Position numbers and translations under genes: made by a program
The notes under the pieces: model-generated
The model's input: only the letters and a program-made list of their open reading frames with translations
Database searches by the model: none
What the model was told of the DNA's origin: nothing
Part shown: positions 1 through 41,091 of the stretch, in pieces
Position numbering within the stretch: position 1 is the stretch's first letter
How the letters are laid out: every line of letters begins with the position of its first letter
Virus record (IMG/VR): IMGVR_UViG_3300037068_000062
Coordinates: 1 to 41,091 of that record
Strand: one strand, 5' to 3'
From: a virus
DNA: 41,091 bases

Positions 1-146
1 TCGCCGCCTATCTCAAGCGCGGTATTTATGTCTGGGCCAGCGCAAATCTCCGGCGTTTTGGTGATTTCTGCCAAAAGCGCCTCAATCCGCCCGATTTTCT
101 CGTCAATCGCCCGCAAAAGTGCGATTTTCTCGCCTTCTTGCGTCAT
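1..146 (-). CDS. Unknown small protein, 3' end cut by window edge
   Basis: A minus-strand reading frame opens with ATG at 146-144 and stays open to base 1, giving at least 48 residues beginning MTQEGEKIALLRAIDEK. Its ATG overlaps the stop of the upstream gene in an ATGA arrangement, the same coupling used throughout this operon, and this is the main reason to believe it. The visible part is a charged, leucine-rich amphipathic helix that could form a coiled coil. It lies downstream of TerL, where portal and head genes usually follow, but this is not a portal N-terminus I recognise. No function is assigned. Confidence 0.6.
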   Translation of the reverse strand, partial: MTQEGEKIALLRAIDEKIGRIEALLAEITKTPEICAGPDINTALEIGG

Positions 147-541
147 TCTTTGGCTTTTGGTTTGGCGGGCTCGGCCCGTATCTTAAAGTCGGGATGCTGC
201 GGCGCGATAAAGCCCTGGCCGCCATGATGAGCCTGTTGCGGGGGATTCGCAGCAGCCGGCATCACAGCGGTCGGCCCGCCCGGCTGCCCAACCGTGGTCT
301 GCTCGGCCATGTGGTGTTGCCACAATGCCAGAACCATCCGGTGAATCTCGTCGATTTGCGCCACAGAATGCGCCACCGCATGCACGTGCTCATGTTGCTC
401 CGCATGCTCGTCGCGCTCGGGCTTGTCAGCCATTACCTCACCCCAATCAATTGGCGGCGATGGTGCCGCCGTGCGAAGCCCAAATGTGTACGTCGGTTCG
501 TCCGTCTCAGCCACAGGAATATCATCGTAGATGCCGGCCAT
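143..541 (-). CDS. Unknown 132-aa protein downstream of TerL
   Basis: The ATG at 541-539 overlaps the TerL stop codon (TAATG), so I prefer it to the ATG two codons upstream at 547. The protein is acidic at its N-terminus, has a His/Glu-rich middle (repeated H and E residues around residues 45-60) and a Pro/Ala/Gln-rich C-terminus ending in a Lys/Pro tail. No catalytic motif is visible and the low-complexity composition suggests a largely disordered protein. Placement between TerL and the next coupled gene suggests a packaging or head-assembly accessory role, which is inference only. Confidence 0.65.
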   Translation of the reverse strand: MAGIYDDIPVAETDEPTYTFGLRTAAPSPPIDWGEVMADKPERDEHAEQHEHVHAVAHSVAQIDEIHRMVLALWQHHMAEQTTVGQPGGPTAVMPAAANPPQQAHHGGQGFIAPQHPDFKIRAEPAKPKAKE

Positions 542-3042
542 TACCATACCCTCGGGGTTGCCATGTCGTCCGACGTAAGCTCGTAGGGATCGTATTCGAC
601 CAGGTGCTTGCTTGAGCGCCGCCTACCCGATGTCGTCAAGCGCTTTGACGTTACCGGCTCGGCAAACGTTAGCGCAAAGGCGTCCGCCACGTCAGGGCTC
701 ATCCCCAGCCGCGCCTTCAATTGCACCTTGTCCTCAATCAGAATCGCATCGCCGCGGAACGTGTACGTCATCTGCGTCAGCGCCTGCCCCAACTCGGGGC
801 ACTCACCCGGCAATTGCCCGCCGTCCTTGATCCACTGACACGCCAACCAATACATCTCGGCCCGCTTGTTGAAATACCGCTTGTCGTTGGCCTTGGCGCT
901 GAAGTGAACCGGCAACGGCGACTGCCCCAGCTTGCGTAGCGGATCAATCCACGTCGCGCCAAACCCGCCGGTGTCGTCGATAAAGGCCGCGTCCGCCCCC
1001 CAATCCTCGATCTTGCGGTTGACGATCGCCGCCCCCGTAAAGCCGTCAATGTTGCGATATAGGCCGGGCGTAAATGCTACCAGCCCCTGCCGCGGGAATA
1101 CCACGCTCTGATCGTCACCAAACCGCGCCACGTCAACGCCCAGTATCTTCGCCTCGCGCTCAATGTCGTGGTCGCGGTAGCTGCGCCGCTCGGCAGCGCT
1201 AATATCAGACGGCCCGATCAGCGCGTCCCAACTGTGCGGCGGAAAACGCCCAAAAACATTCACCAACACCCACGGGTGCTCAACCCCGTAAGCCTCCATC
1301 ATCTCCCGCGCCCATGCCACCGGCATCCGCGGCGTCCGCTTCGGATCGTCCGGGTGACCGGTAATCTCCCAGACGCGCCACAACTTGCGATCCCGCTCGC
1401 TCGCCCGGTACAGCGGCCCCGATAACTGCGTTGGGTTCCCAGCCTGGACAATGTGCGTCTCAATCCCAGACGCCATCGCCGCCTCAGCCGCCGCCATGAC
1501 AGCCTCCGGCATCCCACCCGATTCGTCCAGCACGAAAAGCATGTAATCCGCATGTAACCCAGCCAGCGTGTCCGCCTGCTGCTCAGGATCCGCATCCCGA
1601 CTCCACGTCCGCGCACTCGCCCAGTGAGTGTCAGGATGGTCGTTCGCAAAAATCCGCTTCGACTGCCACGTAAACAGCTCCTTCAGAAGCTCGCTCTTCT
1701 GCTGCCACTTCGCCAGCTCAGCCCATAGGCAATCCCGTAAATTGTCCCCCGTAATGCTGGTGGCCGCAATCTTCGCATGCGGCCGCGTCAACAGAAAATT
1801 CCAGATCAACCACGCCAGTAAACAGGTTTTTCCGGGGCCTTTACAGTTGTGCGTAACTATAAAATCACCAATCTGAAAACATGACGAACGATGACCAACC
1901 CCTATACAAACAACATCGCCACTACCATCAGGATCTATACTTTCAATATAACGGGTGTAACGATGTTTCTCAGGAACATGCCAACGCTTACACTTTTCCG
2001 CGGCGGCCAGAAATGGCGGTTCTGGCCCCGATATCATCGCTCGATAGCCGTCGCGAAACCCCTCATGTGGATAGGGGCCACCCCTCCAGGCACAATACCC
2101 AAGCGACCGGGCGAGCCAGATAAAGTCGTCGATCAAACGTGCCGACGAGGACGCGAGATAAGTCTGCCCATTCAAGCACACCGTCCCATCCGCATCCATC
2201 AGTCCGCGCAGCAAATCCAACCGCTGCGAGCGCGACGCGCGCTTGTAGCGTTCCGGGATGTACTTCTCGTGCGAGCGCAATTGGCTGACGCCGGTCTCTC
2301 GCAGCCCGGAGATGCCGTCGAACCAAATATCCTTCTCACCTTCGGCCGTCCGCCTAGGGTGCCAGCCCATCTCTCGACGCGTCAGCTCTTCCCTAATAGC
2401 CTCGTCCGGGCAAACCAACGTCGCCTCGTTGGCAACCCCATCGCCGAGCCACAAACCAAACACATACGGGTCCAACGGCTGCGAGCGAGCTGCGTAATCA
2501 ACCGAACCCTGTACCGGAATGTTGTATTGGTTCTGCCCACTCGGCATCTTGACGCCACCACCCAACAATTCCAGCGTCGTCAGATCGCGCTCGCGCCCCA
2601 GCTTACGATCATACGGTGACTGAATCCGCCAAAGGTGCTCACCACATACCCGAACCGAACACCCGTCCGAAAACGTCACCCGATACAGCGCAACGTTCGC
2701 TTGCTCAAAGCGAGCCATAACCCGCGTCCGCAAACCATCCCGCGCGAAAACCTCGTCGCCAACCGCGATGTCACCCCACCGTCGAGCGCCTCCCGGCGTC
2801 TCAACCCACTCCTCAACCCATATCGGCGCCTGCATCGCTATCCGAGGCGTCGTCGGGAACGACCGCAAAACATCCTCCTGCCACGCGTCAGGCTCAACCC
2901 GAAACAACTCCCGAACCATCAGCGCCGGGTCGTCCCACCAGTCCATAAACCGCTCGGCGTCCTTCAGCATTCGCTTCGGTACGCTGTACGGATCCGCCCC
3001 TAAAGCCGGATCACCCCTCAACCGCGTCCACTGCCGCCGCAT
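541..3042 (-). CDS. terL: Terminase large subunit containing a class 3 intein
   Basis: This is the packaging motor ATPase/nuclease that translocates phage DNA into the prohead. The precursor is 833 aa from the ATG at 3042, which overlaps the preceding stop as TGATG; a GTG at 3048 is the alternative. The N-extein (residues 1-72) ends in IAMQA. After a 327-residue intein, the C-extein resumes with CKGPGKT, so the Walker A loop is rebuilt by splicing. Walker B is MLFVLDESGG. The RNase H-like nuclease domain shows GVDVARFGDD, FIDDTGGFG and a late DVADAFALTF motif, giving the usual acidic metal-binding set. The spliced product would be about 506 aa, normal for TerL. It follows TerS and a small ORF in one operon. 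The family call is firm. Confidence 0.95.
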   Translation of the reverse strand: MRRQWTRLRGDPALGADPYSVPKRMLKDAERFMDWWDDPALMVRELFRVEPDAWQEDVLRSFPTTPRIAMQAPIWVEEWVETPGGARRWGDIAVGDEVFARDGLRTRVMARFEQANVALYRVTFSDGCSVRVCGEHLWRIQSPYDRKLGRERDLTTLELLGGGVKMPSGQNQYNIPVQGSVDYAARSQPLDPYVFGLWLGDGVANEATLVCPDEAIREELTRREMGWHPRRTAEGEKDIWFDGISGLRETGVSQLRSHEKYIPERYKRASRSQRLDLLRGLMDADGTVCLNGQTYLASSSARLIDDFIWLARSLGYCAWRGGPYPHEGFRDGYRAMISGPEPPFLAAAEKCKRWHVPEKHRYTRYIESIDPDGSGDVVCIGVGHRSSCFQIGDFIVTHNCKGPGKTCLLAWLIWNFLLTRPHAKIAATSITGDNLRDCLWAELAKWQQKSELLKELFTWQSKRIFANDHPDTHWASARTWSRDADPEQQADTLAGLHADYMLFVLDESGGMPEAVMAAAEAAMASGIETHIVQAGNPTQLSGPLYRASERDRKLWRVWEITGHPDDPKRTPRMPVAWAREMMEAYGVEHPWVLVNVFGRFPPHSWDALIGPSDISAAERRSYRDHDIEREAKILGVDVARFGDDQSVVFPRQGLVAFTPGLYRNIDGFTGAAIVNRKIEDWGADAAFIDDTGGFGATWIDPLRKLGQSPLPVHFSAKANDKRYFNKRAEMYWLACQWIKDGGQLPGECPELGQALTQMTYTFRGDAILIEDKVQLKARLGMSPDVADAFALTFAEPVTSKRLTTSGRRRSSKHLVEYDPYELTSDDMATPRVW
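1846..2826 (-). other. Class 3 intein with LAGLIDADG endonuclease inside TerL
   Basis: This in-frame insertion spans precursor residues P73 to N399, with C400 as the +1 extein residue. Block A begins with Pro rather than Cys/Ser, followed by a TPGG and VGDEVF region. Block B is CGEHLW (H136, W138). Block F has Cys379 where most inteins carry Asp. Block G is VTHN then C, with Thr397 just before the His-Asn. Trp at B:12, Cys at F:4 and Thr at G:5 form the WCT triplet that defines class 3 inteins, which start splicing from the block F Cys. Two LAGLIDADG motifs, GLWLGDG (195-201) and RGLMDADG (279-286), both keep their Asp, so the homing endonuclease may be active. Part of the insert is visibly more AT-rich than its flanks. 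Confidence 0.93.
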
Positions 3043-3287
3043 CAACACACCTCAGGTAACCGCCGCCAGCCAAGCGGCCACAGCGCCGGCGCGTAATCCG
3101 AACATGGCGAAAATACCGTAGCAACCCACTCAGCACCCCTAAGCCGATCGCCCGGCTCAATCACATCATAATATTCCCGAGGCGGATAGTAGCGCCCTAC
3201 TACCCAAAAACACCCCCACACCGAACCACACAACAATAATAGCTCGCTACCGTCCCGTGGTGCCGTTGCCATCGGCTCAGCCCCCAT
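3042..3287 (-). CDS. Small conserved phage-type protein (PMATAPRDG motif)
   Basis: This 81-aa protein has MATAPRDGSELLLL near the N-terminus and ends with PLGWRRLPE. I recognise this layout from short phage and prophage proteins that begin with a TAPRDG motif and end in a Trp/Pro-rich segment, but their function is not known. The ATG at 3287 lies a few bases after a G-rich stretch (GGGGGATGG) that can act as a ribosome binding site; a TTG at 3293 is less likely. Its stop overlaps the terL ATG (TGATG), so TerL synthesis is probably coupled to it. Several Trp and Tyr residues suggest a small beta-rich fold. Confidence 0.7.
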   Translation of the reverse strand: MGAEPMATAPRDGSELLLLCGSVWGCFWVVGRYYPPREYYDVIEPGDRLRGAEWVATVFSPCSDYAPALWPLGWRRLPEVC

Positions 3288-3597
3288 ACTCAACCATCCC
3301 CCAAATTTCCGCCAAGGCCCGGCAAAACCTTAGCCGTTTCCAGAAACGCCGCAGCCGCTACCCGCTTACACCGAACAGCACATGGCGGATCCTATGGGCA
3401 AATCACCACCGGGCTGCCACCCAAACCTACAACACAACAACACCAGTCCGGGATCCGACCCGCCGGAATGCTCGCTACAGTAGTTCGCATGCAAAACCCC
3501 CGTAAAATGTAGGATGAGAGTCGTCGATCGAGGCCGCCGGGGTAGGTCGCCAAGTGGGGGTAGGGGTCGAGGCTGGCTGATGTCCAGATTTAATGTC
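3288..3597. other. Gap between TerS and the small pre-TerL gene
   Basis: There is no convincing gene here. The only minus-strand candidate is a 32-codon frame starting at the ATG near 3490, with unusual composition and no ribosome binding site. The plus-strand frame across 3257-3505 looks like a shadow. The stretch is rich in C and G runs (CCTACCCC and similar repeats). Because it sits beside terS, it is a plausible place for a packaging recognition site (pac or cos), but no site can be defined from sequence alone. Confidence 0.4.
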
Positions 3598-4116
3598 TTA
3601 GACGGATGGTGTATCCGCCTTGGTGCTGTTGCTTGTCAATAGCTTAGGCTCACCAGCCTCAGCCTTCCCATCCACCACACCATCAATCACCTTGGGTTCA
3701 GCAGCCTTGGTTGCTCGCTCGGCCCGCAGTTGAACGACAGCATCAAGCAAGTCACCAAGCAGCGCCTTAGTGTCTGCGCCCGACTGGTTGTTGAACTCAA
3801 CCTGGCTGTGCGCGCGAGCCATAAATAACAAGATCTGAGCTTGTCCGCCAGTGACTGACCTAGCTTCAGATGCATTTAGTAGCTTGCGTTCCCAGAACTG
3901 CGATCTTGCTACCCTAGCGCGATTTAATGCCTCGCCGAAGAGCGGATATACTGTCCCCCATTCGGTAAGTTGTTCTCGGGACAATCCGAGCTCAGCGGCT
4001 GCGGCTGAGAGGCTGAAGCCTTCTGCGGCGGCTTTTAGGACGGTATCGGCGAACTCGGGCTTGTACTTGGTAGGGCGTCCGAGCAATCGGTATGCTTTTG
4101 AGAATGCCTGTGTCAC
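3598..4116 (-). CDS. terS: Terminase small subunit-like DNA-binding protein
   Basis: This 172-aa protein begins with a GRPTKYKPEF segment followed by a helix-turn-helix (residues about 20-60, GFSLSAAAAELGLSREQLTEW). This is the arrangement of phage terminase small subunits, which recognise packaging sites and load TerL. A long helical segment follows (RARVARSQFWERKLL, then a region rich in Ala, Gln and Glu), as expected for an oligomerisation domain, and then a low-complexity charged tail. The start is GTG at 4116, because no in-frame ATG precedes the helix-turn-helix. It lies upstream of terL on the same strand. A transcriptional regulator is the alternative, but the neighbourhood favours TerS. 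Confidence 0.8.
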   Translation of the reverse strand: MTQAFSKAYRLLGRPTKYKPEFADTVLKAAAEGFSLSAAAAELGLSREQLTEWGTVYPLFGEALNRARVARSQFWERKLLNASEARSVTGGQAQILLFMARAHSQVEFNNQSGADTKALLGDLLDAVVQLRAERATKAAEPKVIDGVVDGKAEAGEPKLLTSNSTKADTPSV

Positions 4117-4128
4117 GGCTGTTTCGGA

Positions 4129-4389
4129 TTATGGCGAAACGGTTGGCTGTGGATGTTTGTAAGCGATGCAGAGTTCGGCTGTCTCACCGAGTCGCATGAA
4201 GGCATATCCTGGCTCGCAGCGTTGATGATCGTACTCATCGCGACCTTGCAGGGATCGTTGGATGTCGTCGGGGTTACCGGGGATATTTGTAACCTTTTGA
4301 TGACAGCCACTGATGCTGATGGACGCGATCATGACTGCGAGGGTTATCGCGTAGACCATGACGGGATTATATCGGGCTTGGGATAGCAT
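4129..4389 (-). CDS. Small lipoprotein, unknown (possible outer-membrane spanin-type)
   Basis: This 86-aa protein starts at the ATG at 4389. A hydrophobic stretch (VYAITLAVMIASIS) runs into the lipobox ISGC, with the lipidated Cys at residue 29. This start is chosen because it keeps an Arg before the hydrophobic core; an internal ATG at 4359 would remove it. The mature part is about 57 residues, polar, with two more Cys. Small phage lipoproteins are often o-spanins or superinfection-exclusion proteins. No partner i-spanin is evident next door, so the role is left open. The gene ends 12 bp before terS. Confidence 0.6.
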   Translation of the reverse strand: MLSQARYNPVMVYAITLAVMIASISISGCHQKVTNIPGNPDDIQRSLQGRDEYDHQRCEPGYAFMRLGETAELCIAYKHPQPTVSP

Positions 4390-4390
4390 T

Positions 4391-4507
4391 TCAACGGCGC
4401 GTCGGGCCAAAGGATACGTGTGTTTCGCCAGCACTACGGGATATGGGGCCGAAGCAGTAACCCCCCCCGCTATGGGCCGCGCGGCAGCGTATGGGGGTAA
4501 GGGGCAT
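4391..4507 (-). CDS. Candidate 38-aa small ORF
   Basis: A minus-strand frame from the ATG at 4507 to TGA at 4393-4391 encodes 38 residues (MPLTPIRCRAAHSGGGY...). AAAGG lies immediately before the ATG, which is a short spacing. The stop is one base before the lipoprotein ATG, consistent with coupling in this tightly packed operon. Composition is unremarkable and no domain is visible. It may be real because of the spacing, but could be chance. Confidence 0.3.
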   Translation of the reverse strand: MPLTPIRCRAAHSGGGYCFGPISRSAGETHVSFGPTRR

Positions 4508-4527
4508 ACCTTTATGCCTGCGTTCTT

Positions 4528-4539
4528 GGTTAGCTAACC
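4528..4539. promoter_or_regulatory. 12-bp perfect palindrome, possible operator
   Basis: The sequence GGTTAGCTAACC is its own reverse complement. It sits in a short space between two candidate small ORFs, close to a T8 run at 4565-4572. Palindromes like this are typical sites for dimeric repressors, but no promoter can be matched confidently here. Confidence 0.3.
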
Positions 4540-4550
4540 CGACACCCCCA

Positions 4551-4706
4551 CTAGGGCACCGGATTGTTTTTTTTGTATTGAATGTAATCGTCTAGCCCTC
4601 CGGGGGCACGGGGTAGGCGCAAGGGCGAGTATATCCCCCCCTTATCTATAGCCTGATGGCAGATTGTGAGTTTGCCATCTTCCCCGGCCGTTATGGTCGC
4701 CGTCAC
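4551..4706 (-). CDS. Candidate 51-aa small protein
   Basis: The minus-strand frame from GTG at 4706 to TAG at 4553-4551 encodes a normal-looking protein beginning VTATITAGEDGKLTICHQAI and ending in a Lys/Asn/Pro tail. An in-frame TAA lies shortly upstream, so the start must be the GTG or the TTG just before it. No clear ribosome binding site is seen. The composition is more protein-like than the competing plus-strand frame (4656-4901). No family recognised. The remaining stretch 4707-4858 shows only a 25-codon frame and nothing I can support. Confidence 0.4.
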   Translation of the reverse strand: MTATITAGEDGKLTICHQAIDKGGIYSPLRLPRAPGGLDDYIQYKKNNPVP

Positions 4707-4858
4707 CAATTGAACGCGCTTCGCGTGTTATATCGCCCTCACTTGCCTTGCCTGCATCTCGACACTTTGAACCCGGCTACACCAGCGCTGAAGGTCACGT
4801 TACACCGGGTGGGCATTTTGTCTCCCGGCTACGATCGAGGGCTGGCAGGGGAGAACAG

Positions 4859-5296
4859 TTATCGGGTCGGGCTGCGAACCTCTCTCAGAGGCTCAGGCTG
4901 AGGATCGTTTCTTGTTTCGTCCGCTCGATGGCGCCGGTTGAGCGTCACCACGGTTGCGTCCCCTTGTGGGGCTGATATATCCGAATCGATTGCCGTGATT
5001 TGTCGGATTAGGGCGTCGCTGAAGCGCTTGGCGTGCCCCTTATCGATAAACTCAACAATCGGCGAGTAGTGTACCGAGCCATCGCGCTTGGTCCACGAGG
5101 TGCTGGGCATAGACGCGAAAAACCCGTCTTTACCAGCGAAAATCTTAATGCCTGATATCCGCAACGGACCGATCCGCACGGTGGCAAAACCGTATAGTTT
5201 ACCGCTGCGCCTAGGTGTCCAACGCTCGAAAGCGAATGAGGTAAAATCGCCCTCATTCGTTTGACGCACCGGCCAGCGCTTGCTATCGTAGCTCAT
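4859..5296 (-). CDS. SpoVG-like protein
   Basis: This 145-aa protein has a core at residues about 35-100. A beta-strand pattern leads into ISGIKIFAGKDGFFASMPS, then a region with H-Y-S-P-I-V, and an amphipathic helix (RFSDALIRQI). This matches the compact SpoVG fold, where a GLFIAMPS-type motif is diagnostic and which is a known site-specific DNA/RNA-binding regulator in Firmicutes. Phage copies exist but their role is unclear. The C-terminal 35 residues are basic and disordered. The ATG at 5296 overlaps the preceding stop (ATGA). I am fairly sure of the fold and unsure of the function. Confidence 0.7.
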   Translation of the reverse strand: MSYDSKRWPVRQTNEGDFTSFAFERWTPRRSGKLYGFATVRIGPLRISGIKIFAGKDGFFASMPSTSWTKRDGSVHYSPIVEFIDKGHAKRFSDALIRQITAIDSDISAPQGDATVVTLNRRHRADETRNDPQPEPLREVRSPTR

Positions 5297-5535
5297 GTTG
5301 CGTTGACGCGTTTAGCCTGGCCGTGTAGGCCGGCGGCCGAAAGCGGAGCGATGACGCCGCTAATCTCGGTGCGAGTCCGACAGTGTCGCCAGAAATTATT
5401 CGGGTTCTTCATGGTAGGTTGGAGCTTGAGTCCCGCCATAAGGCCAAGCAGCGGCACCGGCACATTCCATACGGTCAGTAACCAGAGGCGCTTTTGCGGC
5501 TTGACGTTATCGGCGGAAGGGTTCATTTGATCCAT
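5293..5535 (-). CDS. Unknown 80-aa protein, coupled to SpoVG-like gene
   Basis: The frame ends with TGA overlapping the SpoVG-like start (ATGA). I place the start at the ATG at 5535; a TTG further upstream at 5586 would add 17 residues. A hydrophobic segment (RLWLLTVWNVPVPLLGLMAG) near residues 15-35 could be a membrane helix. The C-terminal half is basic. No family recognised. The main support is coupling and spacing. An imperfectly supported hairpin (GATCCG/CGGATC, 5592-5609) lies upstream in the otherwise empty stretch to 5661. Confidence 0.5.
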   Translation of the reverse strand: MDQMNPSADNVKPQKRLWLLTVWNVPVPLLGLMAGLKLQPTMKNPNNFWRHCRTRTEISGVIAPLSAAGLHGQAKRVNAT

Positions 5536-5661
5536 GCGATTCTCGAACAATCGCAAAGCTTGGCTCTGTCCCAGAGCGGATGTCAAGCCCCGATCCGCTC
5601 CATCGGATCAGCCGCCCGGTTTCAAGTCCCCTTGGCCGGGCGGTTCCGCTTTCAAGCGTTA

Positions 5662-5781
5662 TCAGCGATAGAGGAGCGTGATAATACCGACAGCGCCGGT
5701 AAAAAGGTTAACGATGAGTAGGATCACCGCGAGGGTTATGGTCCATTTGGGGAGCGAACCATTTGCAGATTTAGGCTTCAT
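5662..5781 (-). CDS. 39-aa single-pass membrane peptide
   Basis: The minus-strand ATG at 5781 to TGA at 5664-5662 encodes a short basic N-terminus (MKPKSANGSLPKW) followed by a uniform hydrophobic helix (ITLAVILLIVNLFTGAVG) and a short tail. This is the profile of a small phage inner-membrane protein. The ribosome binding site is weak. It lies in the early-type minus operon between the XRE gene and the SpoVG-like pair. Function unknown. Confidence 0.55.
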   Translation of the reverse strand: MKPKSANGSLPKWTITLAVILLIVNLFTGAVGIITLLYR

Positions 5782-5828
5782 TAGCCCAACGGCTAAATTT
5801 AGTCCCCAAGCTAATTCTCCCTCCGCTT

Positions 5829-6029
5829 TCAAGCGCTATCGCTCAGCGACGCGCGCAAGGCTTCGCCGAAGCGGCGCGCCTCGAGATAGCTTTCGACATA
5901 AACGGGAACGGGCAGTTGCCCCGACAGCCAGCGGTAGACCGCCGAGGGCGTCACGCCCATCTTGTCGGCGAACGCGGCTTGCGTCATGCCAAGCGCTCCG
6001 ATCGCCCGGCGCAGCTCCTCACCCGTCAC
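5829..6029 (-). CDS. XRE-family helix-turn-helix regulator
   Basis: This 66-aa protein has an XRE helix-turn-helix: GEELRRAIGALGMTQAAFADKMGVTPSAV followed by a YRWLSGQLPVP recognition region, with a short C-terminal helix. It has the size of a small phage Cro- or Nes-like regulator with no dimerisation domain beyond the core. I chose the GTG at 6029, which overlaps the end of the upstream gene by 11 bases. The longer frame to 6191 would add a low-complexity Ser/Arg-rich extension that is a shadow of that gene. Likely DNA target: phage early operators (inference). Confidence 0.75.
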   Translation of the reverse strand: MTGEELRRAIGALGMTQAAFADKMGVTPSAVYRWLSGQLPVPVYVESYLEARRFGEALRASLSDSA

Positions 6030-6222
6030 GCTGCCATCCCATGATCTTGAATTTGAGGAAATCGCCGATCCTCGCTGCGACGTCGCAATTCGCGCGATCG
6101 ACGCCATAGGTCGTACAGTGTTCACCGCCGGCCTCGCCGACCTTGCGGGCAATGATGATGACCTGATCGTAGCCGTATGCTTCGGCAACACGGCGAGCAG
6201 CAGCGATCGGAATTGGTTTCAT
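6019..6222 (-). CDS. Unknown 67-aa protein
   Basis: The start is the ATG at 6222, which overlaps the upstream stop as ATGA. The protein (MKPIPIAAARRVAEAYGYDQ...) has an N-terminal helix, a short beta segment (VIIIARKV) and a motif with Cys-Thr-Thr-Tyr-Gly, then ends in a helix (RIGDFLKFKIMGW). This resembles small phage proteins carrying a HCTTYG-like motif that I have seen annotated only as hypothetical. It is part of a four-gene coupled operon running from the promoter at 6674-6702. Confidence 0.7.
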   Translation of the reverse strand: MKPIPIAAARRVAEAYGYDQVIIIARKVGEAGGEHCTTYGVDRANCDVAARIGDFLKFKIMGWQRDG

Positions 6223-6443
6223 TTCTCGCTCGCCGGCCACTGACGCGAATCCCCAGCAATCAACAGCGCTTGCCTAATCGCGTCGACCCATTCTTGCGTG
6301 TGCACGTTTACCCCGGTGAGCATGCCGGGATGGAGCGAGACAAGCTGTACCGAATGATCGCCGGCCTTGCGCAGCGTCACCCGGTAGTGACGCTCAGGCT
6401 CCCCCATCTTGAATTCGATAACCTTCTCATGTGGACTTACCAT
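6219..6443 (-). CDS. Unknown 74-aa protein
   Basis: This small, mixed alpha/beta-looking protein starts at the ATG at 6443 and overlaps the end of the upstream gene by 7 bases. Its sequence (HEKVIEFKMGEPERHYRVTLR... HTQEWVDAIRQALLIAG) suggests three strands and a helix. No domain recognised. Its stop overlaps the next ATG (ATGA). Context is an early regulatory or host-takeover operon, which is inference from position and promoter type. Confidence 0.65.
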   Translation of the reverse strand: MVSPHEKVIEFKMGEPERHYRVTLRKAGDHSVQLVSLHPGMLTGVNVHTQEWVDAIRQALLIAGDSRQWPASEK

Positions 6444-6649
6444 CCGATCTGCCCCGCTTCCGCCATCTCATCACATTTTTTTGCCCACCTGCGCGCTTCC
6501 GCTTCCGCATTCTTGCCGGTAAAGGCGCGGACTCGGCGCAGGCTCTGCGGCGAAATAACGTAGAACCCGCTAACCTTAGCGCGTCGACCTGTGCCGTTAA
6601 CGCTCTGCCCGACGCCCCATTCTGTTGCCGCTTGGATCGTGAAATTCAT
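6437..6649 (-). CDS. Unknown 70-aa protein, first gene of minus early operon
   Basis: The start is the ATG at 6649, preceded by GGGAGAGAG, a clear purine-rich ribosome binding site that is part of the leader repeated at 6791 and 14526. The protein (MNFTIQAATEWGVGQSV...) contains a strand pair, then a basic region and a helix (AEAEARRWAKKCDEMAEAG). It is the first gene after the minus-strand promoter at 6674-6702. No family recognised. Confidence 0.7.
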   Translation of the reverse strand: MNFTIQAATEWGVGQSVNGTGRRAKVSGFYVISPQSLRRVRAFTGKNAEAEARRWAKKCDEMAEAGQIGW

Positions 6650-6673
6650 CACTCTCTCCCGTGTTGCGCTCTC

Positions 6674-6702
6674 TATATACGTCTCGGTATCGAATGCGTC
6701 AA
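6674..6702 (-). promoter_or_regulatory. Sigma70-type promoter for the 6649 operon
   Basis: On the minus strand, TTGACG (6702-6697) is followed after exactly 17 bases by TATATA (6679-6674). The CACGGGAGAG leader begins 39 bases downstream of the -35 start. This is a strong match to a host housekeeping promoter and would drive the four small genes from 6649 down. Confidence 0.75.
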
Positions 6703-6736
6703 GCAACAATTTATTGCCTCACGCATTATTTTCCTA

Positions 6737-6765
6737 TTGACACCCGCATCCCACCGCACCACATT
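6737..6765 (+). promoter_or_regulatory. Probable promoter for the 6791 gene
   Basis: A consensus TTGACA lies at 6737-6742. The -10 region is weak (CACATT at 6760-6765, 17-bp spacing). The CACGGGAGAG leader begins 40 bases after the -35 start, the same spacing as at the other two loci. A weak -10 may mean dependence on an activator. Confidence 0.5.
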
Positions 6766-6790
6766 GGGGGCGCAAACACGGGAGAGAGCG

Positions 6791-7150
6791 ATGACTTACG
6801 ATCTCAGCCTAGACCTGATGGAAGCTAAATTCGGTTCGCTGTGGCGTTTTGAGACGCCGCGCTACACGGTAGCGTATTGGGCCGAAGAAGAAGATATGGA
6901 CCCGGCAGATAGCTTTGAATTCGAGAGTGATATCGAGGCGGTGCGCAGCGGCTCCCTCGAATGGTTCCGTGCTTGCGTAGGGGTATTCCGCGGCCAAGAG
7001 CTTGTCGGATACGATTGCCTTGGTGGCTGCGCCTATGTGACAGCCCGCGACTTTATTAAGGGCGAGAACCGCAACGATTATTTTCGCGACATGGTGCGGG
7101 AAGCTCTGCGCGCCGCTGGGAGAGAGCGATCAAGCTCACGATGGTTGTAG
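6791..7150 (+). CDS. Unknown 119-aa acidic phage protein
   Basis: The start is the ATG at 6791 behind GGGAGAGAG; the longer upstream frame is a shadow. The protein begins MTYDLSLDLMEAKFGSLW, is rich in Asp/Glu and aromatic residues in the first half (AEEEDMDPADSFEFES), and has a Cys pair and a YDCLGGCAY motif in the middle. It ends with a helix and a Ser/Arg tail. I recognise it as a recurring small phage or plasmid-type hypothetical, without a known role. Its acidity is compatible with a DNA-mimic or anti-host protein, but this is speculation. Confidence 0.75.
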   Translation: MTYDLSLDLMEAKFGSLWRFETPRYTVAYWAEEEDMDPADSFEFESDIEAVRSGSLEWFRACVGVFRGQELVGYDCLGGCAYVTARDFIKGENRNDYFRDMVREALRAAGRERSSSRWL

Positions 7151-7204
7151 CCTAACACGACGCTCACAACCTTCGCGGTATAGGGAGGCTATCATAAACG
7201 GCAA

Positions 7205-7223
7205 CGGGGGCCTAAAGCCCCCG
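7205..7223. terminator. GC-rich hairpin after the 6791 gene
   Basis: CGGGGGC (7205-7211), loop CTAAA, GCCCCCG (7217-7223) forms a perfect 7-bp stem. There is no following T-run on either strand, so it is at best a weak or Rho-assisted terminator between convergent genes. The rest of 7151-7316 holds no gene that I can see. Confidence 0.45.
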
Positions 7224-7316
7224 CCCGACGGCCTCTAACCGTCACCCTGCGGCACGGGGCCGCATTGCTTAGAATCTACTCTATTCTACCGGCCCTTGCA
7301 AAGCCCCTCTAATTCC

Positions 7317-7508
7317 CTATTCTTTCGGAAATACCGCCTTTACCTCAGCGGGCGTAAACCTTGGTTTTCCGTCCGCCCCCACCGTCGGGTGGATTTGGCC
7401 TTTTGCGATTGCCTCTTCCAGCATCTCCGCGGCCCGCGCCATACAAGCTTCGAAGCGCAGACAGATCACCCCAGGACAATTTTCGTTGCCCGAGATATAA
7501 CATCTCAT
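7317..7508 (-). CDS. Unknown 63-aa protein
   Basis: The ATG at 7508 overlaps the preceding stop as TAATG. The protein has two N-terminal Cys (RCYISGNENCPGVIC), a helical middle (ARAAEMLEEAIAKG) and a C-terminal FTPAEVKAVFPKE. The Cys pair could bind metal, but no defined zinc finger is present. It is the last gene of the RHH/HNH-like minus operon that starts near 8157. Confidence 0.6.
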   Translation of the reverse strand: MRCYISGNENCPGVICLRFEACMARAAEMLEEAIAKGQIHPTVGADGKPRFTPAEVKAVFPKE

Positions 7509-7975
7509 TATCTCATATCCTTAACCCACGCGTCGGAGCGGAAATATTCCTGCGCGCTCTCAATCGCTTCTCGCGTGTGCACCTGACAGGCGGCATGGCA
7601 GACCATGTTTTCGAGCCGGTCTTTCTGGTGCGCTTCGGCGATCGGTTCCGGCCAAACATTAAGAAGCGTTTGCTTGCCCCCCATACAAAGACTGACCCGG
7701 TCGTCCAAGGTGTAGAGCTTCTGATCGCGTGGGGCGATGCCGTAGCGTGCGAATACGGTGCGGCGCATCTCGTAATAGCCGGCCGGCCCTTCGGTGTTCC
7801 ACACGCGCTGGCTGGTGCTATAGCCGCGATGGCAGATGATGTCAGGATCGGACGTGGCTACGTCACCCGGCGTAAGCCGGGCCTGGGGCAACGCGGGCGC
7901 GCGATCAGCGACTTGCAGCGCAATTGCGCCCGTCATCAGCGCCAGCCCGACGGCCACGGTCGCGAGCGGCGTCAT
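7508..7975 (-). CDS. Secreted HNH-fold protein with altered active site
   Basis: This 155-aa protein has an N-terminal signal-like segment (PLATVAVGLALMTGAIAL). Its body resembles exported bacterial HNH nucleases: a TPGDV start, a Cys-x-x-GY region, then a stretch aligned to the usual EIDHLIPLELGG motif, and downstream a conserved NVWPEP and KDRLEN. Here the motif reads TLDDRVSLCMGG: the catalytic His of the Asp-His pair is Asp. It may therefore be inactive or re-purposed. Five Cys remain in the mature part. The ATG at 7975 overlaps the upstream stop (ATGA). Assignment to the fold is from motif order; activity is doubtful. Confidence 0.65.
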   Translation of the reverse strand: MTPLATVAVGLALMTGAIALQVADRAPALPQARLTPGDVATSDPDIICHRGYSTSQRVWNTEGPAGYYEMRRTVFARYGIAPRDQKLYTLDDRVSLCMGGKQTLLNVWPEPIAEAHQKDRLENMVCHAACQVHTREAIESAQEYFRSDAWVKDMR

Positions 7976-8157
7976 GGCGACGCGACCTCGGTATGGCGAG
8001 CCTCTGTCTGCGCTAACCCGCGCTCAATCATCGCGACGACCCATGCGGTCCTTGTTGGCGGAATGTCCTGCTTGCGGCGCGCCTGCTCGATGCGCTCAAA
8101 AAACTCAGGTGTCACCCGAAACATCAACTGCACGGTCGGCCGTAAATTCTTGGTCAT
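7972..8157 (-). CDS. Ribbon-helix-helix-like regulator
   Basis: This 61-aa protein starts MTKNLRPTVQLMFRVTPEFFERIEQA. A short strand (VQLMFRV) is followed by two helices (EFFERIEQARRKQ and TRTAWVVAMIERGL), the topology of Arc/MetJ/CopG DNA-binding dimers. It is the first gene of a minus operon, and the promoter at 8193-8221 plus a 6-bp inverted repeat upstream suggest autoregulation. It could equally control the divergent promoter at 8237. Confidence 0.7.
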   Translation of the reverse strand: MTKNLRPTVQLMFRVTPEFFERIEQARRKQDIPPTRTAWVVAMIERGLAQTEARHTEVASP

Positions 8158-8192
8158 GGTTGGCGCGCCTGTCGACTGTTAAATCTGAGGTC

Positions 8193-8221
8193 GTCATAGC
8201 GCCGCATTAAAAAGATTGCAA
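8193..8221 (-). promoter_or_regulatory. Promoter for the RHH operon
   Basis: On the minus strand, TTGCAA (8221-8216) is followed after 17 bases by TATGAC (8198-8193), four of six matches in each box. It drives the genes from 8157 down. It is divergent from the promoter at 8237-8264. Confidence 0.5.
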
Positions 8222-8227
8222 GCGCTA
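8197..8227. promoter_or_regulatory. Inverted repeat between divergent promoters (candidate operator)
   Basis: TAGCGC (8197-8202) and GCGCTA (8222-8227) form a perfect 6-bp inverted repeat with a 19-bp gap. One arm overlaps the minus -10 and the other abuts the minus -35. This spacing would suit a dimer of dimers such as the adjacent ribbon-helix-helix protein. Confidence 0.4.
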
Positions 8228-8236
8228 TCTTTTATA

Positions 8237-8264
8237 TTGACAGCATTTGATGGCTTGGTATACC
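8237..8264 (+). promoter_or_regulatory. Promoter for plus-strand genes at 8309-9577
   Basis: TTGACA (8237-8242), a 16-bp spacer and TATACC (8259-8264). The first gene starts 45 bases further on, behind GGGGAA. Confidence 0.6.
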
Positions 8265-8308
8265 TTCTCCCCGTCAGCGCGTCGCTGGCTTGCTTGGGGA
8301 AGCACAAA

Positions 8309-8749
8309 ATGACAGACAACGACATGACCGAATATTCGACTGAATCTGTAATATTCGATCCCGATGACGGCTTTGATATCCGTGATGTCATTGCTCGCGT
8401 TGAGCACCTAGAAAAGCTGCGCCAGCCAGGCCGAGTTGATCTCGGCTACGAGGACAACGAAACCGCGCAAGACGATTTACTCGCCGAGCTTGCGAAGCTA
8501 GAGGGTTTATTGAGCGAGGTTTGTGGCCAGGGCGGTGATCACGAGTGGCGTGGGGATTGGTATCCCGTAACATTTATTCCCGATCGCGACTTTGTCTCAT
8601 ATGCCAAAGAATTGGCCGAAGATATTGGGGCCGTTAATTCGAGCCTTGGGTGGCCGTATGGCTGCATCGATTGGGAGGCCGCGGCCGAGGAATTGCGCAC
8701 GGACTATGCGTCGGTTGAATTCGACGGCGACACTTACTGGTATCGTTAA
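8309..8749 (+). CDS. Acidic phage-type protein of unknown function (146 aa)
   Basis: The start is the ATG at 8309, six bases after GGGGAA; the in-frame ATG at 8324 begins the same MTEYS peptide as the next gene but is too far from the ribosome binding site. Residues 25-70 are acidic and helical (VEHLEKLRQ; LLAELAKLEGLL), probably a coiled coil. The C-terminus carries FVSYAKELAEDIGAV and a DWEAAAEELRTDYASVEF stretch ending in a TYWYR tail. I know this C-terminal signature from phage and plasmid hypotheticals, sometimes found near antirestriction genes. Strong acidity is consistent with DNA mimicry but unproven. Confidence 0.75.
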   Translation: MTDNDMTEYSTESVIFDPDDGFDIRDVIARVEHLEKLRQPGRVDLGYEDNETAQDDLLAELAKLEGLLSEVCGQGGDHEWRGDWYPVTFIPDRDFVSYAKELAEDIGAVNSSLGWPYGCIDWEAAAEELRTDYASVEFDGDTYWYR

Positions 8750-8753
8750 CTCA

Positions 8754-8823
8754 CTCGCGCGAGGCGCCGGCAGCATACCCTCGCCGGTTCGCGGAACCCC
8801 CAGGCCCGCACGCCTCGCGCGAG
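8754..8823. repeat. 13-bp perfect inverted repeat between two plus-strand genes
   Basis: CTCGCGCGAGGCG (8754-8766) and CGCCTCGCGCGAG (8811-8823) are exact reverse complements with a 44-nt loop, and CCGGC/GCCGG can pair inside it. Each arm also contains the 10-bp palindrome CTCGCGCGAG. In RNA this is a long GC hairpin directly after the 8309 gene; no T-run follows. Confidence 0.8.
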
Positions 8824-8848
8824 CCTGGGAAGCGAGACGAATGTCAGC

Positions 8849-9211
8849 ATGACCGAATATTCGAATCCCCGCATGAGCGCCGTTATCGACGATTGGCCGA
8901 GCGGGACGAAGCGCGTCAGCGCCAAATTTGAGATTGAGCAACACCCGACACGCGGCGAGCGCGGCGTCCGCACCACGACCGGCTCACCGAAGAAACTCAC
9001 CTATGTCCACAAGGCGCGGATCGTCGATGGCGACGATGGCCGGACGTATATCGCCGAGTATTCGCCAGCTCACCACCTGATCACAATCATGCGCGGCGAC
9101 TTCAAGCACCAGCATGAGGAGGTCTTCGAGGACAACCCGCGTTTCGCCAAATTGCTCGCGCTGTTCTTTTGGGGTCGGCTGATTATGGGTCAGAGCAGCC
9201 AGAACCGCTAA
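8849..9211 (+). CDS. Unknown 120-aa protein
   Basis: The ATG at 8849 is preceded by GGGAAG and by a three-codon mini-frame (ATG TCA GCA TGA) whose stop overlaps this start, so initiation is probably by reinitiation. The protein begins MTEYSNPRMSAVIDDWPSG, shows several strands (VSAKFEIEQ; KARIVDGDDGRTYIAEY) and ends in a helix (PRFAKLLALFFWGRL). A small beta-rich fold is likely. The first 17 bases from the ATG region duplicate those of the upstream gene. No family recognised. Confidence 0.7.
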   Translation: MTEYSNPRMSAVIDDWPSGTKRVSAKFEIEQHPTRGERGVRTTTGSPKKLTYVHKARIVDGDDGRTYIAEYSPAHHLITIMRGDFKHQHEEVFEDNPRFAKLLALFFWGRLIMGQSSQNR

Positions 9212-9220
9212 GGCAAATCG

Positions 9221-9577
9221 ATGTTCACTTTTCCCACTAAGACGTTCTGGGTAGCATCCAAGAAAATAGCTGAGGGCAAATTATCGGACACCTGCTTGGA
9301 GCCAGGCGTATCGGAGGTAATTCTTATTTGTTACTATAATGCGGCCAAGGACCATCAGATGGACGCCGTAATAGAATTTGTTGATGGGGTTCCTGGTGTC
9401 GGCGAGCGCTCTGCGGTCTTTAGGTTGTTTGATGACAGTTGGGCCGCTCTACACGAACTCTCGATGGAGGGATTTACGAAAGTGTTGGCGGACTTAGACA
9501 GCCGTGTAACGAAGGTTAACCCCACAGCTGAAAGTATAATCGCCGGGTTGGAGTCTATCGGCTTTAAGGAAGGCTGA
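9221..9577 (+). CDS. Unknown 118-aa protein with lower GC
   Basis: The ATG at 9221 lies shortly after AAGGCA. The protein has alternating strands and helices (TKTFWVASKKIAEGKL; EVILICYYNA; DAVIEFVDG), then a Trp-containing helix and a C-terminal TAESIIAGLESIGF. Base composition is visibly more AT-rich than the neighbours, a sign of separate origin. It is the last gene before the structured stretch and terminator. No domain recognised. Confidence 0.65.
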   Translation: MFTFPTKTFWVASKKIAEGKLSDTCLEPGVSEVILICYYNAAKDHQMDAVIEFVDGVPGVGERSAVFRLFDDSWAALHELSMEGFTKVLADLDSRVTKVNPTAESIIAGLESIGFKEG

Positions 9578-9608
9578 CCTGATCGATCCGGCAGAACTGG
9601 ATACGTGA

Positions 9609-9732
9609 TCGCCGGGCAAAGGCGAGCCTTGAACGGAGCCCGGTGTTGCGCTAGATTGCATGCGCGTGAAGCGCGGGTCTGGCGGTCTCTTCGCCGGGCT
9701 CCGGCTGGTGGTCGGCTGCAACGTCCACCAGC
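9609..9732 (+). ncRNA. Highly structured intergenic RNA segment
   Basis: Consecutive perfect helices can form on the plus strand: TCGCC/GGCGA (9609-9625), GGAGCCCGG (9635-9643) with CCGGGCTCC (9694-9702) enclosing smaller hairpins (GCGC/GCGC at 9662-9674 and TGGCG/CGCCG near 9680-9696), and GCTGGTGG (9704-9711) with CCACCAGC (9725-9732). An intrinsic terminator follows at 9745. No credible ORF covers it. It could be a structured 3' UTR of the 9221 gene or a processed small RNA. Confidence 0.45.
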
Positions 9733-9744
9733 CCCTACAACCGG

Positions 9745-9786
9745 CCCCCCGATGCGAGCTGCTCACCCTCGCCGGGGGGTTTAGTC
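9745..9786 (+). terminator. Intrinsic terminator of the plus-strand 8309-9577 unit
   Basis: CCCCCCG (9745-9751) pairs with CGGGGGG (9773-9779), with an inner GCGAG/CTCGC stem, followed by TTTAGTCTTT. It lies between the convergent 9577 and 9781 gene ends. Confidence 0.75.
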
Positions 9787-10002
9787 TTTAGGTCCATTAG
9801 ACTTTTCGGGAGACTCGCGGACATGCCAAAGCGCGGCAAAGCTTCCTCGCGACGGCTGCTCGGCGATCGTGTCCGGCACGCTGACCGTCGCATCAATCTC
9901 GACGACCAGGGCTCGCGCCTCCTCGTCGCCCGGCCAGTCGTCGGCCAGCCACGCGCGCAGCTTCATCAGCAGCCGCACCAGCTCTTTCTCGCGATCAGTC
10001 AT
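9781..10002 (-). CDS. Unknown 73-aa protein
   Basis: The start is the ATG at 10002 (MTDREKELVRLLMKLRAWL), overlapping the end of the RepA-like gene by 8 bases. The N-terminal half is a helix-rich segment with regular hydrophobic spacing and DDWPGDEEARALVVEIDATV; the C-terminus is polar. Small helical proteins of this type often follow phage replication genes. No function assigned. Confidence 0.65.
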   Translation of the reverse strand: MTDREKELVRLLMKLRAWLADDWPGDEEARALVVEIDATVSVPDTIAEQPSRGSFAALWHVRESPEKSNGPKD

Positions 10003-10876
10003 TGTAGTACCTCGGCGGTTCAGGTGGGGTTGGCCGGACATATACGCCCTGACGCCATACTAGCGGTATCGCGTCTGCCTTAGCAGCATAATTCCCTTTC
10101 ATATGCTCAAGCACCAGCCCGTCCCCAACCTTGTCCTTGTGCAGATACAGACGCGAGCGCACCGCCGCGTCCCATTGCGTGTTGCCAGCTTCTCCGGTGC
10201 CCGAGGACCGGCCCGATAGGCTCGGGTGCATGATCAGTATTACCAGCCCATCAAGCGCCATAGCGAGCCGCCGCAACTGGCTGATAAACTGGACCGCATG
10301 TTGCGGGTCATTCATGTTGCCGCGGAAGGTCTGCGCCAAGGTGTCAATCACCACATAGCTGACGCCAAGGTCGAGGCAGCGCAAAACGACCCGGTCGAAT
10401 AGCGGCGTTACCTGCATTGTCCAGCTCGCGCGATCGACATAGGACAATGTATTGTTCAGCCCGACGCGCGGCACCAGCGATAAGCCGGCGTCGCCCACGT
10501 CGGCGTGGTCGGCGCCATAGTGCTGGTTGATATCCTCCTGTCGTCGCCACAACTCGTCCTCATCATCTTCGCAGCCGAGATAGACCGCGCGACCGCGCGT
10601 TACATGCAAACCTAGCCAGGGTTTTCCGAGCACCGCACAGGTGCACAGCTGTTGAACTAATAGACTCTTGCCAATCCCGCCGCTGCCCGACACGATCGCG
10701 ACCGAGCCGCGCACAAACAACTTCTCGACCATCCATTGCCGCGCTGGCGGCTTGCGCCCTTGCCACTGACCGGGATCGATGATCGCAATGTCGTCATCGT
10801 CTTTTTTAACGACGCGGAGCTGAGGGATCGGTCCTTGCGGGCGGCCAACGGCCCAACGGCGATTTTGGTCGGACAA
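9995..10876 (-). CDS. RepA/RecA-fold replicative ATPase (AAA_25-like helicase)
   Basis: This protein of about 293 aa has a RecA-type core. Walker A is GSGGIGKSLL, preceded by a short strand (SVAIVSG), and Walker B is YVVIDTLAQTF. A later ILIMHP strand ends in the His expected in the H4/sensor region of RepA-like hexameric helicases. The order and spacing match the RepA/AAA_25 group used by plasmids and phages to unwind DNA at replication origins. I place the start at the TTG at 10876, after a GGGGGGA ribosome binding site; the open frame extends to 11026, but that part shadows the upstream gene. It sits in an operon with regulators and a methyltransferase. Start uncertain, family reasonably sure. 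Confidence 0.8.
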   Translation of the reverse strand: MSDQNRRWAVGRPQGPIPQLRVVKKDDDDIAIIDPGQWQGRKPPARQWMVEKLFVRGSVAIVSGSGGIGKSLLVQQLCTCAVLGKPWLGLHVTRGRAVYLGCEDDEDELWRRQEDINQHYGADHADVGDAGLSLVPRVGLNNTLSYVDRASWTMQVTPLFDRVVLRCLDLGVSYVVIDTLAQTFRGNMNDPQHAVQFISQLRRLAMALDGLVILIMHPSLSGRSSGTGEAGNTQWDAAVRSRLYLHKDKVGDGLVLEHMKGNYAAKADAIPLVWRQGVYVRPTPPEPPRYYND

Positions 10877-10922
10877 CGCAAAAGTCCCCCCTTCAGCGCC
10901 GCGGCGCTTTGTGGTTGCGAAT

Positions 10923-11189
10923 TCAGCCTTGCAGGTAGCGGTGAATTTCTTCGAGTTCGCTCGGAACCGCCAACTCCCCGACGTTAGGCGACTCGTTCTC
11001 GGCGCAGATTTCGCGCCACGCCTCACTCAGTTGTCGGCGGCGATCTTCCCTCGCGACAGCATCGCCAACACTGTTGATTAGCGCCTTAACAGTGGCGGTC
11101 GGCGATTGCCGCGATAACGACCATGTGATGGCCCGCAGCAGATCGGCGGCCAGCTCATCGATCGCCCAACCCGGCTCGGCGGTGCTCAC
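10923..11189 (-). CDS. Unknown 88-aa helical protein
   Basis: GTG start at 11189 overlapping the previous stop as GTGA. The protein is almost entirely helical (IDELAADLLRAITWSL; TVKALINSVGDAV; RQLSEAWREICAE), with a short linker and a final SELEEIHRYLQ. It lies immediately upstream of the RepA-like ATPase, so a replication-accessory or loader role is possible, but no signature supports it. Confidence 0.65.
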   Translation of the reverse strand: MSTAEPGWAIDELAADLLRAITWSLSRQSPTATVKALINSVGDAVAREDRRRQLSEAWREICAENESPNVGELAVPSELEEIHRYLQG

Positions 11190-11404
11190 GGGCGCCCGCC
11201 TTCCGCCGCGGTTAACGCCTCAAGCCAGCGCTGGTATCGCGCCAGTGGCGGGCGCGCCTGGCCCGACTCCCACGACCTCAGGGTTCGTAACGAGACCCCA
11301 ACGGCAAAGGCCACGCGGCCACGATGGCCTCTCGCCTGGCGAGTTCTTAGCGCAGCTCGTTCCTCGGCGGACAACTCGACCAGCGTCGTCGTGATCAGCC
11401 TCAC
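11186..11404 (-). CDS. Helix-turn-helix protein (XRE-like, 72 aa)
   Basis: GTG start at 11404 overlapping the upstream stop (GTGA). The core is GRVAFAVGVSLRTLRSWESGQARPP, the turn and recognition helix of an XRE-type domain with the typical SWESGQ motif, followed by a C-terminal helix (ARYQRWLEAL). The preceding LSAEERAALRTRQ helix fits helix 1. It probably binds phage DNA as a regulator or replication initiator accessory. The longer frame to 11500 is a shadow of the next gene. Confidence 0.75.
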   Translation of the reverse strand: MRLITTTLVELSAEERAALRTRQARGHRGRVAFAVGVSLRTLRSWESGQARPPLARYQRWLEALTAAEGGRP

Positions 11405-11643
11405 GAGCCGCGCCCCATGCGATCCACTTCCAGCGTCTCGATTGCCGCTTCCATTCGGACAATATGCCGGTTCGCATCCGCTTGCCGCGCCTTGCCGCAA
11501 GCAATCCAGCGTTTGAAGATCTCGCGTTGCAGTCGTGTGGCGTACTGCACCGCCTCAATCTGCTCGGCCAGCGGCACGGCCTCATCCGACGCATGATGCT
11601 GGCTCTTGGCGTAGTAGCCGTCGGACTTGCGATCCTTGCTCAT
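11401..11643 (-). CDS. Unknown 80-aa helical protein
   Basis: ATG start at 11643. A charged N-terminus (MSKDRKSDGYYAKSQHH) is followed by one long predicted helix (PLAEQIEAVQYATRLQREIF...) with heptad-like spacing, then a basic segment with Cys and a final helix. Likely oligomeric. Part of the 12830-to-9781 operon. No family recognised. Confidence 0.65.
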   Translation of the reverse strand: MSKDRKSDGYYAKSQHHASDEAVPLAEQIEAVQYATRLQREIFKRWIACGKARQADANRHIVRMEAAIETLEVDRMGRGS

Positions 11644-11654
11644 AGCTTGCCCCT

Positions 11655-11906
11655 CTAGCGAAGGCAGGGGATTTTGCCGACCACGAGGGGCATAGAAGCC
11701 AAGAAAGAAATCCCCTCTGCCGGCGCTGCGTGTTGTTCGCTCGCCGCCGCAGCGGCAGCCGGGTCACTTGCCCAGTTGACCCGTTGAAAATGCGCACCAT
11801 GCCGCGGTTTTTCCTCGCCGGCCCGCACGCGGCGCCCGATCTCGGCAATCGCCTCGAAATAGCTGTCATGCGCGTCTTGCTCGCGCCAGTTTTCGATCTC
11901 AGCCAT
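11655..11906 (-). CDS. Unknown 83-aa protein
   Basis: ATG start at 11906, overlapping the previous gene's end by 8 bases. It begins MAEIENWREQDAHDSYFEAI, then a helix (EIGRRVRAGEE), an Ala-rich segment and a C-terminal hydrophobic stretch ending VVGKIPCLR. The last third looks less ordered. Existence is supported by the compact operon spacing; function unknown. Confidence 0.6.
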   Translation of the reverse strand: MAEIENWREQDAHDSYFEAIAEIGRRVRAGEEKPRHGAHFQRVNWASDPAAAAAASEQHAAPAEGISFLASMPLVVGKIPCLR

Positions 11907-12051
11907 GCGAGCGCGTCAATTTGAGCGGCCGACGCGTCTCGCGCCATGAGCGCAGGTGTGCTATTAGATCGACGCCTGGAGGGTCCTCACGGCCCCGGCT
12001 CGGCGCGCGTTCGGCTGCCGTCGCCGGGGCCGCTCCCCCACGGTCAGTCAT
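11899..12051 (-). CDS. Unknown 50-aa peptide
   Basis: The ATG at 12051 overlaps the methyltransferase stop (ATGA), and the frame runs to 11899. The product begins MTDRGGAAPATAAERAP and ends with a helix (VDLIAHLRSWRE) and a basic tail. The longer frame to 12165 is rejected because it would read inside the methyltransferase. Moderately supported by coupling. Confidence 0.5.
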   Translation of the reverse strand: MTDRGGAAPATAAERAPSRGREDPPGVDLIAHLRSWRETRRPLKLTRSHG

Positions 12052-12830
12052 GGCAGAAACGTCCGCGCCACGTGTTGCGCGAGTGGCAGCGGAATTTTTG
12101 CAATCATCGCGCTCGCGGCTTTGCGACCCACGCTCTGCGAGCCTTGTGAGCGCGGCAACGAGCAATTCTCACCAGCGCTAAACCAATCGCCGGAACACTT
12201 CACCGAGGCTGTCTGAAACGATCTGCCGCTACCGTCAAAGCGGAAGCCGGGAACCTTTAGCGCGCGGCCATCGGGGTTTTGACCGTGACCTGATGTCGTG
12301 TTGTGCGCGATGTTGAACCACGAGCCGCCAGTATTTTTCGATGCGCGCGAGATCGGTGGCATCAACGCCGGCACATCACCCCAAAGATAGAAGCTCCCGA
12401 AGTTCCACCGCGCTCGACCGACCCAAGGCTGCGCCCCGCGCACATTTTCGACCACCAGCGGTATCCGTCGGCCTGCCGCGAGGCTCGCCTGCACCTGTAT
12501 CCGAAAACACGCGTCAAATAGCCGGTTGAGATCAGCCAGCATCTTGCCCGTCGTGTCGGCCCGGATCGCTGCCGCCTTGGCTTTTGCCAACTTCCACGGC
12601 ATCGCCATGTAGCTGTACTCGTTACACGGCGGGCTCGCCACGATCAGATCGGCGTTGCGGAACTGCGTGCCGTGTAGCGTTAGAACGTCCTGCAGCACGA
12701 GTTGGGCAGGATAGCGCTGCTCGCCGTATTGATGGCGCTTAATGTCGAACCCGACGACATTCCAGCCCTCGAGCAGCAATCCTTCCGCCCAGCCGCCAAG
12801 GCCACAGAACAGATCAATCGCCAACGCCAC
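12048..12830 (-). CDS. DNA (cytosine-5) methyltransferase, phage type
   Basis: This 260-aa protein has the conserved C5-methyltransferase motifs in order: motif I DLFCGLGGWAEG (residues 6-17), motif IV ASPPCNEYS with the catalytic Cys69, and motif VI VVENVRG (127-132). A short, divergent target-recognition region follows, and then a C-terminal motif X-like segment. It transfers a methyl group from S-adenosylmethionine to cytosine, probably protecting phage DNA from host restriction. No cognate nuclease is adjacent, so it is an orphan enzyme. The start is GTG at 12830, one base after the preceding stop. Length is short for the family but typical of phage members. Confidence 0.9.
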   Translation of the reverse strand: MALAIDLFCGLGGWAEGLLLEGWNVVGFDIKRHQYGEQRYPAQLVLQDVLTLHGTQFRNADLIVASPPCNEYSYMAMPWKLAKAKAAAIRADTTGKMLADLNRLFDACFRIQVQASLAAGRRIPLVVENVRGAQPWVGRARWNFGSFYLWGDVPALMPPISRASKNTGGSWFNIAHNTTSGHGQNPDGRALKVPGFRFDGSGRSFQTASVKCSGDWFSAGENCSLPRSQGSQSVGRKAASAMIAKIPLPLAQHVARTFLP

Positions 12831-12831
12831 G

Positions 12832-12972
12832 TTACGCCGCCTTCGCCACCGCGTTCGTTAACTCGCGCTTGCGCTCATGCTCGCATAGGGGTGGGTCGTC
12901 GGTATGTGCGGCGCGCATTTTTGCGCTTAACTTGCAAAACGCGCTGTGCTTTGATAGAGATGCAGGTGACAC
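12832..12972 (-). CDS. Candidate 46-aa protein upstream of methyltransferase
   Basis: The GTG at 12972 is preceded by GAGAGG at a spacing of 6, and the stop TAA is one base before the methyltransferase GTG. The product is basic with four His and two Cys (FCKLSAKMRAAHTDD, then a CEHERKRE segment). A longer frame to 13119 runs through a terminator hairpin and is not favoured. The start and leader are overlapped on the other strand by the candidate small RNA at 12967-13072. Confidence 0.45.
   Translation of the reverse strand: MSPASLSKHSAFCKLSAKMRAAHTDDPPLCEHERKRELTNAVAKAA
12932..12960 (+). promoter_or_regulatory. Possible promoter of the candidate small RNA
   Basis: TTGCAA (12932-12937), a 17-bp spacer, TAGAGA (12955-12960). 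Matches are partial in both boxes. Transcription would begin near 12967, exactly where the first hairpin starts. Confidence 0.35.
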
Positions 12973-13072
12973 AATAAACCTCTCACACAGGTTTGTGTCC
13001 CGAATTGCCCAGGTTACGCCTTGGGCTTCAAACGCCCCCGCTTCGGTTGCCGCCGCGGCGGGGGTTTTTGTT
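12967..13072 (+). ncRNA. Candidate three-hairpin small RNA, antisense to 12832-12972 leader
   Basis: On the plus strand, three stems follow one another. GACAC...AAACC pairs with GGTTT...GTGTC (12968-12999, 10 bp with a 3-nt bulge). GCCCAGG pairs with CCTTGGGC (13007-13026, one bulge). CCCCCGC pairs with GCGGGGG (13035-13064), followed by T5GT3. No plus-strand ORF lies upstream that needs a terminator, so an independent RNA of about 105 nt is the simplest reading. It overlaps the start and ribosome binding site of the opposite-strand gene. Confidence 0.5.
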
Positions 13073-13073
13073 T
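13035..13073 (+). terminator. Intrinsic terminator on plus strand
   Basis: A 7-bp stem CCCCCGC/GCGGGGG (13035-13041 with 13058-13064) is followed by TTTTTGTTT. The T-run is only on the plus-strand side, although the flanking genes are all on the minus strand. The rest of 13073-13252 has no gene; a TTGACA on the minus strand at 13119-13114 may be a promoter for the methyltransferase operon. Confidence 0.75.
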
Positions 13074-13252
13074 CCGGTATCGGGACGCCTATCAGGCGCG
13101 TCTCATTCGCATGTGTCAAACCATATCTGAAATTTTTGTGCCAGCGGTGGACGCGCGCGGCGCGGATACTACCACTGCGGGTACGGGGGGGTTAAACCCG
13201 CACCATAGCGTACAAAGAGTTAAGGCGATTGTAAACGGGCACGGGGGGGGTG

Positions 13253-13528
13253 TTACTCGGCGGCCTCGCTGAGCCACGGCACCCATTTGACCCATTCGGC
13301 TTCGCGCCGGGCCGCTTCCTGCCGGTGGTACGCCCGCGCCGACTCGGCCAGTTCCTCATAATGATTAGCGATCTGCTCCAGCAGCCACTTGCGCCGCATG
13401 GAAGCAAGCCGTTCCGCGCCTTGATGCTGAAACGGGTCAATTCGCACCGCCTCTTCGTTGCTGCAGGCGGCTTTCATTAACCAATGATCGACATCAAAAA
13501 CCAGCCGATCAACCTTGCCGAACGGCAT
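13253..13528 (-). CDS. Unknown 91-aa helical protein
   Basis: ATG start at 13528. N-terminal strands (GKVDRLVFDVDHWLMKAA) precede a long Arg/Glu-rich helix (LEQIANHYEELAESARAYHR...), ending in a Trp-rich tail. Likely coiled-coil. It follows the next upstream gene by three bases and is the last gene before the 13073-13252 regulatory gap. No family recognised. Confidence 0.65.
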   Translation of the reverse strand: MPFGKVDRLVFDVDHWLMKAACSNEEAVRIDPFQHQGAERLASMRRKWLLEQIANHYEELAESARAYHRQEAARREAEWVKWVPWLSEAAE

Positions 13529-13531
13529 CGC

Positions 13532-13807
13532 TCAGGCCCGCCCGGCCCGCTCGTGTTCAGCGGCTACTTCCGGTTCGCCCCAGCTCGCCTCTTGACCGGT
13601 GATCTCTCTAAGAAAATCCTGAACGACCAAAACCATAGTCTGCATAAAGGCTTGCTTTATTGCATCGGAGCGCCCAACAAACCCCAAAGCGATACTGCCA
13701 ATCAGTACAGCGCCCTCCATCGTGCCCGGCTCGGCGTAGTAGGCATTCCACCAATTACCCTCTTCCCGCAGCGCCAGTCGTCCGGCTGCTCGCTTGGACT
13801 CGCCCAT
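13532..13807 (-). CDS. Unknown 91-aa protein
   Basis: The ATG at 13807 overlaps the DUF1064 stop (TAATG). The sequence begins MGESKRAAGRLALREEG, includes a NWWNAYYAEPG motif and a hydrophobic helix (EGAVLIGSIALGFVG) that is short for a membrane span, then a second helix (AFMQTMVLVVQDFLREI). Together with DUF1064 it forms a coupled pair, suggesting a shared DNA-metabolism role (inference). Confidence 0.65.
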   Translation of the reverse strand: MGESKRAAGRLALREEGNWWNAYYAEPGTMEGAVLIGSIALGFVGRSDAIKQAFMQTMVLVVQDFLREITGQEASWGEPEVAAEHERAGRA

Positions 13808-14190
13808 TATCGCCTCGCCATCCCGGTTATCCTTACCTGCTTCCCTATGATCGCCTCGGCGATAGCAATCCGCAGCCGAGAAATATCGGTCTGATATCCC
13901 CCCTTAACATCCTCAATGACTCTCTCCCAAGAGCCGTCGGGTTGGCGCTCCAAATAAGAGAAATCTGCGCGATACCCGCATGGGCGTCCATTCTTGTATC
14001 GATCGGACCTAATAACCACCCGCGCGCCATTGATGATAAAGGGAACATAAGGTTGATAGATTAAGCCGATAATATTCCCCGAGCGCACCAGCAGTCTTAG
14101 CTCGGCATAGCGTTGCATTTCGGCCTTGCTATCAAACACGATGCCGTCGAGCGTGCGGGCGGCCTTGGTGGCAACCCTTATGCGGGGCAT
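13807..14190 (-). CDS. DUF1064 family protein, PD-(D/E)XK nuclease-like
   Basis: This 127-aa protein shows the DUF1064 pattern: GIVFDSKAEMQRYAELRLL near the N-terminus with Glu24, a QPYVPF strand, YRADFSY with Asp76, and IEDVKGG with Glu93-Val-Lys96. Glu, Asp and ExK in this order match a PD-(D/E)XK-type nuclease core, and members occur widely in phage replication and recombination modules, possibly as junction or structure-specific nucleases. Enzymatic activity is inference. ATG start at 14190, three bases after the Cro-like gene. Confidence 0.85.
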   Translation of the reverse strand: MPRIRVATKAARTLDGIVFDSKAEMQRYAELRLLVRSGNIIGLIYQPYVPFIINGARVVIRSDRYKNGRPCGYRADFSYLERQPDGSWERVIEDVKGGYQTDISRLRIAIAEAIIGKQVRITGMARR

Positions 14191-14193
14191 GGC

Positions 14194-14421
14194 TCACTCA
14201 TCGCGCAGCTCGCTCTCGATCTTTAGCGGCTCTTCGCAATCCGCTCGGTCGGCAAGGTTTACAAGGCCATGAGTGACCTCGAAAATAGCTTGAGTCATTT
14301 TTAGGCTGGGCTCAAAGCGACCCCTTAAAAGGTCTGCGACATAGCTCGGCTGTACGCCAATTGCTTTGGCGAACGCGTTCTGCCGCTTGCGGCAGATCCA
14401 TAGGTAATCGCTCAATTTCAT
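14194..14421 (-). CDS. Cro/CI-like repressor (XRE helix-turn-helix, 75 aa)
   Basis: The ATG at 14421 begins MKLSDYLWICRKRQNAFAKA, then the helix-turn-helix IGVQPSYVADLLRGRFEPSL and a MTQAIFEVTHGLVNL helix. This is a single-domain Cro-like repressor. It is divergent from the 14526 operon and probably binds the TCGTTG-N-CAACGA palindrome over that promoter. On its own strand a TTGACG lies upstream and the first transcribed base would be close to the ATG, so the mRNA may be nearly leaderless, as known for lambda cI. An ATG nine codons upstream is less likely because it lies in the promoter. Confidence 0.8.
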   Translation of the reverse strand: MKLSDYLWICRKRQNAFAKAIGVQPSYVADLLRGRFEPSLKMTQAIFEVTHGLVNLADRADCEEPLKIESELRDE

Positions 14422-14470
14422 AGCGCGAACCCTACGCGCCGCAACCAACCTTCGTCAAGCGCGAATTTAG

Positions 14471-14483
14471 TCGTTGACAACGA
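14471..14483. promoter_or_regulatory. Palindromic operator over the -35 box
   Basis: TCGTTG-A-CAACGA is a perfect inverted repeat of two 6-bp arms around one central base. It contains the TTGACA -35 box of the plus-strand promoter, an ideal position for repression by the divergent Cro-like protein. Confidence 0.6.
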
Positions 14484-14501
14484 ACGGCAGCGAAGTATCC
14501 T
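14474..14501 (+). promoter_or_regulatory. Promoter of the 14526-18341 operon
   Basis: TTGACA (14474-14479), a 16-bp spacer and TATCCT (14496-14501). The CACGGGAGAG leader starts 38 bases after the -35 start, then the ATG at 14526. Confidence 0.65.
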
Positions 14502-14525
14502 GCGCCGACTCCACGGGAGAGGAAA

Positions 14526-14732
14526 ATGGACATAGGTGATCTGACGATCAAACAGGCGCGCGAGTTGGCCGCAATGTTCGGTAACGGCGCGGCGCAAAAC
14601 ACTTCCACCCACCCGATGCTCGGGCAACGCTGCCTCGTCCGCACCTACAGCGCGGGCGTCCATATCGGCGATGTGGTGTGGGTATATCCCGACGACGCGA
14701 GAGGCCGAGGAGTCGTATGCAAAATTTATTGA
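14526..14732 (+). CDS. Small phage protein, resembles N-terminal half of DUF6948
   Basis: This 68-aa protein starts at the ATG at 14526 behind GGGAGAGGA. The sequence MDIGDLTIKQARELAAMFG, then HPMLGQRCLVRTYSAGVHIG, matches the start of a common phage protein family whose members, as I recall, usually run on to about 100 residues with an ARRIW-type motif. That second half is missing here and the frame ends in VVCKIY just inside the next ORF. It may be a natural short form or a truncation. It is the first gene of the plus-strand operon. Function of the family is unknown. Confidence 0.75.
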   Translation: MDIGDLTIKQARELAAMFGNGAAQNTSTHPMLGQRCLVRTYSAGVHIGDVVWVYPDDARGRGVVCKIY

Positions 14733-14836
14733 AGATTAAGCATCGCGGCGACGGCAAAGGCCACGGCCACGGCCACGGCCACGGCTCCGGCCAGGGCGAC
14801 GGCTCCGGCTCCGGCGACGGCTCCGGCGACGGCTAA
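14717..14836 (+). CDS. Gly/His/Asp/Ser dipeptide-repeat peptide (39 aa)
   Basis: The ATG at 14717 overlaps the end of the previous gene and is preceded by GAGGAG at 4 bases. After MQNLLKIKHRGDGK comes a strict every-second-residue Gly pattern (GHGHGHGHGSGQGDG..., ending SGDG), encoded by imperfect GGCNNC hexamers. I recall phage genes with the same N-terminus and GYG or GDG repeats lying next to the same partner family. The four Gly-His units could bind metal. Function unknown; the family is poorly studied. Confidence 0.7.
   Translation: MQNLLKIKHRGDGKGHGHGHGHGSGQGDGSGSGDGSGDG
14755..14833 (+). repeat. Hexanucleotide tandem repeat GGCNNC
   Basis: About 13 units of GGCCAC, GGCTCC or GGCGAC in tandem, encoding the alternating Gly tract. 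Such arrays slip easily, so copy number may vary between isolates or during sequencing. Confidence 0.8.
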
Positions 14837-14852
14837 AGAAAGGGAGAACGCC

Positions 14853-15023
14853 ATGAGCGAGCAACGCGCGCCGACGAGCGAAGAGGTTATCTTCATTGCG
14901 CTCGTGCGCTCGCAGCGCTTCTTGATGCAATACCTCAACGGCGAGCAACCCTCAAAGGTAGAGGGAATCGCCTTGCGCGACGTGATCCGGCGCGCGCTTG
15001 CCGTCGCGAAAGGTAATGCATGA
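14853..15023 (+). CDS. Unknown 56-aa protein
   Basis: The ATG at 14853 follows AGGGAG at a good spacing. The product (MSEQRAPTSEEVIFIALVRS...) is helical with a RFLMQYLNGEQPSK linker and a C-terminal basic helix (LRDVIRRALAVAKG). Its stop overlaps the next ATG (ATGA), showing coupling. No family recognised. Confidence 0.6.
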   Translation: MSEQRAPTSEEVIFIALVRSQRFLMQYLNGEQPSKVEGIALRDVIRRALAVAKGNA

Positions 15024-15175
15024 GCGCCCCGATCGAGCACCCCGAGCGGCTGGCGCTCTCGGAGGCAGTCGTGATCCCGACGAAGCGGGAACTCGCCGAG
15101 CTGCGGATCGGCATGTGGCTCTCGTTCGTGTCGCTACTCCTGATCCTGCTGCTCGCGTTCGGAGACTGGCAATGA
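15020..15175 (+). CDS. 51-aa single-pass membrane protein
   Basis: The ATG at 15020 overlaps the previous stop, and its own stop overlaps the next ATG (ATGA both times). A polar N-terminus (MSAPIEHPERLALSEAVV) is followed by an amphipathic helix and one membrane span near the C-terminus (MWLSFVSLLLILLLAFG), ending DWQ. The N-terminus should face the cytoplasm given its charges. Role unknown. Confidence 0.65.
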   Translation: MSAPIEHPERLALSEAVVIPTKRELAELRIGMWLSFVSLLLILLLAFGDWQ

Positions 15176-15519
15176 ACATCGGTGACCGCGTGCTGTGGAT
15201 CGAGGACATGTCGGTGGCGTGGACGGTCACAGAAATTGACCTGCTATTCGCGGGTGATGGTCACATGATCACGGCTGAGTATCGGGAACCAGACCGCGCA
15301 CCAGCAAAGTTGACACAGCCATGTTGGATGTGGGTGCCGGCGCCGCCCGGTTGGCGTGACTGTCCGCCCGCGCCCGATCCGTGGAACCACCTGACGCATC
15401 TGATGCGAAACGACGATGCCTTCTACGAAGAGGTTGACGAGTGGGAGGGCCAACGGGTCGTGTGGGAGATGGATCACGTGCGGCCTCTGCTGCTGCGGTT
15501 GCAGAGGGATGGCCGGTGA
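15172..15519 (+). CDS. Unknown 115-aa Trp-rich protein
   Basis: The ATG at 15172 overlaps the previous stop (ATGA). It starts MNIGDRVLWIEDMSVAWTVT, with an SH3-like strand pattern typical of small RNA- or protein-binding phage proteins. A Pro/Trp/Cys-rich middle (QPCWMWVPAPPGWRDC) and an acidic helix (DDAFYEEVDEWEG) follow, then a Leu/Arg-rich end. No known domain. Confidence 0.65.
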   Translation: MNIGDRVLWIEDMSVAWTVTEIDLLFAGDGHMITAEYREPDRAPAKLTQPCWMWVPAPPGWRDCPPAPDPWNHLTHLMRNDDAFYEEVDEWEGQRVVWEMDHVRPLLLRLQRDGR

Positions 15520-15946
15520 GCATCACGTCGCTTCTCGGACGGTGATCCCGCAATGCCCTCGCGCTCAAATTGGCGTTGCGCTAGATCGGCCAGAGCCCGG
15601 CTATTTCGCTGTGCGGCTAGGAAGTCGTAAGCCTTGGGTGCCGGCATTGATCTTTCGGCCATGCCCGTTCGTTGAACTAGACAATCTTGAATGGCCGTAC
15701 CACCCCGAATGGCAATGCGAACCCTTAGATCGCGCGCCCAATCCTCTACGCGCGCTGGTTGGCGAGCGCGAGGTTGAGGGCACCGCAATGGTGATAAAGC
15801 TTTGGCAAGCTGGTCGCGGAATACCCAAGCATGAATATGATTTTCTGGTGGCCCGCCGCGCATGGGCGCGCCGGCATGACCCGTCATCTTACCAAGCGCA
15901 GCCGATAGACCTTTCGGTCCTAAGGAACAGAGATTTTCTCGGATGA
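15509..15946 (+). CDS. Unknown 145-aa protein with recurrent phage C-terminus
   Basis: The ATG at 15509 follows GCAGAGGG and overlaps the previous gene by 11 bases. The middle contains FRPCPFVELDNLEWPYHPEW, and the C-terminus has GRGIPKHEYDFLVARRAWARR and a Pro/Asp-rich end (HDPSSYQAQPIDLSVL). I recall the E-Y-x-F/Y-L-x-A-x-x-x-WA signature at the end of several phage hypotheticals. The longer upstream frame is a shadow. The HNH endonuclease gene begins on its stop (ATGA). Confidence 0.65.
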   Translation: MAGEHHVASRTVIPQCPRAQIGVALDRPEPGYFAVRLGSRKPWVPALIFRPCPFVELDNLEWPYHPEWQCEPLDRAPNPLRALVGEREVEGTAMVIKLWQAGRGIPKHEYDFLVARRAWARRHDPSSYQAQPIDLSVLRNRDFLG

Positions 15947-16425
15947 TTGCCGCAGAATATATCCGATCTATTTTGGATTACGACCCTGATACCGGCGTAT
16001 TCCGCTGGAAATATCGTGAGGGTCTAGCAGCCGCGAGTTGGAATTCAAAATGGGCCGGAAAGATCGCGGGCACCAGCGGGCAGCACGGCGGGTACATCAG
16101 TATTTCTATAAACAAGGTTCTTTATAGGGGGCATGTGCTCGCGTGGCTATGGGTGACGGGAGAGTGGCCTAAAAACGAGATCGATCATCGCAATAGGGCG
16201 CGCGGAGATAATCGATTTGACAATCTCCGATTAGCGACACGACAGCAGAACAGCATGAATAGGACAGCGCAGGGGGTATACTTTCAGGCGGGAAAATGGG
16301 TGGCGCGCATTAAGATAAATGGAAAACAAGTCTACCTAGGAAGACACATCAATCGCCTTGATGCGCGCGCCGCTAGATTAAGGATGCAGCGAATCCTATT
16401 TGGTGAATTTGCCAGTACGGAGTAA
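15943..16425 (+). CDS. HNH homing endonuclease with AP2-like DNA-binding region
   Basis: This 160-aa protein has an N-terminal LDYDPDTGVFRWK motif, common in HNH_3 homing enzymes, followed by an HNH core: YRGHVLAW with His64, EIDHRN with Asp81-His82, and GDNRFDNLRLAT with the Asn residues. The C-terminus (GVYFQAGKWVARIKINGK, then YLGRH) resembles an AP2-type beta-sheet DNA-binding domain. It would cut DNA at a target site to spread its own gene. The ATG overlaps the preceding stop (ATGA), so it is embedded in the operon rather than free-standing. Composition is more AT-rich than the flanks, supporting recent transfer. Confidence 0.9.
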   Translation: MIAAEYIRSILDYDPDTGVFRWKYREGLAAASWNSKWAGKIAGTSGQHGGYISISINKVLYRGHVLAWLWVTGEWPKNEIDHRNRARGDNRFDNLRLATRQQNSMNRTAQGVYFQAGKWVARIKINGKQVYLGRHINRLDARAARLRMQRILFGEFASTE

Positions 16426-16430
16426 CGAAA

Positions 16431-17750
16431 ATGTCTTCCGTCCCAATGCTTCGTGACGCCGATAACTTTGCTATAGCACAAAGGATGGCGTCTGCCTTTT
16501 CTAAGTCAACTCTAATACCGGAGCACTTTCGAGATCAGCAGGCCGATTGCTTGGTTGCTATGCATATGGCGGAGCAAATGCAAGAAAGTCCGCTCATGGT
16601 AATGCAAAATCTATTCTTTGTTGGCGGTAGACCTGGGTGGATCACGGCCTTTATGATAGCCCGAGCCAATCGGTCAGGCAAATTTCGCACTCCCATAAGA
16701 TGGAAAACAGACGGGGCTGGAGATAGCCTTTCCGTTACCTGCTACGCTGATTTGGCTGGTTTACAAGGAGACGACGCTCGCGTTGAAGCCACCGTATCTA
16801 TGGCAATGGCCAAAGCTGATGGTTGGACAATGCGATGGGACAAAAAATTGAATAAAAAAGTCCCCGCCGAAAAATACGTATCAATGCCTGAGCATATGCT
16901 GAAGTGGCGTTCTGCGGCGTTTCTTATTCGACTGTATGCCCCCGAGACGATGATGGGGATTCGCACTGTTGAAGAAATAGAAGATTCGATTTCGGAAATG
17001 CGCGACATCACCCCGCCTCGCCCGACGATTGACGACTTCAAGCCGGGCGCGACGATGGCGACAGAGACACCCGAGTCGGTCGACTCGCCATCCGATGTCC
17101 TTGCGACCGCCCAGAAAGTGGCCGATCAAGGCTGGGAAGCCCTTCGTCTGTGGTGGCGGACGCTGAGCGAGAACAATCGCGATATACTTCAAGCTAACGT
17201 TGACGATTTGATTGCCTGCGCGCGCGCGGTTGATGCGCAGCGCGCCACAGAGTCGGTCGGCTCGGGCACCAGTTCCGAAGGCGGCGGCGCTGACACAGAC
17301 GATGAGGGTACATCAACCGATGTGCAGCCGCCTTCGGAAACCAACCCGGCCCCAGCGCCGGAGCCCCGGCCCGCGCGTCCCCCCCGCGTTACCCCCACGC
17401 GAGCGCAGGCCGGGGCACGTACACCGCCGCAGGAAGTCGTGCGCGAGCAGTTGCAGGCGTCGGTCGCGGCTACCGAGCCGCCAACTTCGGAGGAGGCGCT
17501 GGCGTCAGGTAAATATTTTTCGCGGGAGCGCGCCCTTGCTGCTGACGAACCCTTCGCGCTGACGGCACCCCAGCAGGTGCAGCGCTCCGCTGAGTTCACC
17601 CGACTCACGGAATACATGCAGATGGAAACAACGCGCGCCGGCTTGGAGCAGTGGCGCGCAATGAATGAGCGCGATATCAGCGGCCTCCGGGGCTACGAGG
17701 ATCGCGACTTCTGGCAAGACTACCAGGAGCGATTGGAGAGAATGCCGTGA
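16431..17750 (+). CDS. recT: RecT-family ssDNA annealing protein with long C-terminal extension
   Basis: This is a 439-aa protein. Residues about 30-190 match RecT: ALVAMHMAEQM-like opening (CLVAMHMAEQMQESPLMVMQ), an FFVGGRPGWI and FMIARANRSG core, AKADGWTMRWDKK, and a conserved EHMLKWRSAAFLIRLYAPE segment. RecT proteins anneal single strands during phage recombination. Residues 200-340 are Pro/Ala/Ser/Glu-rich and likely disordered, and the last 100 are helical and acidic. The N-terminal coding part is AT-richer than the GC-rich linker, suggesting a mosaic gene. No partner exonuclease was found nearby. ATG start at 16431. Confidence 0.9.
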   Translation: MSSVPMLRDADNFAIAQRMASAFSKSTLIPEHFRDQQADCLVAMHMAEQMQESPLMVMQNLFFVGGRPGWITAFMIARANRSGKFRTPIRWKTDGAGDSLSVTCYADLAGLQGDDARVEATVSMAMAKADGWTMRWDKKLNKKVPAEKYVSMPEHMLKWRSAAFLIRLYAPETMMGIRTVEEIEDSISEMRDITPPRPTIDDFKPGATMATETPESVDSPSDVLATAQKVADQGWEALRLWWRTLSENNRDILQANVDDLIACARAVDAQRATESVGSGTSSEGGGADTDDEGTSTDVQPPSETNPAPAPEPRPARPPRVTPTRAQAGARTPPQEVVREQLQASVAATEPPTSEEALASGKYFSRERALAADEPFALTAPQQVQRSAEFTRLTEYMQMETTRAGLEQWRAMNERDISGLRGYEDRDFWQDYQERLERMP

Positions 17751-18064
17751 GCGAGACGATCGAGCGGTGCGCCAAAAGTATGTTCATGGAAATGAGGGGC
17801 AGGTCGTCGCCGGATGGCACCGTTTGGGAAAGCCGCAGCGCCGAGGTGAAAAACGTATATATCAACTGCAGCGTCGCAACGCTCGCCGAATACGCGCGGG
17901 CGGCGCAGGAGCCCGAGATGATCGACAAGATCGCTGACCTGATCGCCGCGATGCCGGCGTGGGCCGGCACGATTACCGGTCGCGCGGTGCTGCTCTGCGA
18001 TATAGCGGATTTCCTCGCCGCGCTGTTCCACGCGACCGGCGTGAGAGTGTCGAAAGGGAGGTAG
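17747..18064 (+). CDS. Unknown 105-aa protein
   Basis: GTG start at 17747 overlapping the RecT stop (GTGA). An N-terminal MSETIERCAKSMFMEMRG is followed by a short strand region and a strongly helical half (VATLAEYARAAQEPEMIDKI; AVLLCDIADFLAALFH). It looks like a small helical accessory to the recombination module. No family recognised. Confidence 0.65.
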   Translation: MSETIERCAKSMFMEMRGRSSPDGTVWESRSAEVKNVYINCSVATLAEYARAAQEPEMIDKIADLIAAMPAWAGTITGRAVLLCDIADFLAALFHATGVRVSKGR

Positions 18065-18068
18065 AGCT

Positions 18069-18341
18069 GTGAACGGCGAAGTAATCGGCCACGTTACCGA
18101 CGAGGAAAGAGAAGAGCTAACGTGCGTCGCGCACCTCCGCGCGGCGTTGGACGCATCTCTTGATGTTGCAATTAAATTGCACACCCAAGAAATACAGGTT
18201 CTTATTCTAAAGAATGAGGCGGTATTTAACCGTATCATAGACCGCCTAGAGTTATCGAAAGACGTAGTGTCGAACGGTTTTTTTGCTGACTACCGTACCG
18301 GCGAGATAAGAACGCGCAAAAAGGTGCGTCCGGTTTTGTGA
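18069..18341 (+). CDS. Unknown 90-aa protein, last gene of plus operon
   Basis: GTG start at 18069, with GGGAGG about 9 bases upstream. The product begins MNGEVIGHVTDEEREELTC and consists mostly of a long helix (AHLRAALDASLDVAIKL... VLILKNEAVFNRIIDRLEL), then a basic end (GEIRTRKKVRPVL). A coiled-coil dimer is likely. It meets the convergent lysis genes only 2 bases after its stop. Confidence 0.65.
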   Translation: MNGEVIGHVTDEEREELTCVAHLRAALDASLDVAIKLHTQEIQVLILKNEAVFNRIIDRLELSKDVVSNGFFADYRTGEIRTRKKVRPVL

Positions 18342-18343
18342 GG

Positions 18344-18649
18344 CTATGGGATCGGCGAAAACGGAACCTTCCGCGCCACCATCAGCGTAATCCCAGCGAC
18401 GATCGGTGCGCAGGGGCCTTGCGCCAGTCCCTGTGCTTCCATAATCTGTTCGTAGAAATCAACCACACCGGCCGCCGGCACGAATAACGGCGCGAGTTGC
18501 TCGTAACACTCGATCCGCCGCAGGGCCGCTGGCGAGCCGTCCGCTTTTGCTCTAACGATGGCCCCGGTCGTATCCATGTTGACCGCTTGCTGCACCTGAG
18601 CGCATCCGAAGAGCGCCAGAACGGCCGCAAACTGAATGATAAGCCTCAT
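18344..18649 (-). CDS. Phage lipoprotein, unknown
   Basis: The ATG at 18649 overlaps the upstream stop (ATGA). The N-terminus MRLIIQFAAVLALFGCAQ is a classic lipoprotein signal with lipobox LFGC and Cys16. The mature 86 residues are helical and contain two Cys. In a cassette downstream of a holin-like gene, a small lipoprotein is a candidate o-spanin, but the mature part is not proline-rich in the usual way, so this stays an inference. Confidence 0.7.
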   Translation of the reverse strand: MRLIIQFAAVLALFGCAQVQQAVNMDTTGAIVRAKADGSPAALRRIECYEQLAPLFVPAAGVVDFYEQIMEAQGLAQGPCAPIVAGITLMVARKVPFSPIP

Positions 18650-18921
18650 GGTTTGTGCAGCCATTTTGGGTTGACGCATAGCCCGATCCGATCTCTGCCG
18701 CGCGGCATTCCCGAAACCTCAATCGGGACTGCGACTTGGATTTCGCCTTTGGGGCAGCGCCAAGACCACGACGCGACGGCTGGGGTAATCGATATGTCCC
18801 CTGTTGCGATCGCTTCCCCGCCGACAATGCATTGTTTTCCGCCATTGTCGTAGCAGGTTCCGGCATGGGCCGCATCGACTGTCGCCAGAGCCGCCGCTAC
18901 GATCAACAGAAGGTGTTTCAT
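18646..18921 (-). CDS. Small secreted Cys-containing protein
   Basis: The ATG at 18921 overlaps the holin-like stop (ATGA). A signal peptide (MKHLLLIVAAALATVDAAHA, cleavage after AHA) leaves a 71-aa mature protein with four Cys, probably two disulphides, and a beta-rich sequence (ASWSWRCPKGEIQVAVPIEV). It should be periplasmic. It sits between the holin-like protein and the lipoprotein, so a role in lysis or in the envelope is suggested by context only. Confidence 0.65.
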   Translation of the reverse strand: MKHLLLIVAAALATVDAAHAGTCYDNGGKQCIVGGEAIATGDISITPAVASWSWRCPKGEIQVAVPIEVSGMPRGRDRIGLCVNPKWLHKP

Positions 18922-19175
18922 GGCACTACCGGGCGCTGGGGCGGCGGCGGGGCGCTTGCCGCGATGATCTCATCCTTTACAGGGTTGCTCGCCGATGAGC
19001 CGAAGTAGTAATTTACGATCGTGGTGGCGTTTGTGATAATGGCCCCGAGAACCAGCATCATCGCTGCTTGCTCTTTGAGCACAACGGCCACGACCAGAGC
19101 AGCGATCATCAACAGAATTGATTCGCTGCCGGTGAGAATTTGCCCCCAATTGCGCAGCGTTTTTGGGTCCATCAA
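18918..19175 (-). CDS. Holin-like two-span membrane protein
   Basis: This 85-aa protein has two hydrophobic helices (ILLMIAALVVAVVL and AAMMLVLGAIITNATTIVNYYF), a short charged turn between them, and a polar Pro-rich tail. The NYYFGSSAS segment after the second span is common in phage holin-type proteins. Holins form the inner-membrane holes that time lysis. No endolysin gene is recognisable in the window. The ATG at 19175 overlaps the upstream stop (ATGA). Confidence 0.65.
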   Translation of the reverse strand: MMDPKTLRNWGQILTGSESILLMIAALVVAVVLKEQAAMMLVLGAIITNATTIVNYYFGSSASNPVKDEIIAASAPPPPQRPVVP

Positions 19176-19363
19176 GGGACTTCGCTTGCCTTCTTGAGGG
19201 TAAGCTGGCGGTACATCGCGGCCTCCCCATCAGTGAACGCCTGCGCCAATGCGGTCGCCACCATGTCGCGCACCGGGATCGAGTTGCGCAACTCGGCACC
19301 GGTGCGGGTCCAGCTATCCAGCAGGGCTTGCGCGCGGGCTTGGGATTCTTCCATGTCCATCAT
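19172..19363 (-). CDS. Unknown 63-aa helical protein, first of lysis cassette
   Basis: ATG start at 19363 (MMDMEESQARAQALLDSW...), chosen because the longer frame to 19621 reads inside the PEP-CTERM gene. The product is helical, contains RNSIPVRDMVATALAQA, and ends KKASEVP. It directly follows a terminator hairpin at 19382-19408, and its stop overlaps the holin-like ATG. Confidence 0.55.
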   Translation of the reverse strand: MMDMEESQARAQALLDSWTRTGAELRNSIPVRDMVATALAQAFTDGEAAMYRQLTLKKASEVP

Positions 19364-19381
19364 GCACGAGCGCTTTACAGC

Positions 19382-19409
19382 AAAAAAGGCGCAGCCGATA
19401 GCCGCGCCT
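19382..19409 (-). terminator. Intrinsic terminator on minus strand
   Basis: Reading the minus strand, AGGCGC (19409-19404) pairs with GCGCCT (19392-19387), followed by a run of Ts (19387-19382). It ends the late fibre operon after the PEP-CTERM gene, so the lysis genes need read-through or their own promoter. Confidence 0.7.
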
Positions 19410-19434
19410 CGCGCAAATGTGTAAAAAGTGGCCC

Positions 19435-20109
19435 TTAGGCCGCCGCGCCACCACCGATCCGGTTGCGCCCCTGATACCAGAACCCGTACGCGATCAGCAG
19501 TGCCCCGAAGATTGCCAACGTGCCGGCCTCGGGAACCGGCGTCTCTATAGCGGCCCCCAGCGAAGACAGCAGCACTGTGTTGTTGCCGCTGCACTGACCG
19601 GCGAGGAACGCCGTGTCGCAATTCGCCCCCGTAAAGTCGAGGTACTGGTAGCCCGATATGTCGATCGCGGTTTGCGCATCGGTAAAGCCGGCCGCAACCT
19701 CGTTGGTGCAGATCGCGCCCGATACGTTACACAAAAACGCTTGCCAGATGTCGGGGCCGGCTGTGCTGTTGCCGGCGATCAGCGCATCTATCCTATTTAC
19801 GTCGTGCAGCCCACTGAGGTCGAGCTGGACAAACGATCCGTCGGTAATCTCGCCATCCGCGAACCGTGAGTTCGTTAGACCCACCCCCTGCTCGTCGGGG
19901 CCGGCTGATTTGCCGAAGAGGTCCGGGTTGCCTGGGCCAAAGGCCATCGCAGTGATCGAGCCACCGTCGGGCGTGCTCGAATAGGTGTGTGAGGGGCCGA
20001 GGTCGCCAGTCGGATTTGAGAAGTCCCACAGCGCGTAGCTGCCGGCATAGGCCGGCAGTGCGAGCGCAAGCGCGACTGCAGCCGCACTTATTAACAGCCC
20101 TGTTTTCAT
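19435..20109 (-). CDS. Exported PEP-CTERM-like protein
   Basis: This 224-aa protein starts at the ATG at 20109 behind GGAGAT. A Sec signal (MKTGLLISAAAVALALALPA, cleavage near AYA-G) is followed by a beta-rich, Gly/Asn/Asp-rich domain with four Cys that resembles PEP-CTERM surface proteins. Residues 192 to the end have the tripartite signal: VPEAG, a hydrophobic span (TLAIFGALLIAYGFW) and a basic stop (YQGRNRIGG). Such tails are recognised by exosortase (EpsH/XrtA) in Gram-negative bacteria that make exopolysaccharide. The match to PEP is slightly off-consensus (PEAG). A host exosortase would be needed. Confidence 0.75.
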   Translation of the reverse strand: MKTGLLISAAAVALALALPAYAGSYALWDFSNPTGDLGPSHTYSSTPDGGSITAMAFGPGNPDLFGKSAGPDEQGVGLTNSRFADGEITDGSFVQLDLSGLHDVNRIDALIAGNSTAGPDIWQAFLCNVSGAICTNEVAAGFTDAQTAIDISGYQYLDFTGANCDTAFLAGQCSGNNTVLLSSLGAAIETPVPEAGTLAIFGALLIAYGFWYQGRNRIGGGAAA

Positions 20110-20215
20110 TAAGTTATCTCCGTTTGCGCGCCATGCCACCCATGACGCGGCCCTACGATAACCTCAAATAGCCAGCTAGGGCGAGCTGTTATTTTCCGGT
20201 TTTTCGCGCGCCCCC
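20110..20215. other. Short gap between PEP-CTERM and collagen-like genes
   Basis: No gene is visible. On the minus strand CAGC/GCTG can pair (about 20172-20188), without a clear T-run. The upstream gene's ribosome binding site lies at its left end. Confidence 0.4.
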
Positions 20216-21136
20216 TTACGGAACCACGTCTACGTTGTAGTTTGCGTCTGCCTGATTGACCTGAATGATGGCCATCGATCCGGGCTGAAGTGGGATGGTT
20301 ATGATTCCAGCTCCTACGATCGCCCCCGGCATTGACGCCATAGGCTTAGATGAGCCAGGCACCACCACCTGGATGGCGCTGCCGCCGGTTGGGTTGTAAT
20401 TGCGAATGCCTATCGCTTGGTTGCCCGTTAGTACGCCAGCTGGCGCGGTCACGGTTCCTGACCCGGTAAGGGGAATGATCGTCTGGGCATCAGATGCTTT
20501 GATCGTATAGCTGCCAGTGTGCGGTGCGACAGTGGGGACCATATACATAGGCCCCGTGGGGCCTGGGGCACCTGGGGCGCCGGCAGGCCCTGTGGCACCG
20601 GCAGGCCCAGCGGGACCCGTAGGTCCCGTTGCGCCGATGGGACCAGCAGGCCCGGCGGGGCCTGGCGTGCCGCCGCCGCCGCCGTCTGGCGGGCCGCCGC
20701 CGCCGCCGCCACCAATAACCGGCTTCAGCGCGGCGATAGCGTTGTCCCGAGTGCAGGCAAGTCCGCCAGGGCCAATCGCAGTGCATGTACTGATGACGAC
20801 CGTAGCCGCTATGCCGTCGTAGAGGACTGGTCCGACGTAGAGATTGCGATCTAGCGCCAACGACCCACCGTAACCGTCGTTGGTGAAATCAACCTTTAGC
20901 GCATGCGTTAAATCATCCGCGATCGTTGCCGTATAGTGCTGCCACGCACCACTCGAATGGAGTTTCTTTACGGTGACATTGGTCGCGGCGGCGCCGTCGA
21001 GCGATATCGCCGCGTTTGCGTCACCCTGATAGGCGTCTTCCGACAGGGAGACATCGAGGGTGTGGGTAGCCGCTTGAGCGTGGACACAAAGGCCCGCAGC
21101 GATGACAGCGCAGGCTGATGCTATTTTGAGTCTCAT
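20216..21136 (-). CDS. Exported fibre protein: xylan-binding-type CBM plus collagen repeats
   Basis: This 306-aa protein starts at the ATG at 21136 with a Sec signal (MRLKIASACAVIAAGLCVHA). Residues about 28-105 resemble the calcium-dependent xylan-binding CBM group (SEDAYQGDANAAISLDG, then NDGYGGSLALDRNLYVG). A Gly-rich linker leads to a collagen-like Gly-X-Y tract (GPAGPAGPIGATGPTGPAG... about 40 residues). The C-terminal beta-rich domain resembles small phage fibre tips. It would bind a glycan at the cell surface or on the virion. The combination of signal peptide, CBM and collagen is unusual. Confidence 0.75.
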   Translation of the reverse strand: MRLKIASACAVIAAGLCVHAQAATHTLDVSLSEDAYQGDANAAISLDGAAATNVTVKKLHSSGAWQHYTATIADDLTHALKVDFTNDGYGGSLALDRNLYVGPVLYDGIAATVVISTCTAIGPGGLACTRDNAIAALKPVIGGGGGGGPPDGGGGGTPGPAGPAGPIGATGPTGPAGPAGATGPAGAPGAPGPTGPMYMVPTVAPHTGSYTIKASDAQTIIPLTGSGTVTAPAGVLTGNQAIGIRNYNPTGGSAIQVVVPGSSKPMASMPGAIVGAGIITIPLQPGSMAIIQVNQADANYNVDVVP

Positions 21137-21156
21137 GAGTCCACCCATCTAGCGAA

Positions 21157-22239
21157 TTAGCCCACCACGGAACTGAAGAGTGAAGCCAGCATCACGGCTT
21201 TTGGCGTGCCCAATCCCGTGCAGGCATCGGGGCCGCTTCGTGCGCTGAACGCGCCATTGTCGCCCGAAATGATGTCGTTAAAGGCCGCCGGATTCTGCCA
21301 CAGCTTCGGCGAGACGAACCCGAGCTTGCGTCCAAACCCCGCGAAGAGGCCAGCGTAGAGCGGCGCTACCGCGCTGGTGCCGCCGACAACGATGTCCTGG
21401 CCCTGATAGATAATGTGATACCCGGTCGTGGGGTCAGCATTCGCGGCGACGTCGGGAACCATCCGCATGGGGCGACCCTGACCAAGCGGCGCCGTTGTCT
21501 GCCATGATGGGCGCGGGAAGTGCATCGAATAGCCACCGCCGGTCCCCTTCCACACTGTCTCAGGGTTCGACGGCATGGACATGTGTGGTCGGTTTGTGCC
21601 GCCACACCCGACTACGTAGGGGCACGAAGCGGGCGCGTCCACATTCGCGGCGCCCGCCCCGCCATCCGCAGAGCTATTGTCGCCCGATGCCGCGAAAGTC
21701 GGCATCCCTATCGACAACACAGCGACGGACGCCGTGTTATTCATTTGATCGAGCGCCGCGCTCCCCCACATGGCCTCGTCAGCGCCCCAACTGATCGAGC
21801 AGACATCGCAGCCGTCAGACGCGGCTTTGGCGACGGCGCGCGCTATGCCAAGAGCGTCGTTGTTCGCCCAGTACATTCGGATGATAGCCGCCTTGCCGGT
21901 CGCCATCGCGTAGGCCGCTCCGGCCAGCTGTATGTCTAGCGCCACCTCGATATCGGCGTCGTTGCCGGGGTTGTTGCCGGCCCCCGGATCAACCGAGACA
22001 TCAACGATCGTCGGGATCGGCAGCGGATTATGACTATTTCCGTACTTGAAAAACTGGTTCACGTCCGCCTGCATCCACCCGCCGCCCAGCTCGACGATCC
22101 CGATAACGCCGCCGCCCGGCAGATTGCGCGGCCAGCCGTAGGACAGGCAGAGGTGAACCACCCACCAAGGGATATCGTTGGTCGCCCAGATAGCACGCTG
22201 AGCGCCTGGCGGCCGAAGCTTGAAGTATGGCTTGAACAT
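21157..22239 (-). CDS. Sedolisin (S53) serine-carboxyl peptidase without propeptide
   Basis: This 360-aa protein carries the complete sedolisin signature: Glu98 and Asp102 (DIEVALDIQLA), oxyanion Asp187 (FAASGDNSS) and nucleophile Ser289 (GGTSAVAPLYAG). The calcium-site region FNDIISGDNGAFSA, with GPDACTGLGTP, closes the domain. These proteases are acid peptidases normally made as secreted zymogens with a propeptide of about 180 residues. Here both the propeptide and any signal peptide are absent. The ATG at 22239 overlaps the glycosyltransferase stop (TGATG). A virion-borne or intracellular protease is suggested (inference). Confidence in the family is high. Confidence 0.9.
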   Translation of the reverse strand: MFKPYFKLRPPGAQRAIWATNDIPWWVVHLCLSYGWPRNLPGGGVIGIVELGGGWMQADVNQFFKYGNSHNPLPIPTIVDVSVDPGAGNNPGNDADIEVALDIQLAGAAYAMATGKAAIIRMYWANNDALGIARAVAKAASDGCDVCSISWGADEAMWGSAALDQMNNTASVAVLSIGMPTFAASGDNSSADGGAGAANVDAPASCPYVVGCGGTNRPHMSMPSNPETVWKGTGGGYSMHFPRPSWQTTAPLGQGRPMRMVPDVAANADPTTGYHIIYQGQDIVVGGTSAVAPLYAGLFAGFGRKLGFVSPKLWQNPAAFNDIISGDNGAFSARSGPDACTGLGTPKAVMLASLFSSVVG

Positions 22240-23393
22240 CAGTGATTGTCCTTCCAGGCGCGCCACAGCTCTTCTCGCGTATCGGTGGTGTCTTCATCTC
22301 GGGACATTGCTATACGCCGCGACTCGTCGCGGAGCTTCACGTAGGCCTCGCTACCGTCGTCATGCAGTTGATAGATACCCTGATAATCACGCTTTAGGTG
22401 ACGTTGAGGATCAAATCCGAATTGGGCTAGCAAAAGATGCTTCTGGTTGTAGCCACGGTCCCACTTTCTCCCATGAAAGTTGTGGAATACGCTACCTGTG
22501 ACGACGCCAACGTTACGCCTAACGTGTTTTTGGCATAGCTCGCGCCAGTTCCTAACCATGGCCTGATAATTCGGATGGAGATCGCCCCGCATCATCTGAT
22601 CGTCGCGTGGGTTCTCCATTAAGGCGTGCGCCATATGCCAGTCCCCACCACCCCAAATCGCGAAGTCCAGCAACCCGCCGACGCTATCCCACGCTTCCCT
22701 TGTGCCGGCCCACGCCAGCCCTGGCCACAATCGGGGCGGCCCAGGCTCTTGGTAGACGACGCCTTTGGGCTTTAGCGCAATATTGATCGTCTGTAATTGA
22801 GCGGTTTCCTGATCGCTCGTTGTCGTGACTGTCCCAGTAACATCAAAGGTCTGCGCGGCAGAGTGGTGATGGACGAACCCCACCCCATCGGCGTGCGGGT
22901 AGTCTTGTGGCATTACCTCGTAGTTCGGCGATAGGTCGCGCGCGTGCGAAAACATCTGCACGAATGAGTAGTGCTGGAGCTTCTGGATCGTCTCGCCGAC
23001 CCAGTTGGGTCGCACGAACGTCACATCGCTGTCGAGCCAGGCCATCTGCTGCCAGTCGTAGGGCAGCGTCATGCCGGCCGCGACGTTGACCATGTTCTCC
23101 TTGATCCACAGCTCGCTCCGGGTGCGCAGCGGAATGTAGCGGTGCCGGAATTTTGGATCGCTGCCGATGATGCCGCAATTGGCCGGCGTACCATCGAGGC
23201 CGCTATCGGCGAACACGAATTCGCGGCGATTAAAGGCCGCCTCGACCAAGATCACGACCGCGCCGGATTCGACAAAATGCTTTATCGCTCGCGTGGTGTG
23301 CTTGTAGCGGCTCGTCCAGCGCCAGGGGTTATAGACTGGAACGATTACGTAAAGCGGCTCCCTGACTACATCTCGGTTAATAAGGACTGTCAC
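22239..23393 (-). CDS. Glycosyltransferase, GT-A fold type
   Basis: This 384-aa protein starts from the GTG at 23393, which lies one base after the preceding small ORF's stop; a GTG at 23432 would add 13 residues. It opens with PLYVIVPVYNPWRW, the first strand and nucleotide-binding loop of GT-A enzymes, and has AWLDSDVTFVRPNW with a DxD metal motif (residues 121-123). GGGDWHMAHALM near residue 265 is a typical acceptor-site ED/DW-like region. It would transfer sugar from a nucleotide donor, to host surface glycan, phage DNA or a virion protein. Coupling to the sedolisin suggests joint function. Confidence 0.8.
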   Translation of the reverse strand: MTVLINRDVVREPLYVIVPVYNPWRWTSRYKHTTRAIKHFVESGAVVILVEAAFNRREFVFADSGLDGTPANCGIIGSDPKFRHRYIPLRTRSELWIKENMVNVAAGMTLPYDWQQMAWLDSDVTFVRPNWVGETIQKLQHYSFVQMFSHARDLSPNYEVMPQDYPHADGVGFVHHHSAAQTFDVTGTVTTTSDQETAQLQTINIALKPKGVVYQEPGPPRLWPGLAWAGTREAWDSVGGLLDFAIWGGGDWHMAHALMENPRDDQMMRGDLHPNYQAMVRNWRELCQKHVRRNVGVVTGSVFHNFHGRKWDRGYNQKHLLLAQFGFDPQRHLKRDYQGIYQLHDDGSEAYVKLRDESRRIAMSRDEDTTDTREELWRAWKDNH

Positions 23394-23394
23394 A

Positions 23395-23487
23395 TTATGG
23401 ACCCCACCCAGTCGGCTTGGTGGCCCAGACACAGGACATCATCCGGGGGGGCGAGGCCCCGCCGAACCGGGTGAGGTTGGGTTTCAT
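23395..23487 (-). CDS. Candidate 30-aa peptide before the glycosyltransferase
   Basis: The minus-strand ATG at 23487 to TAA at 23397-23395 encodes MKPNLTRFGGASPPRMMSCV and ten more residues. The stop lies one base before the glycosyltransferase GTG, so it may act as a translational lead-in. A GGGACGGAT stretch precedes the ATG. Protein function is doubtful. Confidence 0.35.
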   Translation of the reverse strand: MKPNLTRFGGASPPRMMSCVWATKPTGWGP

Positions 23488-23502
23488 TTTATCCGTCCCG
23501 TT

Positions 23503-23619
23503 CTACGCCCGCCACCACGCCGAGCGGAAATTGTTAACCACCTTATAGGCCGAGCGCGGGACGAGCGCACTAGATTTAGCGTGGGGCGAGGTCGCCCCAT
23601 ATCGTGGCGCGCTTGACAA
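23503..23619 (-). CDS. Candidate 38-aa small ORF overlapping 23576-23704
   Basis: In the frame shifted relative to the 42-aa gene, a TTG at 23619 opens a product ending KSSALVPRSAYKVVNNFRSA plus WWRA. The amino acid composition is strikingly protein-like, more so than the competing frame, but there is no convincing ribosome binding site. It could be expressed by reinitiation, by frameshifting from the 42-aa gene, or not at all. Confidence 0.3.
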   Translation of the reverse strand: MSSAPRYGATSPHAKSSALVPRSAYKVVNNFRSAWWRA

Positions 23620-23704
23620 CGCTCAGGATTTCGTCCGCCAAGGCGCGGCTGACGGGTTTGGGCGGCGTTGCGGGCTTGCGGATCGGCTTGGGTTTGGTCG
23701 TCAT
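23576..23704 (-). CDS. 42-aa Lys/Pro-rich small protein
   Basis: The ATG at 23704 is preceded by AAGGAG at an ideal spacing, the strongest evidence. The product begins MTTKPKPIRKPATPPKPVSR, with a basic Lys-Pro repeat N-terminus, then a short helix (ALADEILSVVKRATIW) and ends GDLAPR. Likely a small nucleic-acid- or membrane-associated protein; no family known. The region 23705-23778 has no gene. Confidence 0.5.
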   Translation of the reverse strand: MTTKPKPIRKPATPPKPVSRALADEILSVVKRATIWGDLAPR

Positions 23705-23778
23705 CTGGGACTCCTTCGTTTGGAACCCCAGCACGATACGGCGAATCGGCTGCGCCGACTGTGAGCGAGATCACACAC

Positions 23779-24240
23779 TCAGCCGCCGCTGTTCTCGCGC
23801 GCGTCGCCGTGACCAGCTCGCTCGGCCAATATAATTTCCAGCTCGGCCAGCCCGGCGCTGGCAACCCGGATGGCATCCACCGCCTCGCCGCTCGGCTTAA
23901 CCCCAGCCTTATGCTTCAGTTCCATAACCTCTTTGAGCAGCAGTAAATTGATCTTTGCGAGATCGCGCTTACCGCGAATCTCCTGCGTTAGGTTGCTGTT
24001 GACGAGGGTGTGGATCGTGTCGAGCTTGTCGTTTGTTGCCTGGCCGGCAACGGCGACTTTTGCATTGTCGGCATACAATCTCAGCGCCACAATGTCCTGG
24101 CGCTCCCAGTCAAGATGCATCCGCTTTACGAGGCGACGATCCTGCGCCCAAGACGATATTATGTTCATAATCGCCGCGGCAGTGACCGATGCGGCAAAGA
24201 CAAGGGTGCTGACGAGGAGTGGATTTTGGATGATGTCCAC
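23779..24240 (-). CDS. Membrane-anchored coiled-coil protein
   Basis: GTG start at 24240, directly after the preceding stop. An N-terminal membrane span (NPLLVSTLVFAASVTAAAIM) is followed by a basic region and long helical segments (KLDTIHTLVNSNLTQEIRGK; LLLLKEVMELKHKAG). The HTLVNS motif is frequent in small phage membrane proteins of late operons. Topology with a short outside N-terminus and a long cytoplasmic or periplasmic helix is possible. An i-spanin-like role can be imagined but is not shown. Confidence 0.65.
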   Translation of the reverse strand: MDIIQNPLLVSTLVFAASVTAAAIMNIISSWAQDRRLVKRMHLDWERQDIVALRLYADNAKVAVAGQATNDKLDTIHTLVNSNLTQEIRGKRDLAKINLLLLKEVMELKHKAGVKPSGEAVDAIRVASAGLAELEIILAERAGHGDARENSGG

Positions 24241-24423
24241 TTATCGCCCGAAATGGATGCCGTGAACCCCGCCCAAAAGCCAGACGATCAGGAACACGAC
24301 GAGGATCAGCACAACGACGCCGCCGAGCCCGTAGCCGGGGCCGCCGCCGTACCAGCCCGCGTGATACCCCCAGCCGCCACCCAGCAGCAGCACGATCAAC
24401 AGGACGATCAGCAGCAGTTCCAT
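24241..24423 (-). CDS. 60-aa two-span membrane peptide (DUF3309-like)
   Basis: ATG start at 24423. The sequence is two hydrophobic segments (ELLLIVLLIVLLLGGGWG and GVVVLILVVFLIVWLLGG) joined by a Gly/Tyr-rich loop. This layout recalls DUF3309 and similar tiny bacterial membrane proteins. In a phage late operon it might be a holin or antiholin. Evidence is topology only. Confidence 0.6.
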   Translation of the reverse strand: MELLLIVLLIVLLLGGGWGYHAGWYGGGPGYGLGGVVVLILVVFLIVWLLGGVHGIHFGR

Positions 24424-24435
24424 TCGGCTACTCCC

Positions 24436-24699
24436 TTATTTCCGTGCCGGATAGCCGGCCCTGTACTCGCCCAAGCCCGCCGCTTCGGGCTCGGCGGGGC
24501 GGCTCAGCCACTCGTCCTCTTGCTTGCGAATCTCCGCGAGACGCTTGCCGACGTCGCTAAGATCGTCGCCGATAAAGAGTGGCTTTGCCCTTATGGCCCC
24601 TGGCCGTTTCGGGCAGTCAGCCTCGCTATTGCCGGAATCCCGCGCCACCGAGCAACAGAGGCAGGATACTGGCTGCGCACTCGACCACTCATGCCGCAC
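24436..24699 (-). CDS. Unknown 87-aa protein with strong ribosome binding site
   Basis: The GTG at 24699 lies six bases after AGGAGG (24710-24705), the best Shine-Dalgarno sequence in the window. The N-terminus has a Cys cluster (PVSCLCCSVARDSGNSEADC). The C-terminal half is charged and helical (VGKRLAEIRKQEDEWLSR), ending in EYRAGYPARK. No known domain; Cys residues could bind metal. It follows a 50-bp gap after the 24766 gene that may hold a minus-strand promoter. Confidence 0.55.
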   Translation of the reverse strand: MRHEWSSAQPVSCLCCSVARDSGNSEADCPKRPGAIRAKPLFIGDDLSDVGKRLAEIRKQEDEWLSRPAEPEAAGLGEYRAGYPARK

Positions 24700-24765
24700 G
24701 GCACACCTCCTAAATAGTTGATGTGCATTAGCATATTTTTGCGCTTGACAACAGCTCGGGCGGAG

Positions 24766-27624
24766 TTAGCGAAACAGTCGGAACCCGCCGCCGGGAACCT
24801 GCAAGGGCGGGGGTGGCGTGACGGCGCTCGACGCTTGCACCGCACCAAGGTCGATGCTGGGTGAACCCGACCTAGTGCGCGGCTGGCCGTACATATCGGG
24901 GCCAGGCGTAAGATAGCCCCCCACATAAGAAAAATCGACGCCGGCTCCGATCGCGGGTGAATCGTGACCGCACAGCGCGACCGTGCAGAGCCGCCAATCC
25001 TCCGAGGTCGAGAACACAGCGCCGATGTTGGGATGGACAAACACGCCCGTCGAGTGGCTGCCGTCGGGGTCAAGCGCGAAGCACGTCGCGTTATTGCCTG
25101 GCCCGCAGGTCATCGAGTCGCCGCCGGGAAATGGTATCGCCGTTAGATCGTTTCCCATGGCAAATTCCGGCGCGGGCGTAAAGCTCGCATGCCCGGCATA
25201 GTTTGACGGAAGGTCGCTGCCGTTGTTCCCCGCATTTCCGCTGTAGGGCGGCACCTCAGGCGGTATGTAGGAGTTGTTGATTCCGGTCCAGTAGGTCAGC
25301 TGCTGACCAAACCCCACCCCGAGATTGTTGTGCACAGTGGCCGGGTCGGTTGGGCCGTACACCCCATGCTTGTCGCTCTCGAGCGCGCTACAGAGCGGAC
25401 AAACGCTAATGCCAGGACCGATGAGCGTATTGTTGTACCAAGCGCCACCATAATGCGAGTAGGCACCGAAGGCGCCATCATGAGCTGCCGTCGCCCAAGT
25501 TCCCGTTCCACGGAAGATAGCCAGAACGTTATGAAAGATACCCGCATCACCGCACGATAGCCCGGCGCCACCTGAGCCCGTCGAGCCCCACGCGCCACCG
25601 GAATCGAGGATGTCATTCGCTAATATGGCGCCATTACCGTTATAGTTTCCGGGTCCACAGTCGGACTGGCCGACAGCTCCTCCATTAATGGATTGCATCT
25701 GGAAGCGCTGGACGGTCTGCCCCCAGTCATCTTGGGCATACGCAAAGCCCTTCGTTGTTGGATTTGAAAACCCAACGTTCGCGTATGGCTGATTTGAAAA
25801 TATCGCCACGCCCTTACTCGGGTCATAACGAAGCGGATCGCTCGCGGGATTCATGTTGTCCTGGAAGCTATCGCCCGGCGCAACGGTAAACTCCGCCCAA
25901 AACGGAGGATAAGATAGACGGTTGTTAGCAATGCCCCCGAGCATCATGGACCCCGATCCGGGGATAACTAAAGCCCAGCCGGTGTCGCTCGGCTGATTCA
26001 ATTTCATTGAGGCAAAGATTTGCACAGCTTCGCCTCCGGCCCCGTTTACGTACTGCGTTTGCGCAGCACCTCCCCACCATAGGTGAGTATAAGTAAACCA
26101 ATCATGCTGTGGTATGGTGGCTATCGTAGCGGGGTCGGTCCACCAAGTATCGAGCTGGTGCGGCACGACGTTTGCCTTGGACGAGTAGCCCAGGGTGCCC
26201 TCATAGACCCACACACAACTACCGTCGCTCGTGCTGCCGCCAAACGCCGTTGCGCTTGGTGCGGTCGAGCCTGTCGTGCAGGTAATAGCGGGGTACGTCG
26301 GTTGAGCTGACTGCCGATAAACGTTTCCCGCCGCCGTGACGACGTACTGGATCGGGAAGAACGGCGCGCCCGACGCCCAGCTAACCGGATCATCAACATT
26401 CATTCCAGTGAAGGTGTTGTAATCCACCGAGGTCAGGCACACCCAGGTCACGCCGCCATCCGAGACTTGCGTCGCGCCATTCCAAGCCGCAACGCCAGCG
26501 GTGTTTTGCGGTGACCCGAAATAACCTCCAGGGGCCACCGTGCCGCCTACATTGGCAGGCGATGGACACGGCGCGGTTCCGAAGTGCCCAGCGTAGCTTG
26601 AGTTGTTCCCCGAAGTGCCGCCGCCTTGGGGAGCAACCGCCCACAGGTAGAGCGGCTGGCCATTCGTAAAGACCCCGGTTGTGGGGTCGTAGGCTGGCCC
26701 CGCCAACACCCGGTCATCGTTCGGAAAGCTTGTGTAGGGCGTGTTTTGCTGCCACGCCGGCGCGTCGGCGACGTTCTGTACCATCGGGTGCCCCGGCCCT
26801 GGCGATGGATTCCCCCCCACTGTATTCCACGGCAGATAGCCGGGTATCTTGGCGTCGAGCGTGGCGCTATCGGTAAAGTCGAAGGTCGTGACGGTCGAGG
26901 TGCCGCTATAGTTTTCAACCAGCGCGACCGGGACGGAGCCGGGTAGATAGTACCCAATGCCGGTCTGCCCCGTGTCAGGAGGCCCGTAGATGCCCGTGCT
27001 GTAGATGCCCGTGCCGGTGCCGGGGCCGCCGCAGGGATAATGCGCGGTAGCGGGCGCGGCGGCCACTGGTGCGCCCCATGTCGTGGTGTCGGCGTTCCAC
27101 ACCGGGCCGCCGCCGCACCCGCTCGTGTCGGCAATGTCAGGCGTCACCCATATCTGCAGTGGGTTTGTATCCAGGTTAACCGCGACGGCCATTGTGTTGC
27201 CCGCGGTGTAGGCGAAGGGCGCTGAATCGTTCGCCCCAAAAGAATAGTTAAATCTGATTACTGGAGTGGTGATGTATGTACTTACATACCCAGCATTGTC
27301 CGGCCCAGCCCCCAGCGTGGCGGTCAAGCCGACGGTCTGTGACCAGCCGGGCCTTGCAACGCCGACCCCAGCCCTGAAGGCCACCGCTGCCGCCGAAGGG
27401 ATGACGGCCCGAAAGTACCACTGGCCGTGGTACTTAACGGTATTAGCCTGGCAGACGGCGGATTCATTGTAATTGGATACCGGCGCCTGGGAGACCGTCA
27501 GCCCCGCCCCGCTTATCACGATACTAGGATCGCAATCGCTGGCGTTGAAGGTCGTGGTCTGCGCCAGCGCCGGGCACGCCAACAGCGTCGAGCACAGCAA
27601 ACCGAGCGCTGCGATCCAGCGCAT
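24766..27624 (-). CDS. Exported beta-rich/beta-helix surface protein (952 aa)
   Basis: The ATG at 27624 overlaps the upstream stop (TGATG). A Sec signal (MRWIAALGLLCSTLLACPAL, cleavage after ALA-Q) is followed by a SPRY/ConA-like domain (YHGQWYFRAVIPSAAAVAF..., residues about 40-190) and then Gly/Asn/Thr-rich repeats. The C-terminus has a SPAIGAG and GQPRTRSGSPSIDLGAV pattern that commonly closes right-handed beta-helix proteins such as polysaccharide lyases. A depolymerase or adhesin that acts outside the inner membrane is likely. No catalytic residues can be fixed. Confidence 0.7.
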   Translation of the reverse strand: MRWIAALGLLCSTLLACPALAQTTTFNASDCDPSIVISGAGLTVSQAPVSNYNESAVCQANTVKYHGQWYFRAVIPSAAAVAFRAGVGVARPGWSQTVGLTATLGAGPDNAGYVSTYITTPVIRFNYSFGANDSAPFAYTAGNTMAVAVNLDTNPLQIWVTPDIADTSGCGGGPVWNADTTTWGAPVAAAPATAHYPCGGPGTGTGIYSTGIYGPPDTGQTGIGYYLPGSVPVALVENYSGTSTVTTFDFTDSATLDAKIPGYLPWNTVGGNPSPGPGHPMVQNVADAPAWQQNTPYTSFPNDDRVLAGPAYDPTTGVFTNGQPLYLWAVAPQGGGTSGNNSSYAGHFGTAPCPSPANVGGTVAPGGYFGSPQNTAGVAAWNGATQVSDGGVTWVCLTSVDYNTFTGMNVDDPVSWASGAPFFPIQYVVTAAGNVYRQSAQPTYPAITCTTGSTAPSATAFGGSTSDGSCVWVYEGTLGYSSKANVVPHQLDTWWTDPATIATIPQHDWFTYTHLWWGGAAQTQYVNGAGGEAVQIFASMKLNQPSDTGWALVIPGSGSMMLGGIANNRLSYPPFWAEFTVAPGDSFQDNMNPASDPLRYDPSKGVAIFSNQPYANVGFSNPTTKGFAYAQDDWGQTVQRFQMQSINGGAVGQSDCGPGNYNGNGAILANDILDSGGAWGSTGSGGAGLSCGDAGIFHNVLAIFRGTGTWATAAHDGAFGAYSHYGGAWYNNTLIGPGISVCPLCSALESDKHGVYGPTDPATVHNNLGVGFGQQLTYWTGINNSYIPPEVPPYSGNAGNNGSDLPSNYAGHASFTPAPEFAMGNDLTAIPFPGGDSMTCGPGNNATCFALDPDGSHSTGVFVHPNIGAVFSTSEDWRLCTVALCGHDSPAIGAGVDFSYVGGYLTPGPDMYGQPRTRSGSPSIDLGAVQASSAVTPPPPLQVPGGGFRLFR

Positions 27625-30600
27625 CAAAAATGATCCATAATATTGACGCCCGCCCAATACGTACCTCCCCACGTTCCCCCAATCCAATTTATTGCCCCGC
27701 TCCCGGCGAACCTTGCGTTAAGGTCGGCGTTCGCGTTAGCGATATACCCGCCACCTGTATCAGTCATCAGTCCGGCTGCAATCATTGCATGAGCCCACGC
27801 AAACATTACCCGCTTCAATACATTATAGTTAAGAGTTCCCCAAGGCTGCGCGGTTAGATTGTGCCCATTCGTGCCGTTCGTGCCATCATAGCCGTTTGAC
27901 CGATACAACCAGTTGCCAGTCCAAATGCCGGTGGCGGCACCAGGGGCAACATACGAACCGTCAGGGTTTTTTAGGTTTAGATTAAAACTGCCGCCGCCGG
28001 CGTCTTGGAGGTCAGCGACGATAAAATACGGCGATGCCGGCTGACTTGGAGCGGGAGGGGCTGGCAGAACAAGAGCGTCGCCGTTTGCTATTGGCATAGG
28101 CGACCCCGTCGGCGAGCTCCAATTAAAAACCTCAAATGCTCGCGACGACGGACCGGGGGTTACCGCAAATGATTGGCAGCTTGAGAAGCCTCCAAAACCA
28201 GAAGGATAACCCAGCGCACGAAAGATGCACGTCAGCTCCGTGTCTAAGCCACCCAAGGTTGCGAAGTTGCCGTTGTTTCCCCCAGCCGTCGATCCAAAAA
28301 AGTACGGCCACTCGTTTATCCGCCCGCCACGCCGATCAGCAAACGCCTGTGAGCAGGTCGCCCAATTGCGTATGCAAGCAGCTGCCGCAGCCGACCCGGC
28401 GGTAGCCGCTACTGGCGCCGCCGTCCACAGCCCCACTGACTCGCAGAATGTATTGGGCCACCAATAATAATTGCCTCCATATTCCGCGAAGAGATCCTTG
28501 TCGTTGCACAGCAAAGCTCCCGCGCCGCAGAACATCGCTTCCGACGCGACCGAAAGGGTTGCTGCGTTAGGCACATTACCTGTTACGATCTCGTTGACTG
28601 TATAGGTGCCCGCTCCGCCTGATCCCGTCCCGAGCGCTGTGATAAACCAATTGGGCGGGATGTGGCCGGCTACGTCCTTAATGCAGTGGCCCACCGCCAG
28701 CGTCCCGGTTAGGCCGGCCCCAGAAACATCCAGGGTATTGCCCGAGATGGTTGCCGTAAATGTGGCTCCCGGATTGGCCGGAATCGGAACATAGGTTGTA
28801 GAATATTGAGGGTCAACACAATCAACGATTAGTTGAAAATTATCCTCCATGAGGTCCAACAGGTATTGATCGCAGTGGGTGCCGTCAAACGTCCCCGACG
28901 CTGAATAATTCGTATTGTTCAGGCCGCTTTCGTCGTGCGGATAGAGAAGCGCTGCCCACGCCATCCACCGCAGTTTGTTTCCGTCAGCCCGCACTTGGCT
29001 CATCTGGACAGGCGTAAGCGCGTTGTAGTAATTCTTTCCGGGTATGTCCGTATAATTTTGCAGGCTCCCATAATGCGATACCGCGTACAGGGCCTCCGCG
29101 AGGAGTCTATCGAGCAGCTCCGGCCGCCCGGTGCGGAGATATGCCCACGAGGCGAACTCTGCTGCGTGGGCCATATCATGGTTAGGTTTAATGCCTCTGA
29201 CCCTAGCCGCGGGCGCCGTGTATCCAGGCCATGACCAGTTATTCTCGCCATTAAACAATGGAATGGTCGTAGTCATCCCCAGGTACGCTCTTGTGCCGCC
29301 ACTAGGCGTTAGATTGTTCCCTGTGTTGGGCAGCACGCTGGGTGACGCCGATAGAACGAAGTCGCCAAGCCAGCAACCAACCCCCAACGCTGCCATCAAG
29401 CCATAAAAGTAGCTTGTACGGTCACCACAGTAGAAGTCGCTGCCGGCCCAGAATGGCGTGCCGCTCAGGTAATGACCGATCCCACCGCTAACGAGCCAAT
29501 CGTTTGCATCATTGGCCCCCATGCAGTAAGGCCAATACTGATAGAGGCCGGGGCCGGGGTAGCCGCCCGTGCCGCCGTTGGGGTTCCATCCGTTGTAGGG
29601 GAACACCTCGCCATTGGCGCCGGTTGGCCCCGACACTATAGGTGGATAGACCGGATCACCGGGGATTGCAAATGGCGGGATCACCTGACACGTACCCCAG
29701 GCAACCTGATCGACGGCGCCCGACCTCAGCGGAACATCTGTTGAGAGCGCGCCATTTCCTTGAAAGAAGACCCACTCACCACCTGCCCCGCCGAGCGCGA
29801 GTCGCATTCCTGGCTGACTCACCGGGGCTGTGACCATCGTGCCGGAGCCGGTCGGGCTGGCCGGAATCAGGCGGGTTCCTGAATCTGCACCAGCAAAGAT
29901 GGCGCCGCCTTGTTGTAGCCAAATGGGGCCGCCTTCTGCCACATAACTGTTGCCGTTAGTATCTGTTAAGCCACCAAACGTGTTCGCTTCCAGGTAAACC
30001 GCGCACGATTTTGGGCTGCTATTGCCATCGGTGATGGGAGGTTCCGCCGACCATACTACGGAGGCATAGCCTCCAAGCATTGCCTCAGACGAAATCGTTG
30101 CCGTCCAAGGACGTGCGGTTGTCTGCACAATGGGAGGATCCGTACTAGGCCCCCACTCGCCCGGTCCATACACCTTCGTTGGAACAGGTAGGTTGCCTGT
30201 TGTGTCAGTAACAAGTTGACCCTTGGTTGGTGCGGTTCCCGAACTTACGGTCACCAAACCGCCTGTAAAAGTGATAGGGCCAGAGTAAGAGCCCCATCCG
30301 CCGCCCTCTAGGAATAGAGGGGAGCCAGGAGCCCTACAGATTGCACCATCAAGCGGGCCGCCCTGTACTATCATGCCGCCATAGAGGCCGACAGGCGAAG
30401 TCGATATATACACCGCTGTATAAGCGCCATTATCGTACGTGCTTGTTACTGTGCCAGTCCACGTTATCGGAGCCACATCCGCAACGAAAGCCGAGCCAGT
30501 TAGCGCGGCGGTGACCGGATAACCTCCGAGTGAGAATGGCCAATTGGGCGGATTATGCGCGGTGCCGCCGACTGTGTAGTTGAAGCCGTTCGCCGGCGTC

Positions 30601-31484
30601 GTGTTAGGTGGAACGAACAGGCGATAGTCCTTTGCCGCATTACCGACCGGCGACAGATGCGCCCCGCCAAACCCCGATACCGGGCCGTCAATATAGGGTT
30701 GCCGCACATCAGCCCAGAAACGATAGCCGGCAAGAGCGGGCGTGCCTGTACCGCCAGGCGCATAGGTCATTAGGTGCACATAGATTTGCGTCGTCAACAA
30801 CCCATGCGGCGCCAAGGTCGCGACCGGAGGGACGGCGCTTTCGATCATATCAACGCTGAACGAGTAGACATCGCCCGCGTCGCCAACAAGGTGCGTCCGC
30901 ACCTGCCTGATGTTGGCCGCATTGGCAACATTAAGCCAAGACGCGAAAGTGCGCCCGGCCTCGTATGCATCGTATGTCGAAACCGGCGCTACCACGCCGA
31001 AATTGTTCGGATATAATTCAGTTGTATAGTTGCGCGTGGCCGTTGGGTAAGACCCCGCGACAGACGTGATCGCAACCGCTTGGGTGCCACCATTTGCCGC
31101 GATCCCGCCAAAGGTCGGGCGCAGCATAAAGGCCGCGAACATCAGCGAGCCGTCTGGCCAGTAACGACAGGCATTAGCCGGGCTCATCGAGAATGGCTGC
31201 GCTACACCGCCGACGGCGAATGCAGGTCGATATCCGTGCGGTACGGCGCCTTTTGGAAACGGCCAGCCAAACGTCCGCGTCGGTACGCCCGCCACTGTCA
31301 CATTTGTAGGATCATCATTGACCAGAGTCATAGTCGCGCTGTAACCCAAGGGGGGCGGCGGGCCGACCGCAGCGCCGCCAAAGAACCCGAACCCCTGGCG
31401 TGCCTCAGCCGCCTCAGGCAGCCCCACCGCGAGCGCTGCCGCCGCGGTCGTCTGCAGTAATTGTCGGCGCGTCAAATTGTTCAT
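27624..31484 (-). CDS. Tat-exported large protein with alpha-toroid-like region (1286 aa)
   Basis: The ATG at 31484 overlaps the previous stop (ATGA). The N-terminus MNNLTRRQLLQTTAAAALAV carries a twin-arginine motif (TRRQLLQ) and an AEA cleavage site, so the protein should be exported already folded. After a beta-rich N-terminal half (residues 40-650), the region around 780-900 is helical (HDMAHAAEFASWAYLRTGR; YAVSHYGSL; LRWMAWAALLYPHD) and resembles alpha/alpha-toroid polysaccharide lyases or hydrolases. A C-terminal beta domain ends it. A glycan-degrading role is inferred; no catalytic residues were identified with confidence. A Tat signal on a phage protein is rare. Confidence 0.7.
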   Translation of the reverse strand: MNNLTRRQLLQTTAAAALAVGLPEAAEARQGFGFFGGAAVGPPPPLGYSATMTLVNDDPTNVTVAGVPTRTFGWPFPKGAVPHGYRPAFAVGGVAQPFSMSPANACRYWPDGSLMFAAFMLRPTFGGIAANGGTQAVAITSVAGSYPTATRNYTTELYPNNFGVVAPVSTYDAYEAGRTFASWLNVANAANIRQVRTHLVGDAGDVYSFSVDMIESAVPPVATLAPHGLLTTQIYVHLMTYAPGGTGTPALAGYRFWADVRQPYIDGPVSGFGGAHLSPVGNAAKDYRLFVPPNTTPANGFNYTVGGTAHNPPNWPFSLGGYPVTAALTGSAFVADVAPITWTGTVTSTYDNGAYTAVYISTSPVGLYGGMIVQGGPLDGAICRAPGSPLFLEGGGWGSYSGPITFTGGLVTVSSGTAPTKGQLVTDTTGNLPVPTKVYGPGEWGPSTDPPIVQTTARPWTATISSEAMLGGYASVVWSAEPPITDGNSSPKSCAVYLEANTFGGLTDTNGNSYVAEGGPIWLQQGGAIFAGADSGTRLIPASPTGSGTMVTAPVSQPGMRLALGGAGGEWVFFQGNGALSTDVPLRSGAVDQVAWGTCQVIPPFAIPGDPVYPPIVSGPTGANGEVFPYNGWNPNGGTGGYPGPGLYQYWPYCMGANDANDWLVSGGIGHYLSGTPFWAGSDFYCGDRTSYFYGLMAALGVGCWLGDFVLSASPSVLPNTGNNLTPSGGTRAYLGMTTTIPLFNGENNWSWPGYTAPAARVRGIKPNHDMAHAAEFASWAYLRTGRPELLDRLLAEALYAVSHYGSLQNYTDIPGKNYYNALTPVQMSQVRADGNKLRWMAWAALLYPHDESGLNNTNYSASGTFDGTHCDQYLLDLMEDNFQLIVDCVDPQYSTTYVPIPANPGATFTATISGNTLDVSGAGLTGTLAVGHCIKDVAGHIPPNWFITALGTGSGGAGTYTVNEIVTGNVPNAATLSVASEAMFCGAGALLCNDKDLFAEYGGNYYWWPNTFCESVGLWTAAPVAATAGSAAAAACIRNWATCSQAFADRRGGRINEWPYFFGSTAGGNNGNFATLGGLDTELTCIFRALGYPSGFGGFSSCQSFAVTPGPSSRAFEVFNWSSPTGSPMPIANGDALVLPAPPAPSQPASPYFIVADLQDAGGGSFNLNLKNPDGSYVAPGAATGIWTGNWLYRSNGYDGTNGTNGHNLTAQPWGTLNYNVLKRVMFAWAHAMIAAGLMTDTGGGYIANANADLNARFAGSGAINWIGGTWGGTYWAGVNIMDHF

Positions 31485-33274
31485 GGCGTTAGCGCAAACC
31501 GCAGCGATCGAGTGCCGGCATAGGTGTTGCTCATCGTCGTCCACGTTGAGCCGCCGTCGATTGAAAGCACCGCCTTAGCGTTGGCGTCGATCGATTGCAA
31601 GGTGTTGTGATCGTCGTACACCCAACCAAATCCGCCGGCATCGTTGTTGCCGCTCAGATACCAGACGTATTGCGTGCCGGAAACCGCGGTCCACGCGCAG
31701 GCGAACGCCAGGTCAGTCGCTACATAGGGCAGCGACGCCGAACTTATGTTGGCGCTACACAAGGGGCTGCCGGGCGCAGTCCCGGTCCACGGCGCGATCG
31801 TGACCGTCAGGTCCGCGGCCCCGCCGCTGCGGGTCGCGTCGCAATTGTTGTCTGACGTGACGCCAGAACACGCCTGAAAGGCCGGCAGCACGATATGGCC
31901 ACGCGCCCCGCTGCTCTGCGCGGTAAAGACTTCGCCGACCTGTACGCCGGCGCTTCCGATATTGCCCCAATCGTTGTAGCCGGGCGCATCGCCCGCAATC
32001 ACGTAATCCTGCTCGATCGCGCCTGTGGGCGGCGAAGGCGGCGCGGTATCTGGCAAACCCGCAATCGCAACCGACGACGGACACGGGTCGAGCGAGTTGA
32101 GCGCGGCCCCGGTAAAGCTCAGTTCAGCAAGCGAGAAGTTTGATAGCCCCTGATTGAAATAGCCGGGGTTGGTGCCGAGCGCGCTAAGCTTGGCTCGGTA
32201 GCGCAACGGCGTAAATAAGTAATGGTTATTACCGTTGAGCCAGACCGTGTGGACCTGGAAGGGCTGGCCGCCGCACGAATAGGCGCTGATCTGTCCCTGG
32301 CTAGTCCAGGTGGCACTCTCTAAATTGTCCGATGCAGGTGCGGTGGCGTAATACATCGGGGTGCCATTGCAGTACGCGCACAGCGCCCCCCACGTCACAT
32401 AGACTGTCCCAGATCGCTCCAAGATGCCGACCGCCTCGACGCTATCGACGATGATGGGGCCAGGAGAACCGACCGTGTCGGTATAGCCAGGATTTAATTT
32501 CCAAACGCGGACGTTGAAATTACCCGGCCCCGGAACCCCGGCATCGCTGGCGACGACAAACGCCACGCCGTCGGCACGCTGCAGGAAGCCGAAAGTGTCG
32601 ATCGGTTTAACCAGGATGCCACTAAAGGTCGCCGGCCCGACGATCGTGCAGCCGGCCCCGCTGGTCCCATTGCCGTAAAAATAGGGTGTCGGACAGGTAA
32701 CGACCTCGATGCCAACCACCGCCGTCGATTCAAACGTCGGGAACCAGCCGACATAGAGGCCCGTCGAGGTGTTGTAGAGCACCTGCAGCGCCTGACAATC
32801 AGGATAGATGTTGCCGCCGGAGGGCGTGCAGACGGGGAATTGCGTCGGGGTTATAACCGTCCCGAGATTGACCGGGTTGCCGCTCTTGAAGTTGTCGGTC
32901 TCGTAGGCAAGGAAGCCGCCCCAGGTCTTGCCCGCCGTTCCGATGTTGTAGCCGGTTCCCCAATCCTCGGTGTAGAAGATAAATTTGTGCGCCGGACAGT
33001 TGGGCTTGGTGCTGCCGTCCGAATTGTCGCACTGTAGGATCGAGCCGTCGGACCCCGCGATCTTGCGCCAGCCGCTGTCCCAATAGGCAACCTGCGCGAC
33101 ATCCGGCGGCGTCGAGCTGCCGTCCAACCCGCTGAAATTGTTAACCGTGACCACCGGACTAGCCGCGCCACCAAAACCAAAGAACGATCGCGCGCCAAAG
33201 CCGCTGGCCCCCGTTACCAGCACGATCGCCAGTACCGCGAAGTGCAGCCGCCTGATAAGACTCCTGATAAGCAT
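31481..33274 (-). CDS. Exported beta-propeller-type protein (597 aa)
   Basis: ATG start at 33274. The signal segment MLIRSLIRRLHFAVLAIVLV is followed by a beta-rich body with recurring W/Y-G and aromatic-Asp motifs (QVAYWDSGWRKIAGSDG; KFIFYTEDWGTGYN; YVGWFPTFES), reminiscent of five-bladed propellers of glycoside hydrolase clans such as GH43. The last 120 residues (DLTVTIAPWTGTAPGS; YVWYLSGNNDAGG) form a separate domain, similar to those on phage tail proteins. It has several paired Cys, consistent with a periplasmic or outer location. The family assignment is tentative. Confidence 0.65.
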   Translation of the reverse strand: MLIRSLIRRLHFAVLAIVLVTGASGFGARSFFGFGGAASPVVTVNNFSGLDGSSTPPDVAQVAYWDSGWRKIAGSDGSILQCDNSDGSTKPNCPAHKFIFYTEDWGTGYNIGTAGKTWGGFLAYETDNFKSGNPVNLGTVITPTQFPVCTPSGGNIYPDCQALQVLYNTSTGLYVGWFPTFESTAVVGIEVVTCPTPYFYGNGTSGAGCTIVGPATFSGILVKPIDTFGFLQRADGVAFVVASDAGVPGPGNFNVRVWKLNPGYTDTVGSPGPIIVDSVEAVGILERSGTVYVTWGALCAYCNGTPMYYATAPASDNLESATWTSQGQISAYSCGGQPFQVHTVWLNGNNHYLFTPLRYRAKLSALGTNPGYFNQGLSNFSLAELSFTGAALNSLDPCPSSVAIAGLPDTAPPSPPTGAIEQDYVIAGDAPGYNDWGNIGSAGVQVGEVFTAQSSGARGHIVLPAFQACSGVTSDNNCDATRSGGAADLTVTIAPWTGTAPGSPLCSANISSASLPYVATDLAFACAWTAVSGTQYVWYLSGNNDAGGFGWVYDDHNTLQSIDANAKAVLSIDGGSTWTTMSNTYAGTRSLRFALTP

Positions 33275-33280
33275 CCTAAA

Positions 33281-34198
33281 TCAACAGGAGCCATGAACCG
33301 TCGTTAGATACGCGCAAACATCGGTTTGCATATTGGCAACATCGGTCGCGGACAATCCGGCCCCTATAGTGGCAAAGGCAAATATGACGTTAACAAGCGG
33401 CACGCCATGAACCCCAGCTGCATTGACAGCCATAATATCCGGGGTCAGCGTCGGAACGCCGGTTGCGGCGTGCGATGCAGTCGCCGCCAGCGTCCCATTA
33501 TGGTAAATCTCTTGCGTTGTGTGATCTAGCCTGTTGCATACAAAGAACCCGGCCGTCGAGTTAATGGTGGTAGCGGTCGTCTGATCAACGTCCGCGTCGT
33601 TGACCGAGCAATACGTGTTGTTGTCGGTGTACCGCGGCAGCAAACGCAGCGCAGCCGTACCTGAGCCAGCCTGTTCAGCGCTGCCCATATATCCAGCGAT
33701 CCCAGCGACGTTTGTCAACGACCAAACCGAAAAGTGCGCCGAATCAAGCTGATAGTTGGTGAGGCTCGATAGCGCCGTCGCCACGTCTAAATAGGAACCC
33801 CCGCTGGTATCTGCGGTCGAAAACCCTTGGTCCGCTGTGAAGGATAGAGTGGCGGGATATCCGTGCTGGACTGCCGGATTGGCAGTCCCACATAGATTGA
33901 ATCTAGCATCCGCCTCGGTATCAGAGGCCAGGATGTAGATGGCGTCAAACTTGCTGCCACAGCCACTTGCGCCGGACAAGTCGCCCGTAATCAAACCATG
34001 GGATATCATCGCGCAGACCAACGTCGTGATTGCCGTAGCGTTTGGTGCTCCGGTGTTGCGCGACAGATAGTTGTTTGCTGCGGTCACACAGGCCGGAGTG
34101 CCGGCGCTAAACCCATAGGAAGGCCCGCCGACATTGCCAACTTGCGCCGCCGCCGGGCTCGCCAACAGCAGCAGGAGTGCAAGGGCGCGCCAGATCAT
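33281..34198 (-). CDS. Exported LamG/jelly-roll-like fibre protein (305 aa)
   Basis: ATG start at 34198, in ATGA overlap with the upstream stop. The Sec signal MIWRALALLLLLASPAAA is unmistakable. The body contains FDAIYILASDTEADARFNL, then FTADQGFSTADTSG, and TQEIYHNGTLAATASHAATG, a pattern I recognise from phage structural proteins with a concanavalin-like jelly roll. Its end (IGAGLSATDVANMQTDVCAY) also fits. These domains usually sit on virion fibres and bind glycans. The signal peptide is unusual for them. Six or more Cys suggest an oxidising location. Confidence 0.7.
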   Translation of the reverse strand: MIWRALALLLLLASPAAAQVGNVGGPSYGFSAGTPACVTAANNYLSRNTGAPNATAITTLVCAMISHGLITGDLSGASGCGSKFDAIYILASDTEADARFNLCGTANPAVQHGYPATLSFTADQGFSTADTSGGSYLDVATALSSLTNYQLDSAHFSVWSLTNVAGIAGYMGSAEQAGSGTAALRLLPRYTDNNTYCSVNDADVDQTTATTINSTAGFFVCNRLDHTTQEIYHNGTLAATASHAATGVPTLTPDIMAVNAAGVHGVPLVNVIFAFATIGAGLSATDVANMQTDVCAYLTTVHGSC

Positions 34199-35112
34199 GA
34201 GCCGAACCCGAGCAGGTATGCCTTAGCCGCGCCATCGTTGATCAGCTTTAGCGAAATTCCCGAGCCTGCTAGGTTTCGTGTCCCGGTATAGCCATCGGCG
34301 CTGACCAGAGTCGCGGCGCTTACGGCGGTTCCCGTAACCGTCACCTTGTTTGCCGTATCGGTAATGATGTCGATTTGGCAGCTCGTCCCTGCTGTCGGAA
34401 CAATCGCCGCTGGGATCGTCACCGTATAGGCAGCATTATTATAGAGGACGGTCTTACCGCAATCAGTCGAAAGCAGGGTGTCGGTCGATCCCGCCGTTAC
34501 TGTGCGCTCGCTGCCAAGAACGGCGGCGAAAGTGTTGACTCCCTGATGGTTCCACGTGCCGCTAGAGATGTCGTTGCCGCTGTAGGTGTTGTTCCCGTTC
34601 AGCAGTCCAATCGTCGCGCCGGATGTGCCGATCGCATGGCCGCCGAGCGGCACAAAAGCCGAATAGGTTGCGTTGTCGAGATCGGCGATGGCGACGCAAG
34701 TGTACGGCGGGATCACTAGCGAGCCCGCGTTATTGATGTTCGACGAACTGGTCAGCGTGTCGGACCCGGCTGCAGTGCAGAGGTTAAAGCCAAACCCAAC
34801 GCCGAAGCCTGATGTCGCGACCACCGGCAAGGTGTCGGTCATCGCGCCGCTGTTCGTGCGGTTGACTGTCAGTGCGGCGTCGCTTGCCTGGATCGTATAA
34901 CTCGCCCCCGCTTGCGGATTAACCGCATCCGTCAATTTCAATCCGCCCGAATATAGTAACCCGTTGCCAAGCGGCGCGACCGGCTGATATGTCCCCGGCG
35001 CAACTGCGACCCCCTGAGCAAAGGCGAGATGGACGCACAGGAAGATTAACGCCCACAGGGCGCCACTGATCGGGAGCCCAAACTTTAAGCCGCGCGCCAA
35101 GCCGTGATCCAT
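34195..35112 (-). CDS. Exported tail-fibre-like protein (305 aa)
   Basis: The ATG at 35112 overlaps the upstream stop (TGATG). A long n-region (MDHGLARGLKFGLPISG) and hydrophobic core end in HLAFA-Q, a probable Sec signal. The rest is a beta-rich, Thr/Ser/Gly-rich sequence with short repeats typical of trimeric fibre shafts (SYTIQASDAALTVNR; GNNTYSGNDISSGTW; AAYTVTIPAAI). The C-terminal LAGSGISLKLINDGAAKAYL ends in GFGS, a common tip motif. It is probably part of a tail or a surface fibre. Confidence 0.7.
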   Translation of the reverse strand: MDHGLARGLKFGLPISGALWALIFLCVHLAFAQGVAVAPGTYQPVAPLGNGLLYSGGLKLTDAVNPQAGASYTIQASDAALTVNRTNSGAMTDTLPVVATSGFGVGFGFNLCTAAGSDTLTSSSNINNAGSLVIPPYTCVAIADLDNATYSAFVPLGGHAIGTSGATIGLLNGNNTYSGNDISSGTWNHQGVNTFAAVLGSERTVTAGSTDTLLSTDCGKTVLYNNAAYTVTIPAAIVPTAGTSCQIDIITDTANKVTVTGTAVSAATLVSADGYTGTRNLAGSGISLKLINDGAAKAYLLGFGS

Positions 35113-37976
35113 CAGTTTGATCCATACATTGAACAAACGCCGCCGAAGGTGTTCGTTGTTGAGCGCAGCCGCGCGCCGGTCAGTGCAGCGTTACTTCCAG
35201 TCCAAGAACTGCCGGCATCATAGCTATAGATAAAGCCGTCTGTGTTGTAGGTATAGTCCAACGCCCACTTTGTTTTCTTGGGGGCCGCAGTCCCCGCTGG
35301 ATAATCTATCGTGATGTCAAGAGACCCATACCCGGTTGTGCCAGCAAGAGCGTATGAGCCACCCAAAAGATCAGTCGCGGTCGAAGTCCCGACGGCGCCG
35401 CTGTTTGATGCGGACCCCCCAGCCCATAACCCAGCTACCGAATAAGAGCTGGCCTGCCACGTGCTGCCGCCGGTCTCGACCTCAACCACAAATCCCGTGC
35501 CGGCGGCTGAGGGCAAAATGCCGACGCATTTAAGCTGCAATGAATTGTAGCTGCCGGCCGGGAAGTCCGCGCCGGCAAAGGTTAGCACCGAGTCAACGCC
35601 CGAGACGGCGGTCTTGGTCACGATGGCCCCGCCGACATTCGGCTGGCAGCCAACGACGCCGCCGTTGTTGTACAGGTTTTGCCCCGAGGGGCAGGTGCCG
35701 GTCACGGTTGTTGTGCCCGCAGCAACATCAGTCGCCGCACCGCCGATCGCGGTAATGACACCGGCCGATGCCGTGATCGTTGAGCCGTCCACCTTGACGC
35801 AGCCTGGAACCGATGATGAGGCTTGGGCACAGGCGGGCGCTGAGTCGGCGCGCGCATAAAAAAGCGAGGTGCCGTTGGTCGCAGTCGATGCGCCGACTGT
35901 TCCTGTCGGGTTAGCTGGCGTCGGCCCATTAACCGCAGCGCCTCCAGGGAAAGTTCCGGCACGGTCCTCGGGCTGCCACAACCGCACGCCCGAGACACCA
36001 TCGCCGTTATATTGCACGTTGCCTTGCTGTGGATCGTATAGGCCGATTGTCTGATTGGTCGCGCTATCGCTATTCAGCTTGTAGGTCATATAATAGCGCG
36101 TCCAACCAAGGTTGCTCTGCTGCACCCCCGCGGCAAGAAGTGTCGCGCTCAGAACATTAATACGGAAAAGCGAGCCATCGGAGGCTATCGCCACTTCAAC
36201 GTATTGCCCAGCAAGCGGCCCGTTCACGGCGAGGTCCACATAGCGGGTCGAGCCCGCCCCAAGCGGTGCGCCGTAGACGCTTATCGTGCGCACGCCGTTG
36301 GCGAACGTGTTGCTCTGCGTGATCCTATGCAGAGCATTTACCGTCGAGTCCTCGACCAGCGTCGTCGCCGCCGAGGCAGCGCCGCTTGCGTTGGTGCCGG
36401 TCCCCGTCGTGAATGTCGCTTGCGCCGCCGTCCAGCCGCTCGTCATCCCCGAGCCGCCAGTCAACCCATTAGGGTTGGGTTGGGTGAATGTAACGCTGTT
36501 GCCGAACTGGATGTTGCCGCCGGCCAGGACCGTGGCGTCCACCGTGTCGAAAGTCTCGGCCACACTCGATAGAGTCGGCGGGTTCAGGTATTGCGCCCCC
36601 CAATTTATCGTCGAGCCGCCCGTCGTCGGGTCTTGAACAAAGGTCATGCGGAACTTTTGGCCGATCCCGATGCCGAGTTGCTGCGGTCCCGGCAATGTGC
36701 AGCCCGCGCTCACACACGATGACGCCAGCAGAGGGGCGATAATGTTCGTGTATCCCGACAGATCGGGCTCGCTAAAGGTTGTGCTCGTCAGGGTCAAGCC
36801 GAAGGGACTGGTTGTCTGACCGCCGGTCAGCGGCGTCGATTGTGGCGCCAGGATATCGCGGGTGTAGTCGTCAACGTACCACGTGGCGGCAGCGGGCGGA
36901 GCGGCTTGAATCGTACATCCAACACAGCTGCCGCCAGCAGCTACCTTAAAGACACCGAGATCGCCGCCCTCAGCGTCCACTCCCGCTATGGTTACGTTGG
37001 TGTTGGTTCCAGAAAACTCGACGTTGGCGGATGGGACGCCGGTATGGGTCGCGGAGTCCCAGGTGTGCCACCGGCCGCCCGAGATCGAAACGTTCCTCAC
37101 GCCAGTAAGAGAGATGCAGGCTGTCGTCTTATCACATAGATTCCCCGTCATGCTTAAATCTTCGACGCCATTCAGGACGATGCCGGGGTAGAAATCCTCC
37201 ATTCTATTGCCGTCGATATGCGCCGTTACAAAGCTAGAATGCACATATATCGAACCAGAAGTGCAGAGCCCCATGACGTTATCTCGGATGATAAAATCCG
37301 AAACGAAGCCGCTGTTGGCGTAGTCGCCGCGATAGCAGTAGCCGCCCGGCTGATAGATGGCAGTGTCGTGCAGCCACATAAACTGCGAGTAAATGCCCGT
37401 CGGCCCAGGAAAGGCGCTGTCCGAAAAATTATCGACGCCATGATGCGAGCAATTCGTCAGCATCATGTGACTGACTTCGGGGGCGACAACATTAAATGCC
37501 GTGATGCAGCTCTCGGTCCCGCCGCCAACGCGATTTCCGTAGATTGCGAAATCCTTGAGGACGCTGTGATCCTGCATAGCGAAGAAGCCGGCGGGCTGCC
37601 CGTTCGGTTGCGTCGGGAAGGTGCAGGCGGTGGTGCAGTGAACGGCAACTGTCGCGAAGCTTATGTCGGCGACGCCGCTGCCCGGATTGACGAAGTTTCC
37701 CGGCCCGGCGATGACGTGTTCGGACGGAACCGTTATCTGAGACCGCACGTCAAAGGCGTTATTTGATAACGTCGGCTGCAGCCAGACATTGCGGTTGTTG
37801 GTCGTCGCGGCCTGGATCGCCGCCGTGTCGTCGCCGCCCGAGGGCGTCAGAACAAAGTAGCTAGACGTAACATTGATCGGAGGCCCGTAGGTCTTGGGCC
37901 ACGGGGCCGCGATCTGCGCTACCGCGGCGCCGCACCAGGTTACCGCCAGTGCCAGCAGTAAGAGAAATCGGTTCAC
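35112..37976 (-). CDS. Exported tailspike-type beta-helix depolymerase (954 aa)
   Basis: GTG start at 37976 overlapping the upstream stop (TAGTG). Signal MNRFLLLLALAVTWCGAAVA-Q. Residues about 45-330 form a right-handed beta-helix of the pectate-lyase-3 type, opening with SGGDDTAAIQAA (the standard DDTxAIQ motif) and continuing with repeated N-x-x-I/M turns (FIIRDNVMG; AHIDGNRMED; LSMTGNLC). Middle regions are jelly-roll, carbohydrate-binding-like domains, and the last 200 residues are a fibre-type beta domain. Such proteins degrade host capsule or exopolysaccharide. A signal peptide on a tailspike is unexpected. Confidence 0.8.
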   Translation of the reverse strand: MNRFLLLLALAVTWCGAAVAQIAAPWPKTYGPPINVTSSYFVLTPSGGDDTAAIQAATTNNRNVWLQPTLSNNAFDVRSQITVPSEHVIAGPGNFVNPGSGVADISFATVAVHCTTACTFPTQPNGQPAGFFAMQDHSVLKDFAIYGNRVGGGTESCITAFNVVAPEVSHMMLTNCSHHGVDNFSDSAFPGPTGIYSQFMWLHDTAIYQPGGYCYRGDYANSGFVSDFIIRDNVMGLCTSGSIYVHSSFVTAHIDGNRMEDFYPGIVLNGVEDLSMTGNLCDKTTACISLTGVRNVSISGGRWHTWDSATHTGVPSANVEFSGTNTNVTIAGVDAEGGDLGVFKVAAGGSCVGCTIQAAPPAAATWYVDDYTRDILAPQSTPLTGGQTTSPFGLTLTSTTFSEPDLSGYTNIIAPLLASSCVSAGCTLPGPQQLGIGIGQKFRMTFVQDPTTGGSTINWGAQYLNPPTLSSVAETFDTVDATVLAGGNIQFGNSVTFTQPNPNGLTGGSGMTSGWTAAQATFTTGTGTNASGAASAATTLVEDSTVNALHRITQSNTFANGVRTISVYGAPLGAGSTRYVDLAVNGPLAGQYVEVAIASDGSLFRINVLSATLLAAGVQQSNLGWTRYYMTYKLNSDSATNQTIGLYDPQQGNVQYNGDGVSGVRLWQPEDRAGTFPGGAAVNGPTPANPTGTVGASTATNGTSLFYARADSAPACAQASSSVPGCVKVDGSTITASAGVITAIGGAATDVAAGTTTVTGTCPSGQNLYNNGGVVGCQPNVGGAIVTKTAVSGVDSVLTFAGADFPAGSYNSLQLKCVGILPSAAGTGFVVEVETGGSTWQASSYSVAGLWAGGSASNSGAVGTSTATDLLGGSYALAGTTGYGSLDITIDYPAGTAAPKKTKWALDYTYNTDGFIYSYDAGSSWTGSNAALTGARLRSTTNTFGGVCSMYGSN

Positions 37977-39439
37977 TACTTCGTGTCACAATGCGTGGTT
38001 GAGAGGCAGTACATCGCCACGCGCCCGCCCACTCCGACCGAGACAGCCGCGTTCGCCGATAAGCTATCGAAGGTGCCGCCCGACACCGGGTAAACCAGCA
38101 AGGTGTTGGCGCCGTTGTTGGCGACCATCTGCCGTTCTCCTAACACCGGCGTTTTCTGCAACACCCCCTGACCTGAGCCGACCGTCGATACTTCGGTCCA
38201 AACCGCCGTCAGTACCGTTGCGGTGCCCTGATTGGTGCCGGCAGCCGATATTCCGGTTGCGACCGTTGCGTTGCCGCCGCCCGTCGCCGCCTGGAAAGTT
38301 GGGGCCACCCCCGCGCCGTTGCTGGTCAGCACCTGCCCGGTCGTGCCGACACCCGTGTTGCCCAGCACTGATCCGGTATTGTTATAAAGCACCCCGTAAT
38401 TTGTGCCGGACGCAATCGCGGTAGTGCCAACCGTCAACCCACCGTCAACCAGCCCCCCTAAGCTGTCCCACACTGCAAGATGCGCATTTGTCTTGGATGC
38501 AGTCGAGGCCGAGACGACTTGCGCTGCCGAGCCGCCCGACCCAGACAGCGGTAGGCTGGAGCCGATCGTCGTTGCCCCGCTGGCAACCGCCACTTGACCG
38601 TTGGTCGTTCCGGTAATGCCGCTCCCGCCACCGCCGCCGGCCTGGAAGCTCGGGGCCACCCCCGCACCGTTGCTGGTCAGCACCTGCCCGGCAGTGCCGA
38701 CCCCGGTGTTGCCTAGCACCGAGCCGGTGTTGTTAAACAGAAGCCCGTAATTTGTGCCCGATGCGATGGAAGTCGTGCCGACCGTCAGGCCGCCGCCGCC
38801 CGCTGGCGTGCCGGTGACGACGATATTGCTCCCGTCGAGGCCGATATATCGCGTCGGCGTGCCCCCGCCGGTCGCCGTCAACAGGTTGTTCCGCGCGGTT
38901 GCCGCGTTAGCAACGTCGGAGAGATTGCTTGCCCGAGCAAGGAAGGTCGATGTGCTGTAGCCGCAATCAATCGCCGTGTTAAGTGTCCCGCCGGTGTTGT
39001 TCGAGCACAGAATGTTATTCGTCGTCGTCGCGCCCGAGCCCGTCATGTTACCTGAGCCGGCCGGCGAGCCGGTGACGGCATTGTTACCAGAGTCAAACCC
39101 CAGATAGCGCGTTGGCGAGCCGGCGGAGACCGTCCAAGCGCCGCTGCCTAGCGTGCCGCCGTTGATCGTCGGGCTGGTCAGGGTCTTACTCGCCAAAGTC
39201 TGCGCGGTCGTCAGGTCCGCCAGGGTATTGGCGGCGATGTATTCCGTGGCGCTATTCGGAAAGACCGTCGAGGCCGAGATCGCGGGGATGCGCAACCCAC
39301 TCCCATAAGGGGCCGTGGCCGTAGGACAGCCGTAGACATACGCCTCTAGCGTTACGCCACCGGACGGGCAGGCCGCGAAGGCAAGCGAGCCCCAAAGTGC
39401 GGCGATGCCAAAGCTGATAACGAATAACGATTGACGCAT
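37976..39439 (-). CDS. Exported tail-fibre protein with internal repeats (487 aa)
   Basis: ATG start at 39439 behind GGGGGAAC. A Sec signal (MRQSLFVISFGIAALWGSLA, cleavage near AFA-A) is followed by a Gly/Thr/Asn/Ser-rich fibre shaft. Two copies of a unit of about 50 residues (TVGTTSIASGTNYGLLFNNT, then GSVLGNTGVGTAGQVLTSNG) lie near residues 225-275 and 345-395; shorter units (PTRYLGFDSG; PTRYIGLDGS) repeat earlier. The C-terminal domain (residues 400-487) resembles phage fibre tips. The repeats match well-known GQVLTSNGAG units of large phage fibres. Codon choice matches the operon. Confidence 0.75.
   Translation of the reverse strand: MRQSLFVISFGIAALWGSLAFAACPSGGVTLEAYVYGCPTATAPYGSGLRIPAISASTVFPNSATEYIAANTLADLTTAQTLASKTLTSPTINGGTLGSGAWTVSAGSPTRYLGFDSGNNAVTGSPAGSGNMTGSGATTTNNILCSNNTGGTLNTAIDCGYSTSTFLARASNLSDVANAATARNNLLTATGGGTPTRYIGLDGSNIVVTGTPAGGGGLTVGTTSIASGTNYGLLFNNTGSVLGNTGVGTAGQVLTSNGAGVAPSFQAGGGGGSGITGTTNGQVAVASGATTIGSSLPLSGSGGSAAQVVSASTASKTNAHLAVWDSLGGLVDGGLTVGTTAIASGTNYGVLYNNTGSVLGNTGVGTTGQVLTSNGAGVAPTFQAATGGGNATVATGISAAGTNQGTATVLTAVWTEVSTVGSGQGVLQKTPVLGERQMVANNGANTLLVYPVSGGTFDSLSANAAVSVGVGGRVAMYCLSTTHCDTK
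38291..38440. repeat. Direct repeat copy 1 in fibre gene
   Basis: About 150 bp, closely similar to 38642-38791 (roughly 85 percent by eye), encoding a GTNYG...GQVLTSNGAG fibre unit. It is a likely substrate for recombination that changes fibre length. Confidence 0.75.
38642..38791. repeat. Direct repeat copy 2 in fibre gene
   Basis: Second copy of the 150-bp fibre repeat, about 200 bp from copy 1 in the same orientation and reading frame. Confidence 0.75.
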
Positions 39440-39503
39440 CTGTTCCCCCATCAACCGTTCACGACTTGCCCAAATGGGCTCATGAAGGGCAAGCTGCTGA
39501 TCC

Positions 39504-39995
39504 TCATAGAAATTCCCAAACGGTAAAGGGCGAGCCGTCCGTCGTGGAAATGGCCCACCACGCCTGGGTGTTTAGGAAATTGACCGCGACCCACGTGCCG
39601 GCCAGTATTGGCAAGCAGCCCGCCCCAAAGATCGCCGGGATGAGCGGATCGCCATTAACGTCAAGCGCCGGACAGATGTAGATCGGCGATCCAGCGCCAC
39701 CACCACCAGTGCCACCGCCGGTCAGGGGGCCGCCGCCACCCGTTATCGGGCCACCGCCGCCGGTCAGCACCGCTGATCCGCCACCGCCAGCCGTGGGGTC
39801 GCCGGGATTAATAAATATCAGGTGATGGCGCGGCCGAGCCGGGACGATCAGGGCTGGCGTTGAATCAACGGTTAGCGCGTAGGCGTACGGATCGCCAGAG
39901 AAACGCTGGTAGCTTTCAACATACTGCGCCAACGCATCTGGCTCCTCGCCCGCGGCACTCTTAGGCGCGCTAACATTGCACGCGAGCCGTGGCAA
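39504..39995 (-). CDS. Unknown protein with Gly-rich hinge (163 aa)
   Basis: The frame opens at a TTG at 39995; a TTG at 39932, behind GAGGAG, is an alternative start giving about 142 aa. Residues 20-65 are a mixed domain (ALAQYVESYQRFSGDPYAYA), then a strongly Gly-rich tract with repeated GGGGP units (about residues 68-100) and a C-terminal beta-rich segment with Trp and Cys (ILAGTWVAVNFLNTQAWWAI). No signal peptide is seen. Position between the polyvalent protein and the fibre genes suggests a virion connector. Function unknown. Confidence 0.6.
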   Translation of the reverse strand: MPRLACNVSAPKSAAGEEPDALAQYVESYQRFSGDPYAYALTVDSTPALIVPARPRHHLIFINPGDPTAGGGGSAVLTGGGGPITGGGGPLTGGGTGGGGAGSPIYICPALDVNGDPLIPAIFGAGCLPILAGTWVAVNFLNTQAWWAISTTDGSPFTVWEFL

Positions 39996-40007
39996 GGAAC
40001 TCGAGGT

Positions 40008-41091
40008 CTAGTGTGTGGTTGCCGGAGAACCCAAGGCGCGATCGATATTGGCTAAGGCGGCTTTACCCGCCTGCCCCAGCTCGATCATCCGGTAGTACAT
40101 CGTGTCAATCAACTGACGCTTATCAGAGGCCGTCATTTGCGGGTTCTGGTTGACCTCGCGAATTACTTTGTTGTGTTCTTGGATCGTCTTGGCAATGCCG
40201 TCGAGATTGACAAACATGCGCTGACCGCCGAGCGCTTGAATGCGCATCGCCGCGTTGGCGTCGCCCTCCTTGGCCTTTGCCAGCCATGTGTCGTAGTAGA
40301 CGCGATTGGACCGATAGGCATCTTCGAAGTCTTGGATCGACTGCGCGGTGGCGCTTGGATAGCGCACGACAAAGGCGCGGATCACGGGGATGTCAGCAAG
40401 GGTCGCTGTCGGCTGTACGGGGTCAGGCAGCACGCCGGCCTTGCGTAGCGCCTCATCGGCGATGTGCAGCGCGTAGGTGCCGAGCGTGCCGCTCCAGCCG
40501 CGCACGTAATTCTCGATCAGGACCGGACTTGACAGTGCGCGGGCAATCCCGCCCGCAACCGGGCTGTCGGCCGAGATGCTGGTATCGCGCAAGCCGGGAA
40601 ACGCCCCGACGATACGCCCCAGCGCCTTGGCGGCTTCGGTTGTGTACGGAAGATATTGATATTCCGGCAGCCACTTTTCCATCTGGTCGGGGATCAGCGT
40701 GCGGTTCGTAAAGGTGTCGCGGTTTGTCCATTGGTTGAGGATTGGCGACAACGCTGTGGGCACAAAGCTGGGGATCGCCACATCAGCAATCGATTTGCCC
40801 CAATGGCGGAACGCCTCTGGATTGTGAGCAGCGAAGGCTTCAAGGGTGCGCTCAAGGCCGGTGCCGAAGATCACGCCCATGCCCCACGGCTTGGGGATGC
40901 GGAAGATTGCGCCGTTGTTGACCTGTAGGCGATTGCCGAGCACGCGATAGGCGGACCCCGGCTGCGGCGGCCCATATTGTGCCGCTGGCCCAACATCTTC
41001 CCATTTATTGGTCATGACGATCCAGGTTAGGTCGCGCTGCCATTGGGGGATTTCGTGATAGCGCGGATCGTCATGTTGCGCCCACCACAGC
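40008..41091 (-). CDS. C-terminal part of a large polyvalent protein (LPD38-like), 5' cut by window edge
   Basis: The frame is open from 41091 with no start codon needed: the ATG at 41015 is internal, because residues before it (HDDPRYHEIPQWQRD, LTWIV) continue the domain. The sequence resembles LPD38, the large polyvalent protein associated domain found at the end of very large phage proteins, with FGTGLERTLEAF, SFVPTALSPILNQWTNRD, YLPYTTEAAKALGR and VLIENYVRGWSGTLGTYAL. These giant proteins may be injected with DNA and act in the host. At least 361 aa are visible here, ending in TTH. The full-length gene lies beyond the window. Confidence 0.8.
   Translation of the reverse strand, partial: LWWAQHDDPRYHEIPQWQRDLTWIVMTNKWEDVGPAAQYGPPQPGSAYRVLGNRLQVNNGAIFRIPKPWGMGVIFGTGLERTLEAFAAHNPEAFRHWGKSIADVAIPSFVPTALSPILNQWTNRDTFTNRTLIPDQMEKWLPEYQYLPYTTEAAKALGRIVGAFPGLRDTSISADSPVAGGIARALSSPVLIENYVRGWSGTLGTYALHIADEALRKAGVLPDPVQPTATLADIPVIRAFVVRYPSATAQSIQDFEDAYRSNRVYYDTWLAKAKEGDANAAMRIQALGGQRMFVNLDGIAKTIQEHNKVIREVNQNPQMTASDKRQLIDTMYYRMIELGQAGKAALANIDRALGSPATTH

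Follow-up and report, generated by a model that had tools for sequence, protein, structure and literature searches.

Particle assembly in tailed phages normally takes place within the host cell, and their fibres are assumed to fold in the reducing cytoplasm. The described proteins closest to those reported here are T7 gp17 and the podoviral adaptor fibres (PF03906, Phage_T7_tail; N-termini solved for T7, HRP29, Carin 1 and LME-1). The likeness lies in the slot after the internal virion proteins and in a docking domain found in sister phages of the 41,091-nucleotide viral contig analysed here (hereafter, the window). The sister phages differ from T7-type fibres by adding a predicted cleavable Sec-type signal, many cysteines in even number and a CxC pair that is gained or lost as a unit, whereas the window proteins differ in that no docking domain could be detected in them. 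In HTVC034P and Lederberg, which are Pelagibacter phages, the gene order around the LPD38 gene and the fibre slot is that of the window. However, their fibre carries no signal and belongs to a type that is poor in cysteine and shows no cysteine parity.

Export of phage proteins is itself well known. The adsorption protein pIII of filamentous phages is a virion component made with a signal sequence and assembled at the membrane. It resembles the present lineage in being a signal-bearing adsorption protein, but tailed phages assemble in the cytoplasm and exit by lysis. Rz1 lipoproteins and receptor-blocking lipoproteins are likewise phage-encoded and exported, and further examples are the SAR endolysins (PMC3556154) and Lom (PMC12309495). 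These endolysins, lipoproteins and Lom share with the proteins studied here a phage origin and the use of host Sec, but they serve lysis, exclusion or membrane roles and are not fibres with docking domains. A search of the open-access literature with exact terms found no published description of tail fibres with Sec signals. We know of no tailed phage in which periplasmic fibres dock to particles assembled in the cytoplasm.

The window, IMG/VR contig IMGVR_UViG_3300037068_000062 (41 kb), comes from a soil phage that is, judged by comparison with HTVC034P, Lederberg and the podovirus MW202898, a podovirus. Profile matches identify a large terminase, a RecT-like annealing protein and a helicase; the genes from portal to tail tube lie off the record. 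The LPD38 gene and those cassette genes given below with both end coordinates are on the minus strand. The C-terminal part of an LPD38 internal-virion protein (40008..41091; Pfam LPD38 E 9e-29) runs off the record and marks the fibre slot, being equally placed in HTVC034P and Lederberg; in these two phages and in MW202898 a tail-fibre gene comes next after LPD38. The slot of the window opens with a small signal-less protein (39504..40007, a stop-to-stop frame whose start is uncertain), and the signal-bearing run then begins with F1, placing these genes directly after the internal virion protein gene, as is typical of T7-type adaptors. A weak, signal-bearing homologue of the small protein occurs in one related locus (phmmer E 0.0017, L155 only), and a similar protein was seen by eye in L092; both of these signal-bearing proteins are probably its homologues.

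The initial annotation described an operon of nine exported proteins of fibre or depolymerase type in this slot. All nine signal-bearing starts exist at the places given, on the minus strand, eight of them Sec-type and one (31484) Tat-type. As an operon of nine the description holds in part: seven genes (F1 to F7) are contiguous from 24766 to 39439, but the run is then broken by three signal-less genes, after which two more signal-bearing genes follow. F1 (37976..39439; Sec signal MRQSLFVISFGIAALWGSLAFA ahead of ACPS, score 12.3) has fibre-like repeats, a weak tail-fibre PHROG match (E 0.0057) and 6 cysteines in the mature protein. F2 (35112..37976; MNRFLLLLALAVTWCGAAVA ahead of QIAAP, score 12.5; 18 Cys) resembles beta-helix, NosD-like proteins of depolymerase type, with a NosD match under the cut-off (E 0.0015), and its C-terminus weakly resembles a signal-bearing protein of the related locus L005. 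F3 (34195..35112; signal ending LAFA ahead of QGVA, score 10.8; 4 Cys), which overlaps F2 by TGATG, shares 49% identity over its C-terminal 230 residues with the first signal-bearing fibre of L005 (BLAST). F4 (33281..34198; MIWRALALLLLLASPAAA ahead of QVGN, score 10.5; 8 Cys) has a homologue in L121 (E 1e-7) that lies just upstream of a signal-bearing adaptor fibre and has a signal recognised by eye. F5 (31481..33274; 14 Cys) has a weaker Sec signal, with a score of 7.2 and predicted cleavage near the junction of GFG with ARS.

F6 (27624..31484; 17 Cys) is the Tat-type member. It begins with a TRRQLLQ motif and scores 5.2 with the Sec scorer; its matches to Pfam TAT_signal (E 0.003, 17.9 bits against a cut-off of 22.7) and NCBIfam TIGR01409 (E 0.03, 14.7 against 16.7) are below threshold. 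Its N-terminal domain is weakly rhamnogalacturonan-lyase-like (PcRGLX_1st, E 0.017). F7 (24766..27624; MRWIAALGLLCSTLLACPALA ahead of QTTT, score 8.0; 16 Cys) is a large fibre-like protein with a TGATG overlap with F6. The interruption consists of a transmembrane protein starting at 24240 (score 10.8, not counted as a signal), a protein without signal judged glycosyltransferase-like by eye (22239..23432; score -4.5; zero Pfam or NCBIfam matches), and a kumamolisin-like (S53) protease (21157..22266; phmmer E 1.7e-53 to kumamolisin 1t1e). The protease is present as the catalytic domain alone, without signal or pro-domain, between exported proteins. The penultimate member (20216..21136; Sec signal score 12.3; 2 Cys) combines collagen-like repeats with a CBM60 domain (E 2.3e-11, 44.5 bits against a cut-off of 28.2) and matches a tail-fibre PHROG (E 4e-10). 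The last (19435..20109; MKTGLLISAAAVALALALPAYA ahead of GSY, score 9.6; 4 Cys) has a C-terminus like a PEP-CTERM sorting tail, with a VPEAG motif, a transmembrane segment and RNR seen by eye and a sub-threshold match to PF07589 (E 0.057, 14 bits against 20.7). The label of fibre or depolymerase thus suits some members (CBM60 with collagen, and the weak NosD, lyase-like and PHROG matches), but the rest belong to no family. Searches of an isolated-phage collection gave zero homologues for F1, F2, F3, F5, F6 and F7; F6 also had zero direct relatives among viral contigs and zero relatives by sequence in the PDB.

The N-termini were assessed with a home-made scorer. It had been calibrated on 44 known signals of E. 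coli and, at a cut-off of 7, recovered 43 of the 44 in leave-one-out. The eight Sec-type window proteins score between 7.2 and 12.5 and have n-, h- and c-regions with an AxA-type site, whereas most cytoplasmic window genes score below 2, though the transmembrane protein at 24240 reaches 10.8. Among spurious ORFs of the window, 3/140 reach the cut-off from the first start and 9/140 when the best of many early starts is taken, and among annotated structural genes of four control phages the figure is 1/55. For spurious ORFs this amounts to 2-6%, and the earlier observation of the signals is confirmed. Furthermore, five starts (37976, 35112, 34198, 31484 and 27624) share bases with the stop codon of the gene before, and that at 33274 lies a few bases past one. 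Since these overlaps fix most N-termini independently of the signals, those N-termini do not depend on which start was picked.

Cysteine numbers are usually even in proteins that are oxidised in the periplasm. Disulphide-type cysteines had been proposed for many of the nine, and the mature Sec proteins of the window contain 6, 18, 4, 8, 14, 16, 2 and 4 cysteines, all even; the Tat protein F6, with 17, is the only odd count among the nine. As a Tat protein, F6 would fold before export. The same pattern is seen in relatives. Complete signal-bearing adaptor fibres have 6-20 cysteines, even in 39/42, and after clustering at 50% identity the count is even in 40/43 clusters (p 1.5e-9), or in 38/43 if only cysteines after the docking domain are considered. 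The CxC pair within the docking domain behaves as a unit (both cysteines present in 47, both absent in 11, a single one in 0). Cysteine density is 1.79 per 100 residues in signal-bearing fibres versus 0.30 in signal-less T7-type fibres of relatives, which show no parity (11/29 even). Parity also extends to other signal-bearing proteins of the signal-bearing phages (29/31 even), compared with 36/72 for their ORFs without signals. Because the signals recur in relatives and even cysteine counts accompany them, the sequences argue strongly that the signals are functional and that the proteins are exported to the periplasm or beyond; as evidence for cleavage and an oxidising location the cysteine counts are indirect.

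To place the window among related phages, an LPD38-domain profile was used to collect 80 related viral loci. In 48 distinct LPD38 rows the downstream gene was readable: 36 encode a signal-less T7-type fibre, 10 a signal-bearing protein and 2 something else. Signals thus recur in the LPD38 slot of relatives, and the pattern extends beyond this one contig, which answers the suggestion that related phages be searched for a comparable operon. In a maximum-likelihood gene tree, the ten signal-bearing rows and the two others form one clade (support 98/98) nested within signal-less phages, and the window pairs with L005. Because the clade is single and nested, the export trait appears to have arisen once in the LPD38 gene tree, either in place of an ordinary fibre or by modification of one. 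Several relatives have runs of signal-bearing genes too: L126 has six such genes, and L102 and L090 have several each; we read the operon style as common to the window and its sister cassettes, with the contents shuffled. Apparent signals in L016 and L031 were rejected as false positives inside an ordinary adaptor protein. It should also be noted that another fibre-region protein of a related phage (L111:4485-5828) has a Tat-like start (MNRRELLAGAAMLAGAGQANA).

In five of the ten signal-bearing rows (L008, L010, L014, L021 and L024), the signal peptide is followed by PALPD(T/S/A) and then by a domain that aligns with the signal-less T7-type adaptor (hhalign E 2e-7). The signal-less adaptors match PF03906 in 4/10 members and a solved tailspike N-terminus at E 5e-25; the signal-bearing type has no direct PF03906 match. 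An AlphaFold model of the signal-bearing adaptor is of moderate quality (mean pLDDT 66, core strands mostly >80). Its best PDB matches (Foldseek; VIA Z 8.1-7.2) are podoviral, namely the fibre adaptors in the tails of LME-1, HRP29, Carin 1 and T7; a Z near 8 is indecisive alone, but most top structure rows are podoviral tail adaptors, in agreement with the sequence result. On profile comparison and predicted fold, the N-terminal domain of the sister phages is a T7-type adaptor docking domain.

The generality of this arrangement was examined using patterns inside the docking domain, so that the 54 viral loci recovered were not chosen for a signal. A signal is present in 51/54, some of which are near-duplicates and not all independent. 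The three exceptions begin where the mature protein would start (MTAIPALPDSERR, MTVPTLPDSERR and MPSPVAVPALPDTERR). One signal-less member of the family, L157, has 9 cysteines compared with 1 and 2 in the other two, and is possibly a recent loss of the signal. Among T7-type adaptors of other relatives, 0/51 have a genuine signal, the single scorer match lying inside the domain. The signal sequence itself drifts, while the residues that follow are conserved. We also considered whether signal-bearing phages carry a second, signal-less fibre elsewhere in their records, and none was found: a search of 36 whole records with a signal-less adaptor profile found no second docking domain, one record matching at its own signal-bearing adaptor, and both positive controls matched. 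The isolated-phage collection gave zero matches to the signal-bearing adaptor. In the window, the profile that finds the controls has no match, which leaves room for a strongly diverged domain or for one in the part of the genome off the record, and in the nearest relatives (L005 and L011-L013) the domain is not detectable.

We consider it probable, with moderate confidence, that these genes form the tail-fibre cassette of a podovirus lineage whose fibres are synthesised as precursors for secretion and attached at lysis. We also lean, slightly less firmly, towards a particular route in which fibres cross Sec, acquire disulphides in the periplasm and dock at lysis, which would be a two-compartment assembly in a tailed-phage lineage. 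The fibres would pass through Sec (one through Tat) and then lose the signal, judging from their sequences; the even cysteine counts and the coupled CxC pair suggest that disulphides would form in the periplasm. In most relatives, removal of the signal would expose the T7-type docking domain at the N-terminus of the lead protein, as sequence and fold comparison indicate. Capsids and tails would be built in the cytoplasm, and because particles are built there, exported fibres would have to join at lysis, when mixing of the compartments may allow mature fibres to dock on released particles. Late addition of fibres is chemically plausible, as known from P22 and T7. The remaining cassette proteins, including most of those in the window, may be additional subunits of fibres or branches, proteins that bind carbohydrate, or depolymerases, and may either join the particle or act free in the lysate; this is the least certain step.

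In sister phages the docking domain is conserved, immediately follows the predicted cleavage site and has no second copy in the records searched, so the economical reading is that the signal-bearing protein is the fibre. For the window, where the domain is not detectable, virion attachment is argued by analogy, and the main rival is that the products are secreted and act off the virion, binding or trimming surface polysaccharide, or masking the receptor against adsorption to debris and superinfection. We regard this as the less likely but a serious possibility. It shares the well-supported export (signals and cysteine data), and the CBM60, beta-helix and lyase-like domains suit binding or cutting of polysaccharide; some Bradyrhizobium prophages, moreover, carry membrane acyltransferase-like genes (by eye) beside the exported fibre gene. 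However, in sister phages the signal precedes a conserved docking domain, the sole one in their records, for which a protein that is only secreted would have no use; the genes also sit in a late structural cluster. The initial proposal that the products act outside the cytoplasm is therefore supported as far as export goes, but the suggested roles in polysaccharide remodelling or superinfection blocking are not favoured. The sister-phage evidence favours virion fibres at least for the lead gene of the slot. By position and clade, the nine window proteins could be virion parts, or else soluble secreted proteins, and several of them may well have a role off the virion.

The N-terminal segments could also be uncleaved anchors that tether the fibre to the tail, or particles to the inner membrane, in keeping with their retention in many diverged phages. 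This is improbable, as the segments have positively charged n-regions, short h-regions and AxA sites, and drift while the next residues are conserved. Natural versions lacking the segment begin at the mature position, the even numbers of cysteines point to a compartment that is oxidising, and one window member is Tat-type. That host secretion genes were captured by chance, or that the contig is chimeric, is very improbable. Some members do resemble bacterial secreted enzymes (CBM60, PcRGLX and the PEP-CTERM-like tail), but the architecture recurs in dozens of viral contigs and in Bradyrhizobium prophages, in the same LPD38 slot of a supported clade, and on this recurrence we rejected both chimera and chance capture.

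If fibres are indeed attached from the periplasm, assembly would be completed at lysis, and the range of hosts would be tied to their Sec, Tat and Dsb systems. Progeny released together could swap fibres, and receptor-binding proteins stabilised by disulphides would be possible in a lineage that is common in soil. The Bradyrhizobium prophages, which carry the signal-bearing fibre for example in B. cajani 1010, strain Arg816 and STM 3843, make this export model directly testable.

Hosts were sought in one scan over 84,980 genomes. Of those with the signal-bearing adaptor, six are Bradyrhizobium and one is a MAG labelled Salinibacterium. The latter holds one related phage on a 43.6 kb contig (L132, SCSV01000188.1), whose placement in this MAG is probably a binning error. 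Among 266 Bradyrhizobium genomes, nine encode the full-length signal-bearing adaptor, all with signals; L197, a distant adaptor from a different genome within the order, has none. The window's LPD38 lineage is also represented in one Bradyrhizobium genome (E 5e-153), in a prophage (G169) where no fibre gene follows the LPD38 gene. The lineage lives at least partly in Bradyrhizobium, with related soil bacteria as probable further hosts. Since both the LPD38 lineage and the adaptor occur in Bradyrhizobium genomes, the window's own host is probably Bradyrhizobium or a relative. Not all Bradyrhizobium phages show such export: the isolated phage ppBjS10J-1 shares fibre repeats, but its fibres lack a signal. 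In L128, L129 and L130, membrane proteins resembling O-acyltransferases or glycosyltransferases (by eye) adjoin the exported fibre gene, as may be compared with seroconverting phages.

Two further features of the window were noted. The large terminase gene (541-3048) contains an intein-like insert with a weak LAGLIDADG-type match. A lysis-type region (18344-19175) encodes a holin-like transmembrane protein, a lipoprotein-like ORF of Rz1 type and a small exported cysteine-rich protein (18646..18921, minus strand; Sec signal score 9.2; 4 Cys).
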